This document shows, piece after piece, positions 1 through 64,000 of a stretch of DNA of 64,000 bases. This stretch comes from an uncultured Bacteroidales bacterium. GTDB lineage: Bacteria > Bacteroidota > Bacteroidia > Bacteroidales > F082. The translations under genes and the position numbers were made by a program. Each line of letters begins with the position of its first letter. Within the stretch, counting starts at the first letter, position 1. Below the pieces are notes generated by a model that was not told where the DNA came from, did not search any database, and was given only the letters and a program-made list of their open reading frames with translations. The stretch is taken from positions 1 to 64,000 of the forward strand of contig CAJOEP010000007.1 in the NCBI GenBank assembly GCA_905233445.1. The letters are read 5' to 3'.

Positions 1-75
1 TCCTTACCTTTCAGACTACTTTTCATTGGCTCATTGCTTTCAAAGAACTTTGCAATCCCCATTTCTGTCGATTGC
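1..75 (-). promoter_or_regulatory. Putative rRNA operon leader with boxA-like motif
   Basis: Read on the minus strand, the stretch downstream of the promoter at 81-110 contains AAGTTCTTTGAAAG (37-51). This resembles the boxA antitermination motif and the GTTCTTTGA sequence seen in leaders of Bacteroidota rRNA operons. No open frame fits here. I infer a 16S rRNA leader whose gene lies beyond the left edge of the window. The rRNA itself is not visible, so this rests on motif and promoter strength only. Confidence 0.5.
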
Positions 76-80
76 GGATG

Positions 81-110
81 CAAAAGTACACCATTTTTTT
101 ATTCGCGCAA
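81..110 (-). promoter_or_regulatory. Strong stable-RNA-type promoter
   Basis: On the minus strand the -33 TTG (110-108) is separated by 19 bp from the -7 element TACTTTTG (88-81), matching the Bacteroidota sigma-ABfr consensus TTG-N19-21-TAnnTTTG. A/T tracts lie just upstream (about 111-140), like an UP element. The -33 context (TGTTGCGCG) is nearly the same as that of the tRNA-Asp promoter at 737-766. It points leftwards into the putative rRNA leader. Confidence 0.65.
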
Positions 111-182
111 CACTTTTTTTGAAAAAATTTTAAATTATTTTTTATGCACTGAATATCAATATTTTACAGAAGGAATTTTGGG

Positions 183-243
183 GGATAATGCAAAAAAACA
201 GGCCTTCGAAACGCATGTTTCTAGACTGTTTTTTGCATTATCC
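183..243. repeat. Long near-perfect inverted repeat (about 18-bp arms)
   Basis: The left arm GGATAATGCAAAAAAACAG (183-201) pairs with CTGTTTTTTGCATTATCC (226-243), apart from one extra A. The 24-nt loop contains a second small stem, GAAAC/GTTTC, around GCAT. A tandem 11-bp direct repeat (AATTCTACGCC twice, 249-270) follows. Nothing in 111-308 looks coding: the one open frame across it is low-complexity and runs through the rRNA-type promoter. The element may be a bidirectional terminator, a remnant of a miniature mobile element, or an RNA structure. Function unknown. Confidence 0.7.
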
Positions 244-308
244 GGAAAAATTCTACGCCAATTCTACGCCAAAAACAAAAAAAGTCATTATTTTTTGATA
301 AAAACCAT

Positions 309-333
309 AAAAAAAGACTGCGATAATGCAGTC
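309..333 (-). terminator. Intrinsic terminator of the small lipoprotein gene
   Basis: The stem GACTGC/GCAGTC (316-321 with 328-333) has a 6-nt loop. On the minus strand it is followed by a run of seven T (plus-strand A at 309-315). It lies 17 nt after the stop of the minus-strand lipoprotein gene. Confidence 0.7.
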
Positions 334-349
334 TCCTTTAACACCTATA

Positions 350-502
350 TTAATATGCTCCTATTGCTTTATCCCATTGATAATATGGTTTGTACCACCT
401 CCCAACATATTTTTCTCTATAATCAGCCGATTCTTTTTTGCAATTAGACATCAGAAGTGGCATAACTGAAGCCACAACAAGTAATAATCTAGTATTTTTC
501 AT
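350..502 (-). CDS. Very small putative lipoprotein (50 aa)
   Basis: This short frame encodes a basic N-terminus (MKNTR), a hydrophobic stretch and a lipobox-like LMSNC followed by KKES. That is a lipoprotein signal peptide, with Cys at residue 21. The mature part is only about 30 residues and includes YREKYVGRWY, which resembles the start of longer Bacteroidota lipoproteins that usually continue for 100 or more residues. An alternative ATG lies four codons upstream at 514. A possible -7 element TATTTTTG lies at 539-532 and a clear terminator follows at 309-333, so it looks like a complete transcription unit. It may be a real micro-lipoprotein or the truncated head of a longer one. Function unknown. 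Confidence 0.55.
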   Translation of the reverse strand: MKNTRLLLVVASVMPLLMSNCKKESADYREKYVGRWYKPYYQWDKAIGAY

Positions 503-581
503 AAAATTATTCATTATTGGAATAATTTTTGCAAAAATAACAAATTAATTCTTTGTGAGATTTATTTGGGGGTATGAAAAT

Positions 582-610
582 AAAAAAGAGACACCATAAT
601 ATGACGTCTC
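582..610 (-). terminator. tRNA-Asp terminator; copy 1 of a dispersed hairpin
   Basis: On the minus strand a 10-bp stem begins GAGACGTCAT, closes over a 3-nt loop and ends GTGTCTC, followed by six T. Almost the same hairpin occurs at 57445-57473. It sits 8 nt after the 3' end of tRNA-Asp. Confidence 0.85.
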
Positions 611-618
611 TAAATCTG

Positions 619-693
619 CGGTGCCGAACGGGCTCGAACCGTCGACCTCCTGCGTGACAGGCAGGCATTCTAACCAAACTGAACTACGGCACC
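619..693 (-). tRNA. tRNA-Asp (anticodon GTC)
   Basis: Cloverleaf on the minus strand. The 7-bp acceptor stem GGTGCCG/CGGCACC is at 693-687 and 626-620, with G as discriminator at 619. The anticodon stem CCTGC/GCAGG encloses CTGTCAC, giving anticodon GTC. The T-arm contains GGTTCGAGCCC. The 3' CCA is not encoded, so it must be added by CCA-adding enzyme. It has its own promoter (737-766) and terminator (582-610), so it is a single-gene transcription unit. Confidence 0.97.
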
Positions 694-736
694 ATTATCC
701 TTAAGAACCATTCAAAACTCGTTTGTTTTGACGGTG

Positions 737-766
737 CAAAGATACAGCGTTTTTTAATACGTGCAA
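737..766 (-). promoter_or_regulatory. Promoter of tRNA-Asp
   Basis: On the minus strand TTG (766-764), 19 bp, then TATCTTTG (744-737). It shares the extended -33 TGTTGCxCG and an A-rich spacer with the rRNA-type promoter at 81-110. Confidence 0.75.
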
Positions 767-829
767 CATTTTTTTTATTTTTTTTTAAAAAAATTCATTA
801 TCACACATATTTAATTGATTATCATGCTT

Positions 830-2896
830 TTATAATTTTAAGACAAAGGCACCACTATTCTTTGCATCATAATACTCCTGCCCAATCTCATTTGCTTTTT
901 CGATAATTTTTTTTCTATTATAATCGGTGATACTGCCGTCAATTATCAGTAAATCAATAACATAGCTATTCAAAATCTTTTCCAAGTCAACTTTACTGCG
1001 ACCATATATAATAAAATAGTCAAGATGAGGTCTAAATGGTAATTCTACGCCAAAAGTTGCTTTTTCATCAAAAAACGCAATTGTTTTTCCAGCAAACGAC
1101 ACCATGTTCTGGCATTTTTTAACATAACTATTCTCAAAATTCTCCTTATCAACCGAAAGCAATGTGCCATTGCCATAAACTCCTTGCCTTATCAGATTGT
1201 TTTCAATACTAAAACCAGCTATCGAAGGATCATTAGCCACTGCTGTATCGCACATAAGCACATGTTCTGTGCCACACACAAAGCCAACAGCCATGTTTTT
1301 GTTCATAGAATACACTGTAAAAGACAGTTGTTCTCGTTGTATTACTGCCCAAACAAGTTGCGACACGCTGAATATCAATAACATAGATAGCATTCCCCAA
1401 ACCATATATTTCTTTTTATGTTCTATTGTCATAATAAGCAGAATAACGGCTAATATCATGCAAATAAACTCTAAACAATTGATATACAATCCTTTAATTA
1501 TAGACAATGGCAGACTTTCTATCCATGATACTATAAAATTCATAGCAAAGATCAGCCATTTCACGCAAAAAGCCACACCTATATTAATATAAGGTATAAA
1601 GAAAATGAGCAGCATCACCATTCCCCCGATGATCACTACAGTCGAAATCGGACCCATAAATAGATTTGAAAGCCAGAAATAGATAGGAAACTGGTGAAAA
1701 TAGTAAACCGAAAAGGGGGCGGTTGTAATCTGGGCCGCCAAAGTTACAGATGTCATCTCCCAAATCCTATCTGGAATTTTGTATTTTATGTAAAACAAAT
1801 TATAAATCGGTCGTTGAAGGGTTATGATTCCAATCACAGCACAATACGACAATTGAAAACCCAAATCAAACAAGTTAGCGGGGTTGATACACAATAGCAT
1901 AAAGGCAGATACAGCCAAACTATTGAGCAACACACCGTTGCGTTTTATCAAATCACCCACAATCACAAACGAAAGCATTATTGTTGAACGCAATATAGAA
2001 GGTGCCAAGCCTGCAAGTAAAGCATAAAACCATATCAGAAGAAGCAATATGAACTGTTTCAGCACATTTTGCCACTTTCTGCGCCTATTCAAGAAACTAA
2101 GTAAGTACGAAAAAACCAGAAATACCACGCCTACATGCATTCCCGACACACATAATATATGCATTGAGCCAGCTGCAACATATTTTTGTCTTAACTCGAT
2201 GGGCAGAGTATCATCATAGCCAAGTAAAATTGCTCCCGCCACGGCGTATTCGTCATCTTCAATACCCAAATCATGCATGGTTTGAAGCAAAAAATCACGC
2301 AAGCGATAGGAAAAAGCGTATATCGGATTGACTCGATTATATTGAAGTTTTTCCCAAGAGTCGCTTTTAAGATAAACCTGCCCCAATATACCTCTACGAC
2401 TCAGATATTTATGATAATCAAACTGTTCCGGATTTTTAGGTGGCTCCACCTGTCTCGGTTTATCATAAAAAACAACAACATCTCCATATTTCAGACTTAA
2501 TGAGCACTCGTTTTTCTCAAAATAAGCCATAACACAACACTCCTCCGACTGCATTTCAAGTATCGTCTTCACAGAGTTATCTTTCTCAACTGGGCATTCA
2601 GCCAATCGTGCCACCCAAACAGCGCTGTCGGTATTTAAATCATCATCTCGAATATGAACTATTACCACACCTATTAATATAAGGTGCATATTCAGTATCA
2701 AGCCAAATATCCATCGGTATTTGTAATCCTTAACCGCAGAATTAATCACAACCAAAGCCACTATCAGAAAAACAGCGGCAAACAAAAGGACTTTCACCTC
2801 ATTTTTGTTCAAATCCAGATATGAAAAAGCCAACCAAATGCCAAATGCGAATGGCATGAGCAATCGAATAAAAGGATATTTGAACCAATTTATCAT
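830..2896 (-). CDS. comEC: ComEC/Rec2-family membrane protein without a C-terminal metallo-hydrolase domain
   Basis: A polytopic protein of the DNA-uptake channel family, which in competent bacteria moves single-stranded DNA across the inner membrane. The N-terminal part (about residues 10-190) has the DUF4131 layout. The Competence domain follows, with its hallmark HILCVSGMHVG near residue 248 and many hydrophobic segments to about residue 520. The last 150 residues lack the HxHxDH zinc motif of full-length ComEC. They retain a DYFIIYGRSK / LLIIDGS pattern that may be a degenerate remnant of that domain. I chose the ATG at 2896 (688 aa); the frame extends eight codons upstream only to a TTG. 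It is the last gene of the cluster running down from 7727, 126 bp after lpxB. Whether this organism is competent is unknown. Confidence 0.9.
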   Translation of the reverse strand: MINWFKYPFIRLLMPFAFGIWLAFSYLDLNKNEVKVLLFAAVFLIVALVVINSAVKDYKYRWIFGLILNMHLILIGVVIVHIRDDDLNTDSAVWVARLAECPVEKDNSVKTILEMQSEECCVMAYFEKNECSLSLKYGDVVVFYDKPRQVEPPKNPEQFDYHKYLSRRGILGQVYLKSDSWEKLQYNRVNPIYAFSYRLRDFLLQTMHDLGIEDDEYAVAGAILLGYDDTLPIELRQKYVAAGSMHILCVSGMHVGVVFLVFSYLLSFLNRRRKWQNVLKQFILLLLIWFYALLAGLAPSILRSTIMLSFVIVGDLIKRNGVLLNSLAVSAFMLLCINPANLFDLGFQLSYCAVIGIITLQRPIYNLFYIKYKIPDRIWEMTSVTLAAQITTAPFSVYYFHQFPIYFWLSNLFMGPISTVVIIGGMVMLLIFFIPYINIGVAFCVKWLIFAMNFIVSWIESLPLSIIKGLYINCLEFICMILAVILLIMTIEHKKKYMVWGMLSMLLIFSVSQLVWAVIQREQLSFTVYSMNKNMAVGFVCGTEHVLMCDTAVANDPSIAGFSIENNLIRQGVYGNGTLLSVDKENFENSYVKKCQNMVSFAGKTIAFFDEKATFGVELPFRPHLDYFIIYGRSKVDLEKILNSYVIDLLIIDGSITDYNRKKIIEKANEIGQEYYDAKNSGAFVLKL

Positions 2897-3022
2897 TCTT
2901 ACATGTTTTTCAACATGCAAGTTTATATAAAAATCACGGATTTAAATGCTAAATCTCCTTCTATTTTCGGAAAGTTAAGTTAAAAAAACAGCCATATTTG
3001 TAAAAAAATATTTACAAATTTG

Positions 3023-4147
3023 TCAACTTCTTTTTACATATGTTATGATTGTTTCAGCGGCTCTGTCTGATGCGCCGGCATTACCTAGGGCATATTTCAA
3101 TTCCTCGTAGTCTTCCAGCAGCTTTTTCTGGCGTTTTGAGCTGTTCAACAGCGATTGCAACTCGTCTCTGATATTTGCCGCCGTCATATCGTTTTGTATC
3201 AACTCCTTGACGACCGGTCTGTCCATGATTAGATTAACCAGACAAATATACTTGACTTTGGCAAGTTGCCGCGCTATAAGATATGACGCTTTGTTTGCTT
3301 TGTAGCACACCACCTCGGGCACATCGAGCAATGCTGTTTCCAATGTGGCTGTTCCAGAGGTAACTATAGCTGCGCTTGACAATTGCAGCAACTGATAAGT
3401 GCGGTTTAATACCAATCTTACATTGGACTTCTCCCCTATTATTTTCTTGTAGAAACTCACAGGCAGAGAAGGTGCGCAGGCCACCACGAACTGGTAACTT
3501 GGAAACATTTTCACCACCTCAAGCATCACTTGAAGCATACGGCTCACCTCCTGTTTGCGGCTACCTGGCAGCAAAGCGACAATCTCTTTTTTCGGGCTCA
3601 AACGGTTGGCCTTGAAGAATTTGTTTTTATCGACGGGCTCAACCTTAGCAATCTCATCAAGCAATGGATGTCCAACAAATTGACAATCAACGTCATAGTT
3701 GTCGTAGAACTTCTTTTCAAAAGGCAATATGCATAGCATTTTGTCAACCACTTTCTTAATAGTATATACCCTACGGCGTTTCCATGCCCAAACCTGCGGT
3801 GATATATAGTAGAAAACCTTATAACCTTTCTTCTTAGCCCATTTAGCTATTTTAAGATTAAATCCCGGATAGTCGATTAACACTATCGCATCAGGTTTGA
3901 ATTCTGTAATATCTTGTTTACAAAACCTGATATTTTTTAACACAGTGTTAAGATTCATTAACACTTCGACAAAACCCATAAACGCCAAATCGTGATAATT
4001 TTTTACAATATTAGCGCCGTTTTTACGCATTTTGTCACCGCCCCAAGCCCTGATTTTGGCTCCAGGATCCTTCTGCCGTAACGAAGCCACAAGATTTGAG
4101 CCGTGCAAATCGCCCGATGCCTCACCTGCTATTATGTAATACTTCAT
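3023..4147 (-). CDS. lpxB: Lipid-A-disaccharide synthase
   Basis: Peripheral inner-membrane GT-B glycosyltransferase (family GT19). It joins UDP-2,3-diacylglucosamine and 2,3-diacylglucosamine-1-phosphate to form lipid A disaccharide. The sequence shows the N-terminal GEASGD (residues 8-13), PQVWAWKRRR (about 116), GHPLLDE (about 159), LPGSRKQEV (about 193) and SGTATLE (about 264). The length of 374 aa is normal. The start overlaps the surE stop by 4 nt (ATGA), so translation is probably coupled. A weak AT-rich hairpin (2996-3019) follows the stop. With the KdsC-like gene upstream it ties this cluster to LPS synthesis. Confidence 0.97.
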   Translation of the reverse strand: MKYYIIAGEASGDLHGSNLVASLRQKDPGAKIRAWGGDKMRKNGANIVKNYHDLAFMGFVEVLMNLNTVLKNIRFCKQDITEFKPDAIVLIDYPGFNLKIAKWAKKKGYKVFYYISPQVWAWKRRRVYTIKKVVDKMLCILPFEKKFYDNYDVDCQFVGHPLLDEIAKVEPVDKNKFFKANRLSPKKEIVALLPGSRKQEVSRMLQVMLEVVKMFPSYQFVVACAPSLPVSFYKKIIGEKSNVRLVLNRTYQLLQLSSAAIVTSGTATLETALLDVPEVVCYKANKASYLIARQLAKVKYICLVNLIMDRPVVKELIQNDMTAANIRDELQSLLNSSKRQKKLLEDYEELKYALGNAGASDRAAETIITYVKRS

Positions 4148-4914
4148 TTCTCAAAACTTTTTAATCTGTCCATGACATCGTAAGCTGTCCAGTCATAATG
4201 CGTTGGAACTATTGAGGCATAACCGTTTTTCAAAGCGTAAACATCGGTGTCAGTGCCGTCGTCCTCAATGATAAACTCGCCTCCAATCCAGAAATAATCG
4301 CGACCGTGCGGGTCTTTCCGCTGGTCGAAAATCTCCTTCCAGCGTGCCTTCGCCTGACGGCAGATTTTTACACCTTTTATCGGGTTTTCCTCAACCGCTT
4401 TGGGGAAATTCACATTCAGGCAAACGCCTTTCGGAAGACCTTCTTTCAAGACTTTCTTAGTAATTTCAATGATATAACTATCAAGATTGTCGAAATTGGC
4501 GTCCGGCGAATAATCCTCCAAACTGAATCCTATCGCAGGAATCCCGTCCATGCACGCCTCGACGACGGCAGCCATTGTGCCTGAATAGATTACGTTGGTC
4601 GAGGCATTCGAACCATGGTTGATTCCCGACACCAAAAGGTCAGGATATTCATCCATAATCATTTGGAAGCCAACTTTTGCGCAATCAACAGGACATCCGT
4701 TCAAAACATACATCTCAAAGTCATCAGATTTCTCTAACTGCCTGAGTCTCAACGGTTCGTTGATTGTCATAGAGTGTCCCTGTGCTGATTTCACCTCTTC
4801 TGTCGAGACCACAACCACCCTGCCAATCTGACTCATCAAATCCGCCAGCTTCCGCAAGCCTTTTGCCAAATACCCGTCATCATTCGTTACTAATATCGTC
4901 GGTTTTCTTTCCAT
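4144..4914 (-). CDS. surE: 5'/3'-nucleotidase SurE
   Basis: Metal-dependent nucleoside monophosphate phosphatase of the SurE family, acting in the cytoplasm on 5'- and 3'-nucleotides. Seen in the sequence: LVTNDDGYLAKG at residues 8-19, whose NDDG Asp pair binds metal, and SGINHGSNASTNVIYSGT near residue 95, which is the second metal and phosphate loop. The length of 256 aa is typical. Its start directly abuts the maf stop and its end overlaps lpxB by 4 nt, so it sits inside one polycistronic unit. Confidence 0.96.
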   Translation of the reverse strand: MERKPTILVTNDDGYLAKGLRKLADLMSQIGRVVVVSTEEVKSAQGHSMTINEPLRLRQLEKSDDFEMYVLNGCPVDCAKVGFQMIMDEYPDLLVSGINHGSNASTNVIYSGTMAAVVEACMDGIPAIGFSLEDYSPDANFDNLDSYIIEITKKVLKEGLPKGVCLNVNFPKAVEENPIKGVKICRQAKARWKEIFDQRKDPHGRDYFWIGGEFIIEDDGTDTDVYALKNGYASIVPTHYDWTAYDVMDRLKSFEK

Positions 4915-5496
4915 CTAAAATTCTTTTAAAACTTTATACAATTTCTGTGTTGGCAGACCCATCACATTAAAATACGAACCCTCAACATTGCTAACGCCGC
5001 AATAGCCTATCCATTCCTGAACGCCATAAGCGCCTGCTTTGTCGTAAGGTCTATAATTATCAATATAATAGCTAATCTCCTGATTATCAAGCTTTTCAAA
5101 TGTCACTTTTGAAGTCACGGAGAATGTTTTCGTTTTCTCTTTTGTATGAACCGTCACACCTGTCACAACCTTATGAACCTTGCCGCAAAGCATATTAATC
5201 ATACGAATCGCGTCGTCACGGTCTTTCGGTTTACCCAAGATCTCATTCTCGACAACAACAACCGTATCTGCGGTTATAACCATATAATTATCAGGCAGTT
5301 CTGTATCTTCAAAAGCCTTTGCTTTTTTCAAACTCAAAAACGGTGCCACATCAATCGAAGGCAGTCGTGACGGATAGCTCTCGTCAACTTCCTTTGTCAA
5401 AATTGTAAAACCAACGCCTATGCCTTTCAAAAGTTCTTGTCGGCGAGGCGATTTCGACGCCAAAACGATATTATACTTTTTTAAATTATCTAACAT
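4915..5496 (-). CDS. maf: Maf-like nucleotide pyrophosphatase
   Basis: House-cleaning nucleoside triphosphate pyrophosphatase of the Maf/YhdE group, which hydrolyses dTTP/UTP-type or modified nucleotides. The sequence shows ASKSPRRQELL near the N-terminus (the SxSPRR substrate loop), EVDESYP, and ADTVVV...LGKPKDRDDA. I chose the ATG at 5496 (193 aa, MLDNLKKYNIVLASKSPRR). The frame is open 18 codons further, but those codons lie inside the upstream UbiA-family gene. The ATG shares one base with that gene's TAA (TAATG), a coupling junction. Confidence 0.93.
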   Translation of the reverse strand: MLDNLKKYNIVLASKSPRRQELLKGIGVGFTILTKEVDESYPSRLPSIDVAPFLSLKKAKAFEDTELPDNYMVITADTVVVVENEILGKPKDRDDAIRMINMLCGKVHKVVTGVTVHTKEKTKTFSVTSKVTFEKLDNQEISYYIDNYRPYDKAGAYGVQEWIGYCGVSNVEGSYFNVMGLPTQKLYKVLKEF

Positions 5497-6431
5497 TATT
5501 TTATAAAAATCATTGATAAAACTCCAATTAACATACTGAGTTTCAGCCACATAGACTGAAGACGAAATTGTTTTTCGGTTTTAAGCGATTTGTCAGCAAA
5601 TAGTATGCAATTGTTTCCTATTACAAAGAATACTAAAACTCCTGATGCATAAAGCATGTAGTATGTGATTCTAAACCCTAATTCGCTGAAATAATAAGCC
5701 GCATTCCAAATCATGGCACATGTTACAAAACTCAACACAATTACAATAATTTGTGCCACATTCATTCCCCAAACCATCGGGATTGTGCGGCAGTGCGAGC
5801 GTCCGTCGCCTTTCACGTCCTGCATATCTTTCACGATTTCGCGAATTAAAGTCAGCAAAAATGCGAAAGCTGTGTAAATCAAAACCAGAGGTAGCGATAG
5901 GTGCATCATCCCGTCATAATTATCGAGTAAAGCATCTTCTTTCGCAAGGTAAAGCATAACGAAAAGCCATGGCACAAATACAGCAAAAGCCACTGACAAT
6001 GAAACGATTAGGTTTCCAATAACTAGACGCTTCTTGTACGTTTGTGAATATGTATATAAAATGCAAGCCAGCAAAACCATGCACCCGAAAACCGTAATAA
6101 ATTTGCTACCGTTCATCAGCAGTGTCGCCGCCAATGCGCACGCCACCCCTATGATTGTCAACGTCCAATAGAAGAAATTGCACTGCTTTTCGGTAAAAAT
6201 CTTGTCAACGATAATTTTATCTGGCTTGTTGATTTCGTCAATTTCCTTATCAAAAATATCGTTGATGACATAGCCTCCAGCCTGAATCAAAACCATTGAA
6301 ATCACAAGCAAAGTAAAGCCAATCGTACTTGACATCCCAACAAGGTTATGATACACAAGGCACATCATCAGCATTGTGATGAGCAGATTCGGCCAACGAA
6401 CCAGTTTGAAAAACGCTCCTAATTTTTTCAT
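5496..6431 (-). CDS. UbiA-family prenyltransferase
   Basis: Integral membrane prenyltransferase of about 311 aa with eight or so hydrophobic segments. The first Asp-rich motif NDIFDKEIDEINKPDK (about residue 58) matches the NDxxDxxxD that binds prenyl diphosphate through Mg2+. The second is in REIVKDMQDVKGD (about residue 198). Bacteroidota members of this subgroup are often named geranylgeranylglycerol-phosphate geranylgeranyltransferase, but the substrate cannot be told from sequence. The ATG at 6431 overlaps the upstream TAA by one base (TAATG); the in-frame GTG two codons upstream is less likely. Lies between the KdsC-like phosphatase and maf. Confidence 0.85.
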   Translation of the reverse strand: MKKLGAFFKLVRWPNLLITMLMMCLVYHNLVGMSSTIGFTLLVISMVLIQAGGYVINDIFDKEIDEINKPDKIIVDKIFTEKQCNFFYWTLTIIGVACALAATLLMNGSKFITVFGCMVLLACILYTYSQTYKKRLVIGNLIVSLSVAFAVFVPWLFVMLYLAKEDALLDNYDGMMHLSLPLVLIYTAFAFLLTLIREIVKDMQDVKGDGRSHCRTIPMVWGMNVAQIIVIVLSFVTCAMIWNAAYYFSELGFRITYYMLYASGVLVFFVIGNNCILFADKSLKTEKQFRLQSMWLKLSMLIGVLSMIFIK

Positions 6432-6955
6432 TACCACAAATGATTTTCAAAATCCTTCATCCAGTTATCCTGAACCTTCAGCACCTGCTCGATGATGTCG
6501 CGAACAGCGCCTTTCCCACCGTCTTTATTGCTGATATACACGCTGATCTGCTTGATTTCCTCGGATGCGTCAGCTGGGCACACAGGCACTCCAACCATCT
6601 GCATTACAGGGTAATCCGGCATGTCGTCGCCCATGTAAACTATCTGTTCTTTTTTAAGGTTTTTCTCTTTCATATATTCCTCTAACTTGATGATTTTGTT
6701 AGGGATATGAGTAAAAACATCCTTCACACCAAGCATCCTCATACGCTGTGTCATCGAGTCGGCATAACCTCCGGAAATGACAGCTACGTTATAACCAAGA
6801 CGCACCGCAAGTTGCAATGCAAAACCATCTTTCACATTGGTCGCTCTCAAACCTTCTCCATTTGGCAACATAATGACATCGCCTTGTGTCATAACTCCAT
6901 CATAATCAAAGATAAAAGTCGTTACGTCTTTTAATAGCTCTTTATAATTTTTCAT
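6431..6955 (-). CDS. KdsC-like HAD phosphatase
   Basis: Capless (C0) HAD-superfamily phosphatase of 174 aa, similar to KDO-8-phosphate phosphatase KdsC and the phosphatase part of acylneuraminate cytidylyltransferases. Motif I is FIFDYDGVMT (residues 14-23, nucleophile Asp), motif II is VISGG, and motif III/IV runs from a conserved Lys to YMGDDMPDYP. The likely reaction is removal of phosphate from KDO-8-P for LPS core, fitting lpxB downstream, although no kdsA or kdsB is present. The ATG at 6955 overlaps the end of the DUF2520 gene by 14 nt; the longer frame starts with TTG. Confidence 0.87.
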   Translation of the reverse strand: MKNYKELLKDVTTFIFDYDGVMTQGDVIMLPNGEGLRATNVKDGFALQLAVRLGYNVAVISGGYADSMTQRMRMLGVKDVFTHIPNKIIKLEEYMKEKNLKKEQIVYMGDDMPDYPVMQMVGVPVCPADASEEIKQISVYISNKDGGKGAVRDIIEQVLKVQDNWMKDFENHLW

Positions 6956-7727
6956 TTTTCTTATTATTTTCAATGATATAATCGGTTAAAATCATATAAA
7001 TCGCGAGCTCATCGGGATAGTCGGCAAGCATTTTCTCATGTTCTCCGATGGTCGCGAAATCACCGCGTCGTGCTGGACCCGTAAGCGCTTTTTCTGGCGA
7101 AATATCGAGTGATTTCTGCATCATCTCCATCACCAAAGGACGCATCAAATCCAAAGATAATCCATTATTTTTCAATAACTTATCCCCTATTCCAAGCATC
7201 ACATTCGTAAAATTCGAGACATACACAGCCGCCAGATGGATTGCCTTGCGCTGCTCGTCGTCGCAAAACACAACTTTATTCGAAAACTGACCCGCAAATT
7301 TGCTCAGCATCTCAACGTCGTCGGGCGAATTGGCATATATTAATAGAGGTATCTCGTCAAACGAAATCTCACGCTCTTTGCTCATAGTCTGCAACGGATA
7401 AAAAATACCATAACGCATACATCTATTCAGCAGCTCTGACGGCTTAGTTCCAGACGTATGAACTACAAGTCCCTTATAATCAACAAGATGCGATGCCACT
7501 TCAGAAATAGCGTCATCATTCACCGCAATTATTGCCAAATCCGATTTCAAAACTATATCATAGCTCGAAATCACCGGAACATTCAAATCTTCATGAACTT
7601 TCTTTGCTTTTTCAAAATCTCTAACGAATACACAAAAAGGCTCTATACCCTTGTTTTTCAATAATTTACAAAGAGTATATGCAGTATTTCCCGCCCCGAT
7701 AATCGCTATTTTACCAAATTGCAGCAT
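6942..7727 (-). CDS. Rossmann-fold oxidoreductase with DUF2520 domain
   Basis: A 261-aa protein with an N-terminal NAD(P)-binding fold beginning KIAIIGAGNTAYTL (residues 6-19, GxGxxA type). A middle segment, VVHTSGTKPSELL, resembles the F420-dependent oxidoreductase/pyrroline reductase superfamily. A helical DUF2520 C-terminal half follows from about residue 130 (KAIHLAAVYVSNFTN...). The biochemical function of the family is not established. It is the first gene of the seven-gene minus-strand cluster and is conserved next to the KdsC-like gene in Bacteroidota. The intergenic space to moxR (141 bp) must hold its divergent promoter; only an imperfect -7 element (TAATTTCG at 7752-7745) is seen. 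Confidence 0.88.
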   Translation of the reverse strand: MLQFGKIAIIGAGNTAYTLCKLLKNKGIEPFCVFVRDFEKAKKVHEDLNVPVISSYDIVLKSDLAIIAVNDDAISEVASHLVDYKGLVVHTSGTKPSELLNRCMRYGIFYPLQTMSKEREISFDEIPLLIYANSPDDVEMLSKFAGQFSNKVVFCDDEQRKAIHLAAVYVSNFTNVMLGIGDKLLKNNGLSLDLMRPLVMEMMQKSLDISPEKALTGPARRGDFATIGEHEKMLADYPDELAIYMILTDYIIENNKKNEKL

Positions 7728-7794
7728 AAATTTATTTCAAGCTACGAAATTACAAAATTTTTCGGAATAGTTGAAAATTTGACTAAATTTTTCT

Positions 7795-7824
7795 TTGCAG
7801 ATTGAAATTTTTGCAATATTTTTG
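7795..7824 (+). promoter_or_regulatory. Promoter of the moxR-Bat operon
   Basis: TTG (7795-7797), 19 bp, then TATTTTTG (7817-7824), matching the Bacteroidota consensus. Transcription would start near 7830, giving a leader of about 40 nt before the moxR ATG at 7869. Confidence 0.7.
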
Positions 7825-7868
7825 CGTTTACTTAGTTATTAGAATATTAGTATAAAAATCACAATAAA

Positions 7869-8861
7869 ATGATTGAGACAGACATTCGCGAATTAAACGA
7901 AAAGATTCAGAGAGAGAGTCAGTTTATCGACTTGATTAATATGGAAATGAGCAAGGTCATCGTGGGACAGAAACACATGACAGAACGTTTGCTCATAGGT
8001 TTGTTATCGAACGGACACATTCTTTTGGAAGGTGTTCCTGGTTTGGCTAAGACACTGGCAATCAAAACATTAGCAAATATTGTCGATGCCGACTTCAGCC
8101 GTATCCAGTTCACACCTGACCTTTTGCCTGCCGACCTCGTGGGTACAATGATTTACAGCCAGAAGACAGAGGAGTTTATGGTAAAGAAAGGTCCGGTCTT
8201 CGCAAACTTTGTGTTGGCGGATGAAATCAACCGTTCTCCGGCAAAGGTGCAGAGCGCATTGCTCGAAGCAATGCAGGAACATCAGGTGACAATTGGCGAA
8301 AACACATTTACCCTGCCAGATCCGTTCCTCGTCATGGCAACACAGAACCCGATTGAGCAAGAAGGCACATATCCGCTTCCTGAAGCTCAAGTTGACCGTT
8401 TCATGCTGAAAGTCGTCATCGACTACCCGAAAAAAGAAGAGGAAAAAATCATTCTTCGCCAGAATATCAACAAGGAATATCCTGAGATTCATAAAGTTAC
8501 GTCAACGAAAGACATCTTGAACGCCCGCAAGGTGTGCCGTGAAGTTTATCTCGACGAGAAGATTGAGAACTATATCACCGACATCGTTTTCGCTTCACGT
8601 TATCCAGAAGAGTTCAAGTTGAAGAAATTCGCCGGAATGATAAGCTACGGCGGCTCTCCGCGTGCTTCTATCAACCTCGCTTTGGCAGCCAAGGCTTACG
8701 CTTTCATCAAACGCCGTGGCTATGTAATCCCAGAAGACGTTCGCGCTGTAGCTCCGGATGTGATGCGCCATCGTATCGGACTGACCTACGAAGCCGAAGC
8801 CGAAAATATCACAACAGAGAATATTATCAATGAGATTTTGAACATCGTTGAGGTTCCGTAA
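7869..8861 (+). CDS. MoxR-family AAA+ ATPase
   Basis: AAA+ chaperone-like ATPase thought to assemble or activate von Willebrand factor A proteins. Seen: Walker A GVPGLAKT (about residue 56), Walker B VLADEINRSPAKVQSALLEA (about 115), and sensor 1 in ATQNPIEQEGTYPLPEAQVDRF. The AAA_lid_2 domain occupies the C-terminus. The length of 330 aa is typical. First gene of an eight-gene operon (moxR, DUF58, BatD-like, batA, batB, batC, batD, batE), and the expected partner of the VWA domains in the downstream proteins. Confidence 0.95.
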   Translation: MIETDIRELNEKIQRESQFIDLINMEMSKVIVGQKHMTERLLIGLLSNGHILLEGVPGLAKTLAIKTLANIVDADFSRIQFTPDLLPADLVGTMIYSQKTEEFMVKKGPVFANFVLADEINRSPAKVQSALLEAMQEHQVTIGENTFTLPDPFLVMATQNPIEQEGTYPLPEAQVDRFMLKVVIDYPKKEEEKIILRQNINKEYPEIHKVTSTKDILNARKVCREVYLDEKIENYITDIVFASRYPEEFKLKKFAGMISYGGSPRASINLALAAKAYAFIKRRGYVIPEDVRAVAPDVMRHRIGLTYEAEAENITTENIINEILNIVEVP

Positions 8862-8870
8862 TTTTGAAAT

Positions 8871-9749
8871 ATGGAAGCAACTGAATTATTTAAGAAAGTC
8901 AGGAAAATCGAGATAAAGACACGCGGGCTGACCAACCACATTTTCTCAGGTCAGTACCACAGCGCGTTCAAAGGTCGAGGCATGACATTCAGCGAGGTGC
9001 GCGAGTATCAATATGGCGACGATATCCGCAACATCGACTGGAACGTCACCGCACGATTCCATAAGCCTTTTATCAAGGTCTTCGAAGAAGAGCGCGAGAT
9101 GACAGTGATGCTGCTCATTGACGTTTCAGGTTCCAACGATTTCGGCTCAGTCGATGCCACAAAACGCGATATCACGGCAGAACTCGCGGCAGTGCTGGCA
9201 TTCTCGGCGATTCAGAACAACGATAAAGTGGGCGTGATTTTCTTCAGCGACCAAATCGAAAAGTTCATCCCGCCAAAGAAAGGTTCCAGCCACATACTAC
9301 GTATCATCCGCGAAATAGTGACTTTCACGCCTCAGCACAACGGCACAGACATCGGCGAAGGCCTGAAATTCCTGACAAGCGCTATCAAAAAACGCACCAC
9401 AGCCTTCCTTATCTCCGACTTCGTGACAAATAAATCATTCGAACAAGAAATGAGGATTGCCGCACGCAAACACGACCTTATCTCATTGAGAATCACCGAT
9501 AAGCGCGAACTAATCATCCCTAAAATAGGACTGGTGAAATTCCGCGACAACGAGACTGACAAAGAAGTGTGGATTGACACCTCGACAAACGCATGGAACC
9601 AAGCTTATCAGAAGTACGTTCAACATGCCACGACAACACTCAACAAGACTTTCGCCAACAACGGTGTGGATAACACATTGATTTACACCGACGAAGACTA
9701 TGTCAAACCTCTTATGCAACTTTTTAAAAGAAGAGAATCGAGAAAATGA
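8871..9749 (+). CDS. DUF58 domain protein with VWA-like fold
   Basis: Cytoplasmic 292-aa protein with the DUF58 signature YGDDIRNIDWNVTAR (about residues 46-60), followed by LLIDVSGSNDFG, whose DxSxS forms a metal-ion-dependent adhesion site (MIDAS) as in VWA domains. No signal peptide or membrane segment is visible. DUF58 proteins nearly always sit next to moxR and probably act as its client or adaptor. It starts 9 nt after moxR and overlaps the next gene by 4 nt (ATGA). Confidence 0.93.
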   Translation: MEATELFKKVRKIEIKTRGLTNHIFSGQYHSAFKGRGMTFSEVREYQYGDDIRNIDWNVTARFHKPFIKVFEEEREMTVMLLIDVSGSNDFGSVDATKRDITAELAAVLAFSAIQNNDKVGVIFFSDQIEKFIPPKKGSSHILRIIREIVTFTPQHNGTDIGEGLKFLTSAIKKRTTAFLISDFVTNKSFEQEMRIAARKHDLISLRITDKRELIIPKIGLVKFRDNETDKEVWIDTSTNAWNQAYQKYVQHATTTLNKTFANNGVDNTLIYTDEDYVKPLMQLFKRRESRK

Positions 9750-10723
9750 AGAAACTTTGTTTCATATTGTTGTCCTGCATGATGTCTGCACTTGGCATAC
9801 ATTGCAATGCACAGAGTATTTCCTTCAAGGGAAGAATCAGCACAGATACTATTCTTGTGGGACAACCCATTGATTATCAATTGTCTCTATCAATTCCTAA
9901 AGACTATATTGTCGAATGGAAACAGTTTGGCGACACCCTGAGCAAATCCATTGAAATACTTAACGAAGGCGATATTACCACTACACCTGTCGAAAACAGC
10001 GACAATGTCTTGATGACTCAGCATCTCACCATCACCACTTTTGACACAGGCTATGTTTATGTACCGGAAATCGTCATCCATTACAGCGAGAGCCTCCAGG
10101 ACAGTATCAGATATAAGCTCTTCACGATGGAGAAAGAGCTCTATGTCAAAACAACAGCCGTTGACACCACCCAAACGTTCCGACCGATAAACGGAGTGTT
10201 AAGACAGGGCATCACTGCAAAGGAAACGTTGCCTTGGGCCGCCGTGGTGCTGGTAATCGCTGGCATAGTATATTTGATTTACTATCGTAAAACCCACAAA
10301 AAACCTACAGAAAAAATTGTGGTTGAGAAAAAAACACCTGCAATACCAGCCATTGTCACTGCACGTGCCAAACTCTCAGATATTAAGGATAACGAAAGTT
10401 GGAATACGTCAAAACCTAAAGACTATTACACCGATTTGACTGACATCGCAAGAGAATATCTTGCAGGACAATTTGGAATTGACGCTGTTGAAATGACCAC
10501 AGATGAGATTATGCAGGCCGTACACTCATTGAATATCAGCGAGATAGCCAAATCCAAATTACAAGAGACTCTCATCACCGCCGATTTTGTGAAGTTTGCG
10601 AAAGCCAATCCATCGATAGACCAAAACGAAGAGTCATTCAAAGACACCAACTTTTTTGTCGAAGACAGCTACGCCTATTTCCAAGAGGTTGAAAAGAAGA
10701 AGAGAGAGGAGGAAAACAAATGA
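9746..10723 (+). CDS. BatD-like membrane protein (half-length)
   Basis: 325 aa: signal peptide (MKKLCFILLSCMMSALGIHCNAQ), a periplasmic beta-rich region to about residue 150, one membrane helix (about 157-176, LPWAAVVLVIAGIVYLIYY) and a cytoplasmic helical tail. The tail (DYYTDLTDIAREYLAGQFGI ... ITADFVKFAKA) aligns by eye with the tail of the full BatD downstream (HFYEELSQALWGYISDKLNI ... LNNCEFARFAPG). It is therefore a short BatD paralogue carrying a single extracytoplasmic unit. It overlaps both neighbours by 4 nt (ATGA on each side), implying tight coupling with DUF58 and BatA. Exact role unknown. Confidence 0.8.
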   Translation: MKKLCFILLSCMMSALGIHCNAQSISFKGRISTDTILVGQPIDYQLSLSIPKDYIVEWKQFGDTLSKSIEILNEGDITTTPVENSDNVLMTQHLTITTFDTGYVYVPEIVIHYSESLQDSIRYKLFTMEKELYVKTTAVDTTQTFRPINGVLRQGITAKETLPWAAVVLVIAGIVYLIYYRKTHKKPTEKIVVEKKTPAIPAIVTARAKLSDIKDNESWNTSKPKDYYTDLTDIAREYLAGQFGIDAVEMTTDEIMQAVHSLNISEIAKSKLQETLITADFVKFAKANPSIDQNEESFKDTNFFVEDSYAYFQEVEKKKREEENK

Positions 10724-11718
10724 GTTCCATAGAATTCGCATCGGCATATTTTCTGTACGGATTGATTATCATTCCGTTACTGATTGCATGGTATATTTTT
10801 CTTGGCAGAAAGCATCAGGCCTACGTAAAGTTCAGCGACACTAGTTTTTTCAGCGGCATGCCCAAAAGCTGGAAGATTTACGCGCAGCACCTGCTCTTCG
10901 TCATAAATATGTGTGCTTTAGCCTTGTTAATCATCGCTTTAGCGCGTCCTCAGAGCAGTTCCACAAATCAAAAAATCGACGTTGAAGGCATCGATATTGT
11001 GCTTACCGTTGACCTCTCAAGCAGTATGCTCGCACAAGACCTCAAGCCTGACCGTCTGGAAGCGGCTAAAAACATCAGTGCCGACTTCGTCAAAGGACGT
11101 CCAGAGGACAGAATGGGATTGGTGGTCTTCGCAAGCGAGACATTCACACAGGTGCCTCTGACCACTGACCACGGCATGCTTTTGAACATGATGAAGGACA
11201 TGAAATGCGGCATGCTTGAAGACGGCACCGCCATCGGCGACGGACTCGCATCATCGGTGAGCCGCCTCAAAGACAGCGAAGCCATCTCCAAGGTGGTGAT
11301 TCTGCTAACAGACGGCGACAACAACGCAGGCTCCATCGACCCTGCAACAGCCGCTGAAATGGCAAAACTGTTCGGTGTCAGAGTATATACCATAGGTGTC
11401 GGCACAAGAGGCACAGCACCTTACCCTGTCCAAACACCGTTCGGAACCGTGCAATATCAGCAGATTCAGGTTACCATCAACGAACCACTGCTGCAACAGA
11501 TAGCCGATGAGACTGGAGGAAAATACTTCCGCGCCACATCAAACGAAAAACTGCAGCAGATTTACGAGGAAATTGACCAATTGGAACGCTCAAAAATCGA
11601 AATCAACGAGTTTACTCGCGTCCATGAAGAATTTTTACCCTTCGTTTTGTGGAGTTTGGCACTATTATTGTTGGGATTTATTTTGAAAAACACTGTTTTT
11701 AAGACATTAACGGATTAA
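10720..11718 (+). CDS. batA: BatA, VWA-domain membrane protein
   Basis: 332 aa. Two N-terminal membrane segments (about 6-27 and 52-75) precede a VWA domain with the MIDAS motif LTVDLSSSML (DxSxS, about residue 92). Further MIDAS residues lie around EDGTAIGDGL (Thr) and ILLTDGDNNAG (Asp). A C-terminal helix ends the protein (VLWSLALLLLGFILKNTVF). The VWA domain would face the periplasm. The Bacteroides aerotolerance (Bat) operon was named from B. fragilis; its molecular role is still uncertain. It overlaps the BatD-like gene by 4 nt and batB follows after 8 nt. Confidence 0.95.
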   Translation: MSSIEFASAYFLYGLIIIPLLIAWYIFLGRKHQAYVKFSDTSFFSGMPKSWKIYAQHLLFVINMCALALLIIALARPQSSSTNQKIDVEGIDIVLTVDLSSSMLAQDLKPDRLEAAKNISADFVKGRPEDRMGLVVFASETFTQVPLTTDHGMLLNMMKDMKCGMLEDGTAIGDGLASSVSRLKDSEAISKVVILLTDGDNNAGSIDPATAAEMAKLFGVRVYTIGVGTRGTAPYPVQTPFGTVQYQQIQVTINEPLLQQIADETGGKYFRATSNEKLQQIYEEIDQLERSKIEINEFTRVHEEFLPFVLWSLALLLLGFILKNTVFKTLTD

Positions 11719-11726
11719 GAAATACC

Positions 11727-12791
11727 ATGGATAACAACATCATAAGATTTGAAAACCCACAGTACCTGTACTGGTTGCTGGTGATTCCGGTTCTGGTGAC
11801 TGTCTATATTCTGATTCGTTTGTGGAACAAACGACAGTTTGAGAGATTCGCAAGCATCAAACTGCGCAGCTACCTCGTCCCGATGTTTTCGTCGGCCCGC
11901 GCCAACACGAAATTCATCATCTTCAATCTGATAATCGCATTATTAATAATAGGTGCTGCCAACCTTCAGTCCGGATCAAAGATGGAAAAAGTCAAACGTG
12001 AGGGCATCGACATTTTCCTTTGTGTCGATATCTCCAACTCCATGCTTGCCGAAGACATTGCCCCGAACCGTCTGGAACGTTCAAAACAAGCCATCTACAA
12101 ACTCATCTCCAAGCTCGGAGGCGACAGAATCGGCGTAGTGGTTTTTGCTGGCAACGCCTATGTGCAGCTGCCAATAACCACAGATTATTCAGCAGCAAAG
12201 ATGTTCCTATCCACCGTCAACACCAATCTCATACCGACACAAGGCACAGAGATTGGAAGAGCTATTGAATTGGCTATCAAGAGTTTCGGCGATACCGAAC
12301 ACAATAAAGCCATCGTCATAATCTCCGACGGCGAAGACCACGAAAACGGCGACGCCGTGAAGGCCGCGCAAGAAGCAGCTAAACTAGGCATCAAGATTTA
12401 TACAATAGGCATGGGTCTCGACAGCGGCGCTCCAATACCCGTTTATAACAAATACGGAAAGAAAACCGGATATAAAAAAGACAAGAACGGCACCACCATC
12501 ATAACAAAACTCGACGACAATATATTACGCCAAATTGCCGAGATCGGCGACGGATTATATGTCAGAGCAAGCAATTCAAACGTCGGACTTGACAAAATTT
12601 ACGAAGACATCAACAAATCGGAAAAATCGGAAATAGAAGCCAATGTCTTCACCGACTACGACGACCAATTCCAATGGTTTGTCGGCAGCGCCATACTTTT
12701 ACTGATCCTCGAAATCCTTCTTTCCTCAGGGAAAAGAGGATGGGAATCCAAATTCAAATTCTTCGAACCGAAACATGAAAACAATATTTAA
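11727..12791 (+). CDS. batB: BatB, VWA-domain membrane protein
   Basis: 354 aa, with the same plan as BatA, its paralogue: membrane segments at about 13-30 and 58-76, a VWA domain with MIDAS CVDISNSML (DxSxS, about residue 96), the Thr region PTQGTEIGRAI and the Asp region IIISDGEDHENGD, and a C-terminal helix (WFVGSAILLLILEILLSS). The batC start lies 17 nt inside its 3' end, so translation is likely coupled. BatA and BatB are thought to form a membrane complex with BatC and BatE TPR proteins; this is inferred from family data. Confidence 0.95.
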   Translation: MDNNIIRFENPQYLYWLLVIPVLVTVYILIRLWNKRQFERFASIKLRSYLVPMFSSARANTKFIIFNLIIALLIIGAANLQSGSKMEKVKREGIDIFLCVDISNSMLAEDIAPNRLERSKQAIYKLISKLGGDRIGVVVFAGNAYVQLPITTDYSAAKMFLSTVNTNLIPTQGTEIGRAIELAIKSFGDTEHNKAIVIISDGEDHENGDAVKAAQEAAKLGIKIYTIGMGLDSGAPIPVYNKYGKKTGYKKDKNGTTIITKLDDNILRQIAEIGDGLYVRASNSNVGLDKIYEDINKSEKSEIEANVFTDYDDQFQWFVGSAILLLILEILLSSGKRGWESKFKFFEPKHENNI

Positions 12792-13497
12792 AATAGGAAT
12801 AACAATTCTCTTTTTGAGTGCTTGCTTGGTGTCAAATGCGCAAAGCAAAGAACGATATATTCGTCGCGGAAACAGCGACTACAAAAATGAGAACTATTCG
12901 GAAGCAGAAGTCAACTACAAAGCTTCGCTAAACGAAAAATACAACTACAAAGCCCTGTTCAATCTTGGTGACGCATACTACAAACAAGGCAATTTTGAAG
13001 AAGCCGCAAACAGTTTTCAGGAAATTATCGACCGCAATGTGCCAGATGAAGTGCAAGCCGACGCATATTACAATCTAGGCAACTGCCTGATGGAACAGGA
13101 AAAATACGCCGAAGCTTTCGAATCGTACAAAAACTGCCTGAAAATGAATCCGAACGACGACGACGCAAGATACAATCTTGAATACGCCCGTCAGAAGATG
13201 ATATTGCAGCAACAACAGCAAAATCAAGAGAATCAGGAGCAAAACGAGACTGAGAAAAACGAAGAAGAACAAAATCAGCAGCAAAACCAGCAACAAAATC
13301 AACAGGATCAGCAGGAAAATCAAGAACAACAGGAACAACAGCAGAATCAACAGGAGCAGCAGGAACAACATATGTCGAAGGAAGACGCCGAGAGAATGCT
13401 GCAAGCCCTCGAAAATCGTGAGAAAGAGACAATGGACAAAATGAACGAGGCAAAAGCGGCAAAAATGCAGAAACGAAGAATACAAAAAGATTGGTGA
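12775..13497 (+). CDS. batC: BatC, TPR protein with Gln-rich tail
   Basis: 240 aa: signal peptide (MKTIFKIGITILFLSACLVSNAQS), then tetratricopeptide repeats from about residue 28 to 145 (for example ALFNLGDAYYKQGNFEEAANSF and AYYNLGNCLMEQEKYAEAFESY). A strongly Gln/Asn/Glu-rich low-complexity stretch follows (about 146-200), then a charged helix with MSKEDAERMLQALENREKE. The tail motif is typical for BatC. The protein probably acts as a periplasmic scaffold for BatA and BatB. The ATG overlaps batB by 17 nt. The Gln-rich codon run produces long spurious antisense frames. Confidence 0.92.
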   Translation: MKTIFKIGITILFLSACLVSNAQSKERYIRRGNSDYKNENYSEAEVNYKASLNEKYNYKALFNLGDAYYKQGNFEEAANSFQEIIDRNVPDEVQADAYYNLGNCLMEQEKYAEAFESYKNCLKMNPNDDDARYNLEYARQKMILQQQQQNQENQEQNETEKNEEEQNQQQNQQQNQQDQQENQEQQEQQQNQQEQQEQHMSKEDAERMLQALENREKETMDKMNEAKAAKMQKRRIQKDW

Positions 13498-13531
13498 TTG
13501 AGAGAGTTACAAATTTGGATAAATTAAAAAA

Positions 13532-15349
13532 ATGAGAAAAATAGGTTTTATAGTATTGTTTTTAATGACGGCGTTCGCTATGCGGGCGCAGGATGATGTC
13601 AATTTCAGAGTCATTTGCAAGCAGCAAGTCACAGTGGGCGAACAATTTCAGGTGTCGTACGAGTTGAACGGCGACGGTAAGAACTTTGAAGCCCCCAATT
13701 TCGTCAATTTCGAAATAATAGGAGGTCCGTATTACTCAACAAGTTCAAGCATACAGACAATCAACGGTTCGGTGACCAAGACCAGCACCCTCACCTATTC
13801 TTATTACCTGAGAGCCATAAAAGAAGGCGAATTCACTATTCCGGCCGCCACAATTACAAAAAACAAGAAAAAAATAAAAAGCTCAACAGCTACAATTAAA
13901 GTTGTTAAAAGCAAGACTGCTGTTGCCGGTAACGACGGAAATGGCACTACTGCCGTCGAAAACGATGCCTTCCTTGAAGCCACACCGAACAAAAGAATCG
14001 CATATATCGGTGAACAGATAACTCTGACATACAAGATTTACTACAACATCCCGATTTCAGACCTATCCATCTCGAAAGCCCCTTCTTATTCTGGATTTTG
14101 GACCAAGGACGTGACCGACAACAACGGCGTGCTGCAGCAGTCGTCAACCATAAAAAACGGCCAGGAATACCATGTGGCCACCATTCAGGAGATAGTTCTG
14201 ATACCTCAAAAAGCCGGCATTCTCACCATCGACCCGCTCGATATCACATGCATCGCGAGAATAAGGAACGAAAGACAACAGCCTCGAGGCTACGACCCGT
14301 TTGAAAACTTTTTCGGCGACATCATGGGTTCGACATTCACCAATATAAAGAAAGACATGAAATCGCAACCCATTGATATTGAAGTGAAATCACTGCCATC
14401 AAAAGACAAACCGAACAGCTTCACTGGTGCTGTCGGACAGTTTACCTTCACTTCAAAAATCGATAAAACCGAGATGAAGTCGAACGACGCCTTTACAATT
14501 TCTTATACAGTTTCAGGCAAAGGCAATATCGAACTTCTCGACATTCCACGCCCTGTGTTTCCGCCCGATTTCGAGGTTTATGACCCGAAAATCACCACCA
14601 ACACCAAAAACAACACATACGGAATCAGCGGCACAAAAACTGCCGAATATGTCGTGGTACCTAGAGTTTCCGGCGATTTTACCTTAAATCCGAATGAATT
14701 CTCATACTTCGACCCTGTCAAAGGCAAATACGTGACATTATCTTCCGACCAATACAACCTCACCGTCGAGAGAAGCGCCAACGAAGGCAATACGGGCATA
14801 ATATACGCAGGCGGACAAGAGGCAATAAAAGTGGTTGGCAGTGACATCTCTCATATCATGTCAAATCCCAAATTTGGCAAAAACCAGACTTTATTATTCG
14901 CCTCTCCACTGTATTTCATCATTTTAATAACGATGATAGCCATCTTTGTGATAGCTATCTTGTTATACAGGAGAATAAACAAATTCAATCAGAATCAAGT
15001 ACTTGTAAGAAATAAAAAAGCTACAAAGACAGCAAAAAAACGCCTCAAGGATGCGTACAACTATCTCAAAATCAAAGACCAGAATCATTTTTACGAGGAG
15101 TTGTCACAAGCTTTGTGGGGTTATATTTCTGACAAACTAAACATCTCACGCTCACAACTTTCGATGGACAGCGTCAGAGAGATGATGACTGGCAAGAATG
15201 TATCGGAAGACATTGTAAATCAATTTATTGAATTACTGAACAATTGCGAGTTTGCACGTTTTGCCCCTGGCGATTCTGACAAAAAAATGGAAGATTTATA
15301 CCAAAAAGGAATTGAAGTGATTACCAAAGCGGAGAAAAATCTTGGTTAA
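13532..15349 (+). CDS. batD: BatD, multi-domain periplasmic membrane protein
   Basis: 605 aa: signal peptide (ending AMRAQ), then a long beta-rich region. It contains at least three Ig-like units: QVTVGEQFQVSYELNG near 30, KRIAYIGEQITLTYKIYY near 152, and DKTEMKSNDAFTISYTVSG near 310. A membrane helix at about 460-482 (LYFIILITMIAIFVIAILLY) is followed by a basic cytoplasmic tail with helices (KRLKDAYNYLKIKDQNHFYEEL). This is the BatD/DUF11-like architecture, an 'oxygen tolerance' protein. It starts 34 bp after batC and batE follows after 32 bp. The tail is related to that of the half-length gene at 9746. Confidence 0.93.
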   Translation: MRKIGFIVLFLMTAFAMRAQDDVNFRVICKQQVTVGEQFQVSYELNGDGKNFEAPNFVNFEIIGGPYYSTSSSIQTINGSVTKTSTLTYSYYLRAIKEGEFTIPAATITKNKKKIKSSTATIKVVKSKTAVAGNDGNGTTAVENDAFLEATPNKRIAYIGEQITLTYKIYYNIPISDLSISKAPSYSGFWTKDVTDNNGVLQQSSTIKNGQEYHVATIQEIVLIPQKAGILTIDPLDITCIARIRNERQQPRGYDPFENFFGDIMGSTFTNIKKDMKSQPIDIEVKSLPSKDKPNSFTGAVGQFTFTSKIDKTEMKSNDAFTISYTVSGKGNIELLDIPRPVFPPDFEVYDPKITTNTKNNTYGISGTKTAEYVVVPRVSGDFTLNPNEFSYFDPVKGKYVTLSSDQYNLTVERSANEGNTGIIYAGGQEAIKVVGSDISHIMSNPKFGKNQTLLFASPLYFIILITMIAIFVIAILLYRRINKFNQNQVLVRNKKATKTAKKRLKDAYNYLKIKDQNHFYEELSQALWGYISDKLNISRSQLSMDSVREMMTGKNVSEDIVNQFIELLNNCEFARFAPGDSDKKMEDLYQKGIEVITKAEKNLG

Positions 15350-15381
15350 TAGTTTAACAGGTTATTGATTATAGTTAAAAG

Positions 15382-16140
15382 ATGAAAAGAGTATATTTTT
15401 TGATGATATTGATGATTGTTGGTGCCGGATTGATGGCTCAAGACATTCAGAATAAAGAGTTTGCCAAGGCGAATTTCTATTATAATGAAAGCAAATACGA
15501 CACCGCGGTGGTCATTTATGAGAACATTCTCAAAGATGGATATGTTTCAGCACCTTTATTATATAACATAGGCAATGCTTATTTCAAGATGAGAAACTAC
15601 CCTATGGCAATTCTCAATTATGAGAAAGCTTTGAAATTGGAGCCTAACAACAAGGAGATACAGCAAAACCTGGCAATTGCAAACACTCTCATCACTGACA
15701 AGATAGAGCCGCTACCAGTATTTTTTGTAACGAAATGGTGGAGAAACCTTGGCAATATGTTCTCAGCAAATGGATGGGCTACAGTCTCATTAATCCTTTG
15801 CGGCATACTGTTAATCATACTGTTTTTATATTTCACCGCACGCACTTCTGGAGTCAAGAAAGCAACGTTTTTCACTAGCATCATAACATTTATATTATTG
15901 ATTATCAGCATTATTACGGCTGCCAACAAATTCAGATACCTCAATGAGCGCAACGAAGCCATCATCATGAAGCCGACAATCACTGTCAAGAGCTCCCCTT
16001 CATCCTCCGGTGTCGATTTATTCGTGCTTCACGAAGGCACCAAAGTCACGATTCTGGATTGCGATGCCGATTGGGACAAAATCAGAATTGCCGACGGCAG
16101 CGAAGGCTGGTTACCATCATCTTCGTCGATAAAATACTAA
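15382..16140 (+). CDS. batE: BatE, TPR and SH3-like protein
   Basis: 252 aa: signal peptide (MKRVYFLMILMIVGAGLMAQ), two to three TPR units (about 25-100, LLYNIGNAYFKMRNYPMAILNYEKALKLEP), two membrane helices (about 134-154 and 164-182), and a C-terminal bacterial SH3-type domain (about 196-252, TITVKSSPSSSGVDLFVLHEGTKVTILD ... GWLPSSSSIKY). This is the normal plan of BatE. Last gene of the Bat operon. No strong terminator hairpin was seen in the 136 bp before the next gene. Confidence 0.93.
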   Translation: MKRVYFLMILMIVGAGLMAQDIQNKEFAKANFYYNESKYDTAVVIYENILKDGYVSAPLLYNIGNAYFKMRNYPMAILNYEKALKLEPNNKEIQQNLAIANTLITDKIEPLPVFFVTKWWRNLGNMFSANGWATVSLILCGILLIILFLYFTARTSGVKKATFFTSIITFILLIISIITAANKFRYLNERNEAIIMKPTITVKSSPSSSGVDLFVLHEGTKVTILDCDADWDKIRIADGSEGWLPSSSSIKY

Positions 16141-16219
16141 TTTATTCCGCTTTACACATTGATACTGTGTGATTTAGTAATTTTAAAGAAAAAATATTTA
16201 ATTTTTTTCCTAAAATATT

Positions 16220-16250
16220 TTGTATGGTTCAAAAAAATGTTGTATTTTTG
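16220..16250 (+). promoter_or_regulatory. Promoter of the T9SS propeller protein
   Basis: TTG (16220-16222) is followed 20 bp later by TATTTTTG (16243-16250). The predicted leader is about 30 nt to the ATG at 16286. Confirms that the cargo gene is transcribed separately from the Bat operon. Confidence 0.7.
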
Positions 16251-16285
16251 AACCCTAAAAATAGTGCAATCACAATTTGAAATTA

Positions 16286-19200
16286 ATGTCTAAATTACGT
16301 GATATGAAAAAAAGATTTTTACCGTTAAGTATGCTTTTGATAACCATAGTGTTAGCTCAAGCAAGTTTCGTGGCTAACGCTGCTGGAGACCAAGGAAATT
16401 ACACTCCGAGGACCAGATCAGAAGCTACATTTTCTTCATTTATGAAGAGCATTCGCGCAAATCAGGAGACCGGTTTGATTGATCCGGCGTTATTAATCGC
16501 TGGTCAACAGGCTGCTCAAACAATGTCAAGAGACGAGGAATTGGACTGGACATATGCAGGTCCTGACAACTTCGGTGGATTGACAAAAGCCATTATCTAC
16601 AATGAAGATGGCACAGTATTGATTGGAACAATGGGCGGTGACATTTACAAGACCACCAATGGCGGCATCACATTCAGAAGAGTCACCAATTTGAACCTTG
16701 CCATCAGCTGCATGGTGAAAGATTCAAACGGCAACATCTACATCGGCACCGGTGACGGTTGCGGCGCAGAACGCCTCAACGGTCTTTCAGTGCTTGGCTA
16801 TGAGACAAGTTTCGTAGGTCAGGGTGTTTACAAAATGGCAGCCGGTTCAACAACACCAGTTCTTCTTGAATCAACGACTCCTACGGCGACAAACGGCTGG
16901 GGCTTTGTCAACGAGATGACAGTTACCAATGGCAAGATCTACGCAGCCACAGCAGCTGGTATCATGATGAGTGAAAACGGCGGCAATTCTTGGACAAACC
17001 TCCTGGAAGGCAACTTCAGAAGCGTTAAGTCAAACAATGCCGGTGACGTTCTCGCCGCTGACGAAAGCGCGGTATATCTCTCAAAGGCAGGCGCAGCATT
17101 CAATAATGTTTCAAACGGTTTGACAACAAACAGCAACCCTATTATCATTGCCATGTCAACAACAGATGCCAACTACATGTATATGGCATGTCTGAGAGGC
17201 TCAGAAGGCAGCTACAAAATGGGTAATCTTTACTTTACCAATGACGGCGGCTCAACATGGGAAGTCGGTATGACAGGTAATGATTTGTATTCAATTGTTG
17301 GAGTCGATGCCGACTATAACTCATTCATGATTGTTTACCCGAACAACCCAAGAAAGATCCTCATTGGTTCTGACAACATTTGGATGCTTGAAGACATTAT
17401 GGGACTTGGTGTCAACAGCTACACTCCAATGCAGATTTCAGAGAGCAACACCTATGAATACACAGCTATTGCATGGAACCGCTATTACTATGTACATGAG
17501 GGAATCCACAACATCACATTCAACCCAACAAACCCAAGCGTTTTCTTCGTTGGAACAAATGGTGGTATTTATAAAGGTGAGTATTATGAAGGTCTTTATT
17601 CATTCAAGAGCGGCAACCGCTATTTGATTACTGAAGACGAGCATTCATCAACAACACGTATGATGAGCGTCGGTATTGGTGGCGGCACAAAGGTATTGGC
17701 AGGCTGCCTTGACCATGGCACCATCAAGATTTTGGGCGACGAGAATGTGAACAACATCACAACAGGTACTGCCATCTTCCCTAACCCAGACCCGCTCACA
17801 AACGCCAACCAGCAGTTTGGATTCTATACTCCAAAATATGCAGGCGGTCAGTGCGCTATATCAACAATCAATCCTAACATGTTGTTCGTGTCAGGTACAG
17901 GTAGTCTTTCAACACCTCTTCACAGATCAGAGTCAGACGGTGAAGACTACGACCTCACCAACTTCTTAGGCGGTGAAAGCGCTGTCATCACCAACAGCAA
18001 CGCTTTCAGAACACCATACGCATTCTATGAGACATACAACGACAATCACCATTCGTTTGAGATTAAAGACATTCTCGAGACTTACAACAATCCTCTCGAC
18101 ACAATTGATATTGTTGACACAATCTTCATCAATGACTTCATGTATGTCACAGAAAACACCATCTTCGTTGTGACAGATACTGCAACAAACATGTACACTC
18201 AATTCACTTTAAATGACACTCTTTATGAGACATTGGAAGATGAGTTGTACATTTACAACATCTTGCACGACTATCTCCTCACGACAGTTATCGATATGGA
18301 TACTTTGAATCTGAAATTGAGAACTGACGCTCTGGCAGGTGATGAAGTCAACTATTATAGCAAGCAGGGTGGCTATCCTATCAGCTACACATTACCAGAG
18401 CCACCACATGACGATGCTCACGTGAATCCTGCAGGCGGTTATATGTGGTTAGAGGGCGATGTTATTGGCAATTTGCATGACCCGCTCAAGAGCACTATGG
18501 TTTGCGCTATAGAGGATAAGATTTATATGACAAGAGATGCTCTCATCTTCTCAAAACTCACAGATTGGTATCTGATTAGCTCTATTGACGGCATCCCTAC
18601 AGCTGTCACCATCTCATCTGACGGTACAACAGCATACGTTGGAACAGCAGAAGGTAACTTCTACAAGGTCACCAACATCAATGATGTGTTCTCAGCTGAA
18701 CAGGCTGACATCACTGATGAACTCAATCCTTGCGTGGAAATGATGTCAGACCTCACAACATTCGCAGGTCGCGCAATCACAAGCATCTCTGTCAACCCAT
18801 CGAACAACAATGAGGTTCTCGTGACATTGGGCAACTATGGCAATACCGATTACGTTTACGTATCAAATAATGCAGGTGCATCATTCACAGCAGCAACAAC
18901 AACAGGCCTCCCGGCAGTTCCTGTCTATTCAAGCATTATCGAAAAGAGCAACGGTATGTATATCATAGGTACAGAATGTGGTATCTACACATTGGCCAAT
19001 GGCAGCTCATCATGGGCAAAATCTGGCAGCATATCATGCCCGATTATGGATATCAAGCAGGCCATCATGGAAAATCACGACGATGTTATCGATGTTCTCT
19101 ACGATGAAATGGGTGCTGCCACTTACGTCACATATCCTGGTATCAGCAATGAAGGTATGATTTACGCCGCATCATACGGTGCAGGTATCCTCTCATGCGG

Positions 19201-19510
19201 AACATACAAAGAAGGTGGTGACCTCGGTATTGCAGATAATGAGACAACAGAAAACAATGCTTTGTTGAACATTTATCCTAACCCTGTAAGAAACAACGGC
19301 AACATCAACATCACTCTTAACGAGGGTGCCAATGTAAGCTATCAGATTTACGACCTCTCAGGCCGTGTTATCGCTGGCAGCGAGTTCGGTTATTACGGAC
19401 AGGGCAGCCACACTTTGACATTCAGCGCTGAGAATCTCGCAAGCGGTTCATACATCATCCGCGTGCAGGCAGGCGACAAGTCAGAGACAGCAAAGATATT
19501 AGTATATTAA
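16286..19510 (+). CDS. Large T9SS-secreted protein with sialidase/VPS10-like propeller repeats
   Basis: About 1074 aa. A signal peptide (MKKRFLPLSMLLITIVLAQA, cleaved near ANAA) suggests an alternative start at 16304. The body carries many Asp-box-like motifs (TTNGGITF, SENGGNSWTN, TNDGGSTWEV, SNNAGASFTA) typical of beta-propeller BNR/VPS10-type repeats, at the front and again after about residue 770. The segment at about 590-700 is different: rich in Asp, Thr and Tyr, with no Asp boxes. The C-terminus (about 990-1074) is a type A T9SS sorting domain: LLNIYPNPVRN, VSYQIYDLSGRVI, LASGSYIIRV, then a short end. It is probably secreted through the Sec pathway and then T9SS to the surface. Substrate or ligand unknown. 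Followed by a strong terminator. Confidence 0.9.
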   Translation: MSKLRDMKKRFLPLSMLLITIVLAQASFVANAAGDQGNYTPRTRSEATFSSFMKSIRANQETGLIDPALLIAGQQAAQTMSRDEELDWTYAGPDNFGGLTKAIIYNEDGTVLIGTMGGDIYKTTNGGITFRRVTNLNLAISCMVKDSNGNIYIGTGDGCGAERLNGLSVLGYETSFVGQGVYKMAAGSTTPVLLESTTPTATNGWGFVNEMTVTNGKIYAATAAGIMMSENGGNSWTNLLEGNFRSVKSNNAGDVLAADESAVYLSKAGAAFNNVSNGLTTNSNPIIIAMSTTDANYMYMACLRGSEGSYKMGNLYFTNDGGSTWEVGMTGNDLYSIVGVDADYNSFMIVYPNNPRKILIGSDNIWMLEDIMGLGVNSYTPMQISESNTYEYTAIAWNRYYYVHEGIHNITFNPTNPSVFFVGTNGGIYKGEYYEGLYSFKSGNRYLITEDEHSSTTRMMSVGIGGGTKVLAGCLDHGTIKILGDENVNNITTGTAIFPNPDPLTNANQQFGFYTPKYAGGQCAISTINPNMLFVSGTGSLSTPLHRSESDGEDYDLTNFLGGESAVITNSNAFRTPYAFYETYNDNHHSFEIKDILETYNNPLDTIDIVDTIFINDFMYVTENTIFVVTDTATNMYTQFTLNDTLYETLEDELYIYNILHDYLLTTVIDMDTLNLKLRTDALAGDEVNYYSKQGGYPISYTLPEPPHDDAHVNPAGGYMWLEGDVIGNLHDPLKSTMVCAIEDKIYMTRDALIFSKLTDWYLISSIDGIPTAVTISSDGTTAYVGTAEGNFYKVTNINDVFSAEQADITDELNPCVEMMSDLTTFAGRAITSISVNPSNNNEVLVTLGNYGNTDYVYVSNNAGASFTAATTTGLPAVPVYSSIIEKSNGMYIIGTECGIYTLANGSSSWAKSGSISCPIMDIKQAIMENHDDVIDVLYDEMGAATYVTYPGISNEGMIYAASYGAGILSCGTYKEGGDLGIADNETTENNALLNIYPNPVRNNGNINITLNEGANVSYQIYDLSGRVIAGSEFGYYGQGSHTLTFSAENLASGSYIIRVQAGDKSETAKILVY

Positions 19511-19524
19511 ACGATAAAAATCAG

Positions 19525-19560
19525 AAAAAGCTCCCGAAATTCGGGAGCTTTTTTTTTTAT
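19525..19560. terminator. Bidirectional intrinsic terminator
   Basis: A perfect stem AGCTCCCGAA/TTCGGGAGCT (19529-19549) is followed by about ten T on the plus strand and five T on the minus strand. It lies between two convergent genes, the T9SS protein and the 43-aa lipoprotein, and can end both. Confidence 0.93.
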
Positions 19561-19578
19561 TATTAAAAACAAAAGTTT

Positions 19579-19710
19579 TTAATAAATGTTTTCCCTTTGA
19601 TACTGTTGGTGTTCACCGTATGCAGGGCATGAATTCGACGATGATTGGCATGCTGAAAGCAACACTCCGAGAGTGAAAATCACCGCTAAAAAAACCGCTA
19701 TTTTCTTCAT
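19579..19710 (-). CDS. Micro-lipoprotein (43 aa)
   Basis: This short minus-strand frame encodes a textbook lipoprotein signal: MKKIAVFLAVIFTLGVLLSAC, with the lipobox LSAC and Cys at residue 21. Only 22 mature residues follow, QSSSNSCPAYGEHQQYQREN and two more, with a second Cys in a CPAY motif. Very small lipoproteins with a short Cys-Pro-Ala-Tyr-like tail recur in Bacteroidota genomes, but I know no function. The bidirectional terminator at 19525-19560 lies just after its stop, supporting transcription. The ung promoter lies upstream and divergent. The coding call rests on the signal peptide. Confidence 0.7.
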   Translation of the reverse strand: MKKIAVFLAVIFTLGVLLSACQSSSNSCPAYGEHQQYQRENIY

Positions 19711-19766
19711 ATACATTACTTTTAATTTCTACTTAATTTCAATTTACAAAGAAACGATTTTTTTTC

Positions 19767-19774
19767 TAATTTTG
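19767..19774 (+). promoter_or_regulatory. -7 element of ung
   Basis: TAATTTTG lies 28 nt before the ung ATG (19803). No clear TTG -33 element is found, only T-rich sequence. Confidence 0.45.
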
Positions 19775-19802
19775 TACACGAAAACAAATAAAAATTTTCA
19801 CG

Positions 19803-20489
19803 ATGGTAGAAATCAAGAAGCCAGCCATAGAAAAAGGATGGTACGACGCTCTGCGACAGGAGTTTGAATCACCCTATTTCGTCGGCATAAAAACGTTTCT
19901 TATAGAAGAAAAACGCCAATATGTGGTATATCCACCGTCGCCGTTGATATTTAACGCATTCAACAGCACTCCATTCGACAAGGTTAAGGTTGTGATTTTG
20001 GGACAAGATCCATATCATGGTGTAGGACAGGCTCATGGTTTGGCGTTTTCGGTTCCTGACGGCATACAGCCGCCACCGAGTCTTCAAAACATATTCAAGG
20101 AGTTGCACACCGATATAGGGATGCCAATTCCGCAAAGCGGCAACCTCGAAAAATGGGCGGAAGAAGGTGTCTTGTTACTCAACGCCTCACTAACCGTAAG
20201 AGCAAATATGGCAGCCTCACATGCAAGAATAGGCTGGCAGCAGTTCACTGACGCGGCCATAAGGGCACTATCGGAAAAGAAAGAGCATCTGGTATTTTTG
20301 TTGTGGGGCAATTACGCCATAGCAAAAGAGACACTTATTGACCACAGCAAACATCTGGTTTTAAAAACAGTGCATCCTTCCCCACTCTCAGCAAGCCGCG
20401 GCTTTTTTGGATGCAAGCATTTCTCAAAAGCAAATGAATACCTTATTAATAATAATATAACGCCGATAAAATGGAACGTAATAAAATAG
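19803..20489 (+). CDS. ung: Uracil-DNA glycosylase, family 1
   Basis: Base-excision repair enzyme that removes uracil from DNA. Motif A GQDPYHG (about residues 67-73, catalytic Asp and Tyr) is present, as are the [11 protein letters not shown] loop and the C-terminal [21 protein letters not shown] (about 189-209), whose leading His is the second catalytic residue. The length of 228 aa is typical. The start ATG is supported by the -7 element upstream. The rdgB start lies 19 nt inside its 3' end. Pairing with rdgB puts two genome-sanitation functions together: excision of uracil from DNA and removal of non-canonical purine triphosphates from the pool. Confidence 0.97.
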
Positions 20490-21055
20490 TATTTGCGACG
20501 CATAATAAGAATAAGTTAGCGGAGATTAGAAATATATTAAAGAATTACGATGTTGTTGGGTTGCGTGATATCGGATGTATGGACGATATTGTGGAGGATG
20601 CCGACACTTTGCATGGAAACGCAAAAATCAAGGCTGATTTCGTGACCAACAACTATCATTTGAACTGTTTTGCCGACGATACTGGGCTTGAAGTCGAGGC
20701 ATTGAATGGAGCTCCCGGTGTTTATTCGGCGCGCTATGCCGGTGAAGGATGCTCGTATCACGACAACGTGGTAAAACTGCTTGCCGCGATGAAAGGAGTA
20801 AAAAACAGAAAAGCCCGTTTTAGAACAGTTATCGCATTGAATCTCAATGGGAAACAATATTTCTTTGAGGGAATAGTAAACGGAAAGATTCTCGAAGAAG
20901 AACATGGCGAAGGCGGCTTTGGCTACGACCCTATTTTCCAGCCGGATGGATATGAGGAGACCTTTGCCGAGATGCCAATGGAAATAAAAAATAAGATTTC
21001 GCACAGAGGAAGAGCGGTGCAAAAACTCGTGGAGTTTTTGAAAGTTGGCAGCTGA
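20471..21055 (+). CDS. rdgB: Non-canonical purine NTP pyrophosphatase (RdgB/HAM1)
   Basis: Hydrolyses ITP, dITP and XTP to monophosphates, keeping deaminated purines out of nucleic acids. Seen: N-terminal [12 protein letters not shown] (residues 8-19), [25 protein letters not shown] (about 68-92, metal-binding Asp) and GFGYDPIF (about 150). The length of 194 aa is normal. It overlaps ung by 19 nt. Its last codons and the stop TGA lie inside a 7-nt-period repeat (21042-21092), so the repeat encodes the final KVGS residues. Confidence 0.96.
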
Positions 21056-21092
21056 CAGTTGGCAACAACTACAAACTGATAATTGCCAACTT
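21042..21092. repeat. Heptad-repeat element, unit GTTGGCA, inverted
   Basis: Degenerate 7-nt units (GTTGGCA, GCTGACA, GTTGGCA) begin inside the end of rdgB. They are mirrored by a right half ending TTGCCAACTT (83-92 of this block), so the transcript could fold into a hairpin with AGTTGGCAA (21057-21065) pairing with TTGCCAACT. It may act as the rdgB terminator. Confidence 0.7.
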
Positions 21093-21125
21093 AAAAAAAT
21101 TTTTCATAAAGAAAAGATTTTTTTG

Positions 21126-21133
21126 TATATTTG
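21126..21133 (+). promoter_or_regulatory. -7 element of the PKD-domain T9SS gene
   Basis: TATATTTG lies 32 nt before the ATG at 21166, after an A/T-rich stretch. The -33 element is weak (TTT near 21102). Confidence 0.5.
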
Positions 21134-21165
21134 CGGATTGATACTGACAATTTAATATTGAAAAC

Positions 21166-24100
21166 ATGAAAAGAATATTTTGGGCTATTGCAATGTTTTT
21201 GCTGGTTATTTCAGCGAAAGCGCAGGATATAAGAAATTATTATACTGTTGAAAACGACGGTTCCATCGAATTGGATATAACCAATTATGAGTTTTACGAG
21301 CGATTTTTCACGGTTTATAATTTATATCAGGATACAGCATTCGAGATTAGCGAAGGCAAAACATATGGTTTGTTCAAAATAAACTCGAGCGAAGACATAA
21401 ACAAGTATTTGAGACAGTTGCACAACGAATTCGGTGAATTGGACAAATATGACTATACCGAATACGTTGCCATCGGGAAAGAGAAATTGCCAAGCAACAT
21501 TGTTACATCAATGTTATTTGATATTTTCATGGAAAACAGCAAGGCTACGACCTTAAACGACCATTGTGTTGACTCGGAGCCTTTCTGCACCTCAGAAATC
21601 ATAACCTTTAATGCTCCTGCAAACAATGCAAATGAAAACATTCCGGATATAGGATGTTTGGGCTCAAAACCTTGTCCTGCATGGTTTCACATGAGGATAA
21701 ACACTCCCGGGCAATTCATCATCCACATGGAAGGTTTGGATCCGAATAACGGAGCTCAAAGAGATATAGATTTTTGTCTTTGGGGACCATTTAATGACCC
21801 GACTTCGCCATGTGTGGCGCAGTTGACATCAGACAAGATCATCGATTGCTGTTATTCGGCAAGTTATTCGGAAAATGCATATTTGGGATATGAAAGCGGC
21901 AATCATGGTCACAGCCATGGAAACATTAATTACCATCTTCCTCAGACTGGTGAGTATTACATTCTATTAATCACTAATTTCTCACAGCAAAACTGTAGGA
22001 TTTCGTTTACCAAGCAGGCCAATTCGGGTCCCGGCACCACTGACTGCTCCATTATTGAGCCATTTTTGACTGCGAACACACCATGTTACGGCAGCAGTTT
22101 GGTGCTTGAGGCTAATGTGATTGAGGGAGCGACATATACATGGACAAGTCCTGACAATCAGACACATAACGGCAGAACGTGGACACGTACCAATGCCACA
22201 CTCAACATGGCGGGACAATACAACTGCCATGTTGTTGCAGGAACACAGAGTGGCGACGAGGGCATCAATGTGTTCGTGCTTCCAAATGTCAACGCTAATT
22301 TCACATTCACAGAGGCGACAGTAGGTGAAGCGGTACAGTTTACCGGCACGGAAACGACAACGCCAGCAGGACATAATTCAGAAATCACTTCAAGACACTG
22401 GGACTTTGGCGATGGCACGAGTAGCTCTGCGGTGAACCCGACACACACATATTCGGCTCCAGGCGACTATCAGGTGACATACACTCTTGCTGTCACTGGA
22501 GGTCATGACGGAGAATGTGGCGACACTAAGACTAAGACAGTGCAGATTAGAAACACGCTGAACGCTACTGTCAGCAGCGACGGGACAAGTTTCTGCGACG
22601 GTGATGCCACTCCAAACCTAACAGCAACGGCGACAGGAGGTTATGGCAATTACACATATTCGTGGACAGCATCTCCGACATGTCCTATTGACTATCCGCA
22701 TTCAGCCACTACAACGGCACATCCGGCAATAGGAACCACAACATTCACATGTGTGATTTCTGACGGTCATTCTTCGCAAACGAAATCAGTAAGCGTGACT
22801 GTCAATCCGATTCCAGACGCGACGATAACAGGTCCTAATCCGCCTCACGTAAACTACGCGGCCTCAACCACTTTATCGGTACCTGAAATGACTGGAGCCA
22901 CATACCAATGGAGTTCAGAGCCGGCCAATATGATACAATCCGGACAAGGGACACACCAGATTCAGACCGCAAGTCTTACTGTTCCCACCACATTCCATGT
23001 AACCGTGAGCAAAAACGGCTGTTCAGATTCTGGTGACTTAACCATTGCTGTAGGCGACGCTCTGTATGGCAATGTTATTATTGTCGGTCAAAATGAACTT
23101 TGCGCCGGAGAGGCGACATCATTGATGGTCAATGCTTCTGGAGGCACTGAGCAATACACTTACAATTGGCAGCCAGCCAACATGATTGAAGGCTCAAACA
23201 CACAGCAAACCATAACTACAACGGCTTTAGATCAGTCGGTGTCATTCACTTGCACGATAACAGACACTGATAATCACACATTTTCAGCAACTTCGCCTAT
23301 AATAACTGTAAATGATATTCCTGAGGCGACGGCATATATTGAAAGCAACGGCACAACTTACCAGACATACAAAATCCTTGCTGGCAATTTTGTCTATTTG
23401 TCGATAAATGAGGTTCCAGGAGCTACATATTCATGGGAGCCGGCAAATCTGATAAACAACTTTATTGGTGAGAACCACAGAATTGCTAAAACCATCAACT
23501 TGCCGGAAAACGACAATACGGTTTTCACAGCCACTGTCACCACTGCAAGTGGATGCTCAAATCAGGACAATTTGACCGTCATCGTTTATAAAGCGTTGGA
23601 CGAGAGTTATTTAACATCGTCAGAATCGGAAGTTTGTGAGAATTCAGCAGTAGTTTTGACAGCACATCCAGATGGTGGCTCGGGCAATTATTCATATCAT
23701 TGGACACCTGAAGGGTATTTTTCGAATCCATATTCACAAACCACGACAGTGCATCCGAATGCAAACCATCACACATACAGTTGCACTATAACGGATGAAG
23801 GCGTCGACGACCACGAAAACAATCGTATCGAGAAGACAATAAACGTTGCTATCCTCGAAAAACCAAGTGTTGACGAGAATTTGATTGGGCAGGCGCAGGT
23901 TCTTCCAGGCATAGACTACATGCCATTCATCTACGAATACAACGTTCGTGTAACGAGTTTACAAGGATATAACATAGAAAATGCTGTTTATACTTGGGAA
24001 CTCTTTAGTTATTACGACACACCTAACCATATTGCCGGCACCTCATATACTTCGACATGGCAGGTTTATGCCGACGAGATTGACAAGAATAAAGCATTTG

Positions 24101-24483
24101 TAGCCGTTGATGAGGAAGGTAACGCTTTATTGGTCTGCACAATAACTACAGATTGCGGAACGACCAGAACCACCAAGTTCATTTACACCGATGGCTACGG
24201 TGAAGGCGCTTCGTTGGAGGAAGTCAATTATGACGATATGATTAACATCTTCCCCAACCCTTCAAGCGGGGACTTATACATAGGGTACAACGATAATCTA
24301 TCGGCAAAACCAATGACTATCAGCATTTACAGCTTCAGTGGGATGCTAATAGCACAGATTTCAGGTGAAACTGGTAATAACGTGACACATTACTCGATGA
24401 ACGGACTTGCCAACGGGTTGTATCTGGTGAAAATAACCGGAGACGATTTCGTCGTGACTAAGAGATTCATACTCAACAGATAG
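21166..24483 (+). CDS. Large T9SS-secreted protein with PKD and Ig-like repeats
   Basis: 1105 aa. Signal peptide MKRIFWAIAMFLLVISAKAQ. Residues about 40-290 contain a Cys-rich region with CLGSKPCPAWFHMRI and INTPGQFIIHMEG, resembling the convertase-type domain often found at the front of gliding/T9SS proteins. A PKD domain at about 375-455 contains SRHWDFGDGTSS and THTYSAPGDYQVTYT. Three or more Ig-like repeats follow, each opening with 'xVxxxGxxxxCxGxxxxL' and containing GGYGNYTYSWTAS, GGTEQYTYNWQPA and GGSGNYSYHWTPE. The C-terminal sorting domain starts at about residue 1024 (INIFPNPSSGDLYIG ... GLANGLYLVKI). It is probably a surface adhesin-like protein. Its stop is only 3 bp from that of the convergent barrel gene. 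Confidence 0.9.
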   Translation: MKRIFWAIAMFLLVISAKAQDIRNYYTVENDGSIELDITNYEFYERFFTVYNLYQDTAFEISEGKTYGLFKINSSEDINKYLRQLHNEFGELDKYDYTEYVAIGKEKLPSNIVTSMLFDIFMENSKATTLNDHCVDSEPFCTSEIITFNAPANNANENIPDIGCLGSKPCPAWFHMRINTPGQFIIHMEGLDPNNGAQRDIDFCLWGPFNDPTSPCVAQLTSDKIIDCCYSASYSENAYLGYESGNHGHSHGNINYHLPQTGEYYILLITNFSQQNCRISFTKQANSGPGTTDCSIIEPFLTANTPCYGSSLVLEANVIEGATYTWTSPDNQTHNGRTWTRTNATLNMAGQYNCHVVAGTQSGDEGINVFVLPNVNANFTFTEATVGEAVQFTGTETTTPAGHNSEITSRHWDFGDGTSSSAVNPTHTYSAPGDYQVTYTLAVTGGHDGECGDTKTKTVQIRNTLNATVSSDGTSFCDGDATPNLTATATGGYGNYTYSWTASPTCPIDYPHSATTTAHPAIGTTTFTCVISDGHSSQTKSVSVTVNPIPDATITGPNPPHVNYAASTTLSVPEMTGATYQWSSEPANMIQSGQGTHQIQTASLTVPTTFHVTVSKNGCSDSGDLTIAVGDALYGNVIIVGQNELCAGEATSLMVNASGGTEQYTYNWQPANMIEGSNTQQTITTTALDQSVSFTCTITDTDNHTFSATSPIITVNDIPEATAYIESNGTTYQTYKILAGNFVYLSINEVPGATYSWEPANLINNFIGENHRIAKTINLPENDNTVFTATVTTASGCSNQDNLTVIVYKALDESYLTSSESEVCENSAVVLTAHPDGGSGNYSYHWTPEGYFSNPYSQTTTVHPNANHHTYSCTITDEGVDDHENNRIEKTINVAILEKPSVDENLIGQAQVLPGIDYMPFIYEYNVRVTSLQGYNIENAVYTWELFSYYDTPNHIAGTSYTSTWQVYADEIDKNKAFVAVDEEGNALLVCTITTDCGTTRTTKFIYTDGYGEGASLEEVNYDDMINIFPNPSSGDLYIGYNDNLSAKPMTISIYSFSGMLIAQISGETGNNVTHYSMNGLANGLYLVKITGDDFVVTKRFILNR

Positions 24484-24486
24484 AGT

Positions 24487-25275
24487 TTACCAGCCCCAGC
24501 AAGAATCGTGTAATAAATTGAATTTCAATGGAAGGCCGATGCTGAACATAACTTCAAAGCCTCTGTTTCTACGGCTTTCGTCAATAACATGATAAGCCAG
24601 ATTATCGACGTAGAATGACTCTTTTGTGCCATTGGTGTTAAGAAGGCCAAGATTATAACTGCCGTCGAGTTTCAAGACAAGCGAAAAAACTTGAAAATGG
24701 ATATTGAATCTGACTCCCACGCCTACTGCGAGAGACAGGTCATACGAACTCATCGCATCTGATTTTGAAATATCCACTGATGTGTTATATTCCGGATTTT
24801 CCGAGAATGTCTTTGAGAACTCACCGCCATAGCACAAACCGAAGTCGGGAGCCGCAAAAATATATGGATTGACAACTGCGGTATGCATAAAATAATACGT
24901 TACCGGTATTCTGATATCAAGATAATTGGCTTTAATCTCGTCAACTTCAGGCATGTCGTTTCTAAAATTGAAGGATTTCCTGAATCCGCGCTCAATCATC
25001 ATCACCTCGCCTGCTATTGAAACAGCTCTTAATCTTTTGAAATGATATTCTACAAAGATGCCGAAGCCTGGTTTCAGCACCATATCGTTGGGGATTTTAT
25101 TGTAAGTTTCGTATGCAAAATGCATATTATAAGATGTCAGACCACCTTTAATTCCGATTGTCGGAACGCTGCTTTTATCGCGTTTATGCTTGACATTACC
25201 AAAACTGTAATCAACCTGAGCTGCCAAAGTCACGCTCACGACAATAAAAACAAATAAAGTCAACAGTTTTTTCAT
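24487..25275 (-). CDS. Outer-membrane beta-barrel protein (PorT-like)
   Basis: 262 aa: signal peptide (MKKLLTLFVFIVVSVTLAAQ), then alternating polar and apolar strands with GIKGGLTSYNMHF near the start, which is the typical opening of the Bacteroidota 'PorT family/outer membrane beta-barrel' group. Later strands include YLDIRIPVTYYF and LSLAVGVGVRFNIHF. The protein ends LPLKFNLLHDSCWGW rather than in the usual final aromatic strand residue. The ATG at 25275 is chosen; the frame extends to a TTG. It follows the lipoprotein gene by 9 bp and is probably in the alaS transcript. Barrel assignment is by pattern only. Confidence 0.75.
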   Translation of the reverse strand: MKKLLTLFVFIVVSVTLAAQVDYSFGNVKHKRDKSSVPTIGIKGGLTSYNMHFAYETYNKIPNDMVLKPGFGIFVEYHFKRLRAVSIAGEVMMIERGFRKSFNFRNDMPEVDEIKANYLDIRIPVTYYFMHTAVVNPYIFAAPDFGLCYGGEFSKTFSENPEYNTSVDISKSDAMSSYDLSLAVGVGVRFNIHFQVFSLVLKLDGSYNLGLLNTNGTKESFYVDNLAYHVIDESRRNRGFEVMFSIGLPLKFNLLHDSCWGW

Positions 25276-25284
25276 ATCAGACAA

Positions 25285-25956
25285 TTATTTAGATTTTCTT
25301 TCAGCGAAATCGGCATGATAATGTTCATAGCCGTTCACATTATAAATTCCGTGAATGAGTGAAGCGAACTCCCTTTCTTTTATGATACTCCAAGTATGTA
25401 TGTTACTGATACCATTCTCACCTATTGTTCCAGTAATAATATTGCCTCTGAAATACCTACAGGCATCTGTGCCTTGTATATTTTCATAGCAAATCATGAA
25501 ATCTTTGCTGTTATTTTCAGAATAAACATCTCCATAGATATATGCTTCAGCTTCGTACCATTCCTTATAATCATTGTTTCTTTTAAAAGAAAACCTTATT
25601 TTTGCCATTCCGTTGACTTGGTCTTCGATGATAATATACATCGACTTCGGTGAGTAGGCCATCTGAGGAAGTTGTACATATTGTTGAGTTTGCATATTAT
25701 AATACTCATATGTTCCATCGCCATTTGATGCGTTCATCTCATACTCGCCTATCAAATCAGGCGGGAAGCGGCCATCTTTCACCTTCGGACTAATTCCATT
25801 GGGGAAATAATTCTCAGGATAAACCTGATAATAATGTTTTACGTTGCTCTCATCGCCGATAAAAGCGAGGGTGTTGTGGTTGTCTTTTGAGCAACCTGAC
25901 AGAAACATTATCGTTCCCAGTACAACACTTAATATGGCAAAAAGTCGTTTCAGCAT
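25285..25956 (-). CDS. Hypothetical lipoprotein
   Basis: 223 aa. Lipoprotein signal peptide MLKRLFAILSVVLGTIMFLSGC with lipobox LSGC (Cys 22), followed by SKDNHN. The mature part has no motif I recognise; it contains PPDLIGEYEMN (about residue 65) and a beta-rich pattern such as MYIIIEDQVNGMAKIRFSFKRN. It starts 2 bp after the alaS stop and is followed by the barrel gene after 9 bp, so the three genes are likely co-transcribed. The lipoprotein and barrel could work together at the outer membrane, but this is inference from position only. Confidence 0.8.
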   Translation of the reverse strand: MLKRLFAILSVVLGTIMFLSGCSKDNHNTLAFIGDESNVKHYYQVYPENYFPNGISPKVKDGRFPPDLIGEYEMNASNGDGTYEYYNMQTQQYVQLPQMAYSPKSMYIIIEDQVNGMAKIRFSFKRNNDYKEWYEAEAYIYGDVYSENNSKDFMICYENIQGTDACRYFRGNIITGTIGENGISNIHTWSIIKEREFASLIHGIYNVNGYEHYHADFAERKSK

Positions 25957-25958
25957 GA

Positions 25959-28580
25959 CTATTTCATATTGTTTTTAAGTATTTCAAGAGCTTTATCGAT
26001 ACCTGCAGCATTCTTTCCGCCTGCAGTTGCAAGTGTCTTCTGTCCGCCGCCACCGCCTTGGATTTCCTTTGCGGCTTCACGCACCATGGCGCCGGCGTCC
26101 ATGTTCTTTGAATCGACGAGGCTTTGTGGCAGCATAACGCAGAGAGCAGGTTTCTCTTCGACCACTCCGCCCAAGACTGCAACCACCTCAGAATCAATGT
26201 CTTTCAAAGCCGAGGCAATGTTGCGCATCTGGTTCATGTCGGCATCGATGCGGGCGACCACAAGTTTATGACCGTCCCATTCGGCAGCGTTGTTGTAAGC
26301 GTTCTTTGCATCCGACACAGCCTGTGCCATCATCATAGCCTCGATCTTCTTCTGGAGCATGGTGTTTTGTGTCGAGAGATTCTCAACAGCCTTCAACACA
26401 TCTCCTGACGACTTTACGAGACCTTTAATTTTATTCAGTGTATCTATCTGATTATCAAGATAATCGATAACTGCCTCACCTGTTATTGCTTCGATACGGC
26501 GCACACCCGCTGCAATGGCGCTTTCTGTTAAAATCTTGAACGAGCCGATACGACCTGTTGATGGGATATGAGTACCGCCGCACAATTCGCATGAGTAGCC
26601 TTCGCCGAATTTCACCACGCGAACCTTGTCGCCGTATTTCTCGCCGAACAACGCCATAGCACCCATGTTGCGAGCCTCGTCAATCGGGACATCAACTGCG
26701 GTTTCGTTGAGCAAATCTTCTCTAATCTTCTGATTTACAATAGTTTCAACCTTATGAATCTCCTCATCGGTCATCTTTGCGAAGTGACTGAAGTCGAAAC
26801 GCAGACGTTCGTCATCGACCATTGAGCCTTTTTGTTCGACATGTGTTCCGAGCACCTGACGGAGAGCGGCATGCATCAAGTGTGTGGCAGTGTGGTTAGC
26901 CTCAATCTTGAGGCGGCGTTCCACATCAACTTTGGCGGTAAACACAGCCTCGGGTTGCTGCGGAAGCATATCGGTGATATGTATGCTTAAGTCGTTCTCT
27001 TTCACTGTGTTGACTACGTGAAGTGTCTCATTGTCAGACACTAACACGCCTTTATCGCCTACCTGACCGCCCATTTCGGCGTAGAACGGAGTCTTGTCGA
27101 GGACGATTTCGAAATGTTTCTTTCCTTTTGCTACTACCTCTCTGAACTTCAATATCTTAGCTTGGCATTCCATCTCTGTGTAGCCGACGAAAGTAGTAGG
27201 TTTATCTTCATGAATCAGCTCGACCCAGTCGCCCGACATCTTTTCGGCTGCCTTGCGTGAACGGTCTTTCTGCTCCTTGAGGTTATTGTTAAAGCCTTCC
27301 ATATCGACTTCGAGACCTTTTTCCTCAGCCATGAGGTTGGTTAAATCGACAGGGAAGCCGTAGGTGTCGAACAGCTCGAATGCAAAAACTCCGTCGATGA
27401 GTTTCGAACCTTTATTTTGCTCCACATAGTTTTCGAAACGTTTTATTCCCAATGCCAATGTACGCAGGAACGATGCTTCTTCTTCGTAAATCACCTTTGA
27501 GACGAGCATTTCTTGAGCTTTTATTTCAGGATATTGCTCGCCCATTTCACGTACCAGTACTGGCAATAATTTATATACGAACGGCTCGTTGAATTTCAGG
27601 AAAGTATAGCCATAACGCACGGCGCGACGTAGGATACGGCGGATGACATAGCCGGCGCCGTTGTTTGAAGGCAGCTGACCGTCGGTAATTGCGAAACTGA
27701 CGGCGCGAAGATGGTCGGCCACCACGCGCATTGCGATGTCGCATTTCTCGTTTTCACCATATTTTATTCCGGAAAGCTTTGAGATCTCATCTATAATAGG
27801 AGTAAACACGTCGGTGTCGTAGTTCGATTTCTTGCCTTGCATCACGCGGACAAGGCGTTCGAAGCCCATGCCGGTATCGACATGTTTTGCCGGAAGGTCG
27901 ACGAGAGAGCCGTTTGCGAGGCGGTTGTATTGCATGAACACGAGGTTCCAAATCTCAATCACCTCCGGATCGTCCTTGTTGACGAGGTCACGTCCGTTGA
28001 TTTTTTTGCGTGCTTCATCGTCACGGATATCGATATGAATCTCTGAGCAAGGTCCGCATGGTCCAGTCTCACCCATTTCCCAGAAATTATCTTTCTTTGA
28101 GCCGTAGATTATTCTCGACTCATCGACATGTTCTTTCCAAAATTCGTAAGCTTCATTATCCGGAGCCATTCCGTCTTTTTCGTCGCCGCCGAAAACGGTG
28201 ACATAGAGCTTGTTTTTATCTATTTTCATCACTTCGGTAAGGAATTCCCAGCCCCATGCTATGGCTTCCTTCTTGAAATAGTCGCCAAACGACCAGTTGC
28301 CCATCATTTCGAACATAGTGTGATGGTAGGTGTCGCGGCCTACTTCTTCGAGATCGTTATGCTTGCCGGAGACGCGGAGGCATTTCTGAATATCAGTCAC
28401 GCGCGGTGCTTTGCGAGGGTTATTTCCCAGGAAAACATCCTTAAACTGGTTCATACCGGCATTTGTAAACATCAAAGTGGGGTCATTTTTTACCACTATA
28501 GGTGCAGAAGGCACAACAAGGTGTTGTTTTGATTGAAAAAACTCCAAAAAACTCTTACGAATTTCGCTTGCTTTCATCAT
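25959..28580 (-). CDS. alaS: Alanyl-tRNA synthetase
   Basis: Class II synthetase charging tRNA-Ala. The catalytic domain starts MKASEIRKSFLEFFQSKQH and includes TFTNAGMNQFKDVFLG-type motif 1 (here MFTNAGMNQFKDVFLG) and GCGPCSEIH-like motif 2 (TGPCGPCSEIHID). The editing domain carries NHTATHLMHAAL (HxxxH) and CELCGGTHIPSTG (C...CxxxH). The C-Ala domain at the end contains GGGGGQKTLATAGG. Length about 873 aa. Two tandem ATGs (28580 and 28577) are possible starts; the frame extends to a TTG at 28610. The -7 element TAAATTTG lies at 28615-28608. Confidence 0.98.
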   Translation of the reverse strand: MMKASEIRKSFLEFFQSKQHLVVPSAPIVVKNDPTLMFTNAGMNQFKDVFLGNNPRKAPRVTDIQKCLRVSGKHNDLEEVGRDTYHHTMFEMMGNWSFGDYFKKEAIAWGWEFLTEVMKIDKNKLYVTVFGGDEKDGMAPDNEAYEFWKEHVDESRIIYGSKKDNFWEMGETGPCGPCSEIHIDIRDDEARKKINGRDLVNKDDPEVIEIWNLVFMQYNRLANGSLVDLPAKHVDTGMGFERLVRVMQGKKSNYDTDVFTPIIDEISKLSGIKYGENEKCDIAMRVVADHLRAVSFAITDGQLPSNNGAGYVIRRILRRAVRYGYTFLKFNEPFVYKLLPVLVREMGEQYPEIKAQEMLVSKVIYEEEASFLRTLALGIKRFENYVEQNKGSKLIDGVFAFELFDTYGFPVDLTNLMAEEKGLEVDMEGFNNNLKEQKDRSRKAAEKMSGDWVELIHEDKPTTFVGYTEMECQAKILKFREVVAKGKKHFEIVLDKTPFYAEMGGQVGDKGVLVSDNETLHVVNTVKENDLSIHITDMLPQQPEAVFTAKVDVERRLKIEANHTATHLMHAALRQVLGTHVEQKGSMVDDERLRFDFSHFAKMTDEEIHKVETIVNQKIREDLLNETAVDVPIDEARNMGAMALFGEKYGDKVRVVKFGEGYSCELCGGTHIPSTGRIGSFKILTESAIAAGVRRIEAITGEAVIDYLDNQIDTLNKIKGLVKSSGDVLKAVENLSTQNTMLQKKIEAMMMAQAVSDAKNAYNNAAEWDGHKLVVARIDADMNQMRNIASALKDIDSEVVAVLGGVVEEKPALCVMLPQSLVDSKNMDAGAMVREAAKEIQGGGGGQKTLATAGGKNAAGIDKALEILKNNMK

Positions 28581-28607
28581 TAAAACATTTTTTCTTTTAA
28601 AAGTTTG

Positions 28608-28635
28608 CAAATTTAAGAAAATTTTGTTAATTTTG
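28608..28635. promoter_or_regulatory. Divergent -7 elements of alaS and the M23 peptidase
   Basis: TAAATTTG on the minus strand (28615-28608) points to alaS. TAATTTTG on the plus strand (28628-28635) points to the M23 gene. Neither has a clear TTG at -33. The two are only 12 bp apart, so the RNA polymerase sites would overlap and compete. Confidence 0.5.
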
Positions 28636-28683
28636 CACGTTTAAAACGTAATTTTTTCGTTTTATTTATAATTATATTGAATA

Positions 28684-29661
28684 ATGGCGAACAAGAAATA
28701 CATATACAATCCGCAAACGCTTGATTATGAGGAATATAAGCCATCAACGGCCAAGCGTGTCAGGAGAGTGTTATTGTTTATTCTCACAGCTGGAATACTC
28801 GGTTACGGCACTATGGCATTCATAGAAAACAAGATTGGAACGCCAAAAGAACGTATGCAGGCTCGCGAAATCGAGTTTATGAAGTTTCAATATGACATTA
28901 TTAATGATAGAATTGAGGACATCAACACGCTACTTGGAGAGATTCAGGATCGTGACGACAACATTTACAGAATGATTTTTGAGGCCGAGCCGATACCGTC
29001 ATCAGTGAGGAAGGCCGGATATGGCGGCACCAACCGTTACGAGGCTCTTAGCGGATACGACAACTCTGAAATCGTATCTGAAACGGCAAAGAAGATTGAC
29101 ATTATTGAGAGTCAGTTGAATGTGCAGTCAAAGTCGTATGACTACGTTTACAACATGGCCAAGAACAAGGCGTTGATGCTCAGCAGCATACCGGCCATCA
29201 TGCCAGTAAAAGATGTTGACATTTATAGGATTTCATCGCATTACGGATACAGGACTGACCCATTTTACAAAGTGCAGAAGTTGCATGGCGGCATTGATTT
29301 TTCGGGTCCGATGGGCACTCATATTTACTGCACAGGCGATGGCGTAGTTGAAAAGGTAGTGAGTAGCGGCGGCGGTGGCGGATACGGCAATTATGTTTTG
29401 GTGAATCATGGATACGGTTACAAGACCCGTTACGCCCACCTCAGCAAGTCGCACGTTAAAGTTGGACAGAAGGTGAAGAGAGGCGAATACATTGCCGACA
29501 TGGGCAACAGCGGCAAGTCAACGGCTCCGCATCTGCATTACGAAGTTATTAAAAACGACAAAGCCATAAATCCAATCAATTTCTTCTTCAACGACATCAC
29601 ACCAGAAGAATACGACAAGATTTTGGAATTGTCGGAGAGACCATCAATGACAATGGATTAA
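28684..29661 (+). CDS. M23/LytM-family metallopeptidase, membrane anchored
   Basis: 325 aa. Short cytoplasmic N-terminus, a membrane helix at about 31-49 (LLFILTAGILGYGTMAF), a helical/coiled-coil region (about 55-170) and a C-terminal LytM domain. The zinc site is complete: HGGIDF (HxxxD, about residue 200) and HLHYEV (HxH, about 281), with YRTDPFYKVQKLHGGIDFSG at the domain start. It would cleave peptidoglycan cross-links or act in cell division or envelope remodelling. It is followed 4 bp later by a merR-like gene in the same orientation, a pairing common in Bacteroidota. Confidence 0.94.
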   Translation: MANKKYIYNPQTLDYEEYKPSTAKRVRRVLLFILTAGILGYGTMAFIENKIGTPKERMQAREIEFMKFQYDIINDRIEDINTLLGEIQDRDDNIYRMIFEAEPIPSSVRKAGYGGTNRYEALSGYDNSEIVSETAKKIDIIESQLNVQSKSYDYVYNMAKNKALMLSSIPAIMPVKDVDIYRISSHYGYRTDPFYKVQKLHGGIDFSGPMGTHIYCTGDGVVEKVVSSGGGGGYGNYVLVNHGYGYKTRYAHLSKSHVKVGQKVKRGEYIADMGNSGKSTAPHLHYEVIKNDKAINPINFFFNDITPEEYDKILELSERPSMTMD

Positions 29662-29665
29662 CATC

Positions 29666-30007
29666 ATGGAAATCAAGAAGTTATATTATCGTATTGGAGA
29701 AGTGGCGGAGATGTTCAACGTTCCTGCCTCAACAATTCGCTATTGGGAAAGCGAGTTCGACGTGCTACGTCCGCGCAAGAACAATAAAGGCAACAGACTG
29801 TTCACCGAGCGCGACATGCGGTATCTTCAGATTATATATCAGCTTGTAAAGGTGAAAGGATACACCATCCAAGGTGCGAAGGACGCGATGAAGACCAAAT
29901 TTGACAGCCTAGAAAAGAACGCCATGATGATTAGGACGCTCAACGACGCAAAGACGTTTTTAGTTGATTTGGATAAGAAGCTGGCAGAGAAACAGAAACA
30001 AGTTTGA
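29666..30007 (+). CDS. MerR-family transcriptional regulator
   Basis: 113 aa. Winged-helix N-terminus YYRIGEVAEMFNVPASTIRYWESEFDVL (residues 7-34) matches the MerR HTH, followed by GNRLFTERDMRYLQIIYQLVKVKGYTIQGAK (wing and second helix pair) and a short coiled coil (LEKNAMMIRTLNDAKTFLVDL). No cysteine effector site, so the signal is unknown. Typical for the short Bacteroidota MerR proteins paired with M23 peptidases. A heptad inverted repeat separates it from the convergent hldD. Confidence 0.9.
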   Translation: MEIKKLYYRIGEVAEMFNVPASTIRYWESEFDVLRPRKNNKGNRLFTERDMRYLQIIYQLVKVKGYTIQGAKDAMKTKFDSLEKNAMMIRTLNDAKTFLVDLDKKLAEKQKQV

Positions 30008-30062
30008 AGTTTGGAGTGTGGAGTTTGTAGTTAACTTCACACTTCAAACTCCACACTCCAAG
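30002..30062. repeat. Heptad-repeat element, unit GTTTGGA, inverted, between convergent genes
   Basis: Left half: 7-nt units of the GTTTGGA type. Right half: 7-nt units of the TCCAAAC type. A perfect 17-bp inverted repeat, TTGGAGTGTGGAGTTTG (30011-30027) against 30045-30061, with a 17-nt loop. It lies between the merR stop (30007) and the hldD stop (30066), where it could act as a bidirectional terminator. Confidence 0.85.
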
Positions 30063-30065
30063 CTA

Positions 30066-31031
30066 TTAATAGGTTTTATCTTTCATTAAATAATTCTGGA
30101 CATAATCGAAAACGCCGTCTTCGAGGCTGGTGAACGGTTTGTCGTAGCCGGCTTTGCGTAGTTTTTCCATATTTGCCTCAGTGAAGTACTGGTATTTGTC
30201 GCGTATGTCGAGCGGTGTGTCAATGAATTTGATATTCACCTCTTTTCCCATTGCCTTAAAAGTGTTGGAGGCCAAGTCAAAGAATGAACGTGCGTGACCG
30301 GTTCCCAAATTATATAAGCCACTTTCCGGACGTTTTTCTATCAAGAACAAAATCACCGAAGCGATATCCTTAACGTAGATAAAGTCCCTAAGTTGTTGAC
30401 CATCAGCGAAATCAGGGCGATGTGAACGGAACAATTTCACCTCACCGCATTCCTGAATCTGGTGGAATGAATGCAGAATTACCGATGCCATTCGACCTTT
30501 GTGATATTCGTTTGGACCATAGACATTGAAAAATTTCAGTCCTGCCCAGAAAGGAGGACATTTCTCTTGCTTCAAAATCCATTTGTCGATTTCGTTCTTT
30601 GAGCGTCCGTAAGGATTGAGCGGTACAAGTTTTTCGACAACATCGTGGCTGTCGTTGTAACCCAGTTCTCCCCCACCGTAAGTCGCTGCTGATGAAGCAT
30701 ATACGAGTGGAATCTGATAATCGGTGCAAAGTGTCCACAATTGTTCGGTGTAGTTCACATTAAGCTCGACAAAAACGTTCCAGTCGAACTCGGTGGTGTC
30801 GGTACGTGCACCGAGATGCACTACAAAATCAATCTTTTCATGATTGATTTTCAACCAGTTATGAAGATCTTTTCTATCTAAAAGAAGCTGATATTTTTTA
30901 TTGATATAGTTTCTTTCTTTTTGTTTTTTTGAAAAGTCATCGACAAGAACAAGGTCGTTTCTACCCTGTTCGTTGAGGCAACCAGCCACTACGCTTGCAA
31001 TGAAACCTGCAGCACCTGTAATTACTATCAT
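30066..31031 (-). CDS. hldD: ADP-L-glycero-D-manno-heptose-6-epimerase
   Basis: Extended short-chain dehydrogenase/epimerase of 321 aa that makes the L,D-heptose nucleotide for LPS inner core. N-terminal GAAGFIASVVAGCLNEQG (residues 6-23) is the GxxGxxG NADP site. VYASSAATYGG (about 110-120) holds the catalytic Ser/Thr, and YGRSKNEID (about 141) the YxxxK pair. FFNVYGPNEYHKGRMASVI (about 167) is characteristic of HldD. Its stop is next to the heptad inverted repeat. It starts 3 bp after the RluD-type gene stop, so the two are probably co-transcribed. Confidence 0.95.
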   Translation of the reverse strand: MIVITGAAGFIASVVAGCLNEQGRNDLVLVDDFSKKQKERNYINKKYQLLLDRKDLHNWLKINHEKIDFVVHLGARTDTTEFDWNVFVELNVNYTEQLWTLCTDYQIPLVYASSAATYGGGELGYNDSHDVVEKLVPLNPYGRSKNEIDKWILKQEKCPPFWAGLKFFNVYGPNEYHKGRMASVILHSFHQIQECGEVKLFRSHRPDFADGQQLRDFIYVKDIASVILFLIEKRPESGLYNLGTGHARSFFDLASNTFKAMGKEVNIKFIDTPLDIRDKYQYFTEANMEKLRKAGYDKPFTSLEDGVFDYVQNYLMKDKTY

Positions 31032-31034
31032 ATC

Positions 31035-32087
31035 TTAATTATCTTCAGTTCTAGTTTTTAAATAATTTCGCCATTTCTCAAGCACAGCCTGCATATCTGA
31101 AGGAAGTTGCGAGTCGAAATACAATTCCCTTCCTGTTGTAGGATGCACGAAGCCGAGGACTTTGGCATGCAGGCAATGGCGCGGTATCTCGTTGAAACAG
31201 TTATCGATAAACTGGCGGTATTTCGAGAACGTTGTACCTTTTAGAATCCTGTCGCCTCCGTAAAGAGCGTCGTTGAACAACGGATGTCCGATGTACTGCA
31301 TATGCACGCGGATCTGGTGTGTGCGTCCGGTCTCGAGACGGCATTCTACCAAGGTGACATAATTGAAACGTTCCAAGACCTTGTAATGTGTTATTGCGTC
31401 TTTGCCCTGACTGCCGTCGGGGTAAACCGCCATAGCGACACGGTCACGCATTGAGCGTCCGATGTTACCTTCGATAGTGCCTTCGTCTTCAGCGAAATCG
31501 CCCCAGACGAGTGCCTGATAGCGACGTGTTATCGAGTGCTCATAAAACTGTGCTGCGAGCACCGTCTGTGCGGTCTCGTTTTTCGCAACAATCATCAAAC
31601 CTGTTGTATCCTTATCGATTCGATGCACAAGATAGCCGAAACCATTTTCGACCTTTGAGCCATTTTCCTTGAAATGATAAGCCAAAGCGTTTAGTAGCGT
31701 GCCATTGAAATTACCGTGACCCGGATGAACGACAAGGCCGGCTTGTTTGTTCACAACGATGACGTCGTCGTCTTCATAGACAACGTCAAGAGGGATATTT
31801 TCCGGTGTTATGACGACTTCGCGAGGCGGATAAGCAAGCACAACTGTGACCACATCAAAAGGTTTAACCTTGTAATTCGACTTCACCGGTTTGTCGTTGA
31901 CGAGTATGCTACCGGCTTTTGCTGCATTTTGAACGCGGTTTCGGGACACATTTTCGAGGCGGTTTTGCAGGAATTTATCGACACGCACCAAAGTCTGACC
32001 TTTATCGGCCACTATCCTGAAATGCTCGAAAAGCTCTGTGCTTTCCTCAGTGCTGTCTCCAAGTACGCCCACAAAATCTTCTGACAT
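31035..32087 (-). CDS. rluD: RluA/RluD-family pseudouridine synthase
   Basis: 350 aa. N-terminal S4 RNA-binding domain (about 35-80: VRVDKFLQNRLENVSRNRVQNA ... ILVNDK) and a RluA-type catalytic domain with VHRIDKDTTGLMIVAK (about 155, catalytic Asp). RTHQIRVHMQYIGHPLFNDALYGG follows further on. It converts uridines of 23S rRNA to pseudouridine. RluD itself acts on helix 69, but the exact target here is an inference. A 25-residue acidic N-terminal extension precedes the S4 domain. It lies downstream of the T9SS gene with a 7-bp gap; PASTA-RluD-Ddl clustering is common in Bacteroidota. Confidence 0.93.
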   Translation of the reverse strand: MSEDFVGVLGDSTEESTELFEHFRIVADKGQTLVRVDKFLQNRLENVSRNRVQNAAKAGSILVNDKPVKSNYKVKPFDVVTVVLAYPPREVVITPENIPLDVVYEDDDVIVVNKQAGLVVHPGHGNFNGTLLNALAYHFKENGSKVENGFGYLVHRIDKDTTGLMIVAKNETAQTVLAAQFYEHSITRRYQALVWGDFAEDEGTIEGNIGRSMRDRVAMAVYPDGSQGKDAITHYKVLERFNYVTLVECRLETGRTHQIRVHMQYIGHPLFNDALYGGDRILKGTTFSKYRQFIDNCFNEIPRHCLHAKVLGFVHPTTGRELYFDSQLPSDMQAVLEKWRNYLKTRTEDN

Positions 32088-32094
32088 ATCTCAA

Positions 32095-34026
32095 CTATTT
32101 GGAAATCATCAATTTAGATGTTTTAAATGTTCCGTCTTCCTTAACTGCGCGAAGAAGATACACCCCATCTTGCAAATCATTGATGTCCAATACATTAGTG
32201 TATTGATAACGACATATCAGTCTGCCAGTCAGGTCATAGATGACGATTTCTTTGTAAACAGAAGCATCGACACCTTCTATTCTCACGAAATCGCGAGCAG
32301 GAATTGGATATAAATCGAGACTATTGTTGTCATGATTTTCAGGACTTACCACTAAATTCGAATTCTTGCCCATTATCGGATGGATCATGATTGAGCCCGG
32401 GAACGAGCTGTTTTTCCAACCGTTGCCCGCATCATAGAAATTATATTGACTATTGTCGATTGAGGCATCAAAGCCGATATTTATAGACTTCGAGTAGCGT
32501 TGGCGAAGTCCGATATAAAAAGTGCTGTTCACTTTCACAACCTCATCAAATGTATATTCAGAGAAAGCGTACATCACGCTGTCGTTCCACACAGGCCGTT
32601 GATTATTAAGGGTATATATTTCCTGACCAGGCTTCCCGTTATTGTCGCGCCACACTACGATATCGAAGAAATTGTAATTCGCATCATTCAAAGTGCGGTT
32701 AAAAAGCATTTGAACGCCTTGGACGGTGTCGAGTTTCATCACCTTAAACTGGACAGCCATATATGTGTCATTAGGCACCAGTCCATAACCCATTTCAGGG
32801 GTACCATCGTCATATGCGAAATAATTACAGAATTTTTGTTGTGAAATGATAGAATCGCCGGCGACCTCATTGCTGTGTTCATCAACGACCGACACATATT
32901 GACTTATTGTAAATGACGTGGTATCCACAGGAAGGTTGTAAGGATAAATGAAATCGCCCATAACAATTTCGTTTTTCACAACGCCCACATTATTGTATTG
33001 ATTGATTATCAACGGGTTACTATTATATATATAATTCCATCCGCTATTATTGTCTTCAACTTTGCATGTATAACGCACTTCGTGAGTATTAACATCCAAA
33101 TTGGTGATAAAAACATCGTAAACGTTGTCAATTTCCTTGATTGGATTGTCACGATAATGTTTATAAGGTATTGATTGATAACGTTTTAGCAATGTTGGAG
33201 CAGTATTTGTGAGACTCACCATCGGATATGTGTCATTAACAATGCTTCGATTCATATCGAGATAGACCATATCGATATTCCATTGGTCCATATTGCTTCT
33301 ATCGTTAGGATACAACGTTGTTGGCAACGTTCCGTAATTGAAAAACATTATATAAAAATCCTCGGTAAAGAAACAAGTGTCTGTAATTGGGAGCATTACC
33401 TTTTTAAAATATTGATTATCATCGCATTCATCTACAAAAGACTCATAGCTTTGACCTTCTGTAGCCCACATCTGGTGCCATGCGATTTTTCTCAATGTCA
33501 CATAATTTTGGAGCACTGTATCAAAAACCACTTCATCGTATCCGTGACCAAACTGCAGTACAAGCGAATCGTCGCGATCGGGGCTGTCGCCGAAGCCGCC
33601 AGGCTGATAGTAGAAGCTGAAATAGAGCGAGTCGGCTGGTGTAAGCGCATGATTACCAACACTATCCAAACGTATTTTTACAGACAGCAACGTATCTGCG
33701 ATAAATGGGTTACTGCTGCCATTGGTATGTACTTTGCCGTATTTGTTAATCAAATCGAGGGTTGCCGCGCGATAATTCACTGGCATATATGGAAACCCGG
33801 AGTTCACAGACACATTACCGGGCTGCCATTTTTCTGCATCCGGATAGATTCCTGATTTAGTAAAATCGTCAAAAAACGGCAATGTGGCAACAACATCATT
33901 TTTTGATTCCCTTATATTTCCTTCAGGAATACCTCCTGTAAAACCAGTGAGATATTCTTGGGATTTGCCGTTTACGAACAATAAAACGGCGATAATAATA
34001 GTCAAAACAAATCTTTTATTCATCAT
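32095..34026 (-). CDS. T9SS-targeted secreted protein, function unknown
   Basis: 643 aa. Signal peptide MMNKRFVLTIIIAVLLFVNGKSQ. The central region is beta-rich with FFDDFTKSGIYPDAEKWQPGNVSVN near residue 50, a typical opening of MAM-like/choice-of-anchor domains of gliding-related proteins, and YFSFYYQPGGFGDSPDRDDSLVLQFG near 140. The C-terminal sorting domain begins about residue 570 (LDLYPIPARDFVRIEG ... YKEIVIYDLTGRLI ... LQDGVYLLRAV). Two consecutive ATGs (34026 and 34023) are possible. It overlaps the PASTA gene by 11 nt, so it is coupled to an otherwise conserved PASTA-RluD pair. No enzymatic motif is seen. Confidence 0.85.
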   Translation of the reverse strand: MMNKRFVLTIIIAVLLFVNGKSQEYLTGFTGGIPEGNIRESKNDVVATLPFFDDFTKSGIYPDAEKWQPGNVSVNSGFPYMPVNYRAATLDLINKYGKVHTNGSSNPFIADTLLSVKIRLDSVGNHALTPADSLYFSFYYQPGGFGDSPDRDDSLVLQFGHGYDEVVFDTVLQNYVTLRKIAWHQMWATEGQSYESFVDECDDNQYFKKVMLPITDTCFFTEDFYIMFFNYGTLPTTLYPNDRSNMDQWNIDMVYLDMNRSIVNDTYPMVSLTNTAPTLLKRYQSIPYKHYRDNPIKEIDNVYDVFITNLDVNTHEVRYTCKVEDNNSGWNYIYNSNPLIINQYNNVGVVKNEIVMGDFIYPYNLPVDTTSFTISQYVSVVDEHSNEVAGDSIISQQKFCNYFAYDDGTPEMGYGLVPNDTYMAVQFKVMKLDTVQGVQMLFNRTLNDANYNFFDIVVWRDNNGKPGQEIYTLNNQRPVWNDSVMYAFSEYTFDEVVKVNSTFYIGLRQRYSKSINIGFDASIDNSQYNFYDAGNGWKNSSFPGSIMIHPIMGKNSNLVVSPENHDNNSLDLYPIPARDFVRIEGVDASVYKEIVIYDLTGRLICRYQYTNVLDINDLQDGVYLLRAVKEDGTFKTSKLMISK

Positions 34027-35056
34027 AGAAGAAATTTGTATCTATTACATAATCATTGTATTCGAAATAATCGAAGTCAAAATCAATATCAATTGTCGCT
34101 GTATCAAGCGGTCTAAACAGCAACTGTTTGTCCTTAATGCGCTCGAGTGAATCGTAGGAGAAAGTCCTGTTTCGCAAAATGAAATCGAAGCTGTCGATTA
34201 CATATTTGATTGTGTCGGCGCTATATTTTTTCACTCGCCAGACCTCGACAATAGAGTCGCGGCGGAATTTTTCATAATTATACCAAGCGAAATCGAAATT
34301 CTTATCTGATTTATACCAAACACTGACCAAAGAACCAAGAGGGACCCTGGTTTCTGCTGAGTATTCCGGATCCATTCGGCTCACAAAAAGATGCTCTACT
34401 TCATCATTATCAATAAAAATCTCCGTTCCGACATTCAGCGATGCGTTGTGGATCATATTTTTCACATTTGAGACAGTGACTCCCACCAGATCAGGAAGGA
34501 TGGTGTTTTTGTTTCCATTTCCAAGACCGACGACCAGTGTTATTGCAGAGCCTTTAACCACGTCGTCTTTAGGTTCAATAACTTCGTCTTTGATTTTCTG
34601 TTCGATGACAGCATTTCTGGCGAAATAATCTACAAATTCCAGTTTATCGACTTTCAATCCGGCCACATTGAGGCTAACCATAGCCTGACGCAGCGACAGG
34701 TTTCGCAGATTTGGCATCTGGACGATTTCCGGGGCGATAGACGTGCGGATAATATAGATATTTCTACCAGTTTTCACTTTAGCTCCAGGAGCTGGATTCT
34801 GTTGATACACGGCTCCTTCCGGAAAATCTTTCACGTATATACTGTCGAGCAAAATGAATGTAAACTCGTCGCTATATAATTCAGAAACTTCTTCATAATT
34901 CATTCCGACCATATCAGGAACCTGAAACTCTGTGCCGTGACGCGTAAATTTATCGAGTTTTTCAAATGTTAACTCGAATGCTGCGACAACCACTAACGCC
35001 ATGATTATCAAGCTGATATAAAACCATTTATCTTTTAAAAAACGAAAAGCTTTCAT
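34016..35056 (-). CDS. PASTA-domain membrane protein
   Basis: 346 aa. One membrane helix (about 12-30), then three PASTA-type repeats (about 42-108, 110-180 and 190-255), recognisable by VPDMVGMNYEEVSELYS, MPNLRNLSLRQAMVSLN and LPDLVGVTVSNVKNMIH and by 'GSxVxxxxS' ends. The last 90 residues are charged, with many Asp and Tyr (IDIDFDFDYFEYNDYVIDTNFFYDE). There is no kinase domain, so this is not a PASTA kinase. PASTA modules bind muropeptides or PBPs in other bacteria. Divergent from ddl, which makes D-Ala-D-Ala, so a cell-wall role is plausible. Confidence 0.9.
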   Translation of the reverse strand: MKAFRFLKDKWFYISLIIMALVVVAAFELTFEKLDKFTRHGTEFQVPDMVGMNYEEVSELYSDEFTFILLDSIYVKDFPEGAVYQQNPAPGAKVKTGRNIYIIRTSIAPEIVQMPNLRNLSLRQAMVSLNVAGLKVDKLEFVDYFARNAVIEQKIKDEVIEPKDDVVKGSAITLVVGLGNGNKNTILPDLVGVTVSNVKNMIHNASLNVGTEIFIDNDEVEHLFVSRMDPEYSAETRVPLGSLVSVWYKSDKNFDFAWYNYEKFRRDSIVEVWRVKKYSADTIKYVIDSFDFILRNRTFSYDSLERIKDKQLLFRPLDTATIDIDFDFDYFEYNDYVIDTNFFYDE

Positions 35057-35095
35057 TTTTTTATTTTTTTCGTTTATGATAACGTCGTTTTTTTG

Positions 35096-35117
35096 TAATT
35101 TTGAACTCGCAAAGATA
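35096..35117. promoter_or_regulatory. Overlapping divergent -7 elements of ddl and the PASTA gene
   Basis: TAATTTTG on plus (35096-35103) faces ddl. TATCTTTG on minus (35117-35110) faces the PASTA gene. The two polymerase sites face across each other, so expression may be mutually exclusive or coordinated. No convincing -33 TTG was found for either. Confidence 0.5.
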
Positions 35118-35148
35118 ACGAAAATAATTGAATTTAAGTTTATTTGAC

Positions 35149-36123
35149 ATGAAAAAAATAGCTATAGTTTGTGGAGGTTACTCTGGAGAGTACGAAATAT
35201 CAATCAGCAGTGCGAAAGTTGTGAAGAAACATCTTGATCCAAGCAAATATGAGGCATACGTCATTGTGGTTCAGAGAAACAGGTGGTATCACCTTGAAGA
35301 CGACGGCACTGAGGCCGCTGTTGACAAGAACGATTTCTCGATTCAAGTTGGAGGCAAGAAAGTTGTTTTTGACGCTGTTTTCAACGCCATACATGGTGTT
35401 CCAGGCGAGGACGGGCAGCTTTTAGGATACTTTGAGATGCTTGGGATTCCGTACACTTCATCGAATTTCACAACTTCGGCTCTGACGTTTCACAAAGATT
35501 TTTGCAAGACTGTAGCGGCGGCTGCAGGTGCCAACGTATCTCCTTCTGTCATCATTAATAGAGGTGAAAATTATGATGCGAAAAAAATCATCAAAGCATT
35601 GGGATTACCTTTATTTGTCAAGCCTACGCGCAACGGCTCGTCGGTTGGTGTGAGCATGGTGAAAGCCGAGGAAGATTTTGAAAAAGCGATGGAATACGCT
35701 TTCAGCGCAGGCGACCAGGTGATGTGCGAGAAATTTGTGAAAGGACGCGAGCTTGCATGTACGGTGATGCAAGTAAAAGGCAAGACTATGGTCTTCCCAA
35801 TCACTGAGATTGTGAGTAAAAACGACTTTTTTGACTACGAGGCCAAATACACTGCAGGGAAATCGGATGAAATCACACCTGCTGAGTTGGATGAGGTTTC
35901 AGAAATCGAGGTCAAGGCCACCTCGGCGATGCTTTACGAGAGATTCGAGTGCAAAGGCTTTGCCCGTTTCGACTATATCATGACGCCCAAGCAATTGGTT
36001 TTCATCGAGGTGAACATTGTGCCAGGCATGTCGGAGGCATCAATAATGCCAAAGCAAGCAGCCTGCATGGGCATAAGTCTCGGCAAGCTGTTTGGTTTGG
36101 CATTAGAGAATATTCTTGACTAA
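35149..36123 (+). CDS. ddl: D-alanine--D-alanine ligase
   Basis: ATP-grasp ligase of about 324 aa that makes the D-Ala-D-Ala dipeptide of peptidoglycan precursors. Seen: VCGGYSGEYEISISSAK at the N-terminus, GEDGQLLGYFEMLGIPYTSS (about 82), FVKPTRNGSSVGVSMV (about 155, ATP-binding loop) and FIEVNIVPGMSEASIMPKQA (about 288, Mg2+ and catalytic end). The frame extends seven codons upstream to a TTG, but the ATG at 35149 fits homologues. The 3' end overlaps the convergent frr gene by 4 nt. Confidence 0.97.
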   Translation: MKKIAIVCGGYSGEYEISISSAKVVKKHLDPSKYEAYVIVVQRNRWYHLEDDGTEAAVDKNDFSIQVGGKKVVFDAVFNAIHGVPGEDGQLLGYFEMLGIPYTSSNFTTSALTFHKDFCKTVAAAAGANVSPSVIINRGENYDAKKIIKALGLPLFVKPTRNGSSVGVSMVKAEEDFEKAMEYAFSAGDQVMCEKFVKGRELACTVMQVKGKTMVFPITEIVSKNDFFDYEAKYTAGKSDEITPAELDEVSEIEVKATSAMLYERFECKGFARFDYIMTPKQLVFIEVNIVPGMSEASIMPKQAACMGISLGKLFGLALENILD

Positions 36124-36683
36124 ACTGTCAGGATGTCTTTCTGTTTCAATTCGTAGAGGTCATCCACTTTCTTAACGAACTTGTCAGTCAATTTCTGGAT
36201 TTCTTCCTGAAGTTGTTTGACTTCGTCTTCGGATACGCCTTCTTTTTCAAGTTTCTTGGCATCGTCGTTTGAGTTACGACGAATGTTGCGGATGCCGACT
36301 TTAGCTTCTTCGGCGGCTGTCTTGGCGCGTTTGGCGAGGTCTTTACGACGCTCTTCTGTTAATGGCGGAACCAAAATTCTCAGGAAATCGCCTTCGTTTT
36401 TCGGGTTGAAGCCGAGGTTGGCAGCCTGAATAGCCTTGTCGATGGCGCTGATAGCACTTTTGTCGAAAGGCATCACAATAATCTGACGCGGGTCTGGAGT
36501 GCCTATGTTGGCTGTCTGCTCAATCGGGACAAGCGTTCCGTAGTATTCAACCTTCACGCCCTGAAGCATCATCGGGCTTGCCTTGCCTGCTCTGATTTTC
36601 TGAAACTCCGACTCAAGGTGTTTGACGGCACCTTCCATCGATTCAGTCGTTTCGTCCAAAATAAATTGAGATTCTTCTGTCAT
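36120..36683 (-). CDS. frr: Ribosome recycling factor
   Basis: 187 aa with the full RRF pattern: HLESEFQKIRAGKASPMMLQGVKVEYYGT (about residues 23-51), TANIGTPDPRQIIVMPFD, LRILVPPLTEERRKDLAKRAK (about 107) and the long C-terminal helix pair. With EF-G it splits post-termination ribosomes. It follows pyrH by 38 bp on the same strand, the usual frr-pyrH pairing. Confidence 0.98.
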   Translation of the reverse strand: MTEESQFILDETTESMEGAVKHLESEFQKIRAGKASPMMLQGVKVEYYGTLVPIEQTANIGTPDPRQIIVMPFDKSAISAIDKAIQAANLGFNPKNEGDFLRILVPPLTEERRKDLAKRAKTAAEEAKVGIRNIRRNSNDDAKKLEKEGVSEDEVKQLQEEIQKLTDKFVKKVDDLYELKQKDILTV

Positions 36684-36721
36684 ATACCTTTAATTTTTTC
36701 GGTACAAAAATACAAAAATTT

Positions 36722-37429
36722 TTATTTCGTCACAATTGTTCCAATTTTTTCACCATTGAGCACTTTTGTGAGGTTGCCTTTAGTATTCATGTCGAACACT
36801 AGCATAGGCATGTTGTTTTCCTTGCACATGGTGAATGCCGTGAGATCCATCACCTTGAGATTCTTCTGGTATGCCTCATCGTAAGTGATTGATTCATATT
36901 TTGTTGCTGTCGGGTCTTTCTCCGGGTCGGCAGTGTAGATACCATCGACGCGAGTACCTTTAAGGATGATGTCGGCTTTTATTTCGACGGCGCGCAGTGC
37001 CGAGCCCGTGTCTGTTGTGAAGAACGGGTTACCTGTACCGCCGCCTATTACGACGACATAGCCCTCTTCAAGCAATTTGATTGCCTTTGCCGAACTCATT
37101 GAGTCGGCGATACGGTCGATGTAAAGTCCTGACAACAAAGCGGCTTTAACGCCTTTTGCCTGCAATGTCGATTGGATAGCCATGCTGTTGATGACGGTGG
37201 CGAGCATTCCCATGTAGTCGCCCTGGATACGGTCCATGCCTTTTGATGCGCCCTGCAATCCGCGGAAAATATTGCCTCCGCCGATGACGATGGCGATTTG
37301 AGCGCCGGCTTTCACCGCAGCCGCTATCTCTTCTGCATAATCGTTAAGTCTTTCAGGGTCAATACCATATTGTTGATTTCCCATTAAAGCCTCACCGCTA
37401 AGTTTAAGTAACACTCTTTTGTATTTCAT
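36722..37429 (-). CDS. pyrH: Uridylate kinase
   Basis: UMP kinase of the amino-acid kinase family, 235 aa, making UDP from UMP with ATP. N-terminal RVLLKLSGEALMG (residues 4-16), VIGGGNIFRGL (about 48), and GGTGNPFFTTDTGSALRAVE (about 132, nucleotide loop). The region between the patatin stop and this ATG is mostly a heptad array (37432-37474), which would be in its leader if the gene has its own promoter. None was recognised. Confidence 0.97.
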   Translation of the reverse strand: MKYKRVLLKLSGEALMGNQQYGIDPERLNDYAEEIAAAVKAGAQIAIVIGGGNIFRGLQGASKGMDRIQGDYMGMLATVINSMAIQSTLQAKGVKAALLSGLYIDRIADSMSSAKAIKLLEEGYVVVIGGGTGNPFFTTDTGSALRAVEIKADIILKGTRVDGIYTADPEKDPTATKYESITYDEAYQKNLKVMDLTAFTMCKENNMPMLVFDMNTKGNLTKVLNGEKIGTIVTK

Positions 37430-37431
37430 AT

Positions 37432-37474
37432 ATTTAAGATTTAAAAATTCAAAATTTAAAATTTAAAGATTTAA
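37432..37474. repeat. Heptad-repeat element, unit ATTTAAA
   Basis: About six A/T-only 7-nt units (ATTTAAG, ATTTAAA, ATTCAAA types) with one phase shift, filling the 41-bp gap between the patatin gene (stop 37471) and pyrH (start 37429). The unit is nearly the same as at 55594-55635. ATTTAAA is almost self-complementary. Confidence 0.7.
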
Positions 37475-39714
37475 AACCAGAAGCCGACATTGACAAAGCC
37501 GACTGCCGACGAATTGATGTTTGAAGCCATCAAGCTGACCTCGACGGGGCCGACAACCGTATTCGCGCCAAGTGTCAGACCGGCACCCATGACATAGCTG
37601 TTGCTGTCGAACCATTTGTCGTAAACATCGCTCATATAGCCGAAATCGCAGTGGACAGTGCTGTAGAAAATCTTATAGAAATTCCACTGCCATGCGAATT
37701 TTCCGATAGCGATATGGTCAACGATTTTATCGACAAAACCGAGGCCTGTGAACGCCAAAATATTGTCGTAATACTTCATTTTCGACTGTCCGCCTATCAT
37801 AAACTGATAGAACAGAGGTATTTCGGCATCACCAATCTTGCTGCCAGCTGCCAGACCAAACTTCAGCGAGTTGCGCCTGCCTACTCTAAACGCCTTCATC
37901 ACACTTCCCTGCACCAGAAACGACACTCTGGCATCAGCATTGCTAAAAACTCCGCCGTCGTTTTCCCCTTCAAACAAAAAGCTCTTTCCAGTAAGGTTTA
38001 TTCTCCAACCGCGACTGGCGAAATTCGGGACATCCTCATTGCTGAAGAAATAATTGGCATAAAGATAGGTATAGAATGTGTAATTCGGTTTTAGACCGCT
38101 TTCTCCGACCAAATCTCGCATATGGACATAATCGGCGACTGCACCCAGACGAATCTGTTGTGTTAAAGATGGTATAATTTGACCATAAAGGTTCAGGCTG
38201 TTAGTCTGAATACTATAAGAATTTGTGATTCGGCTATTTATGTACTGATTCATATTCAACGATATGATACTCAAATCGGCGCCATATCTGAAAACTCTTC
38301 CATGACGCTTGTTGATAGTAGCCTTCACATACGGATTCTCGGCGATATTGACATCAATATTCAATGTGGTGCGATTCATGCTATTCCAAAGGTTTTTCAT
38401 GGTGAAATTCACCAATGCACCTATGCCGTAGTTGTTGTCATAATGAATGGCAAACGAAACCGATTCGTCCTCGCGCTCGGTGCAATGCAGTTTCAGCACG
38501 ACACCATTTTTGTCGTTTTTCATTTCATACCACAAATCCTCGTAATATCCTGATGCATAAAGTCTTAGAATAACTTCCTGGATTTCGTCAACCGACAATT
38601 TCATTGGGAAGACTTTACCAAACTCACGGACCACATCATCTCTGTGTTTAATTGCGATACCATCCACCAAAACTTCCACAACATTCAGAGTATCAACAGG
38701 TTGTACATGCGGACGATGGATTTCGTAAGGCTCAATTTCCTGAAGATGTTGAGCAAGTTTTTGCAGTTGCGGATAAAACTCCTGTGCGGCTTCCTCACCA
38801 AATTGGATAATTGAATCAAAATCGTTGAACGACAGCATATTACGCCCATGAAGATTTGGTCGGATATAGATATCGCAGTGAGAGCGGGCATATAAACTTT
38901 CGGAAAGTGACGAAAGGTTCATCATGCTTTCGAGAAGCCCGAGCGAGTTGTCGATTTGCGAGGCTGGAATTGTAGCGTCTTCCAAATCGACACCGATAAT
39001 AATGTCAGCTCCGTGATTCTTCATATTCCTGACCGGGAAATTGTTGACCATTCCACCATCAACGAGCAGCTTGTTTTCCATAGCCACCGGTTTGAAGAAG
39101 AATGGTATCGACATGCTCGCCCTCACCGAACGAGCAAGGTTGCCTTTTGTCATCTCATACTGGCGGGCATGTTCAACATCGGTAGCAATACAGAAAAACG
39201 GAACAGATAACTTATTGAAATCGTGTATGTTGCTTGCCGGAAGCATCAGTCTTGACATGAGCAGATTGACATAAACGCCATCAACCACCGACGATTTAAC
39301 CTTCAGCTTTCCATTCATTATCGGGAATGTCCCAAGATATTGACGCTCAAACATTTTCTGTTCGACTGGCATCAGGATGCGAGGAACTTTATCGTAAATC
39401 ACCTGGTCCCAATCCTGAGCGCGCACCATCTTCTCAATCGTTTCAGGGTCATAGCCGACGGCGTAGAGGCCTCCCATGATTGAGCCGATGCTCGTTCCCG
39501 CGATGTAATCGACTGGGATTCCAGCCTCATCTATCGCCTTTAGCACTCTGATTTGCGCAAATCCTTTGGCACCTCCGCCGCAGAGTACCACTCCGACTTT
39601 AGGACGATGACGAACAGTATCATTAACTGATTGAGCTTCAATATTATAGACAGATAACACGCTGATTAGCACAATCAGTATTAAAAATCTGATATTTTGA
39701 TTGATATCATTCAT
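37471..39714 (-). CDS. Patatin-like phospholipase fused to POTRA and outer-membrane barrel (copy A)
   Basis: 747 aa. Signal peptide (MNDINQNIRFLILIVLISVL...EAQ). The patatin domain (about 35-320) has oxyanion loop [11 protein letters not shown], catalytic GTSIG (GxSxG, about residue 76) and Asp in VDGGMVNNFP (about 204). A POTRA-like unit at about 335-405 includes VEVLVDGIAIKHRDDVVREF, followed by an outer-membrane beta-barrel to the C-terminal Phe (VGFVNVGFWF). This is the layout of PlpD-type (type Vd) autotransported lipases. The ATG at 39714 is chosen over an upstream TTG. It is a tandem paralogue of the gene at 39725. Substrate unknown; possibly membrane lipids. Confidence 0.93.
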   Translation of the reverse strand: MNDINQNIRFLILIVLISVLSVYNIEAQSVNDTVRHRPKVGVVLCGGGAKGFAQIRVLKAIDEAGIPVDYIAGTSIGSIMGGLYAVGYDPETIEKMVRAQDWDQVIYDKVPRILMPVEQKMFERQYLGTFPIMNGKLKVKSSVVDGVYVNLLMSRLMLPASNIHDFNKLSVPFFCIATDVEHARQYEMTKGNLARSVRASMSIPFFFKPVAMENKLLVDGGMVNNFPVRNMKNHGADIIIGVDLEDATIPASQIDNSLGLLESMMNLSSLSESLYARSHCDIYIRPNLHGRNMLSFNDFDSIIQFGEEAAQEFYPQLQKLAQHLQEIEPYEIHRPHVQPVDTLNVVEVLVDGIAIKHRDDVVREFGKVFPMKLSVDEIQEVILRLYASGYYEDLWYEMKNDKNGVVLKLHCTEREDESVSFAIHYDNNYGIGALVNFTMKNLWNSMNRTTLNIDVNIAENPYVKATINKRHGRVFRYGADLSIISLNMNQYINSRITNSYSIQTNSLNLYGQIIPSLTQQIRLGAVADYVHMRDLVGESGLKPNYTFYTYLYANYFFSNEDVPNFASRGWRINLTGKSFLFEGENDGGVFSNADARVSFLVQGSVMKAFRVGRRNSLKFGLAAGSKIGDAEIPLFYQFMIGGQSKMKYYDNILAFTGLGFVDKIVDHIAIGKFAWQWNFYKIFYSTVHCDFGYMSDVYDKWFDSNSYVMGAGLTLGANTVVGPVEVSLMASNINSSAVGFVNVGFWF

Positions 39715-39724
39715 ATTCAATTAT

Positions 39725-42052
39725 TTAAAACCAATAGCCAACATTAACAAACAAGGACCAGCTATCAACTACATTCGATTTCGACACTCCGACTTCGATT
39801 GGTCCGAATAAAGTCTTATAACCTAAGGTAAGACCGGCTCCCATCACAAAATTTTCAGGAACGAACCATGTATCAAGCTTATTTGACAATAAAACATCTA
39901 TATCCTGAATGAATTCCAGCAATAATTGAATGTCTTCAATACTAGGATTAGTGTAATCCAAACTACTCAAGAAGGAACTTTTTTGCATTAATGGTAACAT
40001 GTTTTTCATATAACCGGCATCACAACTGGCTATTGCATAGAAATTCTTGTAGAAATTCCACTGCCAGGCGGTTTTTGCATATGCTATATACTCAGTAATA
40101 GCTGACAAAAACGGTAATCCCGTGAAACTCATCATATTATCCATGTAATGCATTTTTGACTGACCACCGATATAAAATAAATCATCGTCATAAGACAACA
40201 TTGTTTCTCCGAGACGCGCAGCGCCGACAACTCCCAATCTGAATGCGTGGCGTTGGCCTACAGGAAATGATTTTGCAATATTGGCTTGTGCGGTGAACAT
40301 TGGCCGTCTTTCCGCACTACTAAACACTCCGTCGTATAAGATACACTTGGCTATCATATTGATATTCCAGCCTTTACGTGGAAAATCAGTTTGATCCTCG
40401 TTATTGAAAAAATAATGGAAATAGGCTTTCGGATTAAACTCATGTCTGTTTATTTCATTGAATTCTTCGGAATTATACCATTGTGACTGTAAATCCTTAG
40501 TCATAGTATAATTCATCCTAAAGCCAAGTTTAACAGCTTGTGTCACTGATGGTGCGACCTGGAAATACAAATCCAGGGCATTATGCTGAAGTCTCAATGA
40601 ACTCTGGATATTACCAATATTATTATACACATTTGCGGCCAGATTCATAGCTAAAATCTCAGCTGTTCCGCTTAGCATCTTGGTATAACGGTGTGTGATA
40701 CCTGCTTTAAAATACGGATTGTCGGCGATATTCAAATCGACATTATAGGTAAAATGCTTTGTACGGGCATTCATATTAAGCAGAACACCGATTCCATAGT
40801 TATTGTCGTAATGCATTCCCACCGAGAATGTGAGTGGAGTCTTGTTTTTGCAGTGCAATTTTATGATGTTTCCTTCAGGGGTTTCGAGTAGTTCGTACCA
40901 AACGTTCGAATAATAGCCTTGTGAATATATTTTGACGATAATTGTTTCTATATCATCTATAAGGAATTCCGCTGGAAACTCATCACCGAACTCCGATTTC
41001 AGCAGTTCTTCATCGTAGTTGTCGAGACCGTCAACTTCAACTCCTGTTATTGTCACACGGTCAATCGGCTGTGTGTGATGACGTTCAACCTCAAATGCTC
41101 CCAGTGTCTGAAGCGAATCCGCGAGACGTTTCAGTTCCGGGAATTTCTCTCGGGCGGCTTCTTCACCGCTGTTTATTATAGGAGAGAAGTCATTGAATGA
41201 CATCATGTTAGCTTTGCCGATATCTGGTCTGATTAAGATATCACAATCTTCACGGGCTTTATTACTCTCATCCTGTGAAACTACCGAAATCAAGCGTTCC
41301 AGCACTTTAAGGGAGTTATCCAACACCTCCGGGTCTGATTTCACTATTTCCAAATCGACACCTATTATGATATCGGCGCCCATATTACGCACGTTTCTCA
41401 CCGGAAAGTTGTTGGTAAGACCACCATCACAGAGCAGATATCCTTCATAGTCAATAGGTTCGAAGAGGAATGGTATTGACATTGAGGAACGGATGGCTTG
41501 TGCCAACGAGCCGCTGTGGAACTCAATTGGGTCGGCGGTGATCATATCTGTACCGATGCACAGGAAAGGCACCGGCAACTGGTTGAAGTCACGTTCTTTA
41601 TAAGCAGGCATAGTGAGTCTGGTAAGCAGCATATTGACGTACATGCCGTCGATTACAGACCTTTTAAGTTTCAGTTTGCCGTTTTTCAAAGGCACTGTAA
41701 CGAGATAATGACGTTCGTTGATGCGTTTTTCGAGAGGAATAAACCGGCGTGGGATCTGGTCTTTTATTATCATGTCCCAATTTTGTTCGGTGCAGAGTTT
41801 CTGCATCATGTCGGGGTCGTATCCCACTGCATAGAGACCTCCTATGATGGAGCCCATGCTCGTTCCAGCTATAAAATCGATGGGAATGCCGGCTTCTTCA
41901 ATAACTTTCAAAGCACCGATATGGGCAAAACCTTTGGCGCCGCCGCCACTCAGCACCACGCCGACTTTAGGACGATGAGGAACAACAGTGTCCTGTGCTG
42001 CCGCAGTTAACGCCAGCAACATCACAGATATTATGGCCCAAAAGCGTTTCAT
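39725..42052 (-). CDS. Patatin-like phospholipase fused to POTRA and outer-membrane barrel (copy B)
   Basis: 775 aa with the same plan as its neighbour: signal peptide [20 protein letters not shown], loop [12 protein letters not shown], catalytic GTSMG (about residue 71), [14 protein letters not shown] (about 199), POTRA (about 340-405), and barrel ending in Phe (LFVNVGYWF). An insertion of about 35 residues near the end ([20 protein letters not shown]...) is absent from copy A. The start ATG overlaps the secA stop by 4 nt (ATGA), coupling it to the Sec motor that must export it. Only 10 bp separate it from copy A. Confidence 0.93.
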
Positions 42053-45000
42053 TCCAATCTTCCGTGACAATTCTTGTATTTCTTGCCGCTGCCACATGGA
42101 CACGGGTCGTTACGTCCAACCTTTTTCTCCACATGAATCGGCTGTGTCACCTGGTTTTCCTGGGTGTTGCTGTGTGCCTGCGACAACAGGTCGGTACGCT
42201 GCTCTTGCAGTTTGCTTCTGTCGATGGCCTTGGCGCGATGCTCGCGGATGTTGCCCTGTTGCTGCACAGGAAGATCCGATTTCATCAGGAACGAGATGAC
42301 CTCGCGGTTAATCTTCAAAATCATCTCCTTGAAGAGGTTGAATGACTCCAACTTATAGATTAACAACGGGTCTTTTTGCTCGTATTGGGCATTTTGCACA
42401 GACTGTTTCAAGTCATCAAGTTCGCGCAGATGCTCTTTCCATGCGTCGTCAATCATACCGAGGGTTATTCCTTTCTCGAGCGACAACGAAATCTCACGGA
42501 CACCGTTCTGAACCGCTTTCTCAATGTTCACTACGACATTCATACCCTTTTTACCGTCGGTGAACGGGATAAGGATGTTCTTATAACCAGGCTGTTTCTC
42601 GTAAATATCCTTGATGAGAGGCAAGGTCTTCTCACCCACGACCTGTGTCTTCTTGTTATATGACTCGATTGCCTTTTCAAAAAGCATGTCTGCAAGGTCA
42701 TCGAGTTTGCCATGTTTGAATCTATCTTCATCGAAAGGCAGTTCGATACCCATATTTGACAGGACATCCATCTTTAGTCCTTCGTAATCGTCGTTGGCTT
42801 TGTTTTGTTCAATCAGCGATTCACCGAGGTCGTACATCATGTTGTTGATGTCGATTTGCAGACGTTCACCGAACAGGGCGTGACGGCGTTTTTCATAAAT
42901 CGCTTCACGCTGAGAGTTCATAACATCATCATACTCAAGGAGATGCTTACGGACGCCAAAATGATTCTCCTCAACTTTTTTCTGTGCCTTCTCTATCTGT
43001 TTGGTAATCATCGAGTGTTGAATCACCTCGCCTTCCTTCATACCGAGACGGTCCATGATTGGTGCGATACGCTCGGAGCCGAACATACGCATGAGGTCGT
43101 CTTCCAACGAGACGAAGAATTGTGAGCTTCCCGGGTCGCCCTGACGGCCTGCACGACCGCGCAACTGACGGTCAACACGGCGTGATTCGTGACGTTCGGT
43201 TCCGATGATGGCGAGACCGCCTGCTTCTTTCACACCAGGTCCGAGCTTGATATCGGTACCACGACCAGCCATGTTGGTGGCGATGGTCACCGTTCCAGCC
43301 TGACCTGCGTCTTTAACGATTTGAGCCTCTTTGAAGTGCAATTTCGCATTCAACACATTGTGTTTGATGTTCTTACGCGTCAGCATACGACTCAGCAACT
43401 CAGAGATTTCAACGGAAGTTGTGCCAACCAACACTGGTCTTCCTTCGTGAACGAGCTCTTCTATCTGCTCGATTACTGCGTTGTATTTTTCTCGTTTTGT
43501 CTTGTAAATCAAGTCTTCGCGGTCATCACGGGCGATAGGTTTGTTGGTCGGGATAACCACCACATCGAGTTTGTAGATATCCCAGAACTCGCCTGCCTCA
43601 GTCTCAGCGGTACCAGTCATACCGGCGAGTTTGTGATACATACGGAAGTAGTTCTGCAAAGTGATTGTCGCATAAGTCTGTGTAGCGGCTTCAACGTCAA
43701 CATTCTCCTTTGCCTCCACTGCCTGATGCAAACCGTCGCTCCAACGGCGGCCTTCCATGATACGGCCAGTCTGCTCGTCAACGATTTTCACTTTGTTGTC
43801 GATGATGACGTAATCAACATCTTTCTCAAACAATGTATAGGCTTTAAGCAACTGCTGAACGGTGTGAAGACGTTCAGATTTCTCTGAGAATACACGTAAA
43901 AGCTCAGTTTTCTTCAACACTTTCTCATCATCGCTCAAACCGGATTTCTCAAGTTCGGCAATCTCCGAGCCGACATCAGGGATGATAAAGAACGATGGGT
44001 CGTTATATGCTTTTGCCAGTTGTTCGGTGCCTTTATCTGTCAGAACGACGGTGTTGAGTTTCTCGTCGATTACGAAATACAGCTCGTCGTCGATGATGTG
44101 CATGTTCTTGCTTTGCTCCTGCATGTAGAAGCCTTCGGTCTTGAGCAGCAACGACTTCATTCCCTCTTCCGACAAGAATTTGATGAGAGCGTTGTTTTTC
44201 GGAAGTCCGTGAAACGCGCGGAAGAGCTGGTCGGCACCGTGCGAACGTTCCTCTTCGGTAGCGTTTGGATTTGTCAATATCTTTTTAGCTTCCGCAAGGC
44301 ATTGTGTCACGAGACGTTTCTGTGCCTCGTAGAGATTCACGACATCAGGTTTGAGTTGCACAAACTCCTGGTCGTCGCCACGTGGTGTAGGGCCGCTGAT
44401 AATCAAAGGAGTACGGGCATCATCAATCAACACGGAGTCAACCTCATCGACGATAGCGTAATGATGTTTGCGTTGCACCAGCTCGTCGGGGTTACCCGTC
44501 ATGTTATCGCGGAGGTAGTCGAAACCGAACTCGTTGTTGGTTCCGTAAGTGATGTCGGCGTTGTAGGCGGCACGACGTTCAGGTGAGTTAGGCTGGTGTT
44601 TGTCGATGCAGTCGCATGTCAAGCCGAGGAAATTGTAGAGCGTTCCCATCCACTCGGAGTCACGTTTTGCCAAGTAATCGTTGACGGTCACGACATGTAC
44701 GCCACGTCCGGCAAGGGCGTTGAGGTAAACCGGCAAGGTAGCGACGAGGGTCTTACCTTCACCGGTCGCCATCTCGGCGATTTTTCCTTGGTGAAGCACG
44801 ATACCGCCGATGATTTGCACGTCGTAATGCACCATGTCCCATGTCACCATGTTACCGCCGGCCATCCAGCTATTATCGTAGCGCACTTTATCGCCTTCGA
44901 TGTTGATATGCTCGTATTTAGCAGCCAACTCGCGGTCGAGGTCAGTAGCCGTTGCCTCTACTATCTCATTGTCTTTGAAACGTTTAGCCGTCTCTTTCAT

Positions 45001-45339
45001 CACTGCGAAAGCCTCCGGCAGAATGTCGTTCAGAGCCTCTTCGATCTTCTCCAGCACCTGCTTCTCGAGTTTGTCAACCTGTCCGTAGATGTCGTTTTTC
45101 TTCTCCAAATCCATATCCGGATTACCCTCCACAGAAGCCTTCAACTCGGCGATTTTTGCTTCTTCAGCAGCGATGTGGTTCTGAATATATTCTTTGAATT
45201 CCACAGTCTTATGACGCAGACTGTCAATATCCAAATCCTTTATTTTCTCGTATGCGTCAAGCGTTTTACGCAACAATGGCTGCAAGGCCTTGTTGTCGCG
45301 TGTCGATTTATTTCCAAAAATCTTATCTAAAAAACCCAT
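42049..45339 (-). CDS. secA: Preprotein translocase ATPase SecA
   Basis: 1096 aa, the long Bacteroidota form. Seen: DEAD-type motor with [17 protein letters not shown] (about 187), [20 protein letters not shown] (about 290), the helicase half with [12 protein letters not shown] and [12 protein letters not shown], and [13 protein letters not shown]. The end has the zinc-binding SEC-C tail [19 protein letters not shown]. It drives post-translational export through SecYEG. Transcribed from a predicted -7 element TACTTTTG (45404-45397). A 16-bp palindrome lies between that and the ATG. Confidence 0.98.
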
Positions 45340-45349
45340 TTTTTTATTA

Positions 45350-45404
45350 TTTATTCATGAATAAACTTGTCCAAATTATATATATCAAAAACTATGCAAA
45401 AGTA
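45350..45404 (-). promoter_or_regulatory. secA leader: -7 element and perfect palindrome
   Basis: TACTTTTG (45404-45397) predicts a start near 45390. TTTATTCATGAATAAA (45350-45365) is a perfect 16-bp palindrome ending 10 bp before the secA ATG. It could be an operator or a hairpin masking the ribosome site. Sequence-only inference. Confidence 0.4.
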
Positions 45405-45412
45405 ATAAAATT

Positions 45413-46705
45413 TTACAAATATTTGCTAATTCTTCTCACATGTTTTTCAAGGTCGTGGTCGGGCGACGGTGCCGGCGACATGCCAATACGACTATTTTTC
45501 TTCAAAATAACATAAGCCGGACACATCTTTATTTTATAATCTTCGAGCAATAAAATATTGTCGCCCAAGTTCAATAATTGCCACTTAAAGCCTTTATTAT
45601 CAAACATTTGCACATAGTCTTGAAATAATTCTGCAGTTGCTATTGTTATCACTTCTATGGTATCATTCCATTGTCTTTGTAGGTCGTTGAGCACGGCGAA
45701 TTCATGTTCCGTCAATGAGGAGCGACGATCCACAAACTGCAATAACACCATAGTATTCTTATAATCAGACAACTTGACTGTTTTCCCGTTCTTATCTTTC
45801 AAGGTGAAATCTGGAGCTTCCGAATCGTGTGAGAGTTTTTCAAGCTGTTTGGCAAGATTCCTTGCGATAAGCTTATTTTTTTGGTATCTTGAAGTGTTTT
45901 CTATTGTTTTAAGCTCACTGTAAATCACATTTTTCGCTTTCTGATTTTCATAAAATGCCTTTCGCAAATTTTGCATTTTCACCAGTTCGGCAACCTGATT
46001 GTTACGTGACAAAAAGTCATCTGTCATGACATTTACTTTGGCGATATCAAAAAACACGTCCATATATGCCTCTTGGCAGTACAAAACCTCTTGATTATCA
46101 ATATATTCCGACAAAACTTTATTTTTATTATATGTCATAACCACCGATGCTTTACGATATTTCACATAATCGCGGATATATTGAAACTCGATTTTGCCCA
46201 CATTTCTAATCAATTGATTATCAAGAGTATCGAGAAGACTCATTTTTCGTCCACGATACAATTGATTGAAGTTATCATAAATAAAATCGTCGATAAACGT
46301 CTGTGTAGCAATCATTTGCGAATAAAAACCATCGTCATCTATCGAGTTTATCTTCAAATACGGTTGCTCCTTCTCGAAATACGAACCTTCGTTTTGTTCT
46401 GGCACGACAATCTCGAAATCATATATACCGTTAGGTTTTAAAATCACGTCAACACGCTCTAGGTTTATTGCGATTTGCGATGGTGTTATATCCGTTATAT
46501 CGGCTTTCAGAGTAAACTTTCCGTCTTTATCTGATTGAGTCTCAGCGATTTGTGTTTGTTCACATGTAAACATTTCGTCGTAAGCGAGCAGTCGCACCAA
46601 TGCGTTCGGCACGTTGGTTTTCCCTTGTACAGAAATGTTTTGTCCGAATGCAAAAATCGGGTATAAAAACGTCAGAATCAGGATAAAAACGCTCTTATTT
46701 CTCAT
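45413..46705 (-). CDS. Secreted thioredoxin-fold protein lacking the CxxC motif
   Basis: 430 aa. Signal peptide MRNKSVFILILTFLYPIFAFGQ. N-terminal beta-domain (about 23-110, SVQGKTNVPNALVRLLAYDEMF ... GKFTLKADI) like the DUF4369/carboxypeptidase-regulatory fronts of TlpA-like proteins. Central helical region. C-terminal TlpA/AhpC-like domain from about residue 285 (APDFTLKDKNGKTVKLSDYKN). Where TlpA proteins have WCxxC, this one has LLQFVDRRSSLTEHE with no cysteine. The cis-Pro loop is kept (MCPAYVIL). It is therefore unlikely to be a disulphide reductase and may be a binding or structural paralogue. It overlaps coaD by 11 nt. Confidence 0.85.
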   Translation of the reverse strand: MRNKSVFILILTFLYPIFAFGQNISVQGKTNVPNALVRLLAYDEMFTCEQTQIAETQSDKDGKFTLKADITDITPSQIAINLERVDVILKPNGIYDFEIVVPEQNEGSYFEKEQPYLKINSIDDDGFYSQMIATQTFIDDFIYDNFNQLYRGRKMSLLDTLDNQLIRNVGKIEFQYIRDYVKYRKASVVMTYNKNKVLSEYIDNQEVLYCQEAYMDVFFDIAKVNVMTDDFLSRNNQVAELVKMQNLRKAFYENQKAKNVIYSELKTIENTSRYQKNKLIARNLAKQLEKLSHDSEAPDFTLKDKNGKTVKLSDYKNTMVLLQFVDRRSSLTEHEFAVLNDLQRQWNDTIEVITIATAELFQDYVQMFDNKGFKWQLLNLGDNILLLEDYKIKMCPAYVILKKNSRIGMSPAPSPDHDLEKHVRRISKYL

Positions 46706-47159
46706 AAAAACCAGCTTTTTCAGGGATAAAATCAGTCAATTCAGCTTTGTTTTTTACAAGGTCGCGCACCACTGTCGATGAGACACACCTCAGCTCGGGT
46801 GTTGAGAGGAAAAACACCGTCTCAACATCTGGATTGAGTTTTTTGTTTGCCTCAGCTATTATGCTTTCGTACTCGAAATCGGTGGTGTTTCTAAGTCCAC
46901 GGATGATGAAACCCGCATTCATCCTTTTGCACAAATCAACCGTAAGTCCTTCATAACTAATGACTTTAACATTTTTATATTCGGCGAATGTATTTTCTAT
47001 CCATTTGATTCGATTCTCAAGTGGAAAAGCATATTTTTTATCGATATTGATTCCTATCGCAATGATTATCTCGTCAAAAAGCGGCAGTGCCTTAAGCACT
47101 ATATCCTCGTGACCTTTTGTTATCGGATCGAAAGAACCGGCAAAGATTGCTGTTTTCAT
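46695..47159 (-). CDS. coaD: Phosphopantetheine adenylyltransferase
   Basis: 154-aa nucleotidyltransferase making dephospho-CoA from 4'-phosphopantetheine and ATP. Seen: FAGSFDPITKGHEDIV (residues 5-20, with the TxGH type motif as TKGH), GLRNTTDFEYE (about 89) and CVSSTVVRDL (about 126, the ISSTxVR motif). A -7 element TAACTTTG lies at 47198-47191, giving a leader of about 25-30 nt. The downstream thioredoxin-fold gene overlaps its end by 11 nt. Confidence 0.96.
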   Translation of the reverse strand: MKTAIFAGSFDPITKGHEDIVLKALPLFDEIIIAIGINIDKKYAFPLENRIKWIENTFAEYKNVKVISYEGLTVDLCKRMNAGFIIRGLRNTTDFEYESIIAEANKKLNPDVETVFFLSTPELRCVSSTVVRDLVKNKAELTDFIPEKAGFYEK

Positions 47160-47190
47160 AACTCACAAATTACACCTTATTAATAACTTG

Positions 47191-47198
47191 CAAAGTTA
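47191..47198 (-). promoter_or_regulatory. -7 element of coaD
   Basis: TAACTTTG on the minus strand, about 32 bp before the coaD ATG. No clear -33 TTG. Confidence 0.45.
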
Positions 47199-47253
47199 CA
47201 AAAAATTTTTGATCATTATCTTTTGTTGCAGAATTTTACATTAACCACCCAAA

Positions 47254-47311
47254 GCGGCTGCATTAAAGGCGTCAATGGCATTAAAGGCGTTATAGCCATT
47301 TAGGCAGCCGC
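47254..47311. repeat. Inverted repeat with internal 18-nt direct repeat
   Basis: GCGGCTGC (47254-47261) pairs with GCAGCCGC (47304-47311). Inside, GCATTAAAGGCGT occurs twice at an 18-nt period (47260 and 47278). It sits 8 bp after the stop of the minus-strand Nudix gene and before the coaD promoter, so it may be that gene's terminator. It has a higher G+C content than the other spacers. Confidence 0.7.
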
Positions 47312-47319
47312 CATAAGGT

Positions 47320-47925
47320 TTATAATGCCAAGAGTAGCACTGGGACAAGTGTTTTTAATGATGCGAAAGTATTATTTTCAAAACCTTTAACATGTTCTTT
47401 ATCAACGAGATACACTTTTGAGATTCCTTCTTCGGTTTGAGGGATATTTTTCATTCCGGATGTGGTTCGCATCAAGAACCAGCTGGTTTTCTTGATTGTC
47501 CATTGATTATTAAGAAGATAGCAATGCCAAGTCGATGGCAATTCTTTAATAATTTCGAGGTCGGTGATGCCTGTCTCCTCCTCCACCTCACGCAAAGCGG
47601 CTTTTTCCGGTGATTCACCTTTTTCGATATGACCTTTAGGAAGATCGGGAATACCGTTTCTTTCTATTGCAACAAATTGATTATCAATAATCACTACTCC
47701 GCCGGCAGCAGGTGCCTGACGGAAAATGCTTTTTATTGCGAAAGCTAATTTTTCGCCATCTACATCGCCCAAATCAAGGTTCTCGACAGTATCATCATTG
47801 AGCCAACCGTTGATTTTTGAAACCAAATCGTCACAATTTTTAACGCATTTATTATCAAGAGATAACAATTTTTCGCAAAAATTATTTGCTGTCAACGTCC
47901 GATTATTACAAAAAAGTCTGTACAT
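47320..47925 (-). CDS. Nudix hydrolase with an N-terminal extension
   Basis: 201 aa. The Nudix box GHIEKGESPEKAALREVEEETG (starting about residue 99) is complete: G-x5-E-x7-RE-V-x-EE-x-G. An extra N-terminal domain of about 70 residues (MYRLFCNNRTLTANNFCEK...) precedes it. It has no known name and is seen in Bacteroidota relatives. The substrate, a nucleoside diphosphate derivative, cannot be told. Divergent from pyrE: the pyrE -7 element (47921-47928) overlaps its start codon, so the two genes have an extremely tight shared control region. Confidence 0.88.
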   Translation of the reverse strand: MYRLFCNNRTLTANNFCEKLLSLDNKCVKNCDDLVSKINGWLNDDTVENLDLGDVDGEKLAFAIKSIFRQAPAAGGVVIIDNQFVAIERNGIPDLPKGHIEKGESPEKAALREVEEETGITDLEIIKELPSTWHCYLLNNQWTIKKTSWFLMRTTSGMKNIPQTEEGISKVYLVDKEHVKGFENNTFASLKTLVPVLLLAL

Positions 47926-47928
47926 TTG
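47921..47928 (+). promoter_or_regulatory. -7 element of pyrE, overlapping the Nudix start
   Basis: TACATTTG lies 21 bp before the pyrE ATG (47949) and covers the Nudix start codon on the other strand. No -33 TTG at standard spacing. Confidence 0.45.
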
Positions 47929-47948
47929 CAGAAAAATTTAGTCAAAAT

Positions 47949-48599
47949 ATGAATGAACAAGAGACCGCTTTAGCGTTAGCGAATTTCCTGCTGCAAATTA
48001 AAGCAATAAAATTGAATCCTGCAAGTCCTTTTACATGGGCGAGCGGATTAAAGTCACCTATTTATTGTGACAACCGCATAACATTGTCATATCCGAACAT
48101 CAGAACATTCATCCGCGAGGCGTTTGTGAAGATGTGCACGGAACGTTACGGCAAGCCGGATTTGATAGCAGGCGTCGCCACCGGTGGCATCCCGCAGGGC
48201 GCTTTAGTGGCCCAGGAAATGGGACTTCCGTTCTGCTACGTGCGTTCGGAGGCGAAGTCACACGGCTTGAACAACCAGGTTGAGGGCATTGTGCCACAGG
48301 GAGCTTCCGTTGTGGTCATCGAAGACCTTGTTTCGACAGGAAAATCAAGCCTTGCAGCCGTTGAGGCACTTCGCGAGAAAGGTGCCAACGTGAAAGGAAT
48401 GATGGCTATATTCACCTACCAGCTCGACGCTGCGGCAGAGGCGTTCAAGAAAGCCAAATGCGACCTCGTGACCATCAGCAATTACGAAGCTTTGATCAAG
48501 AAAGCCGTTGAGGAGAATTATGTCAGCGACGACCAGATGCAGAGCCTAATGGAATGGAGAAAGAGTCCGCAGGCGTGGTCGGACGCACATCAAAAATAG
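47949..48599 (+). CDS. pyrE: Orotate phosphoribosyltransferase
   Basis: About 216 aa. It joins orotate and PRPP to form OMP in pyrimidine synthesis. Seen: FTWASGLKSPIYCDNRITLSYP (about residue 26), PQGALVAQEMGLPFCYVRSEAKSHG (about 83) and the PRPP loop VVVIEDLVSTGKSSL (about 121). The ATG at 47949 is chosen; 21 further codons upstream are open but cross the -7 element and the Nudix gene. The stop TAG is the start of a heptad array. Confidence 0.97.
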   Translation: MNEQETALALANFLLQIKAIKLNPASPFTWASGLKSPIYCDNRITLSYPNIRTFIREAFVKMCTERYGKPDLIAGVATGGIPQGALVAQEMGLPFCYVRSEAKSHGLNNQVEGIVPQGASVVVIEDLVSTGKSSLAAVEALREKGANVKGMMAIFTYQLDAAAEAFKKAKCDLVTISNYEALIKKAVEENYVSDDQMQSLMEWRKSPQAWSDAHQK

Positions 48600-48632
48600 T
48601 TAACAGTTACCAGTTGACAGTTAGCAGTTAAA
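48598..48632. repeat. Heptad-repeat element, five tandem AGTTNNC units
   Basis: Five perfect-phase 7-nt units (AGTTAAC, AGTTACC, AGTTGAC, AGTTAGC, AGTTAAA) begin at the last two bases of the pyrE stop codon. Positions 1-4 never vary. They fill the gap to the next ATG at 48643. Confidence 0.85.
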
Positions 48633-48642
48633 AAATTTTAAG

Positions 48643-49032
48643 ATGTTAATACAGTCAGAATACGTTGATAACAGCAAGAGCGAGAGGGACTTTTTCGGGA
48701 TTGTCAGCGATATGCGGAATATTCCGGCACTACTGCCCGAGCAGGCTATAAATGTGCAGGCTAACGAGGACAATCTTTCATTTACGGTGCAAGGTATGGG
48801 AAGCATCGCTTTGCGCGTAAGTCAAAGAATAACATACAATTTGGTGCAGTTAGTACCCGTCGGGAAGACTCCTTTTCAGTTTGTTTTAAGCATCAAAATT
48901 GCAGGTCTCGGCAACAACTGCCGCGTGATGTATGAAATCGACGCCGAGCTCAACCCGCTGATGGCGATGATAGCTAAACGTCCGCTTCAGAATCTCGTCA
49001 ATATGATGGCGGAAAAAACTGTAACTCTTTAA
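48643..49032 (+). CDS. START/SRPBCC-like small protein
   Basis: 129 aa, no signal peptide. The pattern (SEYVDNSKSERDFFGIVSDMRNIPALLPE ... GMGSIALRVSQR ... NPLMAMIAKRPLQNLVNMMAEKTVTL) fits the SRPBCC/polyketide-cyclase hydrophobic-pocket fold, commonly annotated directly after pyrE in Bacteroidota. The ligand is unknown. It follows pyrE by 43 bp, with the heptad array between. Its 3' end overlaps the convergent birA by 35 bp. Confidence 0.8.
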   Translation: MLIQSEYVDNSKSERDFFGIVSDMRNIPALLPEQAINVQANEDNLSFTVQGMGSIALRVSQRITYNLVQLVPVGKTPFQFVLSIKIAGLGNNCRVMYEIDAELNPLMAMIAKRPLQNLVNMMAEKTVTL

Positions 49033-49750
49033 CGTCACATACAATTTCGGCTCCTTCTTTGTCATGAAGAAGGAGTCGTCCGTATTTATCAAAACCACTG
49101 ATTTTCAATGATTTAATCTCGTTTTGATAAAGATAATCAGCCCATTTCGCGAAACGATACGACTTCAAAATATATTTTCTTTCAATTACTATCCGATTCC
49201 CTTCAAACCGCAAACTCTCCACTGAATTCTTAATATTATCAATAAGCAGGTTTAATAGGTCTTCAGGGTTAAAATCTTTATCGGAAATCATCTTTAATGA
49301 TATCGGATTGGGAATATCTTTTGAAAACTGTATCTGATTGACATTCAATCCGATACCGATAATCGACACACCCATCATCCTGCCTTCGATAGTATTTTGA
49401 ATCAGCATTCCGGCAAGTTTCTTGTCACCGAAATAGATATCATTGGGCCATTTTATATATAATTGTTGATTATCAATGAATTGTGACAATGTTTCAACAA
49501 TTGCCACTGATACGGCCTGTGATATTTTGAATTGGTTTTCAGCCTCTAAAAAATTGACATTCAATGCGATACTAAACAACAAATTCTTTCCTGCATCACT
49601 TTCCCAATGGTTTTTATCCATCCCTCGACCTGCAGTCTGATGAGCAGCCACGACAACCGTATCGGCGATGTCAGTTTTTTCCGACATTTTGTCATAAAGA
49701 AAAACATTGGTCGAATTTATTTCATCGAAATGTAAAATGTTCATACTCAT
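48998..49750 (-). CDS. birA: Biotin--[acetyl-CoA-carboxylase] ligase
   Basis: 250 aa. It attaches biotin to carboxylase carrier proteins. Catalytic core only, with no N-terminal repressor HTH: FDEINSTNVFLYDKM (about residue 8), TAGRGMDKNHWES (about 39, biotinyl-AMP loop GRGxxxxxW), IKWPNDIYFGDKKLAGMLIQ (about 99) and GIGLNVNQ. A small C-terminal domain follows. The start may be either of two ATGs (49750 or 49744). A possible -7 element TATTTTTG lies at 49790-49783. Confidence 0.94.
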   Translation of the reverse strand: MSMNILHFDEINSTNVFLYDKMSEKTDIADTVVVAAHQTAGRGMDKNHWESDAGKNLLFSIALNVNFLEAENQFKISQAVSVAIVETLSQFIDNQQLYIKWPNDIYFGDKKLAGMLIQNTIEGRMMGVSIIGIGLNVNQIQFSKDIPNPISLKMISDKDFNPEDLLNLLIDNIKNSVESLRFEGNRIVIERKYILKSYRFAKWADYLYQNEIKSLKISGFDKYGRLLLHDKEGAEIVCDVKELQFFPPSY

Positions 49751-49836
49751 CGTCTGAAAACCTATATTTTACTTAGAAAAGGCAAAAATAAATAAATTTT
49801 CTTGACTATGAATTTAAAATCTTCAAATATATTGAG

Positions 49837-49844
49837 TATCTTTG
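49837..49844 (+). promoter_or_regulatory. -7 element of rsfS-ftsH
   Basis: TATCTTTG lies 17 bp before the rsfS ATG (49862); only a TTT sits at the -33 position (49813-49815, spacer 21). The short predicted leader is about 10 nt. Confidence 0.5.
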
Positions 49845-49861
49845 CAAAAAATTTTGTTTAA

Positions 49862-50233
49862 ATGAGAATAAGACACGAAAAAGACAATACAGAAGAGGTC
49901 CTAAGCACTATTGTAGAGACCATGTTAGAAGCCAAGGCGCAAGGCGTTACATCATTGGATATGAGAGAGTTACATTCAGCTGTAACCGATTATTTCGTCA
50001 TTTGCCATGCTCAATCGAAGACACAGGTGAACGCTATTGCCGAGAAGATAATTGACAACGTGCGCAACAAGCTCCATGTACACGTTTATCATGAAGAAGG
50101 TTTTGAAAATTCGGAATGGATTTTGTTGGATTATGTTGACGTGGTGGTTCATATTTTCCTTCAGGAGAAGCGTGATTTCTTCAAGCTTGAGGAGTTATGG
50201 GCTGACGCAGAAATGAAAGTTTACGAAGATTAA
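49862..50233 (+). CDS. rsfS: Ribosomal silencing factor RsfS
   Basis: 123 aa. It binds ribosomal protein L14 and blocks subunit joining under starvation. The DUF143/Iojap pattern is complete: DYFVICHAQSKTQVNAIAEKI (about residue 40), EGFENSEWILLDYVDVVVHIFLQEKRDFFKLEELWADA (about 80-117). It starts the rsfS-ftsH-LUD operon; ftsH follows after 5 bp. Confidence 0.96.
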   Translation: MRIRHEKDNTEEVLSTIVETMLEAKAQGVTSLDMRELHSAVTDYFVICHAQSKTQVNAIAEKIIDNVRNKLHVHVYHEEGFENSEWILLDYVDVVVHIFLQEKRDFFKLEELWADAEMKVYED

Positions 50234-50238
50234 TTATT

Positions 50239-52209
50239 ATGGCAGACAATCAGAATAACAAACCAAAGAAGAAGATAGGTTTTTATTGGATTTATATTGT
50301 TTTGATAGCGTTTTTCATCGGTTCGATGGTTTTCAGCGGGACAAATTCCGCCAAGGAAATCACCATGACTGAGTTGACGAAGATGCTTAAGGAACAGGAC
50401 ATCGAAAAAATCGATTTGGTTAATGGCAAGACCGCGGAGATTTACCTCAACGAGCAAGGCATGAAGAAATATTTTCCCAACGAGGCTCCGCACTCGTATG
50501 GCAAATCACCGAATTACACATTAACCACAACAGAATCAAGACTTTACACAAAAGTTGACGAGGCACAGGAGGGGATGTCAAATCCTGTCGAGATCACTCC
50601 TGTCGAGCGTCACAACTGGGTTGGCGAGATTGTGAGCTGGGTGTTGCCGCTGCTTTTGATATTAGGTTTTTGGATTCTCATAATGCGCAGGATGGGCGGT
50701 GGCTCAGGCATGGGCGGCGGTCAGATTTTCAATATCGGGAAGTCGAAGGCGCAGCTTTACGATCAGGAGAAGGATAACAAGACCACATTCAAAGATGTGG
50801 CCGGCCTTGAGGAAGCCAAGGAAGAGGTGATGGAAATCGTTGATTTCCTTAAGAATCCTAACAGATACACACGTTTGGGAGGCAAGATCCCGAAGGGTGT
50901 TTTACTTGTTGGACCTCCAGGAACCGGTAAGACTTTGTTGGCGAAATCGGTGGCAGGCGAAGCCAATGTGCCGTTCTTCAGCATCTCAGGCTCCGACTTT
51001 GTGGAGATGTTCGTGGGCGTTGGTGCCTCGCGTGTGCGCGACCTCTTCAGCCAGGCGAAGGCCAAGTCACCTTGTATTATATTTATCGACGAGATTGATG
51101 CCATCGGTCGTGCTCGTGGCAAGAACTTAATGAGCGGTGGCAACGACGAGCGCGAAAGCACTCTGAATCAGTTACTTACAGAGATGGACGGCTTCGGCAC
51201 CAACAGCGGTGTCATTGTTTTGGCGGCCACCAACCGTGCCGACATCCTCGACAAGGCTTTGATGCGTGCCGGACGTTTCGACCGCCAGATTTATGTCGAG
51301 CTCCCCGATTTGAACGGTCGTCGCGAGATTTTCGAGGTGCATATGCGCGGACTGAAACTCGGCAAAGATGTCGACAAGGAGTTCTTGGCAAAACAGACAC
51401 CTGGATTCTCTGGTGCCGACATCGCCAATGTATGCAATGAGGCAGCATTGATAGCTGCACGACGCAACAAGGAAAGCATTGAAAAACAAGACTTTTTGGA
51501 TGCCATCGACCGTATCGTGGGTGGACTGGAGAAGAAAAACTCGGTCATCACTCCGTCTGAAAAGAAAGTCATCGCCTTCCATGAGGCCGGACACGCCACC
51601 ACAAGCTGGATGCTCGAACACGCTCATCCGCTGGTGAAGGTGACAATCGTGCCACGAGGCAAGGCTCTCGGTGCGGCCTGGTATTTGCCAGATGAGAGAC
51701 AGATAACCACCAAAGAGCAGATGTACCACGAGATGATTGCAACCCTTGGAGGTCGCGCCGCAGAACAAGTCATCTTCGGACAAATCTCTACAGGAGCTTT
51801 GAACGACCTCGAAAAAGTGTCGAAGCAGGCCCACGCCATGGTGATGTATTACGGATTGGACGAGCAAATCGGCAACGTAAGTTATTATGACTCAACAGGT
51901 CAGCAGGAATACTCATTCCAGAAGCCGTTCAGCGAGAAAACCGCCGAAAAGATTGACGAAGAGGTCAGAAAACTCATCGAAGGAGCATATCAGGAGGCGC
52001 TACGCATATTGAACGAGCACAAGGAGGGACTCACACAGCTCGCCAACAAGCTTATCGACAAGGAAGTGATTTTCACTGACGACCTCGTCAACATCTTTGG
52101 CGAACGTCCGTGGAAACATGAAGAAAGAGTTTTCGCCAAACGCGAGGAAGAGAAGCCTGAGGAGAATAACGAACAAACTTACAATCCCGATAATACAACG
52201 ATAGCATAG
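50239..52209 (+). CDS. ftsH: ATP-dependent zinc metalloprotease FtsH
   Basis: 656 aa. Two membrane helices (about 13-33 and 132-150) flank a periplasmic region. The AAA+ module has [18 protein letters not shown] (about 229) and [12 protein letters not shown] (about 280); second region of homology around [23 protein letters not shown]. Zinc protease motif HEAGH (about 441). It degrades misfolded membrane proteins and regulators. The C-terminal tail is charged ([20 protein letters not shown]). The LUD gene starts 2 bp after its TAG stop. Confidence 0.98.
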
Positions 52210-52211
52210 TC

Positions 52212-52883
52212 ATGAAGATATTCTCGTTCGGAAATCTCAGTGAGCGAACCAACAAAGAGCAGATTCTTGCGAAGGTGCGCGAGGCCGTGATGGCAAAGGA
52301 CGAGAACAAGTTTTCGGACGTGAACATGCAGGCCGACACATGGACACCGTTCAAAGAAGAAGACGGTGCCGACTTCACTTTCGTGGAACGGTTCAAAGAA
52401 AACGGCGGCATCTTTGTTTATTTCGAAAGCAAAGAAGATTTCATCGAGGCAATGAAACAGTATATCGTTGAGAACCAATGGGAACCGCTATGCTCGACAA
52501 GCCATAAAATGGAAGAAATCTTCAAAGACTCTGGCATAGAATTGAGCAAGGATTTCTTATCAAATCGCAAGAAAGTGGTCAGCATCACCAATTGCGAGTG
52601 CCTGATAGCGCACACTGGAAGCGTGGTAATTACAGACAGTTGCGCTGGGTCGCGGGCTGCATACTCCTATGCCGACACCTTGTTGATTTACGCTTCGCCG
52701 AACCAGATCGTGGCCGGCATGAAGGATGCTATCAAAGTTTTAAAGGAAAAATACGGTTCCAGCAAGCCAAGCGAGACAGTTATCATTAGCGGACCAAGCC
52801 GCAGCATTGAAATTGATAATCAATTAGTTATTGGAGCGCAAGGAATCAAGCAGATTGCGCTGTTTTTGGTGGAAGAGGAATAA
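52212..52883 (+). CDS. LUD-domain protein (LutC/YkgG-like)
   Basis: 223 aa. The LUD fold is suggested by FKENGGIFVYFESKEDFIEAM (about 60), the central ITNCECLIAHTGSVVITDSCAGSRAAYSYADTLLIYA (about 124-160) and the ending VIISGPSRSIEIDNQLVIGAQGIKQIALFLVEE. LutC proteins take part in lactate use, but this gene stands alone without lutA or lutB and is a conserved ftsH neighbour in Bacteroidota, so another role is likely. In many relatives cdsA follows; here a heptad array and convergent valS follow instead. Confidence 0.88.
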   Translation: MKIFSFGNLSERTNKEQILAKVREAVMAKDENKFSDVNMQADTWTPFKEEDGADFTFVERFKENGGIFVYFESKEDFIEAMKQYIVENQWEPLCSTSHKMEEIFKDSGIELSKDFLSNRKKVVSITNCECLIAHTGSVVITDSCAGSRAAYSYADTLLIYASPNQIVAGMKDAIKVLKEKYGSSKPSETVIISGPSRSIEIDNQLVIGAQGIKQIALFLVEEE

Positions 52884-52885
52884 AA

Positions 52886-52965
52886 GCCATTAGCCACTAG
52901 CTATTAGCCATTAGCAATTTTACTAACGACTAAAAACTAATGGCTAATGGCTATTTCCTAATGGC
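52886..52965. repeat. Heptad-repeat element, unit GCCATTA / TAATGGC, inverted, between convergent genes
   Basis: The left half has at least five 7-nt units of the GCCATTA type; the right half has four units of its complement TAATGGC (52938-52965), the last ending exactly at the valS stop codon (52966). The units GCCATTA/TAATGGC also make up the element at 59449-59508. Together the halves can form a long hairpin between the two convergent stops. Confidence 0.88.
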
Positions 52966-55593
52966 TTATTTTCTCATTGCCGCCATCTGCTGCATAATCA
53001 CAGCAATTTTCGCTTCGGCGTCAGATTTCTTTTTGCGTTCCTTTTCAACCACAGCGGCCGGAGCTCCGTTGACGAATTTCTCGTTTGAGAGCTTAGCCTC
53101 AACAGATTTCAGGAAGCCTTGGGCATATTTCAGTTCCTCTTCGAGTTTCTTCAACTCAGCTTCGGTGTCGACCGAGTCGGTCACCGGGATGAAGTATTCC
53201 TTAGAGCGCACGATGAAGCCAAAAGCATCAGTTGGCTTTTCAGCAGTATAAGTTATTGATTTAACGTTAGTTAACTTCTCGATGATGCAGTCAAAGTCCT
53301 TGTTGGCAGTGCCGTTGTCGATGACCACCAAATCCAGAGCCTCCTTGAACGAGATGTTCTTCTCGGCGCGGATCTTACGGATGTTGTTGATTACATCCAT
53401 GGTGAAATCGAACTGTGCAAGTACCTGATTGTCAACAGGTTTCTGCTTAGGCTGCTGTGCAATGATGATATCGTCGCCAGCTTTTCTTTCATCGAGGTTA
53501 TGATAAATCTCTTCGGTGATGAACGGCATGAACGGATGCAGGAGCTTCATCAGGTTCTCGAAGAAAGTGACTGTGGCTCTGTAAGTTACGCCGTCGACAG
53601 GCTGTCCCATAGGGGCTTTCACCATCTCGAGATACCAAGAGCAGAAGTCGTCCCAAGTGAGCTTGTAAACACCCATCAAGGCATCGGAGAGACGGTATTT
53701 CTCGAAGTTGTCGTTCATCTCGGCCAAAACCTGGTTGTAACGAGCGTCGAACCACTTCACGGCCATCTTGGCGGTATCTGGTTGAGCGGCTTTTTCATCG
53801 ACGGTCCAGCCTTTCACAAGACGGAGGGCGTTCCAAATCTTGTTACAGAAGTTACGTCCCTGCTCGCAGAGTGCCACGTCGAACAAAATATCGTTTCCGG
53901 CTGGAGCCGAGAGCAGCATTCCCATACGCACACCGTCAGCGCCGTAGTTCTCGATGAGCTCAATCGGATCAGGAGAGTTTCCTAATGATTTCGACATCTT
54001 ACGGCCGAGCTTGTCGCGCACGATACCGGTGAAATACACGTTGCCGAACGGAACTTTTCCCTGGTACTCCTCGCCTGCCATAATCATACGGGCGACCCAG
54101 AAGAAGATGATGTCAGGAGCGGTGATAAGGTCGTTGGTAGGATAATAATATTTGAATTCTTTGTTGTCAGGGTCGAGGATGCCGTTGAACAGCGAGAGAG
54201 GCCACAGCCATGAGCTGAACCATGTGTCCAAAGCATCGTCATCCTGACGCAAATCGTTGATTGTCAGATTGTTGTTACCAGTTTTCTCTTTAGCCAATTT
54301 CAACGCTTCTTCTGGTGTTTCGGCGACCACAAATCCGCCCTGAGGCAGATAATACGCCGGAATCTGATGTCCCCACCAAAGCTGACGGCTGATGCACCAA
54401 TCCTTGATGTTCTCGAGCCAGTGGCGGTAAAGGTTGACATATTTTGCAGGATAGAACTGAATCTCGCCAGTCTCGACAGGCTTCAGCGCGATCTGAGCGA
54501 GGTGTTCCATCTTGAGGAACCACTGCATCGAGAGCTTCGGCTCAATCGGGACGTTGGTGCGCTCAGAATATCCCACCTTATTATTATAGTCTTCAACTTT
54601 TTCGAGCAAATCAGCTTCCTTGAGGTCGATGACAATCTGCTTGCGCACTGCCTCGCGGTCCATTCCGACGTACATTCCAGCTGCCTCGCTGATTGTAGCA
54701 TCGTCATTGAAGATATTGATACTCTGGAGGTTATGTTTCTCTCCAAGCATGTAGTCGTTGACATCGTGAGCCGGAGTCACTTTCAGGCAGCCTGTACCGA
54801 ACTCGATATCGACATATTCGTCTTCGATGACCGGAATCACGCGGTTCACCAACGGAACGATGACTTTCTTACCTTTCAAATGCTGGTTCTTCGGGTCATT
54901 CGGATTGATACACATTGCGGTGTCGCCCATGATTGTCTCAGGACGTGTTGTAGCCACCACTGCGTATCCGTTTTCGCCTTCGATTTTATATCTTAGGTAA
55001 TAAAGCTTGCTATGTTCTTCTTTGTAGATGACTTCCTCGTCGCTAAGTGCTGTGAGAGCCTTCGGATCCCAGTTGACCATGCGAACGCCTCTGTAAATCA
55101 AGCCTTTTCTATAGAGGTCGCAGAACACTCGGATGACGCTTTTTGAGCGGACTTCGTCCATGGTGAACGATGTGCGTTCCCAGTCGCATGAGCAGCCTAG
55201 TTTACGGAGCTGTTTCAAGATGATGCCTCCATGCTCATGTGTCCAGTCCCAAGCGTGTTCAAGGAATTTCTCACGTCCGATGTCGGTCTTTTTGATGCCT
55301 TGCTGAGCCAACTTATTGACAACCTTAGCCTCTGTAGCGATTGAGGCGTGGTCGGTACCCGGCACCCAACATGCATTCTTACCCATCATTCTGGCGCGAC
55401 GCACCAGCACGTCCTGAATTGTGTTATTCAGCATATGGCCCATGTGAAGCACGCCGGTAACATTCGGTGGCGGTATCACGATGGTGTAAGGTTCACGCTC
55501 GTCAGGAGTTGAATGAAAATAATTCTTTTTTATCCAATGCTCATACCATTTCTCTTCAGTAGTCTGCGGACTATATTTGCTCGAAAGCTCCAT
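52966..55593 (-). CDS. valS: Valyl-tRNA synthetase
   Basis: Class I synthetase of about 875 aa. HIGH-type signature [14 protein letters not shown] (about residue 41), the editing (CP1) region with [22 protein letters not shown] loop [14 protein letters not shown] (about 532), the anticodon domain and a C-terminal coiled-coil arm ([29 protein letters not shown]). The ATG at 55593 is chosen over an upstream TTG. Its predicted leader is a heptad array (55594-55635) that begins at the base next to the ATG. Confidence 0.98.
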
Positions 55594-55635
55594 ATTCAAG
55601 ATTTAAGATTTAAAATTTAAAATTTAAAGATTTAA
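55594..55635 (-). repeat. Heptad-repeat element, unit ATTTAAA, forming the valS 5' leader
   Basis: Six 7-nt units in perfect phase on the plus strand (ATTCAAG, ATTTAAG, three ATTTAAA, GATTTAA). The array touches the valS ATG on one side and ends 5 bp from the valS -7 element TAATTTTG (55647-55640) on the other, so nearly the whole 5' UTR would be made of repeats. Same unit as at 37432-37474. Confidence 0.85.
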
Positions 55636-55639
55636 ATTG

Positions 55640-55647
55640 CAAAATTA
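55640..55647 (-). promoter_or_regulatory. -7 element of valS
   Basis: TAATTTTG on the minus strand, 47 bp before the valS ATG. The divergent transporter promoter begins only 10 bp away. Confidence 0.5.
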
Positions 55648-55656
55648 CATTTTTTC

Positions 55657-55688
55657 TTGTTCGGATTAATTTTTTTTTATTATTTTTG
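55657..55688 (+). promoter_or_regulatory. Promoter of the POT-family transporter
   Basis: TTG (55657-55659), 21 bp, TATTTTTG (55681-55688); ATG at 55714, about 20 nt leader. Confidence 0.65.
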
Positions 55689-55713
55689 TACGATTTTTAA
55701 ATACTTTAAATTT

Positions 55714-57414
55714 ATGTCATTATTATCTATTGCAAATTTGTGGCAGACCAACCGCACATTGGTGATTTTGATTGGCATTTTGATTGTCGTCGTCCCATTT
55801 TTGGTCTATTACCTGAATCAAGCTAAGAAATACCATCCCAAAGGCTTGATTGCAGCAGCATTAAGCAACATGGGCGAGCGTTTCGGATATTACATCATGA
55901 ACGCTATCCTTTTGTTGTTCCTCGTTTCAAAATTCGGTTTGCCGGACAAGACCGCCAGTATCATCTACTCGGTGTTCTACTTCGGAATCTACGTATTGAG
56001 TTTGGTGGGCGGTATCATCGCTGACCGCACTCAGAACTATCCGAGAACCATCCAGTGGGGTTTGATTATCATGGCAGCAGGTTATGTCGGACTGGCTATC
56101 CCGTTGTTCAGCAAGGACGCAAACGGCATCATTCTTGACAGCGGCGGCGCATGGTGGGGCATCTTAATATTCACTTGCTTTGCATTGCTCTGCATCTCGT
56201 TCGGTAACGGTTTGTTCAAAGGCAACCTTCAGGCTCTCGTAGGCAAGCTTTACGACAAGTTCGAGGCTGAGGCGGCAAAGAATGGTCCTGAGGCATTAGC
56301 TGAGGCTAAAGACCGTCGCGACAGCGGTTTCCAGATTTTCTACGTGTTCATCAACATCGGCGGTGTTATCGCTCCATTTGTGGCTCCTATGCTCCGTAAC
56401 TGGTGGTTGAAAGCTCACGATTTCGTTTACAATGCAGACATGCCGGCTCTTTGCCATCAGTTCCTCGCCAATGGTGAACAAACGACAAAGTTCACCGAAA
56501 ACATGGCCAAATCACTTGTTGAAGGCGCAGCGACTCCAACCGACCTCGTGACATTCAGCTCAAGCTATATCGACGTGTTCAACACAGGTGTTCACTATGC
56601 ATTCATCGCATCAGTTGTTGCTATGATGATTTCGTTGGTGGTGTTCCTCTGCACAAAGAAGATTTTCCCTCAGCCTTCAAAGAAAGAGAAAGCTGAAGTC
56701 ATTGAATACACACAGGAGGAAAAACTCGCGATGGCGAAAGAAATCAAACAGCGTCTCTACGCTTTGTTTGCAGTTCTCGGCATCGCCATCTTCTTCTGGC
56801 TCTCATTCCATCAAAATAGCCAGTCGTTGACATTGCTGGCCCGCGACTTCGTGGTGACAGACTTCTTCCCGGCTGAAATTTGGCAGGCGCTCAACCCATT
56901 GTACGTCATCATCCTCACCCCTATCGTGATGGCAGCATTCGCTTGGTTAGTGAGAAAAGGTAAAGGCGTTTCAACACCTCGCAAGATTGCTTACGGTATG
57001 GGCATCGCAGGTTTGGCTTACCTCTTCCTGATGGCTCTTTCAATCTCATGTGGTTATCCTTCAGGCGACGAGTTCCGTGCGATGGATGCCGCCACAATGG
57101 AAGCACAGGGTCTCGCAAAATCAGGACCATGGGTACTTATCGTTACTTACTTCTTCCTGACAGTCGCTGAGTTGTTCATCTCGCCTCTCGGACTTTCATT
57201 CGTTTCGAAGGTGGCTCCACGTCACATGGTTGGCTTGTGCCAGGGTTTGTGGCTTGGTGCGACAGCTATCGGCAACTTGTTCATCTTCGTCGGGCCTCTC
57301 ATGTACAACGCATGGAGCATCTGGATTTGCTGGGGCGTGTTCCTCGCAATCTGCGTGGTCTCAATGTCGGTGATGTTCGGCATGGTGAAATGGCTGGAAC
57401 GCGTAACCGCATAA
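55714..57414 (+). CDS. POT/PTR2-family proton-coupled peptide transporter
   Basis: About 566 aa with 12-14 hydrophobic segments. The family front motif GERFGYYIMNAIL (about residues 55-67, with the ExxER/GERFxYY signature of proton-coupled oligopeptide transporters) is clear, followed by IYSVFYFGIYVLSLVGGIIADR. A mid-protein hydrophilic region (about 325-355, KKIFPQPSKKEKAEVIEYTQEEK) divides two halves. It probably imports di- and tripeptides. The ATG at 55714 is chosen; the frame extends 19 codons to a TTG inside the promoter. Confidence 0.9.
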   Translation: MSLLSIANLWQTNRTLVILIGILIVVVPFLVYYLNQAKKYHPKGLIAAALSNMGERFGYYIMNAILLLFLVSKFGLPDKTASIIYSVFYFGIYVLSLVGGIIADRTQNYPRTIQWGLIIMAAGYVGLAIPLFSKDANGIILDSGGAWWGILIFTCFALLCISFGNGLFKGNLQALVGKLYDKFEAEAAKNGPEALAEAKDRRDSGFQIFYVFINIGGVIAPFVAPMLRNWWLKAHDFVYNADMPALCHQFLANGEQTTKFTENMAKSLVEGAATPTDLVTFSSSYIDVFNTGVHYAFIASVVAMMISLVVFLCTKKIFPQPSKKEKAEVIEYTQEEKLAMAKEIKQRLYALFAVLGIAIFFWLSFHQNSQSLTLLARDFVVTDFFPAEIWQALNPLYVIILTPIVMAAFAWLVRKGKGVSTPRKIAYGMGIAGLAYLFLMALSISCGYPSGDEFRAMDAATMEAQGLAKSGPWVLIVTYFFLTVAELFISPLGLSFVSKVAPRHMVGLCQGLWLGATAIGNLFIFVGPLMYNAWSIWICWGVFLAICVVSMSVMFGMVKWLERVTA

Positions 57415-57416
57415 CA

Positions 57417-57473
57417 GACTTTAGACGTTAGATATTAGACATTAGTAGAGACGCCATAATATGACGTCTCTAC
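57417..57473. repeat. Heptad array GACNTTA plus copy 2 of the dispersed hairpin
   Basis: Four 7-nt units (GACTTTA, GACGTTA, GATATTA, GACATTA; 57417-57444) follow the transporter stop. They are joined directly to a hairpin with a 9-bp stem GTAGAGACG/CGTCTCTAC (57445-57473). The hairpin core is almost the same as the tRNA-Asp terminator at 588-610, but here no T-run follows on either strand. Confidence 0.85.
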
Positions 57474-57491
57474 ATTTAAAAAAATAGAATT

Positions 57492-57812
57492 ATGAAAAAT
57501 CTATCAAAAGAAGAATTTGAAGTTTATTGCCTCTTTATTGCGGCAAATGCCGACTTCAACATCACACGCCAGGAACTTATCGAGATGGGTGCCGGCACCA
57601 ATCCGGAGTTATTCATAAAGGTGTACAACGGATTCGAGGCTGACAGCGACCTTCAACGGGTTGAAACCATTGAAGAATGCAAGAAATTGTACATCAAGGA
57701 CGAGCTCGACCGTCAGGATCTTTTTGACAAGATGAAGAAGGTGTTCTTTGCCGACGGCAAGTTCCAGGCTGCGGAGCAAAGTATTTTCACAATGCTAAGG
57801 AAGCTTATTTAG
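57492..57812 (+). CDS. Small helical protein, TerB-like
   Basis: 106 aa, no signal peptide, all-helical pattern. The C-terminal LDRQDLFDKMKKVFFADGKFQAAEQSIFTMLRKLI resembles the TerB/DjlA-type acidic helical domain, where 'FxADGxFxxxE' occurs. N-terminal SKEEFEVYCLFIAANADFNITRQEL has the same repeat, so it may be two half-domains. Function unknown. A free-standing gene between the transporter and a T9SS protein. Confidence 0.72.
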   Translation: MKNLSKEEFEVYCLFIAANADFNITRQELIEMGAGTNPELFIKVYNGFEADSDLQRVETIEECKKLYIKDELDRQDLFDKMKKVFFADGKFQAAEQSIFTMLRKLI

Positions 57813-57861
57813 GCTTTAGAAAAACAAATTTCATTATAATATTATTAATTTAAAAACACTT

Positions 57862-59442
57862 ATGAAGAAATCATTACTATTTGCGTTGCTTATGGTGCTT
57901 ATTGCTCCATTTGCCATGTATGCCCAGGAATGGAATTACGTTAATTCCTTTACAGCTACGACAGGCCGTCAACATGCTGTAGTTTATGACGGTGAGTTTA
58001 TTTACACAGCCGCTTGGGGTAAGTCATCTACAGTGGCCTCTATGTTCTACAAGTATGACATGAGCGGCAACTTACTTGAGGAATTTGATGTTCCTGGAGT
58101 GAGCAATTCTGACAATTATTCACGTGATTTGACTTACGACGGACAGTATTTCTATGGATGCGACGCCCATTCGGGTACAATTTGGTGCTATGACCTACAC
58201 AACAAGACATTGGTTAGTTCGAACTGCATCAACACTAATTTAAATGAACTTGGCACTTGCACTTACGACCCTACTGAGGATGCTTTCTGGGTTGGTGAGA
58301 GAGCTACAGGCAGCAGCCCGAATCTACATCTCAACTTGAAACTCGTCGGTCGCAATGGTCAGGTGATTAAGACTGCAACAGCAGCAAACCTCGGTGGCCA
58401 CACTGTTCACGGAACAGGTTATTTTGTTGATGACAACGGTGGTCAACACATCCTGCTGTTTGCCGTTGAAGGCTTCACAGCCCATGTTTTCGACTATAAC
58501 ATTGACACTGACAGCATGACACCAAACTACATCTTCGATTTCTCGTCGACACCAGGATGGGGTCCGGCAAGTTCAGCAGGCGGTGCATACATTGGCGTAG
58601 TCGATGGCACACAGTATTTCTTTGGCGATGTTGACAAGAGTCCTAACCTCATCGGAATATACGCTCTAGGCGCATACACTCCTGTCGTCCCTACTCCACC
58701 AGAGGGAGACATCTTCTTCGATTTTGAAGACGGCATCATGCGTTGGAACACCATCGACGCTGACGGCGACGGCTTCGACTGGGAAATGAGAGCTATTTAT
58801 GCTGTTCCTGGCAACACGCATTGCGTCACATCAGCATCGTTCGACGATTGGACACAAACAGTGCTGTTCCCCGAAAACTATCTCGTAACACCTTATAAAC
58901 TCGATTGCGAACAGATAACATTCAAGGCTCAGGCACAGGATAATCTGCATCCGAATGAGCATTTCGGAGTTGCTGTTTCAACTACAACAGGCGCTTCAGC
59001 AGAAGACTTCGAGATTGTTTGGGAAGCTGATTTGACAAGTAAAATAGTTGGCGATTGGTACGATTACAATATCGACTTAAGAGACTATCAAGGACAGGAC
59101 ATTTATGTCGCCATCGTCCACTTCAACTGCACGAACCAGTTCTCAATCAACATCGACGACATCATGCTCCACAGAGTTTTTGATCCTACTTTCGATGTGG
59201 CTGAAAATTCAGCAAGCATGGTAACGGTGTATCCTAACCCTGCAAGCGAAAAGGTGATGGTTGAGAGTAATGTTACCGTAAATCAATATGAGATTTACAA
59301 TGTCGCTGGTGAGCTGATTATCAGCATGCCTGTCAACGAGAAATCGTTTGAAATCAACGTTAACGAACTTCCAGCAGGCACTTATCTCATCAAGATGGTG
59401 TCGGATGGCATGGTTCAGACAAGACGTTTTGTTAGACGTTAG
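57862..59442 (+). CDS. T9SS-secreted protein with choice-of-anchor J (cleaved adhesin) domain
   Basis: 526 aa. Signal peptide MKKSLLFALLMVLIAPFAMYAQ. Residues about 25-270 look like a propeller: repeated DGEFIYTAAW, YDGQYFYGCDAH and YDPTEDAFWVGERA. A choice-of-anchor J/cleaved-adhesin domain (about 283-440) contains FDFEDGIMRWNTIDADGDGFDWEM and ENYLVTPYKL ... FSINIDDIMLHR, similar to the adhesin domains of gingipain-type proteins. The C-terminal sorting domain begins about residue 455 (VYPNPASEKVMVES ... LPAGTYLIKMV). Probably surface exposed; ligand unknown. The gap to the convergent RsmI-like gene is a heptad element. Confidence 0.9.
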   Translation: MKKSLLFALLMVLIAPFAMYAQEWNYVNSFTATTGRQHAVVYDGEFIYTAAWGKSSTVASMFYKYDMSGNLLEEFDVPGVSNSDNYSRDLTYDGQYFYGCDAHSGTIWCYDLHNKTLVSSNCINTNLNELGTCTYDPTEDAFWVGERATGSSPNLHLNLKLVGRNGQVIKTATAANLGGHTVHGTGYFVDDNGGQHILLFAVEGFTAHVFDYNIDTDSMTPNYIFDFSSTPGWGPASSAGGAYIGVVDGTQYFFGDVDKSPNLIGIYALGAYTPVVPTPPEGDIFFDFEDGIMRWNTIDADGDGFDWEMRAIYAVPGNTHCVTSASFDDWTQTVLFPENYLVTPYKLDCEQITFKAQAQDNLHPNEHFGVAVSTTTGASAEDFEIVWEADLTSKIVGDWYDYNIDLRDYQGQDIYVAIVHFNCTNQFSINIDDIMLHRVFDPTFDVAENSASMVTVYPNPASEKVMVESNVTVNQYEIYNVAGELIISMPVNEKSFEINVNELPAGTYLIKMVSDGMVQTRRFVRR

Positions 59443-59448
59443 TTTATA

Positions 59449-59508
59449 GCTATTATCTATAAGCCATTAAGTATTAGCCATTAGGTTTTCAGAAGCTAAT
59501 GGCTAATA
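59449..59508. repeat. Heptad-repeat element, unit GCCATTA / TAATGGC, between convergent genes
   Basis: Six or so units (GCTATTA, TCTATAA, GCCATTA, AGTATTA, GCCATTA) after the T9SS stop, then an inverted half GCTAATGGCTAATA. The stop codon of the convergent RsmI-like gene (59503-59505) lies inside the right half. Same heptamer family as 52886-52965. Confidence 0.85.
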
Positions 59509-60240
59509 TTTTTTTCTAAATTTCGGGCAATAGATTAAAAATACTGCTGGTTTCTTATTCCAATCGTATTTTATTGATTTCCAATCAGATATTGGTTTAC
59601 TGATTATTTTTTCGTCGTCCATTGTGATGTCACTTGCGACGCAAAGCATAGTGTTTGGATGACAGTTTTTCACCAATTCTTCGATCATAGCGTTGTTACG
59701 GAAGGGTGTTTCTATGAACATTTCTGTCTCGTCGTTCGCAAGTGACTGACGCTCAATTGATTTTATTTTCTGTATTCGTTCTGGATTTTTTATTGGAAGA
59801 TATCCGTGAAAGCTGAATGACTGTCCGTTGAAGCCGGATGCCATAAGTGCCAGTATCATTGCATTTGGACCGGTGAGCGGCACCACTTGGATTCCGGCTT
59901 GGTGTGCGAGTTCCACAATCAGTGCGCCAGGGTCGGCTACACATGGCGTGCCTGCCTCCGACATCAGGCCTATATCCTGACCATCGAGGGCTTTGCCGAG
60001 ATAAGTCAACAAATCGGGGTTTTCCGGGTTATGTTTGTCGAGTTCAACAAACTCGAGTTCGTCGATTGGGCAAGGCATGTGCATCTTACTGAGCATTCTG
60101 CGGGCTGTTCTCACATTTTCGACCACAAAAAAACGTAATGTCCTGACAATTTCGAGTGTTCCGGCAGGAATAACCTGTTCTGCCGTTGTTGCACCGAGAA
60201 GAGTCGGCACAAGATATAGCTTTCCAAATTGTTGATTCAT
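59503..60240 (-). CDS. RsmI-like SAM-dependent methyltransferase
   Basis: 245 aa of the tetrapyrrole-methylase fold, related to RsmI, which 2'-O-methylates C1402 of 16S rRNA. Seen: LYLVPTLLGATTAEQVIPA at the start, DIGLMSEAGTPCVADPGALIV (about 93, SAM-binding GTP loop) and VVPLTGPNAMILALMASGFNGQSFSFHGYLP (about 119). The Bacteroidota subfamily is shorter than E. coli RsmI and lacks its C-terminal part, so the target is uncertain. It starts 6 bp after the dnaA stop, so it probably shares the dnaA transcript. Confidence 0.92.
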   Translation of the reverse strand: MNQQFGKLYLVPTLLGATTAEQVIPAGTLEIVRTLRFFVVENVRTARRMLSKMHMPCPIDELEFVELDKHNPENPDLLTYLGKALDGQDIGLMSEAGTPCVADPGALIVELAHQAGIQVVPLTGPNAMILALMASGFNGQSFSFHGYLPIKNPERIQKIKSIERQSLANDETEMFIETPFRNNAMIEELVKNCHPNTMLCVASDITMDDEKIISKPISDWKSIKYDWNKKPAVFLIYCPKFRKKY

Positions 60241-60246
60241 AATGAC

Positions 60247-61683
60247 TTATTGAAAATTCGCCTCGATTTTGTCGGCCACCATTTTAAACTGTTTGTCAGT
60301 CTCCAAAAGGTTGGCGACGGTTTTTAGCGAGTGTATCACAGTGGCATGGTCCTTGCCTCCGCACTGTTCGCCGATGACATTGAGCGATGCTTTGGTGTAT
60401 TTCTTGGCGAAATGCATCGACAGTTGGCGGGCCTGCACCACGTTGCGTTTTCGAGTGGATGTAAAGAAATCGGCTTGTGAAGTACCCATCTCCTCGCATA
60501 CCATGCTGATGATGTAACTTATTGTTATTTCGCGATTTGAGTTGTTTACGAAACGCTCCACCATTTGTTTGGCGAGGTTTATTGTGATAGCTTTCCTATT
60601 CAGCGATGACTGTGCGATGAGTGAAATCAAGAAGCCTTCCATCTCGCGCACGTTGGTCTTGATATGCTCTGCGATGTAGTTGACGACCTCTTCAGAGAGT
60701 TCGACACCTTCATTGTATGCTTTGCGTTTCAGGATATTACGTCGTGTTTCGACATCCGGCAATGTCATTTCGGCCGAGAGTCCCCATTTGAAACGCGAGA
60801 TGAGGCGCTGTTCCATGCCTTTAATCTCCGCAGGCGGCTTATCACAGGTAAAAATCAGCTGCTTGTTGGTCTGCTGCAGGTGGTTGAAGATATGGAACAA
60901 AGTGTCTTGAGTTTTCGGTTTGTCCGAAAGGTATTGGATATCGTCGATGATTAGGACGTCTATCATCTGATAGAAATGCACAAAGTCGTCGCGGCTGCTT
61001 TTTGAGCTGTTATTTCGGCATGCCGCCTGAAACTGCATCAGGAACTGTTCCGAGTTGACGTACAAAACTGTCATTTCGGGATGATGTTTCTTCGTTTCCA
61101 GACCTATGGCTTGACATACGTGTGTCTTACCCATTCCTGTCGGACTGAAAATAAACATCGGGTTAAATGCAGTCCTTCCTGGATTTTTCGCCACTGCCAG
61201 ACCTGCCTCATAAGCCACCCGGTTGCACTCGCCGACCACGAAATTATCCATGCAGTAGTTTTCGTTGAGATTCGACTCGATATTAATTTTTTTGATACCA
61301 GGCAGTGCAAACGGATTCATCACCCTTGTTTCGGTGTTCTCGAAGTCAATCTGGATCTGTTTTGGAGGATTCTTTGTGTTGGTTCTGTCAACCGAAGGCT
61401 GTTTCACCACCACAGGCTTATTCTCGTTATTGTCCATCATGATGGAATATTCGAGTTTGCCTTCAGGGCCAAGTACTTTACGAATGGTGGCTTTTATGAC
61501 TTTAATATAATGAGTTTCAAGGAATTCGTAGAAAAAATCGGAAGGCACCTGGATGGTAAGCAGGCCGTTACGGTAATCGACAGGCCTTATCGGCTCGAAC
61601 CATGTCGAGAAAGCCTGCGCCGGAACGTTCTCACGAATCATCGTGAGGCACTCTTCCCATATTTCAAACAAATTTTTGGTCAT
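60247..61683 (-). CDS. dnaA: Chromosomal replication initiator DnaA
   Basis: About 478 aa. Domain I (MTKNLFEIWEECLTMIRENV), linker, AAA+ domain with FSPTGMGKTHVCQAIG (about 152) and LIIDDIQYLSDKPKTQDTL (about 214), and a C-terminal DNA-binding domain with the signature GGKDHATVIHSLKTV (about 445). The frame extends four codons to a TTG; the ATG at 61683 is chosen. The upstream gap (61684-61869) is A/T rich, but I see no TTATCCACA-like DnaA boxes, so an origin here is not supported. Confidence 0.98.
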   Translation of the reverse strand: MTKNLFEIWEECLTMIRENVPAQAFSTWFEPIRPVDYRNGLLTIQVPSDFFYEFLETHYIKVIKATIRKVLGPEGKLEYSIMMDNNENKPVVVKQPSVDRTNTKNPPKQIQIDFENTETRVMNPFALPGIKKINIESNLNENYCMDNFVVGECNRVAYEAGLAVAKNPGRTAFNPMFIFSPTGMGKTHVCQAIGLETKKHHPEMTVLYVNSEQFLMQFQAACRNNSSKSSRDDFVHFYQMIDVLIIDDIQYLSDKPKTQDTLFHIFNHLQQTNKQLIFTCDKPPAEIKGMEQRLISRFKWGLSAEMTLPDVETRRNILKRKAYNEGVELSEEVVNYIAEHIKTNVREMEGFLISLIAQSSLNRKAITINLAKQMVERFVNNSNREITISYIISMVCEEMGTSQADFFTSTRKRNVVQARQLSMHFAKKYTKASLNVIGEQCGGKDHATVIHSLKTVANLLETDKQFKMVADKIEANFQ

Positions 61684-61869
61684 CTGAAAACTCAACTATA
61701 TAAAAATCAATTGATTATAATGCTCGTTTTATATTGAAAACGACTTTACAAATATCAACATAAAAAAGTGAATAAAAATATTTTTTTTGTATTGATTATT
61801 AATTTTTTTCGTATTAAATTACGAGGCGAGCACGATTTTGGGGTTAAAAATCAATGTAAATACTTGATA

Positions 61870-62484
61870 CTAAATGGTTTTTAGGTATTTCACAGTTACT
61901 CCGTAGATACGTTTCAATTTTTCAATAATTCTGTCGGAATCGCTTTGTCTTATTGATATTTCGAGATAGCAAGCGAGTTCAAATTTCGGGTTTTGTTGTT
62001 CGAGGTTTTCGTCTTTCAGGATGCGCATCACCTCGTTGAGGAGTGGGTAGTCGAATTCCAGGGAATAGACCTCATCGATGGTTTTTTCTACGACTGTGCA
62101 GTTGTCGAGAGCTTCGCGTGCTGAGGTTTTGTAGGCATTGATAAGTCCAGGCACGCCCAGCAGCTGCCCGCCGAAATAACGTGTAACAACCACGCAGACG
62201 TTTGTAACATCTTTTGAAAGTATCTGATTTAGAATAGGTTTGCCGGCTGTACCCGAAGGTTCGCCGTCGTCGCTCGAGCGGTAGCAGGCCTTGTCGGGCC
62301 CAATCATAAAAGCGTAGCAGTGGTGTTTCGCGTCGAAATATTTCTTACGGATCTCGGCGACTCGCTCTTTCACTTCGGCTTCCGAATGCACAGGAAAAGC
62401 CTCGGCGATGAACTTGGAACCTTTCTCCTTGTAAAGCCCCTCGCCTTTCGTGGTGACAATTTTATATGAATCTTCAAATAACAT
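61870..62484 (-). CDS. IMPACT/YigZ family protein
   Basis: About 204 aa. UPF0029 domain with SKFIAEAFPVHSEAEVKERV (about 24), HHCYAFMIG, and the family hallmark DDGEPSGTAGKPILNQI (about 74), followed by a C-terminal DUF1949-like ferredoxin fold. Family members act in translation control or quality control (YIH1/IMPACT in eukaryotes); the bacterial role is unclear. The ATG at 62484 is chosen: the -7 element TATTTTTG ends only 4 nt upstream, suggesting a leaderless mRNA. The frame extends eight codons to a GTG. Confidence 0.9.
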   Translation of the reverse strand: MLFEDSYKIVTTKGEGLYKEKGSKFIAEAFPVHSEAEVKERVAEIRKKYFDAKHHCYAFMIGPDKACYRSSDDGEPSGTAGKPILNQILSKDVTNVCVVVTRYFGGQLLGVPGLINAYKTSAREALDNCTVVEKTIDEVYSLEFDYPLLNEVMRILKDENLEQQNPKFELACYLEISIRQSDSDRIIEKLKRIYGVTVKYLKTI

Positions 62485-62488
62485 GTTG

Positions 62489-62496
62489 CAAAAATA
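62489..62496 (-). promoter_or_regulatory. -7 element 4 nt from the yigZ-like start (leaderless)
   Basis: TATTTTTG on the minus strand at 62496-62489, then CAAC, then ATG. Transcription would begin at or near the A of ATG. Confidence 0.5.
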
Positions 62497-62504
62497 GTAT
62501 TTTT

Positions 62505-62664
62505 TCACGCAAATCTCGCAGATTTCGCAGAATTATTCTTCCATATTGATTTGATTGCTAAAGCAATCCGATCTCGCAGATTGGTTCTGCGGATTCTGTT
62601 CGCTTGCGAACTGTATCCTGTGGTAGATAAATTTCTGCGTTTTCTGCGAGATCTGCGTGAGATT
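62505..62664. repeat. Imperfect inverted element with 9-nt units (TCTGCG type) between divergent genes
   Basis: Left part carries units like TCGCAGATT repeated at 9-nt spacing; the right part carries the complement (TTCTGCGTT, TTCTGCGAG, ATCTGCGTG). The arms can pair over a middle that includes a second small palindrome, TGATTGCTAAAGCAATC. Lies exactly between the two -7 elements of the divergent genes. Confidence 0.8.
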
Positions 62665-62668
62665 TTTA

Positions 62669-62676
62669 TAACTTTG
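62669..62676 (+). promoter_or_regulatory. -7 element 4 nt from the prmC start (leaderless)
   Basis: TAACTTTG at 62669-62676, then TGGC, then ATG (62681). Same geometry as on the other side of the repeat. Confidence 0.5.
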
Positions 62677-62680
62677 TGGC

Positions 62681-63580
62681 ATGAAAATATCATCAAATTC
62701 GGTTCGCGATTGTCGCAAGTATTATGCGGGCGAGTTGGAGAAGATTTATGGCTCCAACGAGGCTAACGCATTGATAATGATTCTATTGGAGCATTATTTC
62801 GGCATTGACAGAATGAAAATTGCTTTGGAACCCGAGATGCGTTTGAGCGAGTCGGAGATGCTGACGTTGCATTTTGCGGTGAAGGAATTGCTGAAAAACA
62901 AGCCGGTTCAATACATTCTGGGCGAGACTGAATTCTGCGGAATGCGATTTATGGTTGATGAAAACGTGTTGATTCCTCGTCCTGAAACAGAGGAAATGGT
63001 GATGATGATTGCCCATTCCGTAGAGACGATGTGCACATCGTCTGTACATATATTGGACATCGGCACCGGTTCCGGTTGCATTGCCATCAGCCTGGCTAAA
63101 TTGTTGAAAAACAGCGTTGTAACAGCAGTTGACGTTTCCGAAAAGGCATTGGAAGTGGCAAAAAAGAATGCCAAAGCCAATGGTGTTGATGTAAAGTTTA
63201 TTTTGGATAACATTTTGAATCCCCGAAACCAAGAATTGATTGATAATCAATATGATATCATCGTAAGCAATCCACCTTACGTCTGCGAAAGCGAGAAATC
63301 CGAAATGCGAGCCAACGTTTTAGATTACGAGCCATCAACTGCGTTGTTTGTTTCCGACAGCGACCCTTTGGTTTTTTACAGAAAAATTCTTGAATTCGCA
63401 CAAAACACTTTGAAACCTGATGGTGAGGTTTGGTTCGAAATAAATGAGAAATTCGGAACCGAGATGAATAATCTCTGCCAAGAAAAAGGATTTCAAAATG
63501 TTGAAATCATCAAGGATTTCAGGGAAAGAGACAGGATTTTGAGGGCATACAGCCTAGTTCATTCCACCACTTCGATATAG
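62681..63580 (+). CDS. prmC: Release-factor glutamine methyltransferase PrmC
   Basis: 299 aa. It methylates the Gln of the GGQ motif in release factors. Helical N-domain (about 1-85), then a Rossmann methyltransferase with ILDIGTGSGCIAISLAKLL (about 125), VTAVDVSEKAL, and the catalytic NPPY loop in IIVSNPPYVCESEKSEM (about 196). VLIPRPETEEMV (about 95) is the family motif. The 3' end overlaps the convergent pseudogene by 22 bp. Confidence 0.96.
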   Translation: MKISSNSVRDCRKYYAGELEKIYGSNEANALIMILLEHYFGIDRMKIALEPEMRLSESEMLTLHFAVKELLKNKPVQYILGETEFCGMRFMVDENVLIPRPETEEMVMMIAHSVETMCTSSVHILDIGTGSGCIAISLAKLLKNSVVTAVDVSEKALEVAKKNAKANGVDVKFILDNILNPRNQELIDNQYDIIVSNPPYVCESEKSEMRANVLDYEPSTALFVSDSDPLVFYRKILEFAQNTLKPDGEVWFEINEKFGTEMNNLCQEKGFQNVEIIKDFRERDRILRAYSLVHSTTSI

Positions 63581-63816
63581 AAGCTGAGCGGGCGGAAGCC
63601 GTCGTAGAAGTTACCTTCTTCCCTTGCCAACGACTCCACAAACTCACGCATCGACCCCCATGCCGACAGGCAAAGCCCATCCGGACATTTACCGTCAACA
63701 GAAAACCATTGCTACCCTTCTTTAACATCACATGTGTGCTCGATGGGATTCTCATATTTCGCCATCAAATCGTGATAAACAGTCTGCCTGATGGCTGTGA
63801 TTCTGACTTTATTCAT
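63559..63816 (-). pseudogene. TIGR04076-like small protein gene interrupted by an in-frame TAG
   Basis: Starting from ATG at 63816 the frame reads MNKVRITAIRQTVYHDLMAK...CDVKEG, then TAG at 63714-63712, then QWFSVDGKCPDGLCLSAWGS... to RPLSFYIEVVE and TGA (63559). Ignoring the TAG the product is 85 aa and looks like the TIGR04076 family of small cysteine-containing proteins. CAG to TAG would explain it (one base). Standard TAG stops elsewhere (pyrE, ftsH, prmC) argue against recoding. A sequencing error is also possible. It is the second gene of a minus-strand pair. Confidence 0.7.
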
Positions 63817-63828
63817 CTTTCTTTATAA

Positions 63829-64000
63829 TTATCGATAAAACTCCCAGGTGTCGGTGTGACCGTCTTTGTAGGTGTAGCTCCAAACGAGCTCATCTTTTGT
63901 CAGTTTCGCCAAGTTAAACTTGGTCTCGCGACCGATTCCGCCGCTCACTTTTTTAACGATACGCTCAGCGAGTTCGCGTTCTTCGCCGCAGCCATCTCCT
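63829..64000 (-). CDS. 3' fragment of an unrecognised gene cut by the window edge
   Basis: The minus-strand frame is open from the right edge to TAA at 63829: the visible 56 residues include GDGCGEERELAERIVKKVSG and end LVWSYTYKDGHTDTWEFYR. Codon use is normal for the window and the frame has no stop. I do not recognise the family. The next gene (the pseudogene) starts 12 bp downstream, so they were probably co-transcribed. Confidence 0.65.
   Translation of the reverse strand, partial: GDGCGEERELAERIVKKVSGGIGRETKFNLAKLTKDELVWSYTYKDGHTDTWEFYR

Follow-up and report, generated by a model that had tools for sequence, protein, structure and literature searches.

Spacers in the genome of the host, an uncultured gut bacterium close to Candidatus Limimorpha, and in those of its relatives have been filled, emptied and refilled with tandem heptamer arrays. 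The arrays are of the degenerate heptanucleotide kind that is abundant in the Limimorpha-like clade, and each genome has few themes, each at many loci. The explanation that we prefer, tentatively and at somewhat less than an even chance, is end addition: DNA ends would acquire units copied from arrays elsewhere, and terminator-like hairpins would be kept by selection.

Heptamer arrays in the window and the genome

The analysis covered the window (the whole stretch of DNA, 64,000 nucleotides) and an 864 kb sample of its own genome (35% of the genome), with genes called by a simple longest-ORF script rather than a gene finder. An Rfam search of the window at gathering thresholds returned one tRNA only.

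All eight spacers singled out in an earlier, sequence-only reading proved, when read, to contain degenerate tandem heptanucleotides, and four of them are inverted as claimed (21042, 30002, 52886 and 59449). The first, a short AGTTNNC array followed by an A/T run (21042..21092, unstranded), overlaps the ITPase (Ham1) gene at its end (ORF end; Pfam Ham1p_like), and the gene's TGA stop (21053-21055) lies inside the repeat. The second, of AGTTTGR/AGTGTGG units (30000..30060, unstranded), lies between convergent genes for a MerR-type regulator and an epimerase. The third, of ATTAGCC units (52885..52971, unstranded), separates a convergent LUD-domain gene and valS, and the inner units of its right arm change to AGTCGTT/AGTTTTT. 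The fourth, a degenerate ATTAGNN array with an inverted right arm and a T run (59447..59508, unstranded), also stands between convergent genes.

Two of the remaining arrays are direct: an AGTTNNC array (48595..48631, plus strand) that begins inside the TAG with which the plus-strand gene upstream ends, and an AGACNTT array (57416..57445, plus strand) right behind a transporter stop codon. The latter is joined to a 29-nt palindrome, GTAGAGACG...CGTCTCTAC (57445..57473, unstranded), one of 34 such places in the genome. AT-rich arrays occupy the spacer between two minus-strand genes (ATTTAAA/ATTCAAA, without an AG form; 37432..37476, plus strand) and the spacer upstream of the diverging genes valS and a POT-family transporter (ATTTAAA/AAGATTT; 55594..55646, plus strand).

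Relative to dinucleotide shuffles, 25 spacers of the window reach z scores of 12.8 at lag 7, 9.1 at lag 14 and 7.4 at lag 21; lags 8, 22 and 15 are also raised (5.9, 5.3 and 3.3), consistent with slips by one base from 7, 21 and 14. Taken singly, six spacers are significant at lag 7 (30008, 37430, 48600, 52884, 55600 and 57415), spacer 59443, with the array at 59447..59508, is significant at lag 14 only, and spacer 21042, with three units only, is not significant alone at lag 7. Across the 864 kb sample, 70 intergenic segments were found at lag 7, 44 at lag 14, 28 at lag 21 and 9 at lag 28, and no other lag between 3 and 30 gave more than 7; called ORFs hold 10 more lag-7 segments. A lower threshold gives 80 lag-7 segments against a shuffled mean of 0.45 (maximum 2 in 20 shuffles), and 62 of the 352 sampled spacers hold such segments. 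The sequence-only reading was to be refuted by the lack of a genome-wide lag-7 excess, but the excess exists. In having an above-chance 7-nt period, mainly in spacers, the arrays agree with intergenic heptanucleotide tandem repeats in the LSSR/STRR sense.

Orthologous spacers in relatives

Orthology was assigned by reciprocal best hits at 50% identity or more, giving 460 pairs that are not independent of one another. At orthologous positions in sister species, the spacer may be missing altogether, or it holds either an array or a hairpin repeat that is unrelated. Among the 65 pairs having an array, 53 have it in one species only. Both spacers are arrays in 12 pairs; judged by eye, the theme differs in four (two slots) and is the same or similar in eight, and one same-theme pair is identical over 40/40 nt, so that many arrays are simply inherited.

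At slot 57414 the theme is ACNTTAG here, TTTARAG in G060 and WTAANAG in G063, at like array length, and G061 has a shorter remnant; at slot 52883, ATTAGCC here corresponds to TTTAGTC in G060, again at like length. The slot of 52885..52971 holds other elements in G060, G062 and G063, and that of 37432..37476 a similar AT-rich array in G060; at the slot of 30000..30060, the stop codons overlap in G060 and G062, leaving no spacer. The expectation that heptamers change while period and length persist is thus borne out at slots 57414 and 52883 but not by the 8/12 pairs with the same or a similar theme, which also weaken end addition. At one junction, no-spacer and 58-nt alleles occur, with the last codons changed. 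These alleles, and the in-register switching of themes that is seen inside arrays, favour end addition.

Themes, units and slippage

The claim of a different heptamer at each locus does not hold: GTTGGCA and AGTTNNC represent a single theme, and a given theme turns up at many loci. Three AGTTNNC units in a row have 364 matches in the genome (control, 1) and ATTAGNN has 127 (control, 0), both being counts of overlapping triplets rather than of arrays. Several themes have one common 7-nt period within the genome, in keeping with the earlier proposal of a process rather than the spread of one repeat; however, themes are dispersed with a genome-specific palette, so within-genome spread belongs to the story as well.

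Theme and orientation counts cover arrays with an AG form, 27 of the 167 being left out as having none. Inside arrays of AGTTNNC (38 arrays), AGWCNTT (24) and AGATAAR (10), variation is limited to set positions. The palette of the own-genome sample comprises GG 59, AC 35, AG 17 and GC 2 (20 expected), and AT makes up 2/137 first dinucleotides in adjacent AGTTNNC pairs. Confined variation and a genome-specific palette favour end addition, which is weakened by the AGTKTRR group (30 arrays), with no sharp split between fixed and free positions, and by the over-conservation of AA/TT and AC/GT in addition to AG.

Replication slippage that prefers 7 nt, combined with point mutation, would let arrays arise from local seeds and then drift. 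We regard this as doubtful. It does explain a period that is independent of sequence, and it is consistent with same-theme orthologous arrays of 82, 34 and 30 nt at slot 13497 and with the 7-nt indels published between Cyanothece strains (PMC4679880); these indels speak for slippage there and weaken end addition. At distances of two units (0.301 vs 0.250 shuffled) and three units (0.308 vs 0.258), likeness slightly exceeds that after shuffling, a remnant of duplication by 14 and 21 nt that also counts for slippage and weakens end addition. The share of identical adjacent units, however, is 0.223 compared with 0.245 after shuffling (115 of the 167 arrays); neighbours are thus no more alike than shuffled units, which favours end addition. 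Slippage by single 7-nt steps, as the sequence-only reading allowed, predicts adjacent units to be most alike and is not supported here, and the near-exact units with alike neighbours that slippage leaves were not found in these 115 arrays. Several themes vary only at set positions, and the genome-wide palette consists of few themes rather than many seeds; both count against slippage, which moreover does not predict the AG-first order and the same-theme, non-mirrored arms described below.

Placement, orientation and arms

In 57 of 68 tandem spacers, an array edge overlaps the upstream stop codon or lies within 6 nt of it; 22 of the 68 arrays also come within 6 nt of the start codon. TAG is found at 26/63 array edges (three genomes), compared with 132/645 genes (own genome only). 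Single arrays in tandem spacers have the AG strand in sense in 35 cases vs 10, arms without clear orientation being left out. Attachment to stop codons, TAG edges and the sense bias all favour end addition.

Inverted arrays place the AG strand first in 17/17 cases, including two in divergent spacers, which argues for end addition. The arm test comprised 16 of these 17 loci. By eye, both arms carry one theme in 16/16 pairs, with one arm partly altered in two of them. Neither arm, however, duplicates the other, a second argument for end addition: AGTTNNC arms match their own partner at 0.469 (8 loci) and other loci's arms at 0.487, and over all 16 pairs the match is 0.411, compared with 0.452 after shuffling one arm. 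One strand first and arms unmirrored is the pattern that telomere-fusion-like end addition would leave. Fold-back copying of one arm into the other is not supported by these 16 pairs, and a purine-first rule is not sufficient to cause the AG-first order, the inverted arrays of this genome being purine-first in 10 cases, pyrimidine-first in 10 and tied in 2.

An unlikely alternative is that a protein reads fixed positions (e.g., AGTT..C) in RNA or DNA every 7 nt, so that a repeated recognition motif is selected and free positions drift. The distinction between fixed and free positions, the sense-strand bias and the attachment to stop codons all suit this reading. So does the presence of AGTTNNC triplets in 96/395 Bacteroidota genomes, a loose count in that the reversed control also matched in some genomes and, in a few with perfect GACAGTT arrays, matched as often as the AGTTNNC pattern. 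Several themes per genome and theme replacement at a slot would, however, need several readers; arrays are missing from most orthologous sister slots, AGTTNNC triplets are absent from G060-G064, and no reader was identified.

Hairpins and termination

Hairpins (z below -3) occur in 14/15 convergent, 21/51 tandem and 1/15 divergent array-bearing spacers. A U-run is present at some loci (59447-59508) and missing at others (by reading). Across relatives, slots are shared among different hairpin elements. At 63 other Bacteroidales loci, non-array hairpins mostly have the purine-rich arm first (30 vs 7 convergent, 16 vs 3 tandem); hairpin polarity as such is therefore not special. Direct arrays (114 segments) fold no differently from shuffles (mean z -0.25), and the AG strand no differently from the other (35 lower, 32 higher, 47 ties). 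These folding results reject the idea that direct arrays fold on the AG strand only, which had been expected because the core tetramers AGTT and TTAG pair with themselves through G-U wobble.

That the arrays are plain terminators, with ordinary selection for 3' hairpins and repetitiveness incidental, is very unlikely. The frequency of hairpins in convergent spacers, the occupation of the same slots by different hairpin elements and the purine-first polarity of non-array hairpins suit this reading. The lag-7 excess is not expected of terminators. Also against it are the rarity of folding in divergent spacers and its rate of 21/51 in tandem ones, direct arrays that fold no better than shuffles, and inverted arrays that are AG-first without being purine-first.

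Mobility and candidate enzymes

The probability that a Y1 (RAYT-type) transposase moves the arrays as REP-like elements is negligible: Y1_Tnp genes occur in 5/7 genomes and array slots are shared with palindromic repeats, but G060 and G063 carry arrays without a Y1_Tnp match, the transposase genes at 12 loci viewed by eye are flanked by other, GC-rich palindromes rather than by arrays, a heptamer array lies near a Y1_Tnp gene only in L176 and L178 of these 12 (at the next gene's promoter), and arrays have no fixed element ends or length.

Ku had no match in 7/7 genomes, which speaks against Ku end joining. RVT_1 matched in 4/7 genomes and had no match in G010, G060 and G061, some of which are incomplete; G010 is 84% complete and array-rich, its stretches having been chosen for holding AGTTNNC matches, which biases its array density. 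These matches speak against a dedicated reverse transcriptase; as regards the earlier suggestion of an enzyme that copies by 7, there is no clear need for one of this type. The searches for Ku and RVT_1 thus implicate no known enzyme that adds or joins ends, which counts against end addition.

Proposed end addition

Under end addition, a break or stall in a spacer would offer a DNA 3' end, to which a new array would be added in short steps, each copied from arrays elsewhere in the genome. An AG or TAG anchor of a few bases would let the DNA end re-align and advance one unit. Extension of one end would give a direct array; extension and joining of both would give a head-to-head array with the AG strand first, one theme and unmirrored arms, like two fused telomeres. 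Growth may halt at the stop codon, since the gene would be damaged by loss beyond that point. Inverted arrays at gene ends would then be kept by selection as terminator-like hairpins, and direct arrays would be 3'-UTR filler. It weakens this account that no donor copy was found and no event caught.

Eukaryotic head-to-head telomere fusions are inverted arrays with one strand always first. They differ in that no telomerase, chromosome ends or constant template is shown here, and in that several themes coexist. The fullest version of the idea, in which the clade adds genome-theme heptamers to broken or stalled 3' ends and fuses them head-to-head, much as in telomere healing and fusion, the spacers being scars that later became terminators and the process being general to the heptamers of other phyla, strikes us as improbable.

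Comparison with known heptamer repeats

Cyanobacterial STRR are heptanucleotide tandem repeats between genes and, likened by description, resemble the arrays here in being intergenic heptanucleotide tandem repeats.

The sequence-only reading knew of no equivalent description for Bacteroidota; this was partly wrong, as MacGregor 2015 (PMC4679880) describes TAACTGA repeats in Beggiatoaceae, Cyanobacteria and five Bacteroidetes, some of the last with other heptamers alongside; Gramella forsetii and Paludibacter propionicigenes are among the carriers that it names. Read on the other strand, TAACTGA is AGTTATC and falls within the AGTTNNC theme. The two kinds are alike in being intergenic, patchy among species, able to overlap an upstream stop codon and missing from the same gene neighbourhood in some close relatives. 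They differ in that TAACTGA repeats have mostly exact units, whereas those here are degenerate, with several themes, and are not exact TAACTGA (AGTTATC) units. In the Guaymas genome, TAACTGA lies in sense just upstream of start codons, in contrast to the stop codons and AG-sense strand here; related heptamers are rarely repeated there, with one inverted case, whereas inversion is frequent here (PMC4679880). The same paper reports the Cyanothece indels between two strains as 7-nt steps and names the S1, Csp and Csr families as candidate TAACTGA readers.

An excess of heptanucleotides in long simple sequence repeats is credited to Mrazek 2007 (PMC4679880, PMC4692102); seven is the favoured unit and the repeats are mostly intergenic, as here. 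Those repeats as described differ from ours, in which the degeneracy of units falls at set positions and the greatest likeness is not between neighbours. Rehm 2015 (PMC4692102) treats GGGAATC repeats of Xanthomonas and GGGGAYT of Nostoc, which share with ours degenerate heptamers dispersed between genes, some inverted between convergent genes, and variation of length and sequence among related species at shared sites; they differ in being G-rich, with a focus on quadruplexes and one theme per genome, and the available portions do not mention theme replacement. Geobacter metallireducens has four- and five-fold heptanucleotide elements (PMC2700814), similarly tandem and scattered through the genome, with MTYCTGA as the consensus of one class, but these are families of fixed build found by BLAST and proposed as regulator sites, and the GGGACCG-type family, with 49 members, is found in genes as well as in spacers. 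Heptamer repeats are thus known; for AG-first polarity and theme replacement, no description was found in the open-licence literature searched.

Implications

Long simple repeats in bacteria favour a unit of seven, and the standing idea about the cause ties slippage to the length of DNA contacted by the polymerase (PMC4679880, PMC4692102), an explanation of the 7-nt preference credited to Mrazek 2007 (PMC4679880). In the present clade, close relatives differ by gains, losses and occasional re-theming of arrays, and neither the rule of orientation nor the lack of mirroring between arms follows from slippage. The cause of the preference for seven thereby becomes open to testing in metagenomes and pairs of strains. 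The results further suggest that gene 3' ends in these organisms are assembled from repeats that can stand in for one another (heptamer arrays, 28-29 nt palindromes and other hairpins), in which the hairpin is kept and the sequence replaced.

Heptamer arrays are a genome-wide feature

The heptamer arrays that the sequence-only reading placed in eight spacers of the window (21042, 30002, 37432, 48598, 52886, 55594, 57417 and 59449) are present in all eight. Together, the window spacers give z = 12.8 at lag 7 relative to shuffles, and six of the eight loci are significant individually. The proposed genome-wide check against shuffled spacers also revealed a lag-7 excess: 80 segments, spread over 62 of 352 sampled spacers of the host genome, compared with 0.45 in the shuffles. 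At a higher threshold, 864 kb of this genome yielded 70 intergenic segments at lag 7, 44 at lag 14, 28 at lag 21 and 9 at lag 28, with at most seven at every remaining lag from 3 to 30.

Arrays share a limited set of themes

The arrays had been thought to carry a separate heptamer at each locus. Instead, degenerate consensus units (themes) recur: in the host genome, three consecutive AGTTNNC units (up to one mismatch) give 364 overlapping matches versus 1 for the reversed pattern, and ATTAGNN triplets give 127 versus 0 for the control. Further themes are AGACNTT, AGTKTGR, AGATAAR, AGAGTAR and an AT-rich ATTTAAA type.

Within the 38 AGTTNNC arrays, units differ at positions 1–7 with frequencies of.04,.05,.02,.02,.56,.48 and.14. 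The free dinucleotide draws on a palette (GG 59, AC 35, AG 17; GC 2 versus 20 expected). In 24 AGWCNTT arrays, position 5 is near saturation (.71) and four positions are at or below.02; ten AGATAAR arrays vary chiefly at position 7, and in the AGTKTRR group (30 arrays) fixed and free positions are not sharply separated. Themes can also switch in register inside an array, as in AGTTTGA AGTTTGA AGTTTGG AGTTTGA AGTTAGC AGTTGGC AGTTACC. Two loci, L016:5257–5309 and L023:2150–2182, show in-register changes in one run (AGTTTGR to AGTTNNC; AGTTTAR via AGTTTGA to AGTTGGC).

Slippage would account for the period and for length changes, though not for the remaining features, and indels of 7 nt between Cyanothece strains are reported (PMC4679880). 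Slippage in single 7-nt steps predicts the opposite of what is observed among neighbouring units: adjacent units are no more alike than units shuffled inside the array (0.223 versus 0.245). Units two apart (0.301 versus 0.250) and three apart (0.308 versus 0.258) are slightly more alike, a 14-/21-nt trace that favours duplication to some extent.

Arrays attach to stop codons, and inverted arrays have a fixed strand order

In three genomes, an array edge lies within 6 nt of, or overlaps, the upstream stop codon in 57 of 68 tandem spacers, and is equally near the start codon in 22. TAG is the stop at 26 of 63 array edges in these three genomes, compared with 132 of 645 genes sampled from the host genome only. 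At 21053–21055, the ITPase (Ham1) stop codon falls inside a heptamer array.

Single arrays in tandem spacers carry AG in the sense strand 35 times and in the antisense strand 10 times. Of 167 arrays, 137 conserve AG/CT at a fixed phase (79 expected); AA/TT (152 versus 102 expected) and AC/GT (100 versus 67) are likewise over-conserved. Inverted arrays place the AG strand first in 17 of 17 cases, two of them in divergent spacers. By eye, both arms share a theme in 16 of 16 inverted pairs, with partial change in one arm in two. At eight loci with AGTTNNC arms, match to the own partner is 0.469, versus 0.487 for a partner from a different locus; since unit order is unmirrored, copying of the first arm does not appear to have produced the second.

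Array turnover at orthologous slots

Across 460 orthologous junction pairs from five species, arrays occur in both members of 12, in one only of 53 and in neither of 395; co-occurrence exceeds chance (odds 7, the pairs not being independent). As to whether the heptamer changes while the period persists, the 12 pairs are divided: four (at slots 52883 and 57414) carry different themes, and eight carry the same or a similar one. One of these eight is identical at 40 of 40 nt, even though four-fold sites of those two species are only 66.5% identical.

Slot 30007 contains (i) a 58-nt inverted AGTTTGG array in the host, (ii) no spacer in sister species G060 and G062, where the stop codons overlap, (iii) a 127-nt hairpin repeat in G061, and (iv) an 86-nt inverted GTTAAAA-type array, below the threshold used, in G063. 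The upstream gene ends in different codons between species, as if overwritten. At slot 52883, heptamers differ between the host and G060, and G062 and G063 carry unrelated palindromes. At slot 57414, palindrome and leader match between G060 and G063 at 55 of 56 nt and are followed by a CTAAACT-type and a TTATCTT-type array, respectively, of 32 and 33 nt (counts by eye); the sense themes are TTTARAG (G060), WTAANAG (G063) and ACNTTAG (host). This amounts to concerted change or replacement at slot 57414.

Hairpin repeats of the GTCATTTCGAGCG...CGAAATGAC form (~130 nt) fill the same gene-end slots as arrays in sister species, with sites in the L024:6635–6770 region, at slot 30007 of L022/G061, and elsewhere. 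Another repeat that looks dispersed (CGCAGATCT-type, period 9) occupies the divergent spacer at 62508–62680, a slot where G063 has an inverted AGACNTT array.

Distribution and precedent

The valS gene, which adjoins two arrays, identifies the host as a Limimorpha-like gut Bacteroidales, because its best-segment identity is 95–96% to four Bacteroidales MAGs and 91% to Candidatus Limimorpha caballi. The array habit is strong in this clade: 18 lag-7 arrays lie in the 16.3 kb of spacer sequence at 17 related loci (valS identity at least 80%), compared with 6 in 62.6 kb at 63 loci from other Bacteroidales. At those 63 loci (L036–L100), the commonest spacer period is 22, not 7 (22 intergenic segments). 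Inside the genus, the distribution of exact AGTTNNC triplets is patchy—231 in the host, 168 in G010, 46 in G034, 37 in G030, 24 in G014 and 0–11 in each of the remaining 31 genomes searched. A search of G060–G064 returned zero. The triplet occurs in 96 of 395 Bacteroidota genomes; the control pattern also gives some matches.

The earlier statement that Bacteroidota lack an equivalent description stands only in part. Published heptamer repeats include those of Beggiatoaceae, Cyanobacteria and five Bacteroidetes (PMC4679880, which also describes close relatives lacking them at the same neighbourhood), of Xanthomonas and Nostoc (PMC4692102, with inverted cases and with sites shared between species but varying in sequence) and of Geobacter (PMC2700814); PMC4060949 contributed nothing further on heptamers. 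No description of themes being replaced at orthologous slots, of one strand always coming first or of non-mirrored arms was found in the open-licence literature searched.

Associated palindromes and transposases

Palindromes of 28–29 nt, GTAGRGRCG-N10/11-CGYCYCTAC, occur at 57445–57473 and 33 further places in the genome (control pattern, 0), and are frequently joined to AGACNTT-type arrays. Their outer arms are constant; the inner sequence varies, yet is almost always palindromic itself. The literature matches listed contained nothing relevant to them. Single-gene Y1 transposases (RAYT-like) are found in five of seven genomes (loci L175–L186), with GC-rich palindromes on their flanks, for example TTGCCCCTTCGGGGCG and GTGCCTCCGGCAC.

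Origin and retention of the arrays

The analysis establishes the 7-nt period of the arrays, their themes and orientation, the lack of mirroring between arms, the attachment to stop codons and the turnover. Selection for a motif read by a protein accounts for part of this pattern. We propose that, at breaks or stalls, 3' ends may acquire units copied from other arrays, and that the extended ends would then be joined. Such a process would be expected to place AG first, to give the two arms a shared theme with independent unit order, and to produce gains in blocks and in-register theme switches. Against this proposal, no donor array was found and no array-adding event was caught; Ku gave zero matches in all seven genomes searched, and reverse transcriptase no match in some of the array-carrying genomes searched.

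Selection for hairpins also accounts for part of the pattern. Among spacers of 35–160 nt (significance at z < -3; counts converted from fractions), significant RNA hairpins are predicted in 14 of 15 array spacers between convergent genes, 1 of 15 between divergent genes and 21 of 51 between tandem genes. For spacers without arrays, the figures are 32 of 47 (convergent) and 8 of 95 (divergent). Direct arrays fold no better than shuffles. Hairpins sit where genes need a 3' end, and the same slot can be served by an unrelated palindrome. We read this as an array-generating process that runs regardless, with selection keeping those products that are useful.
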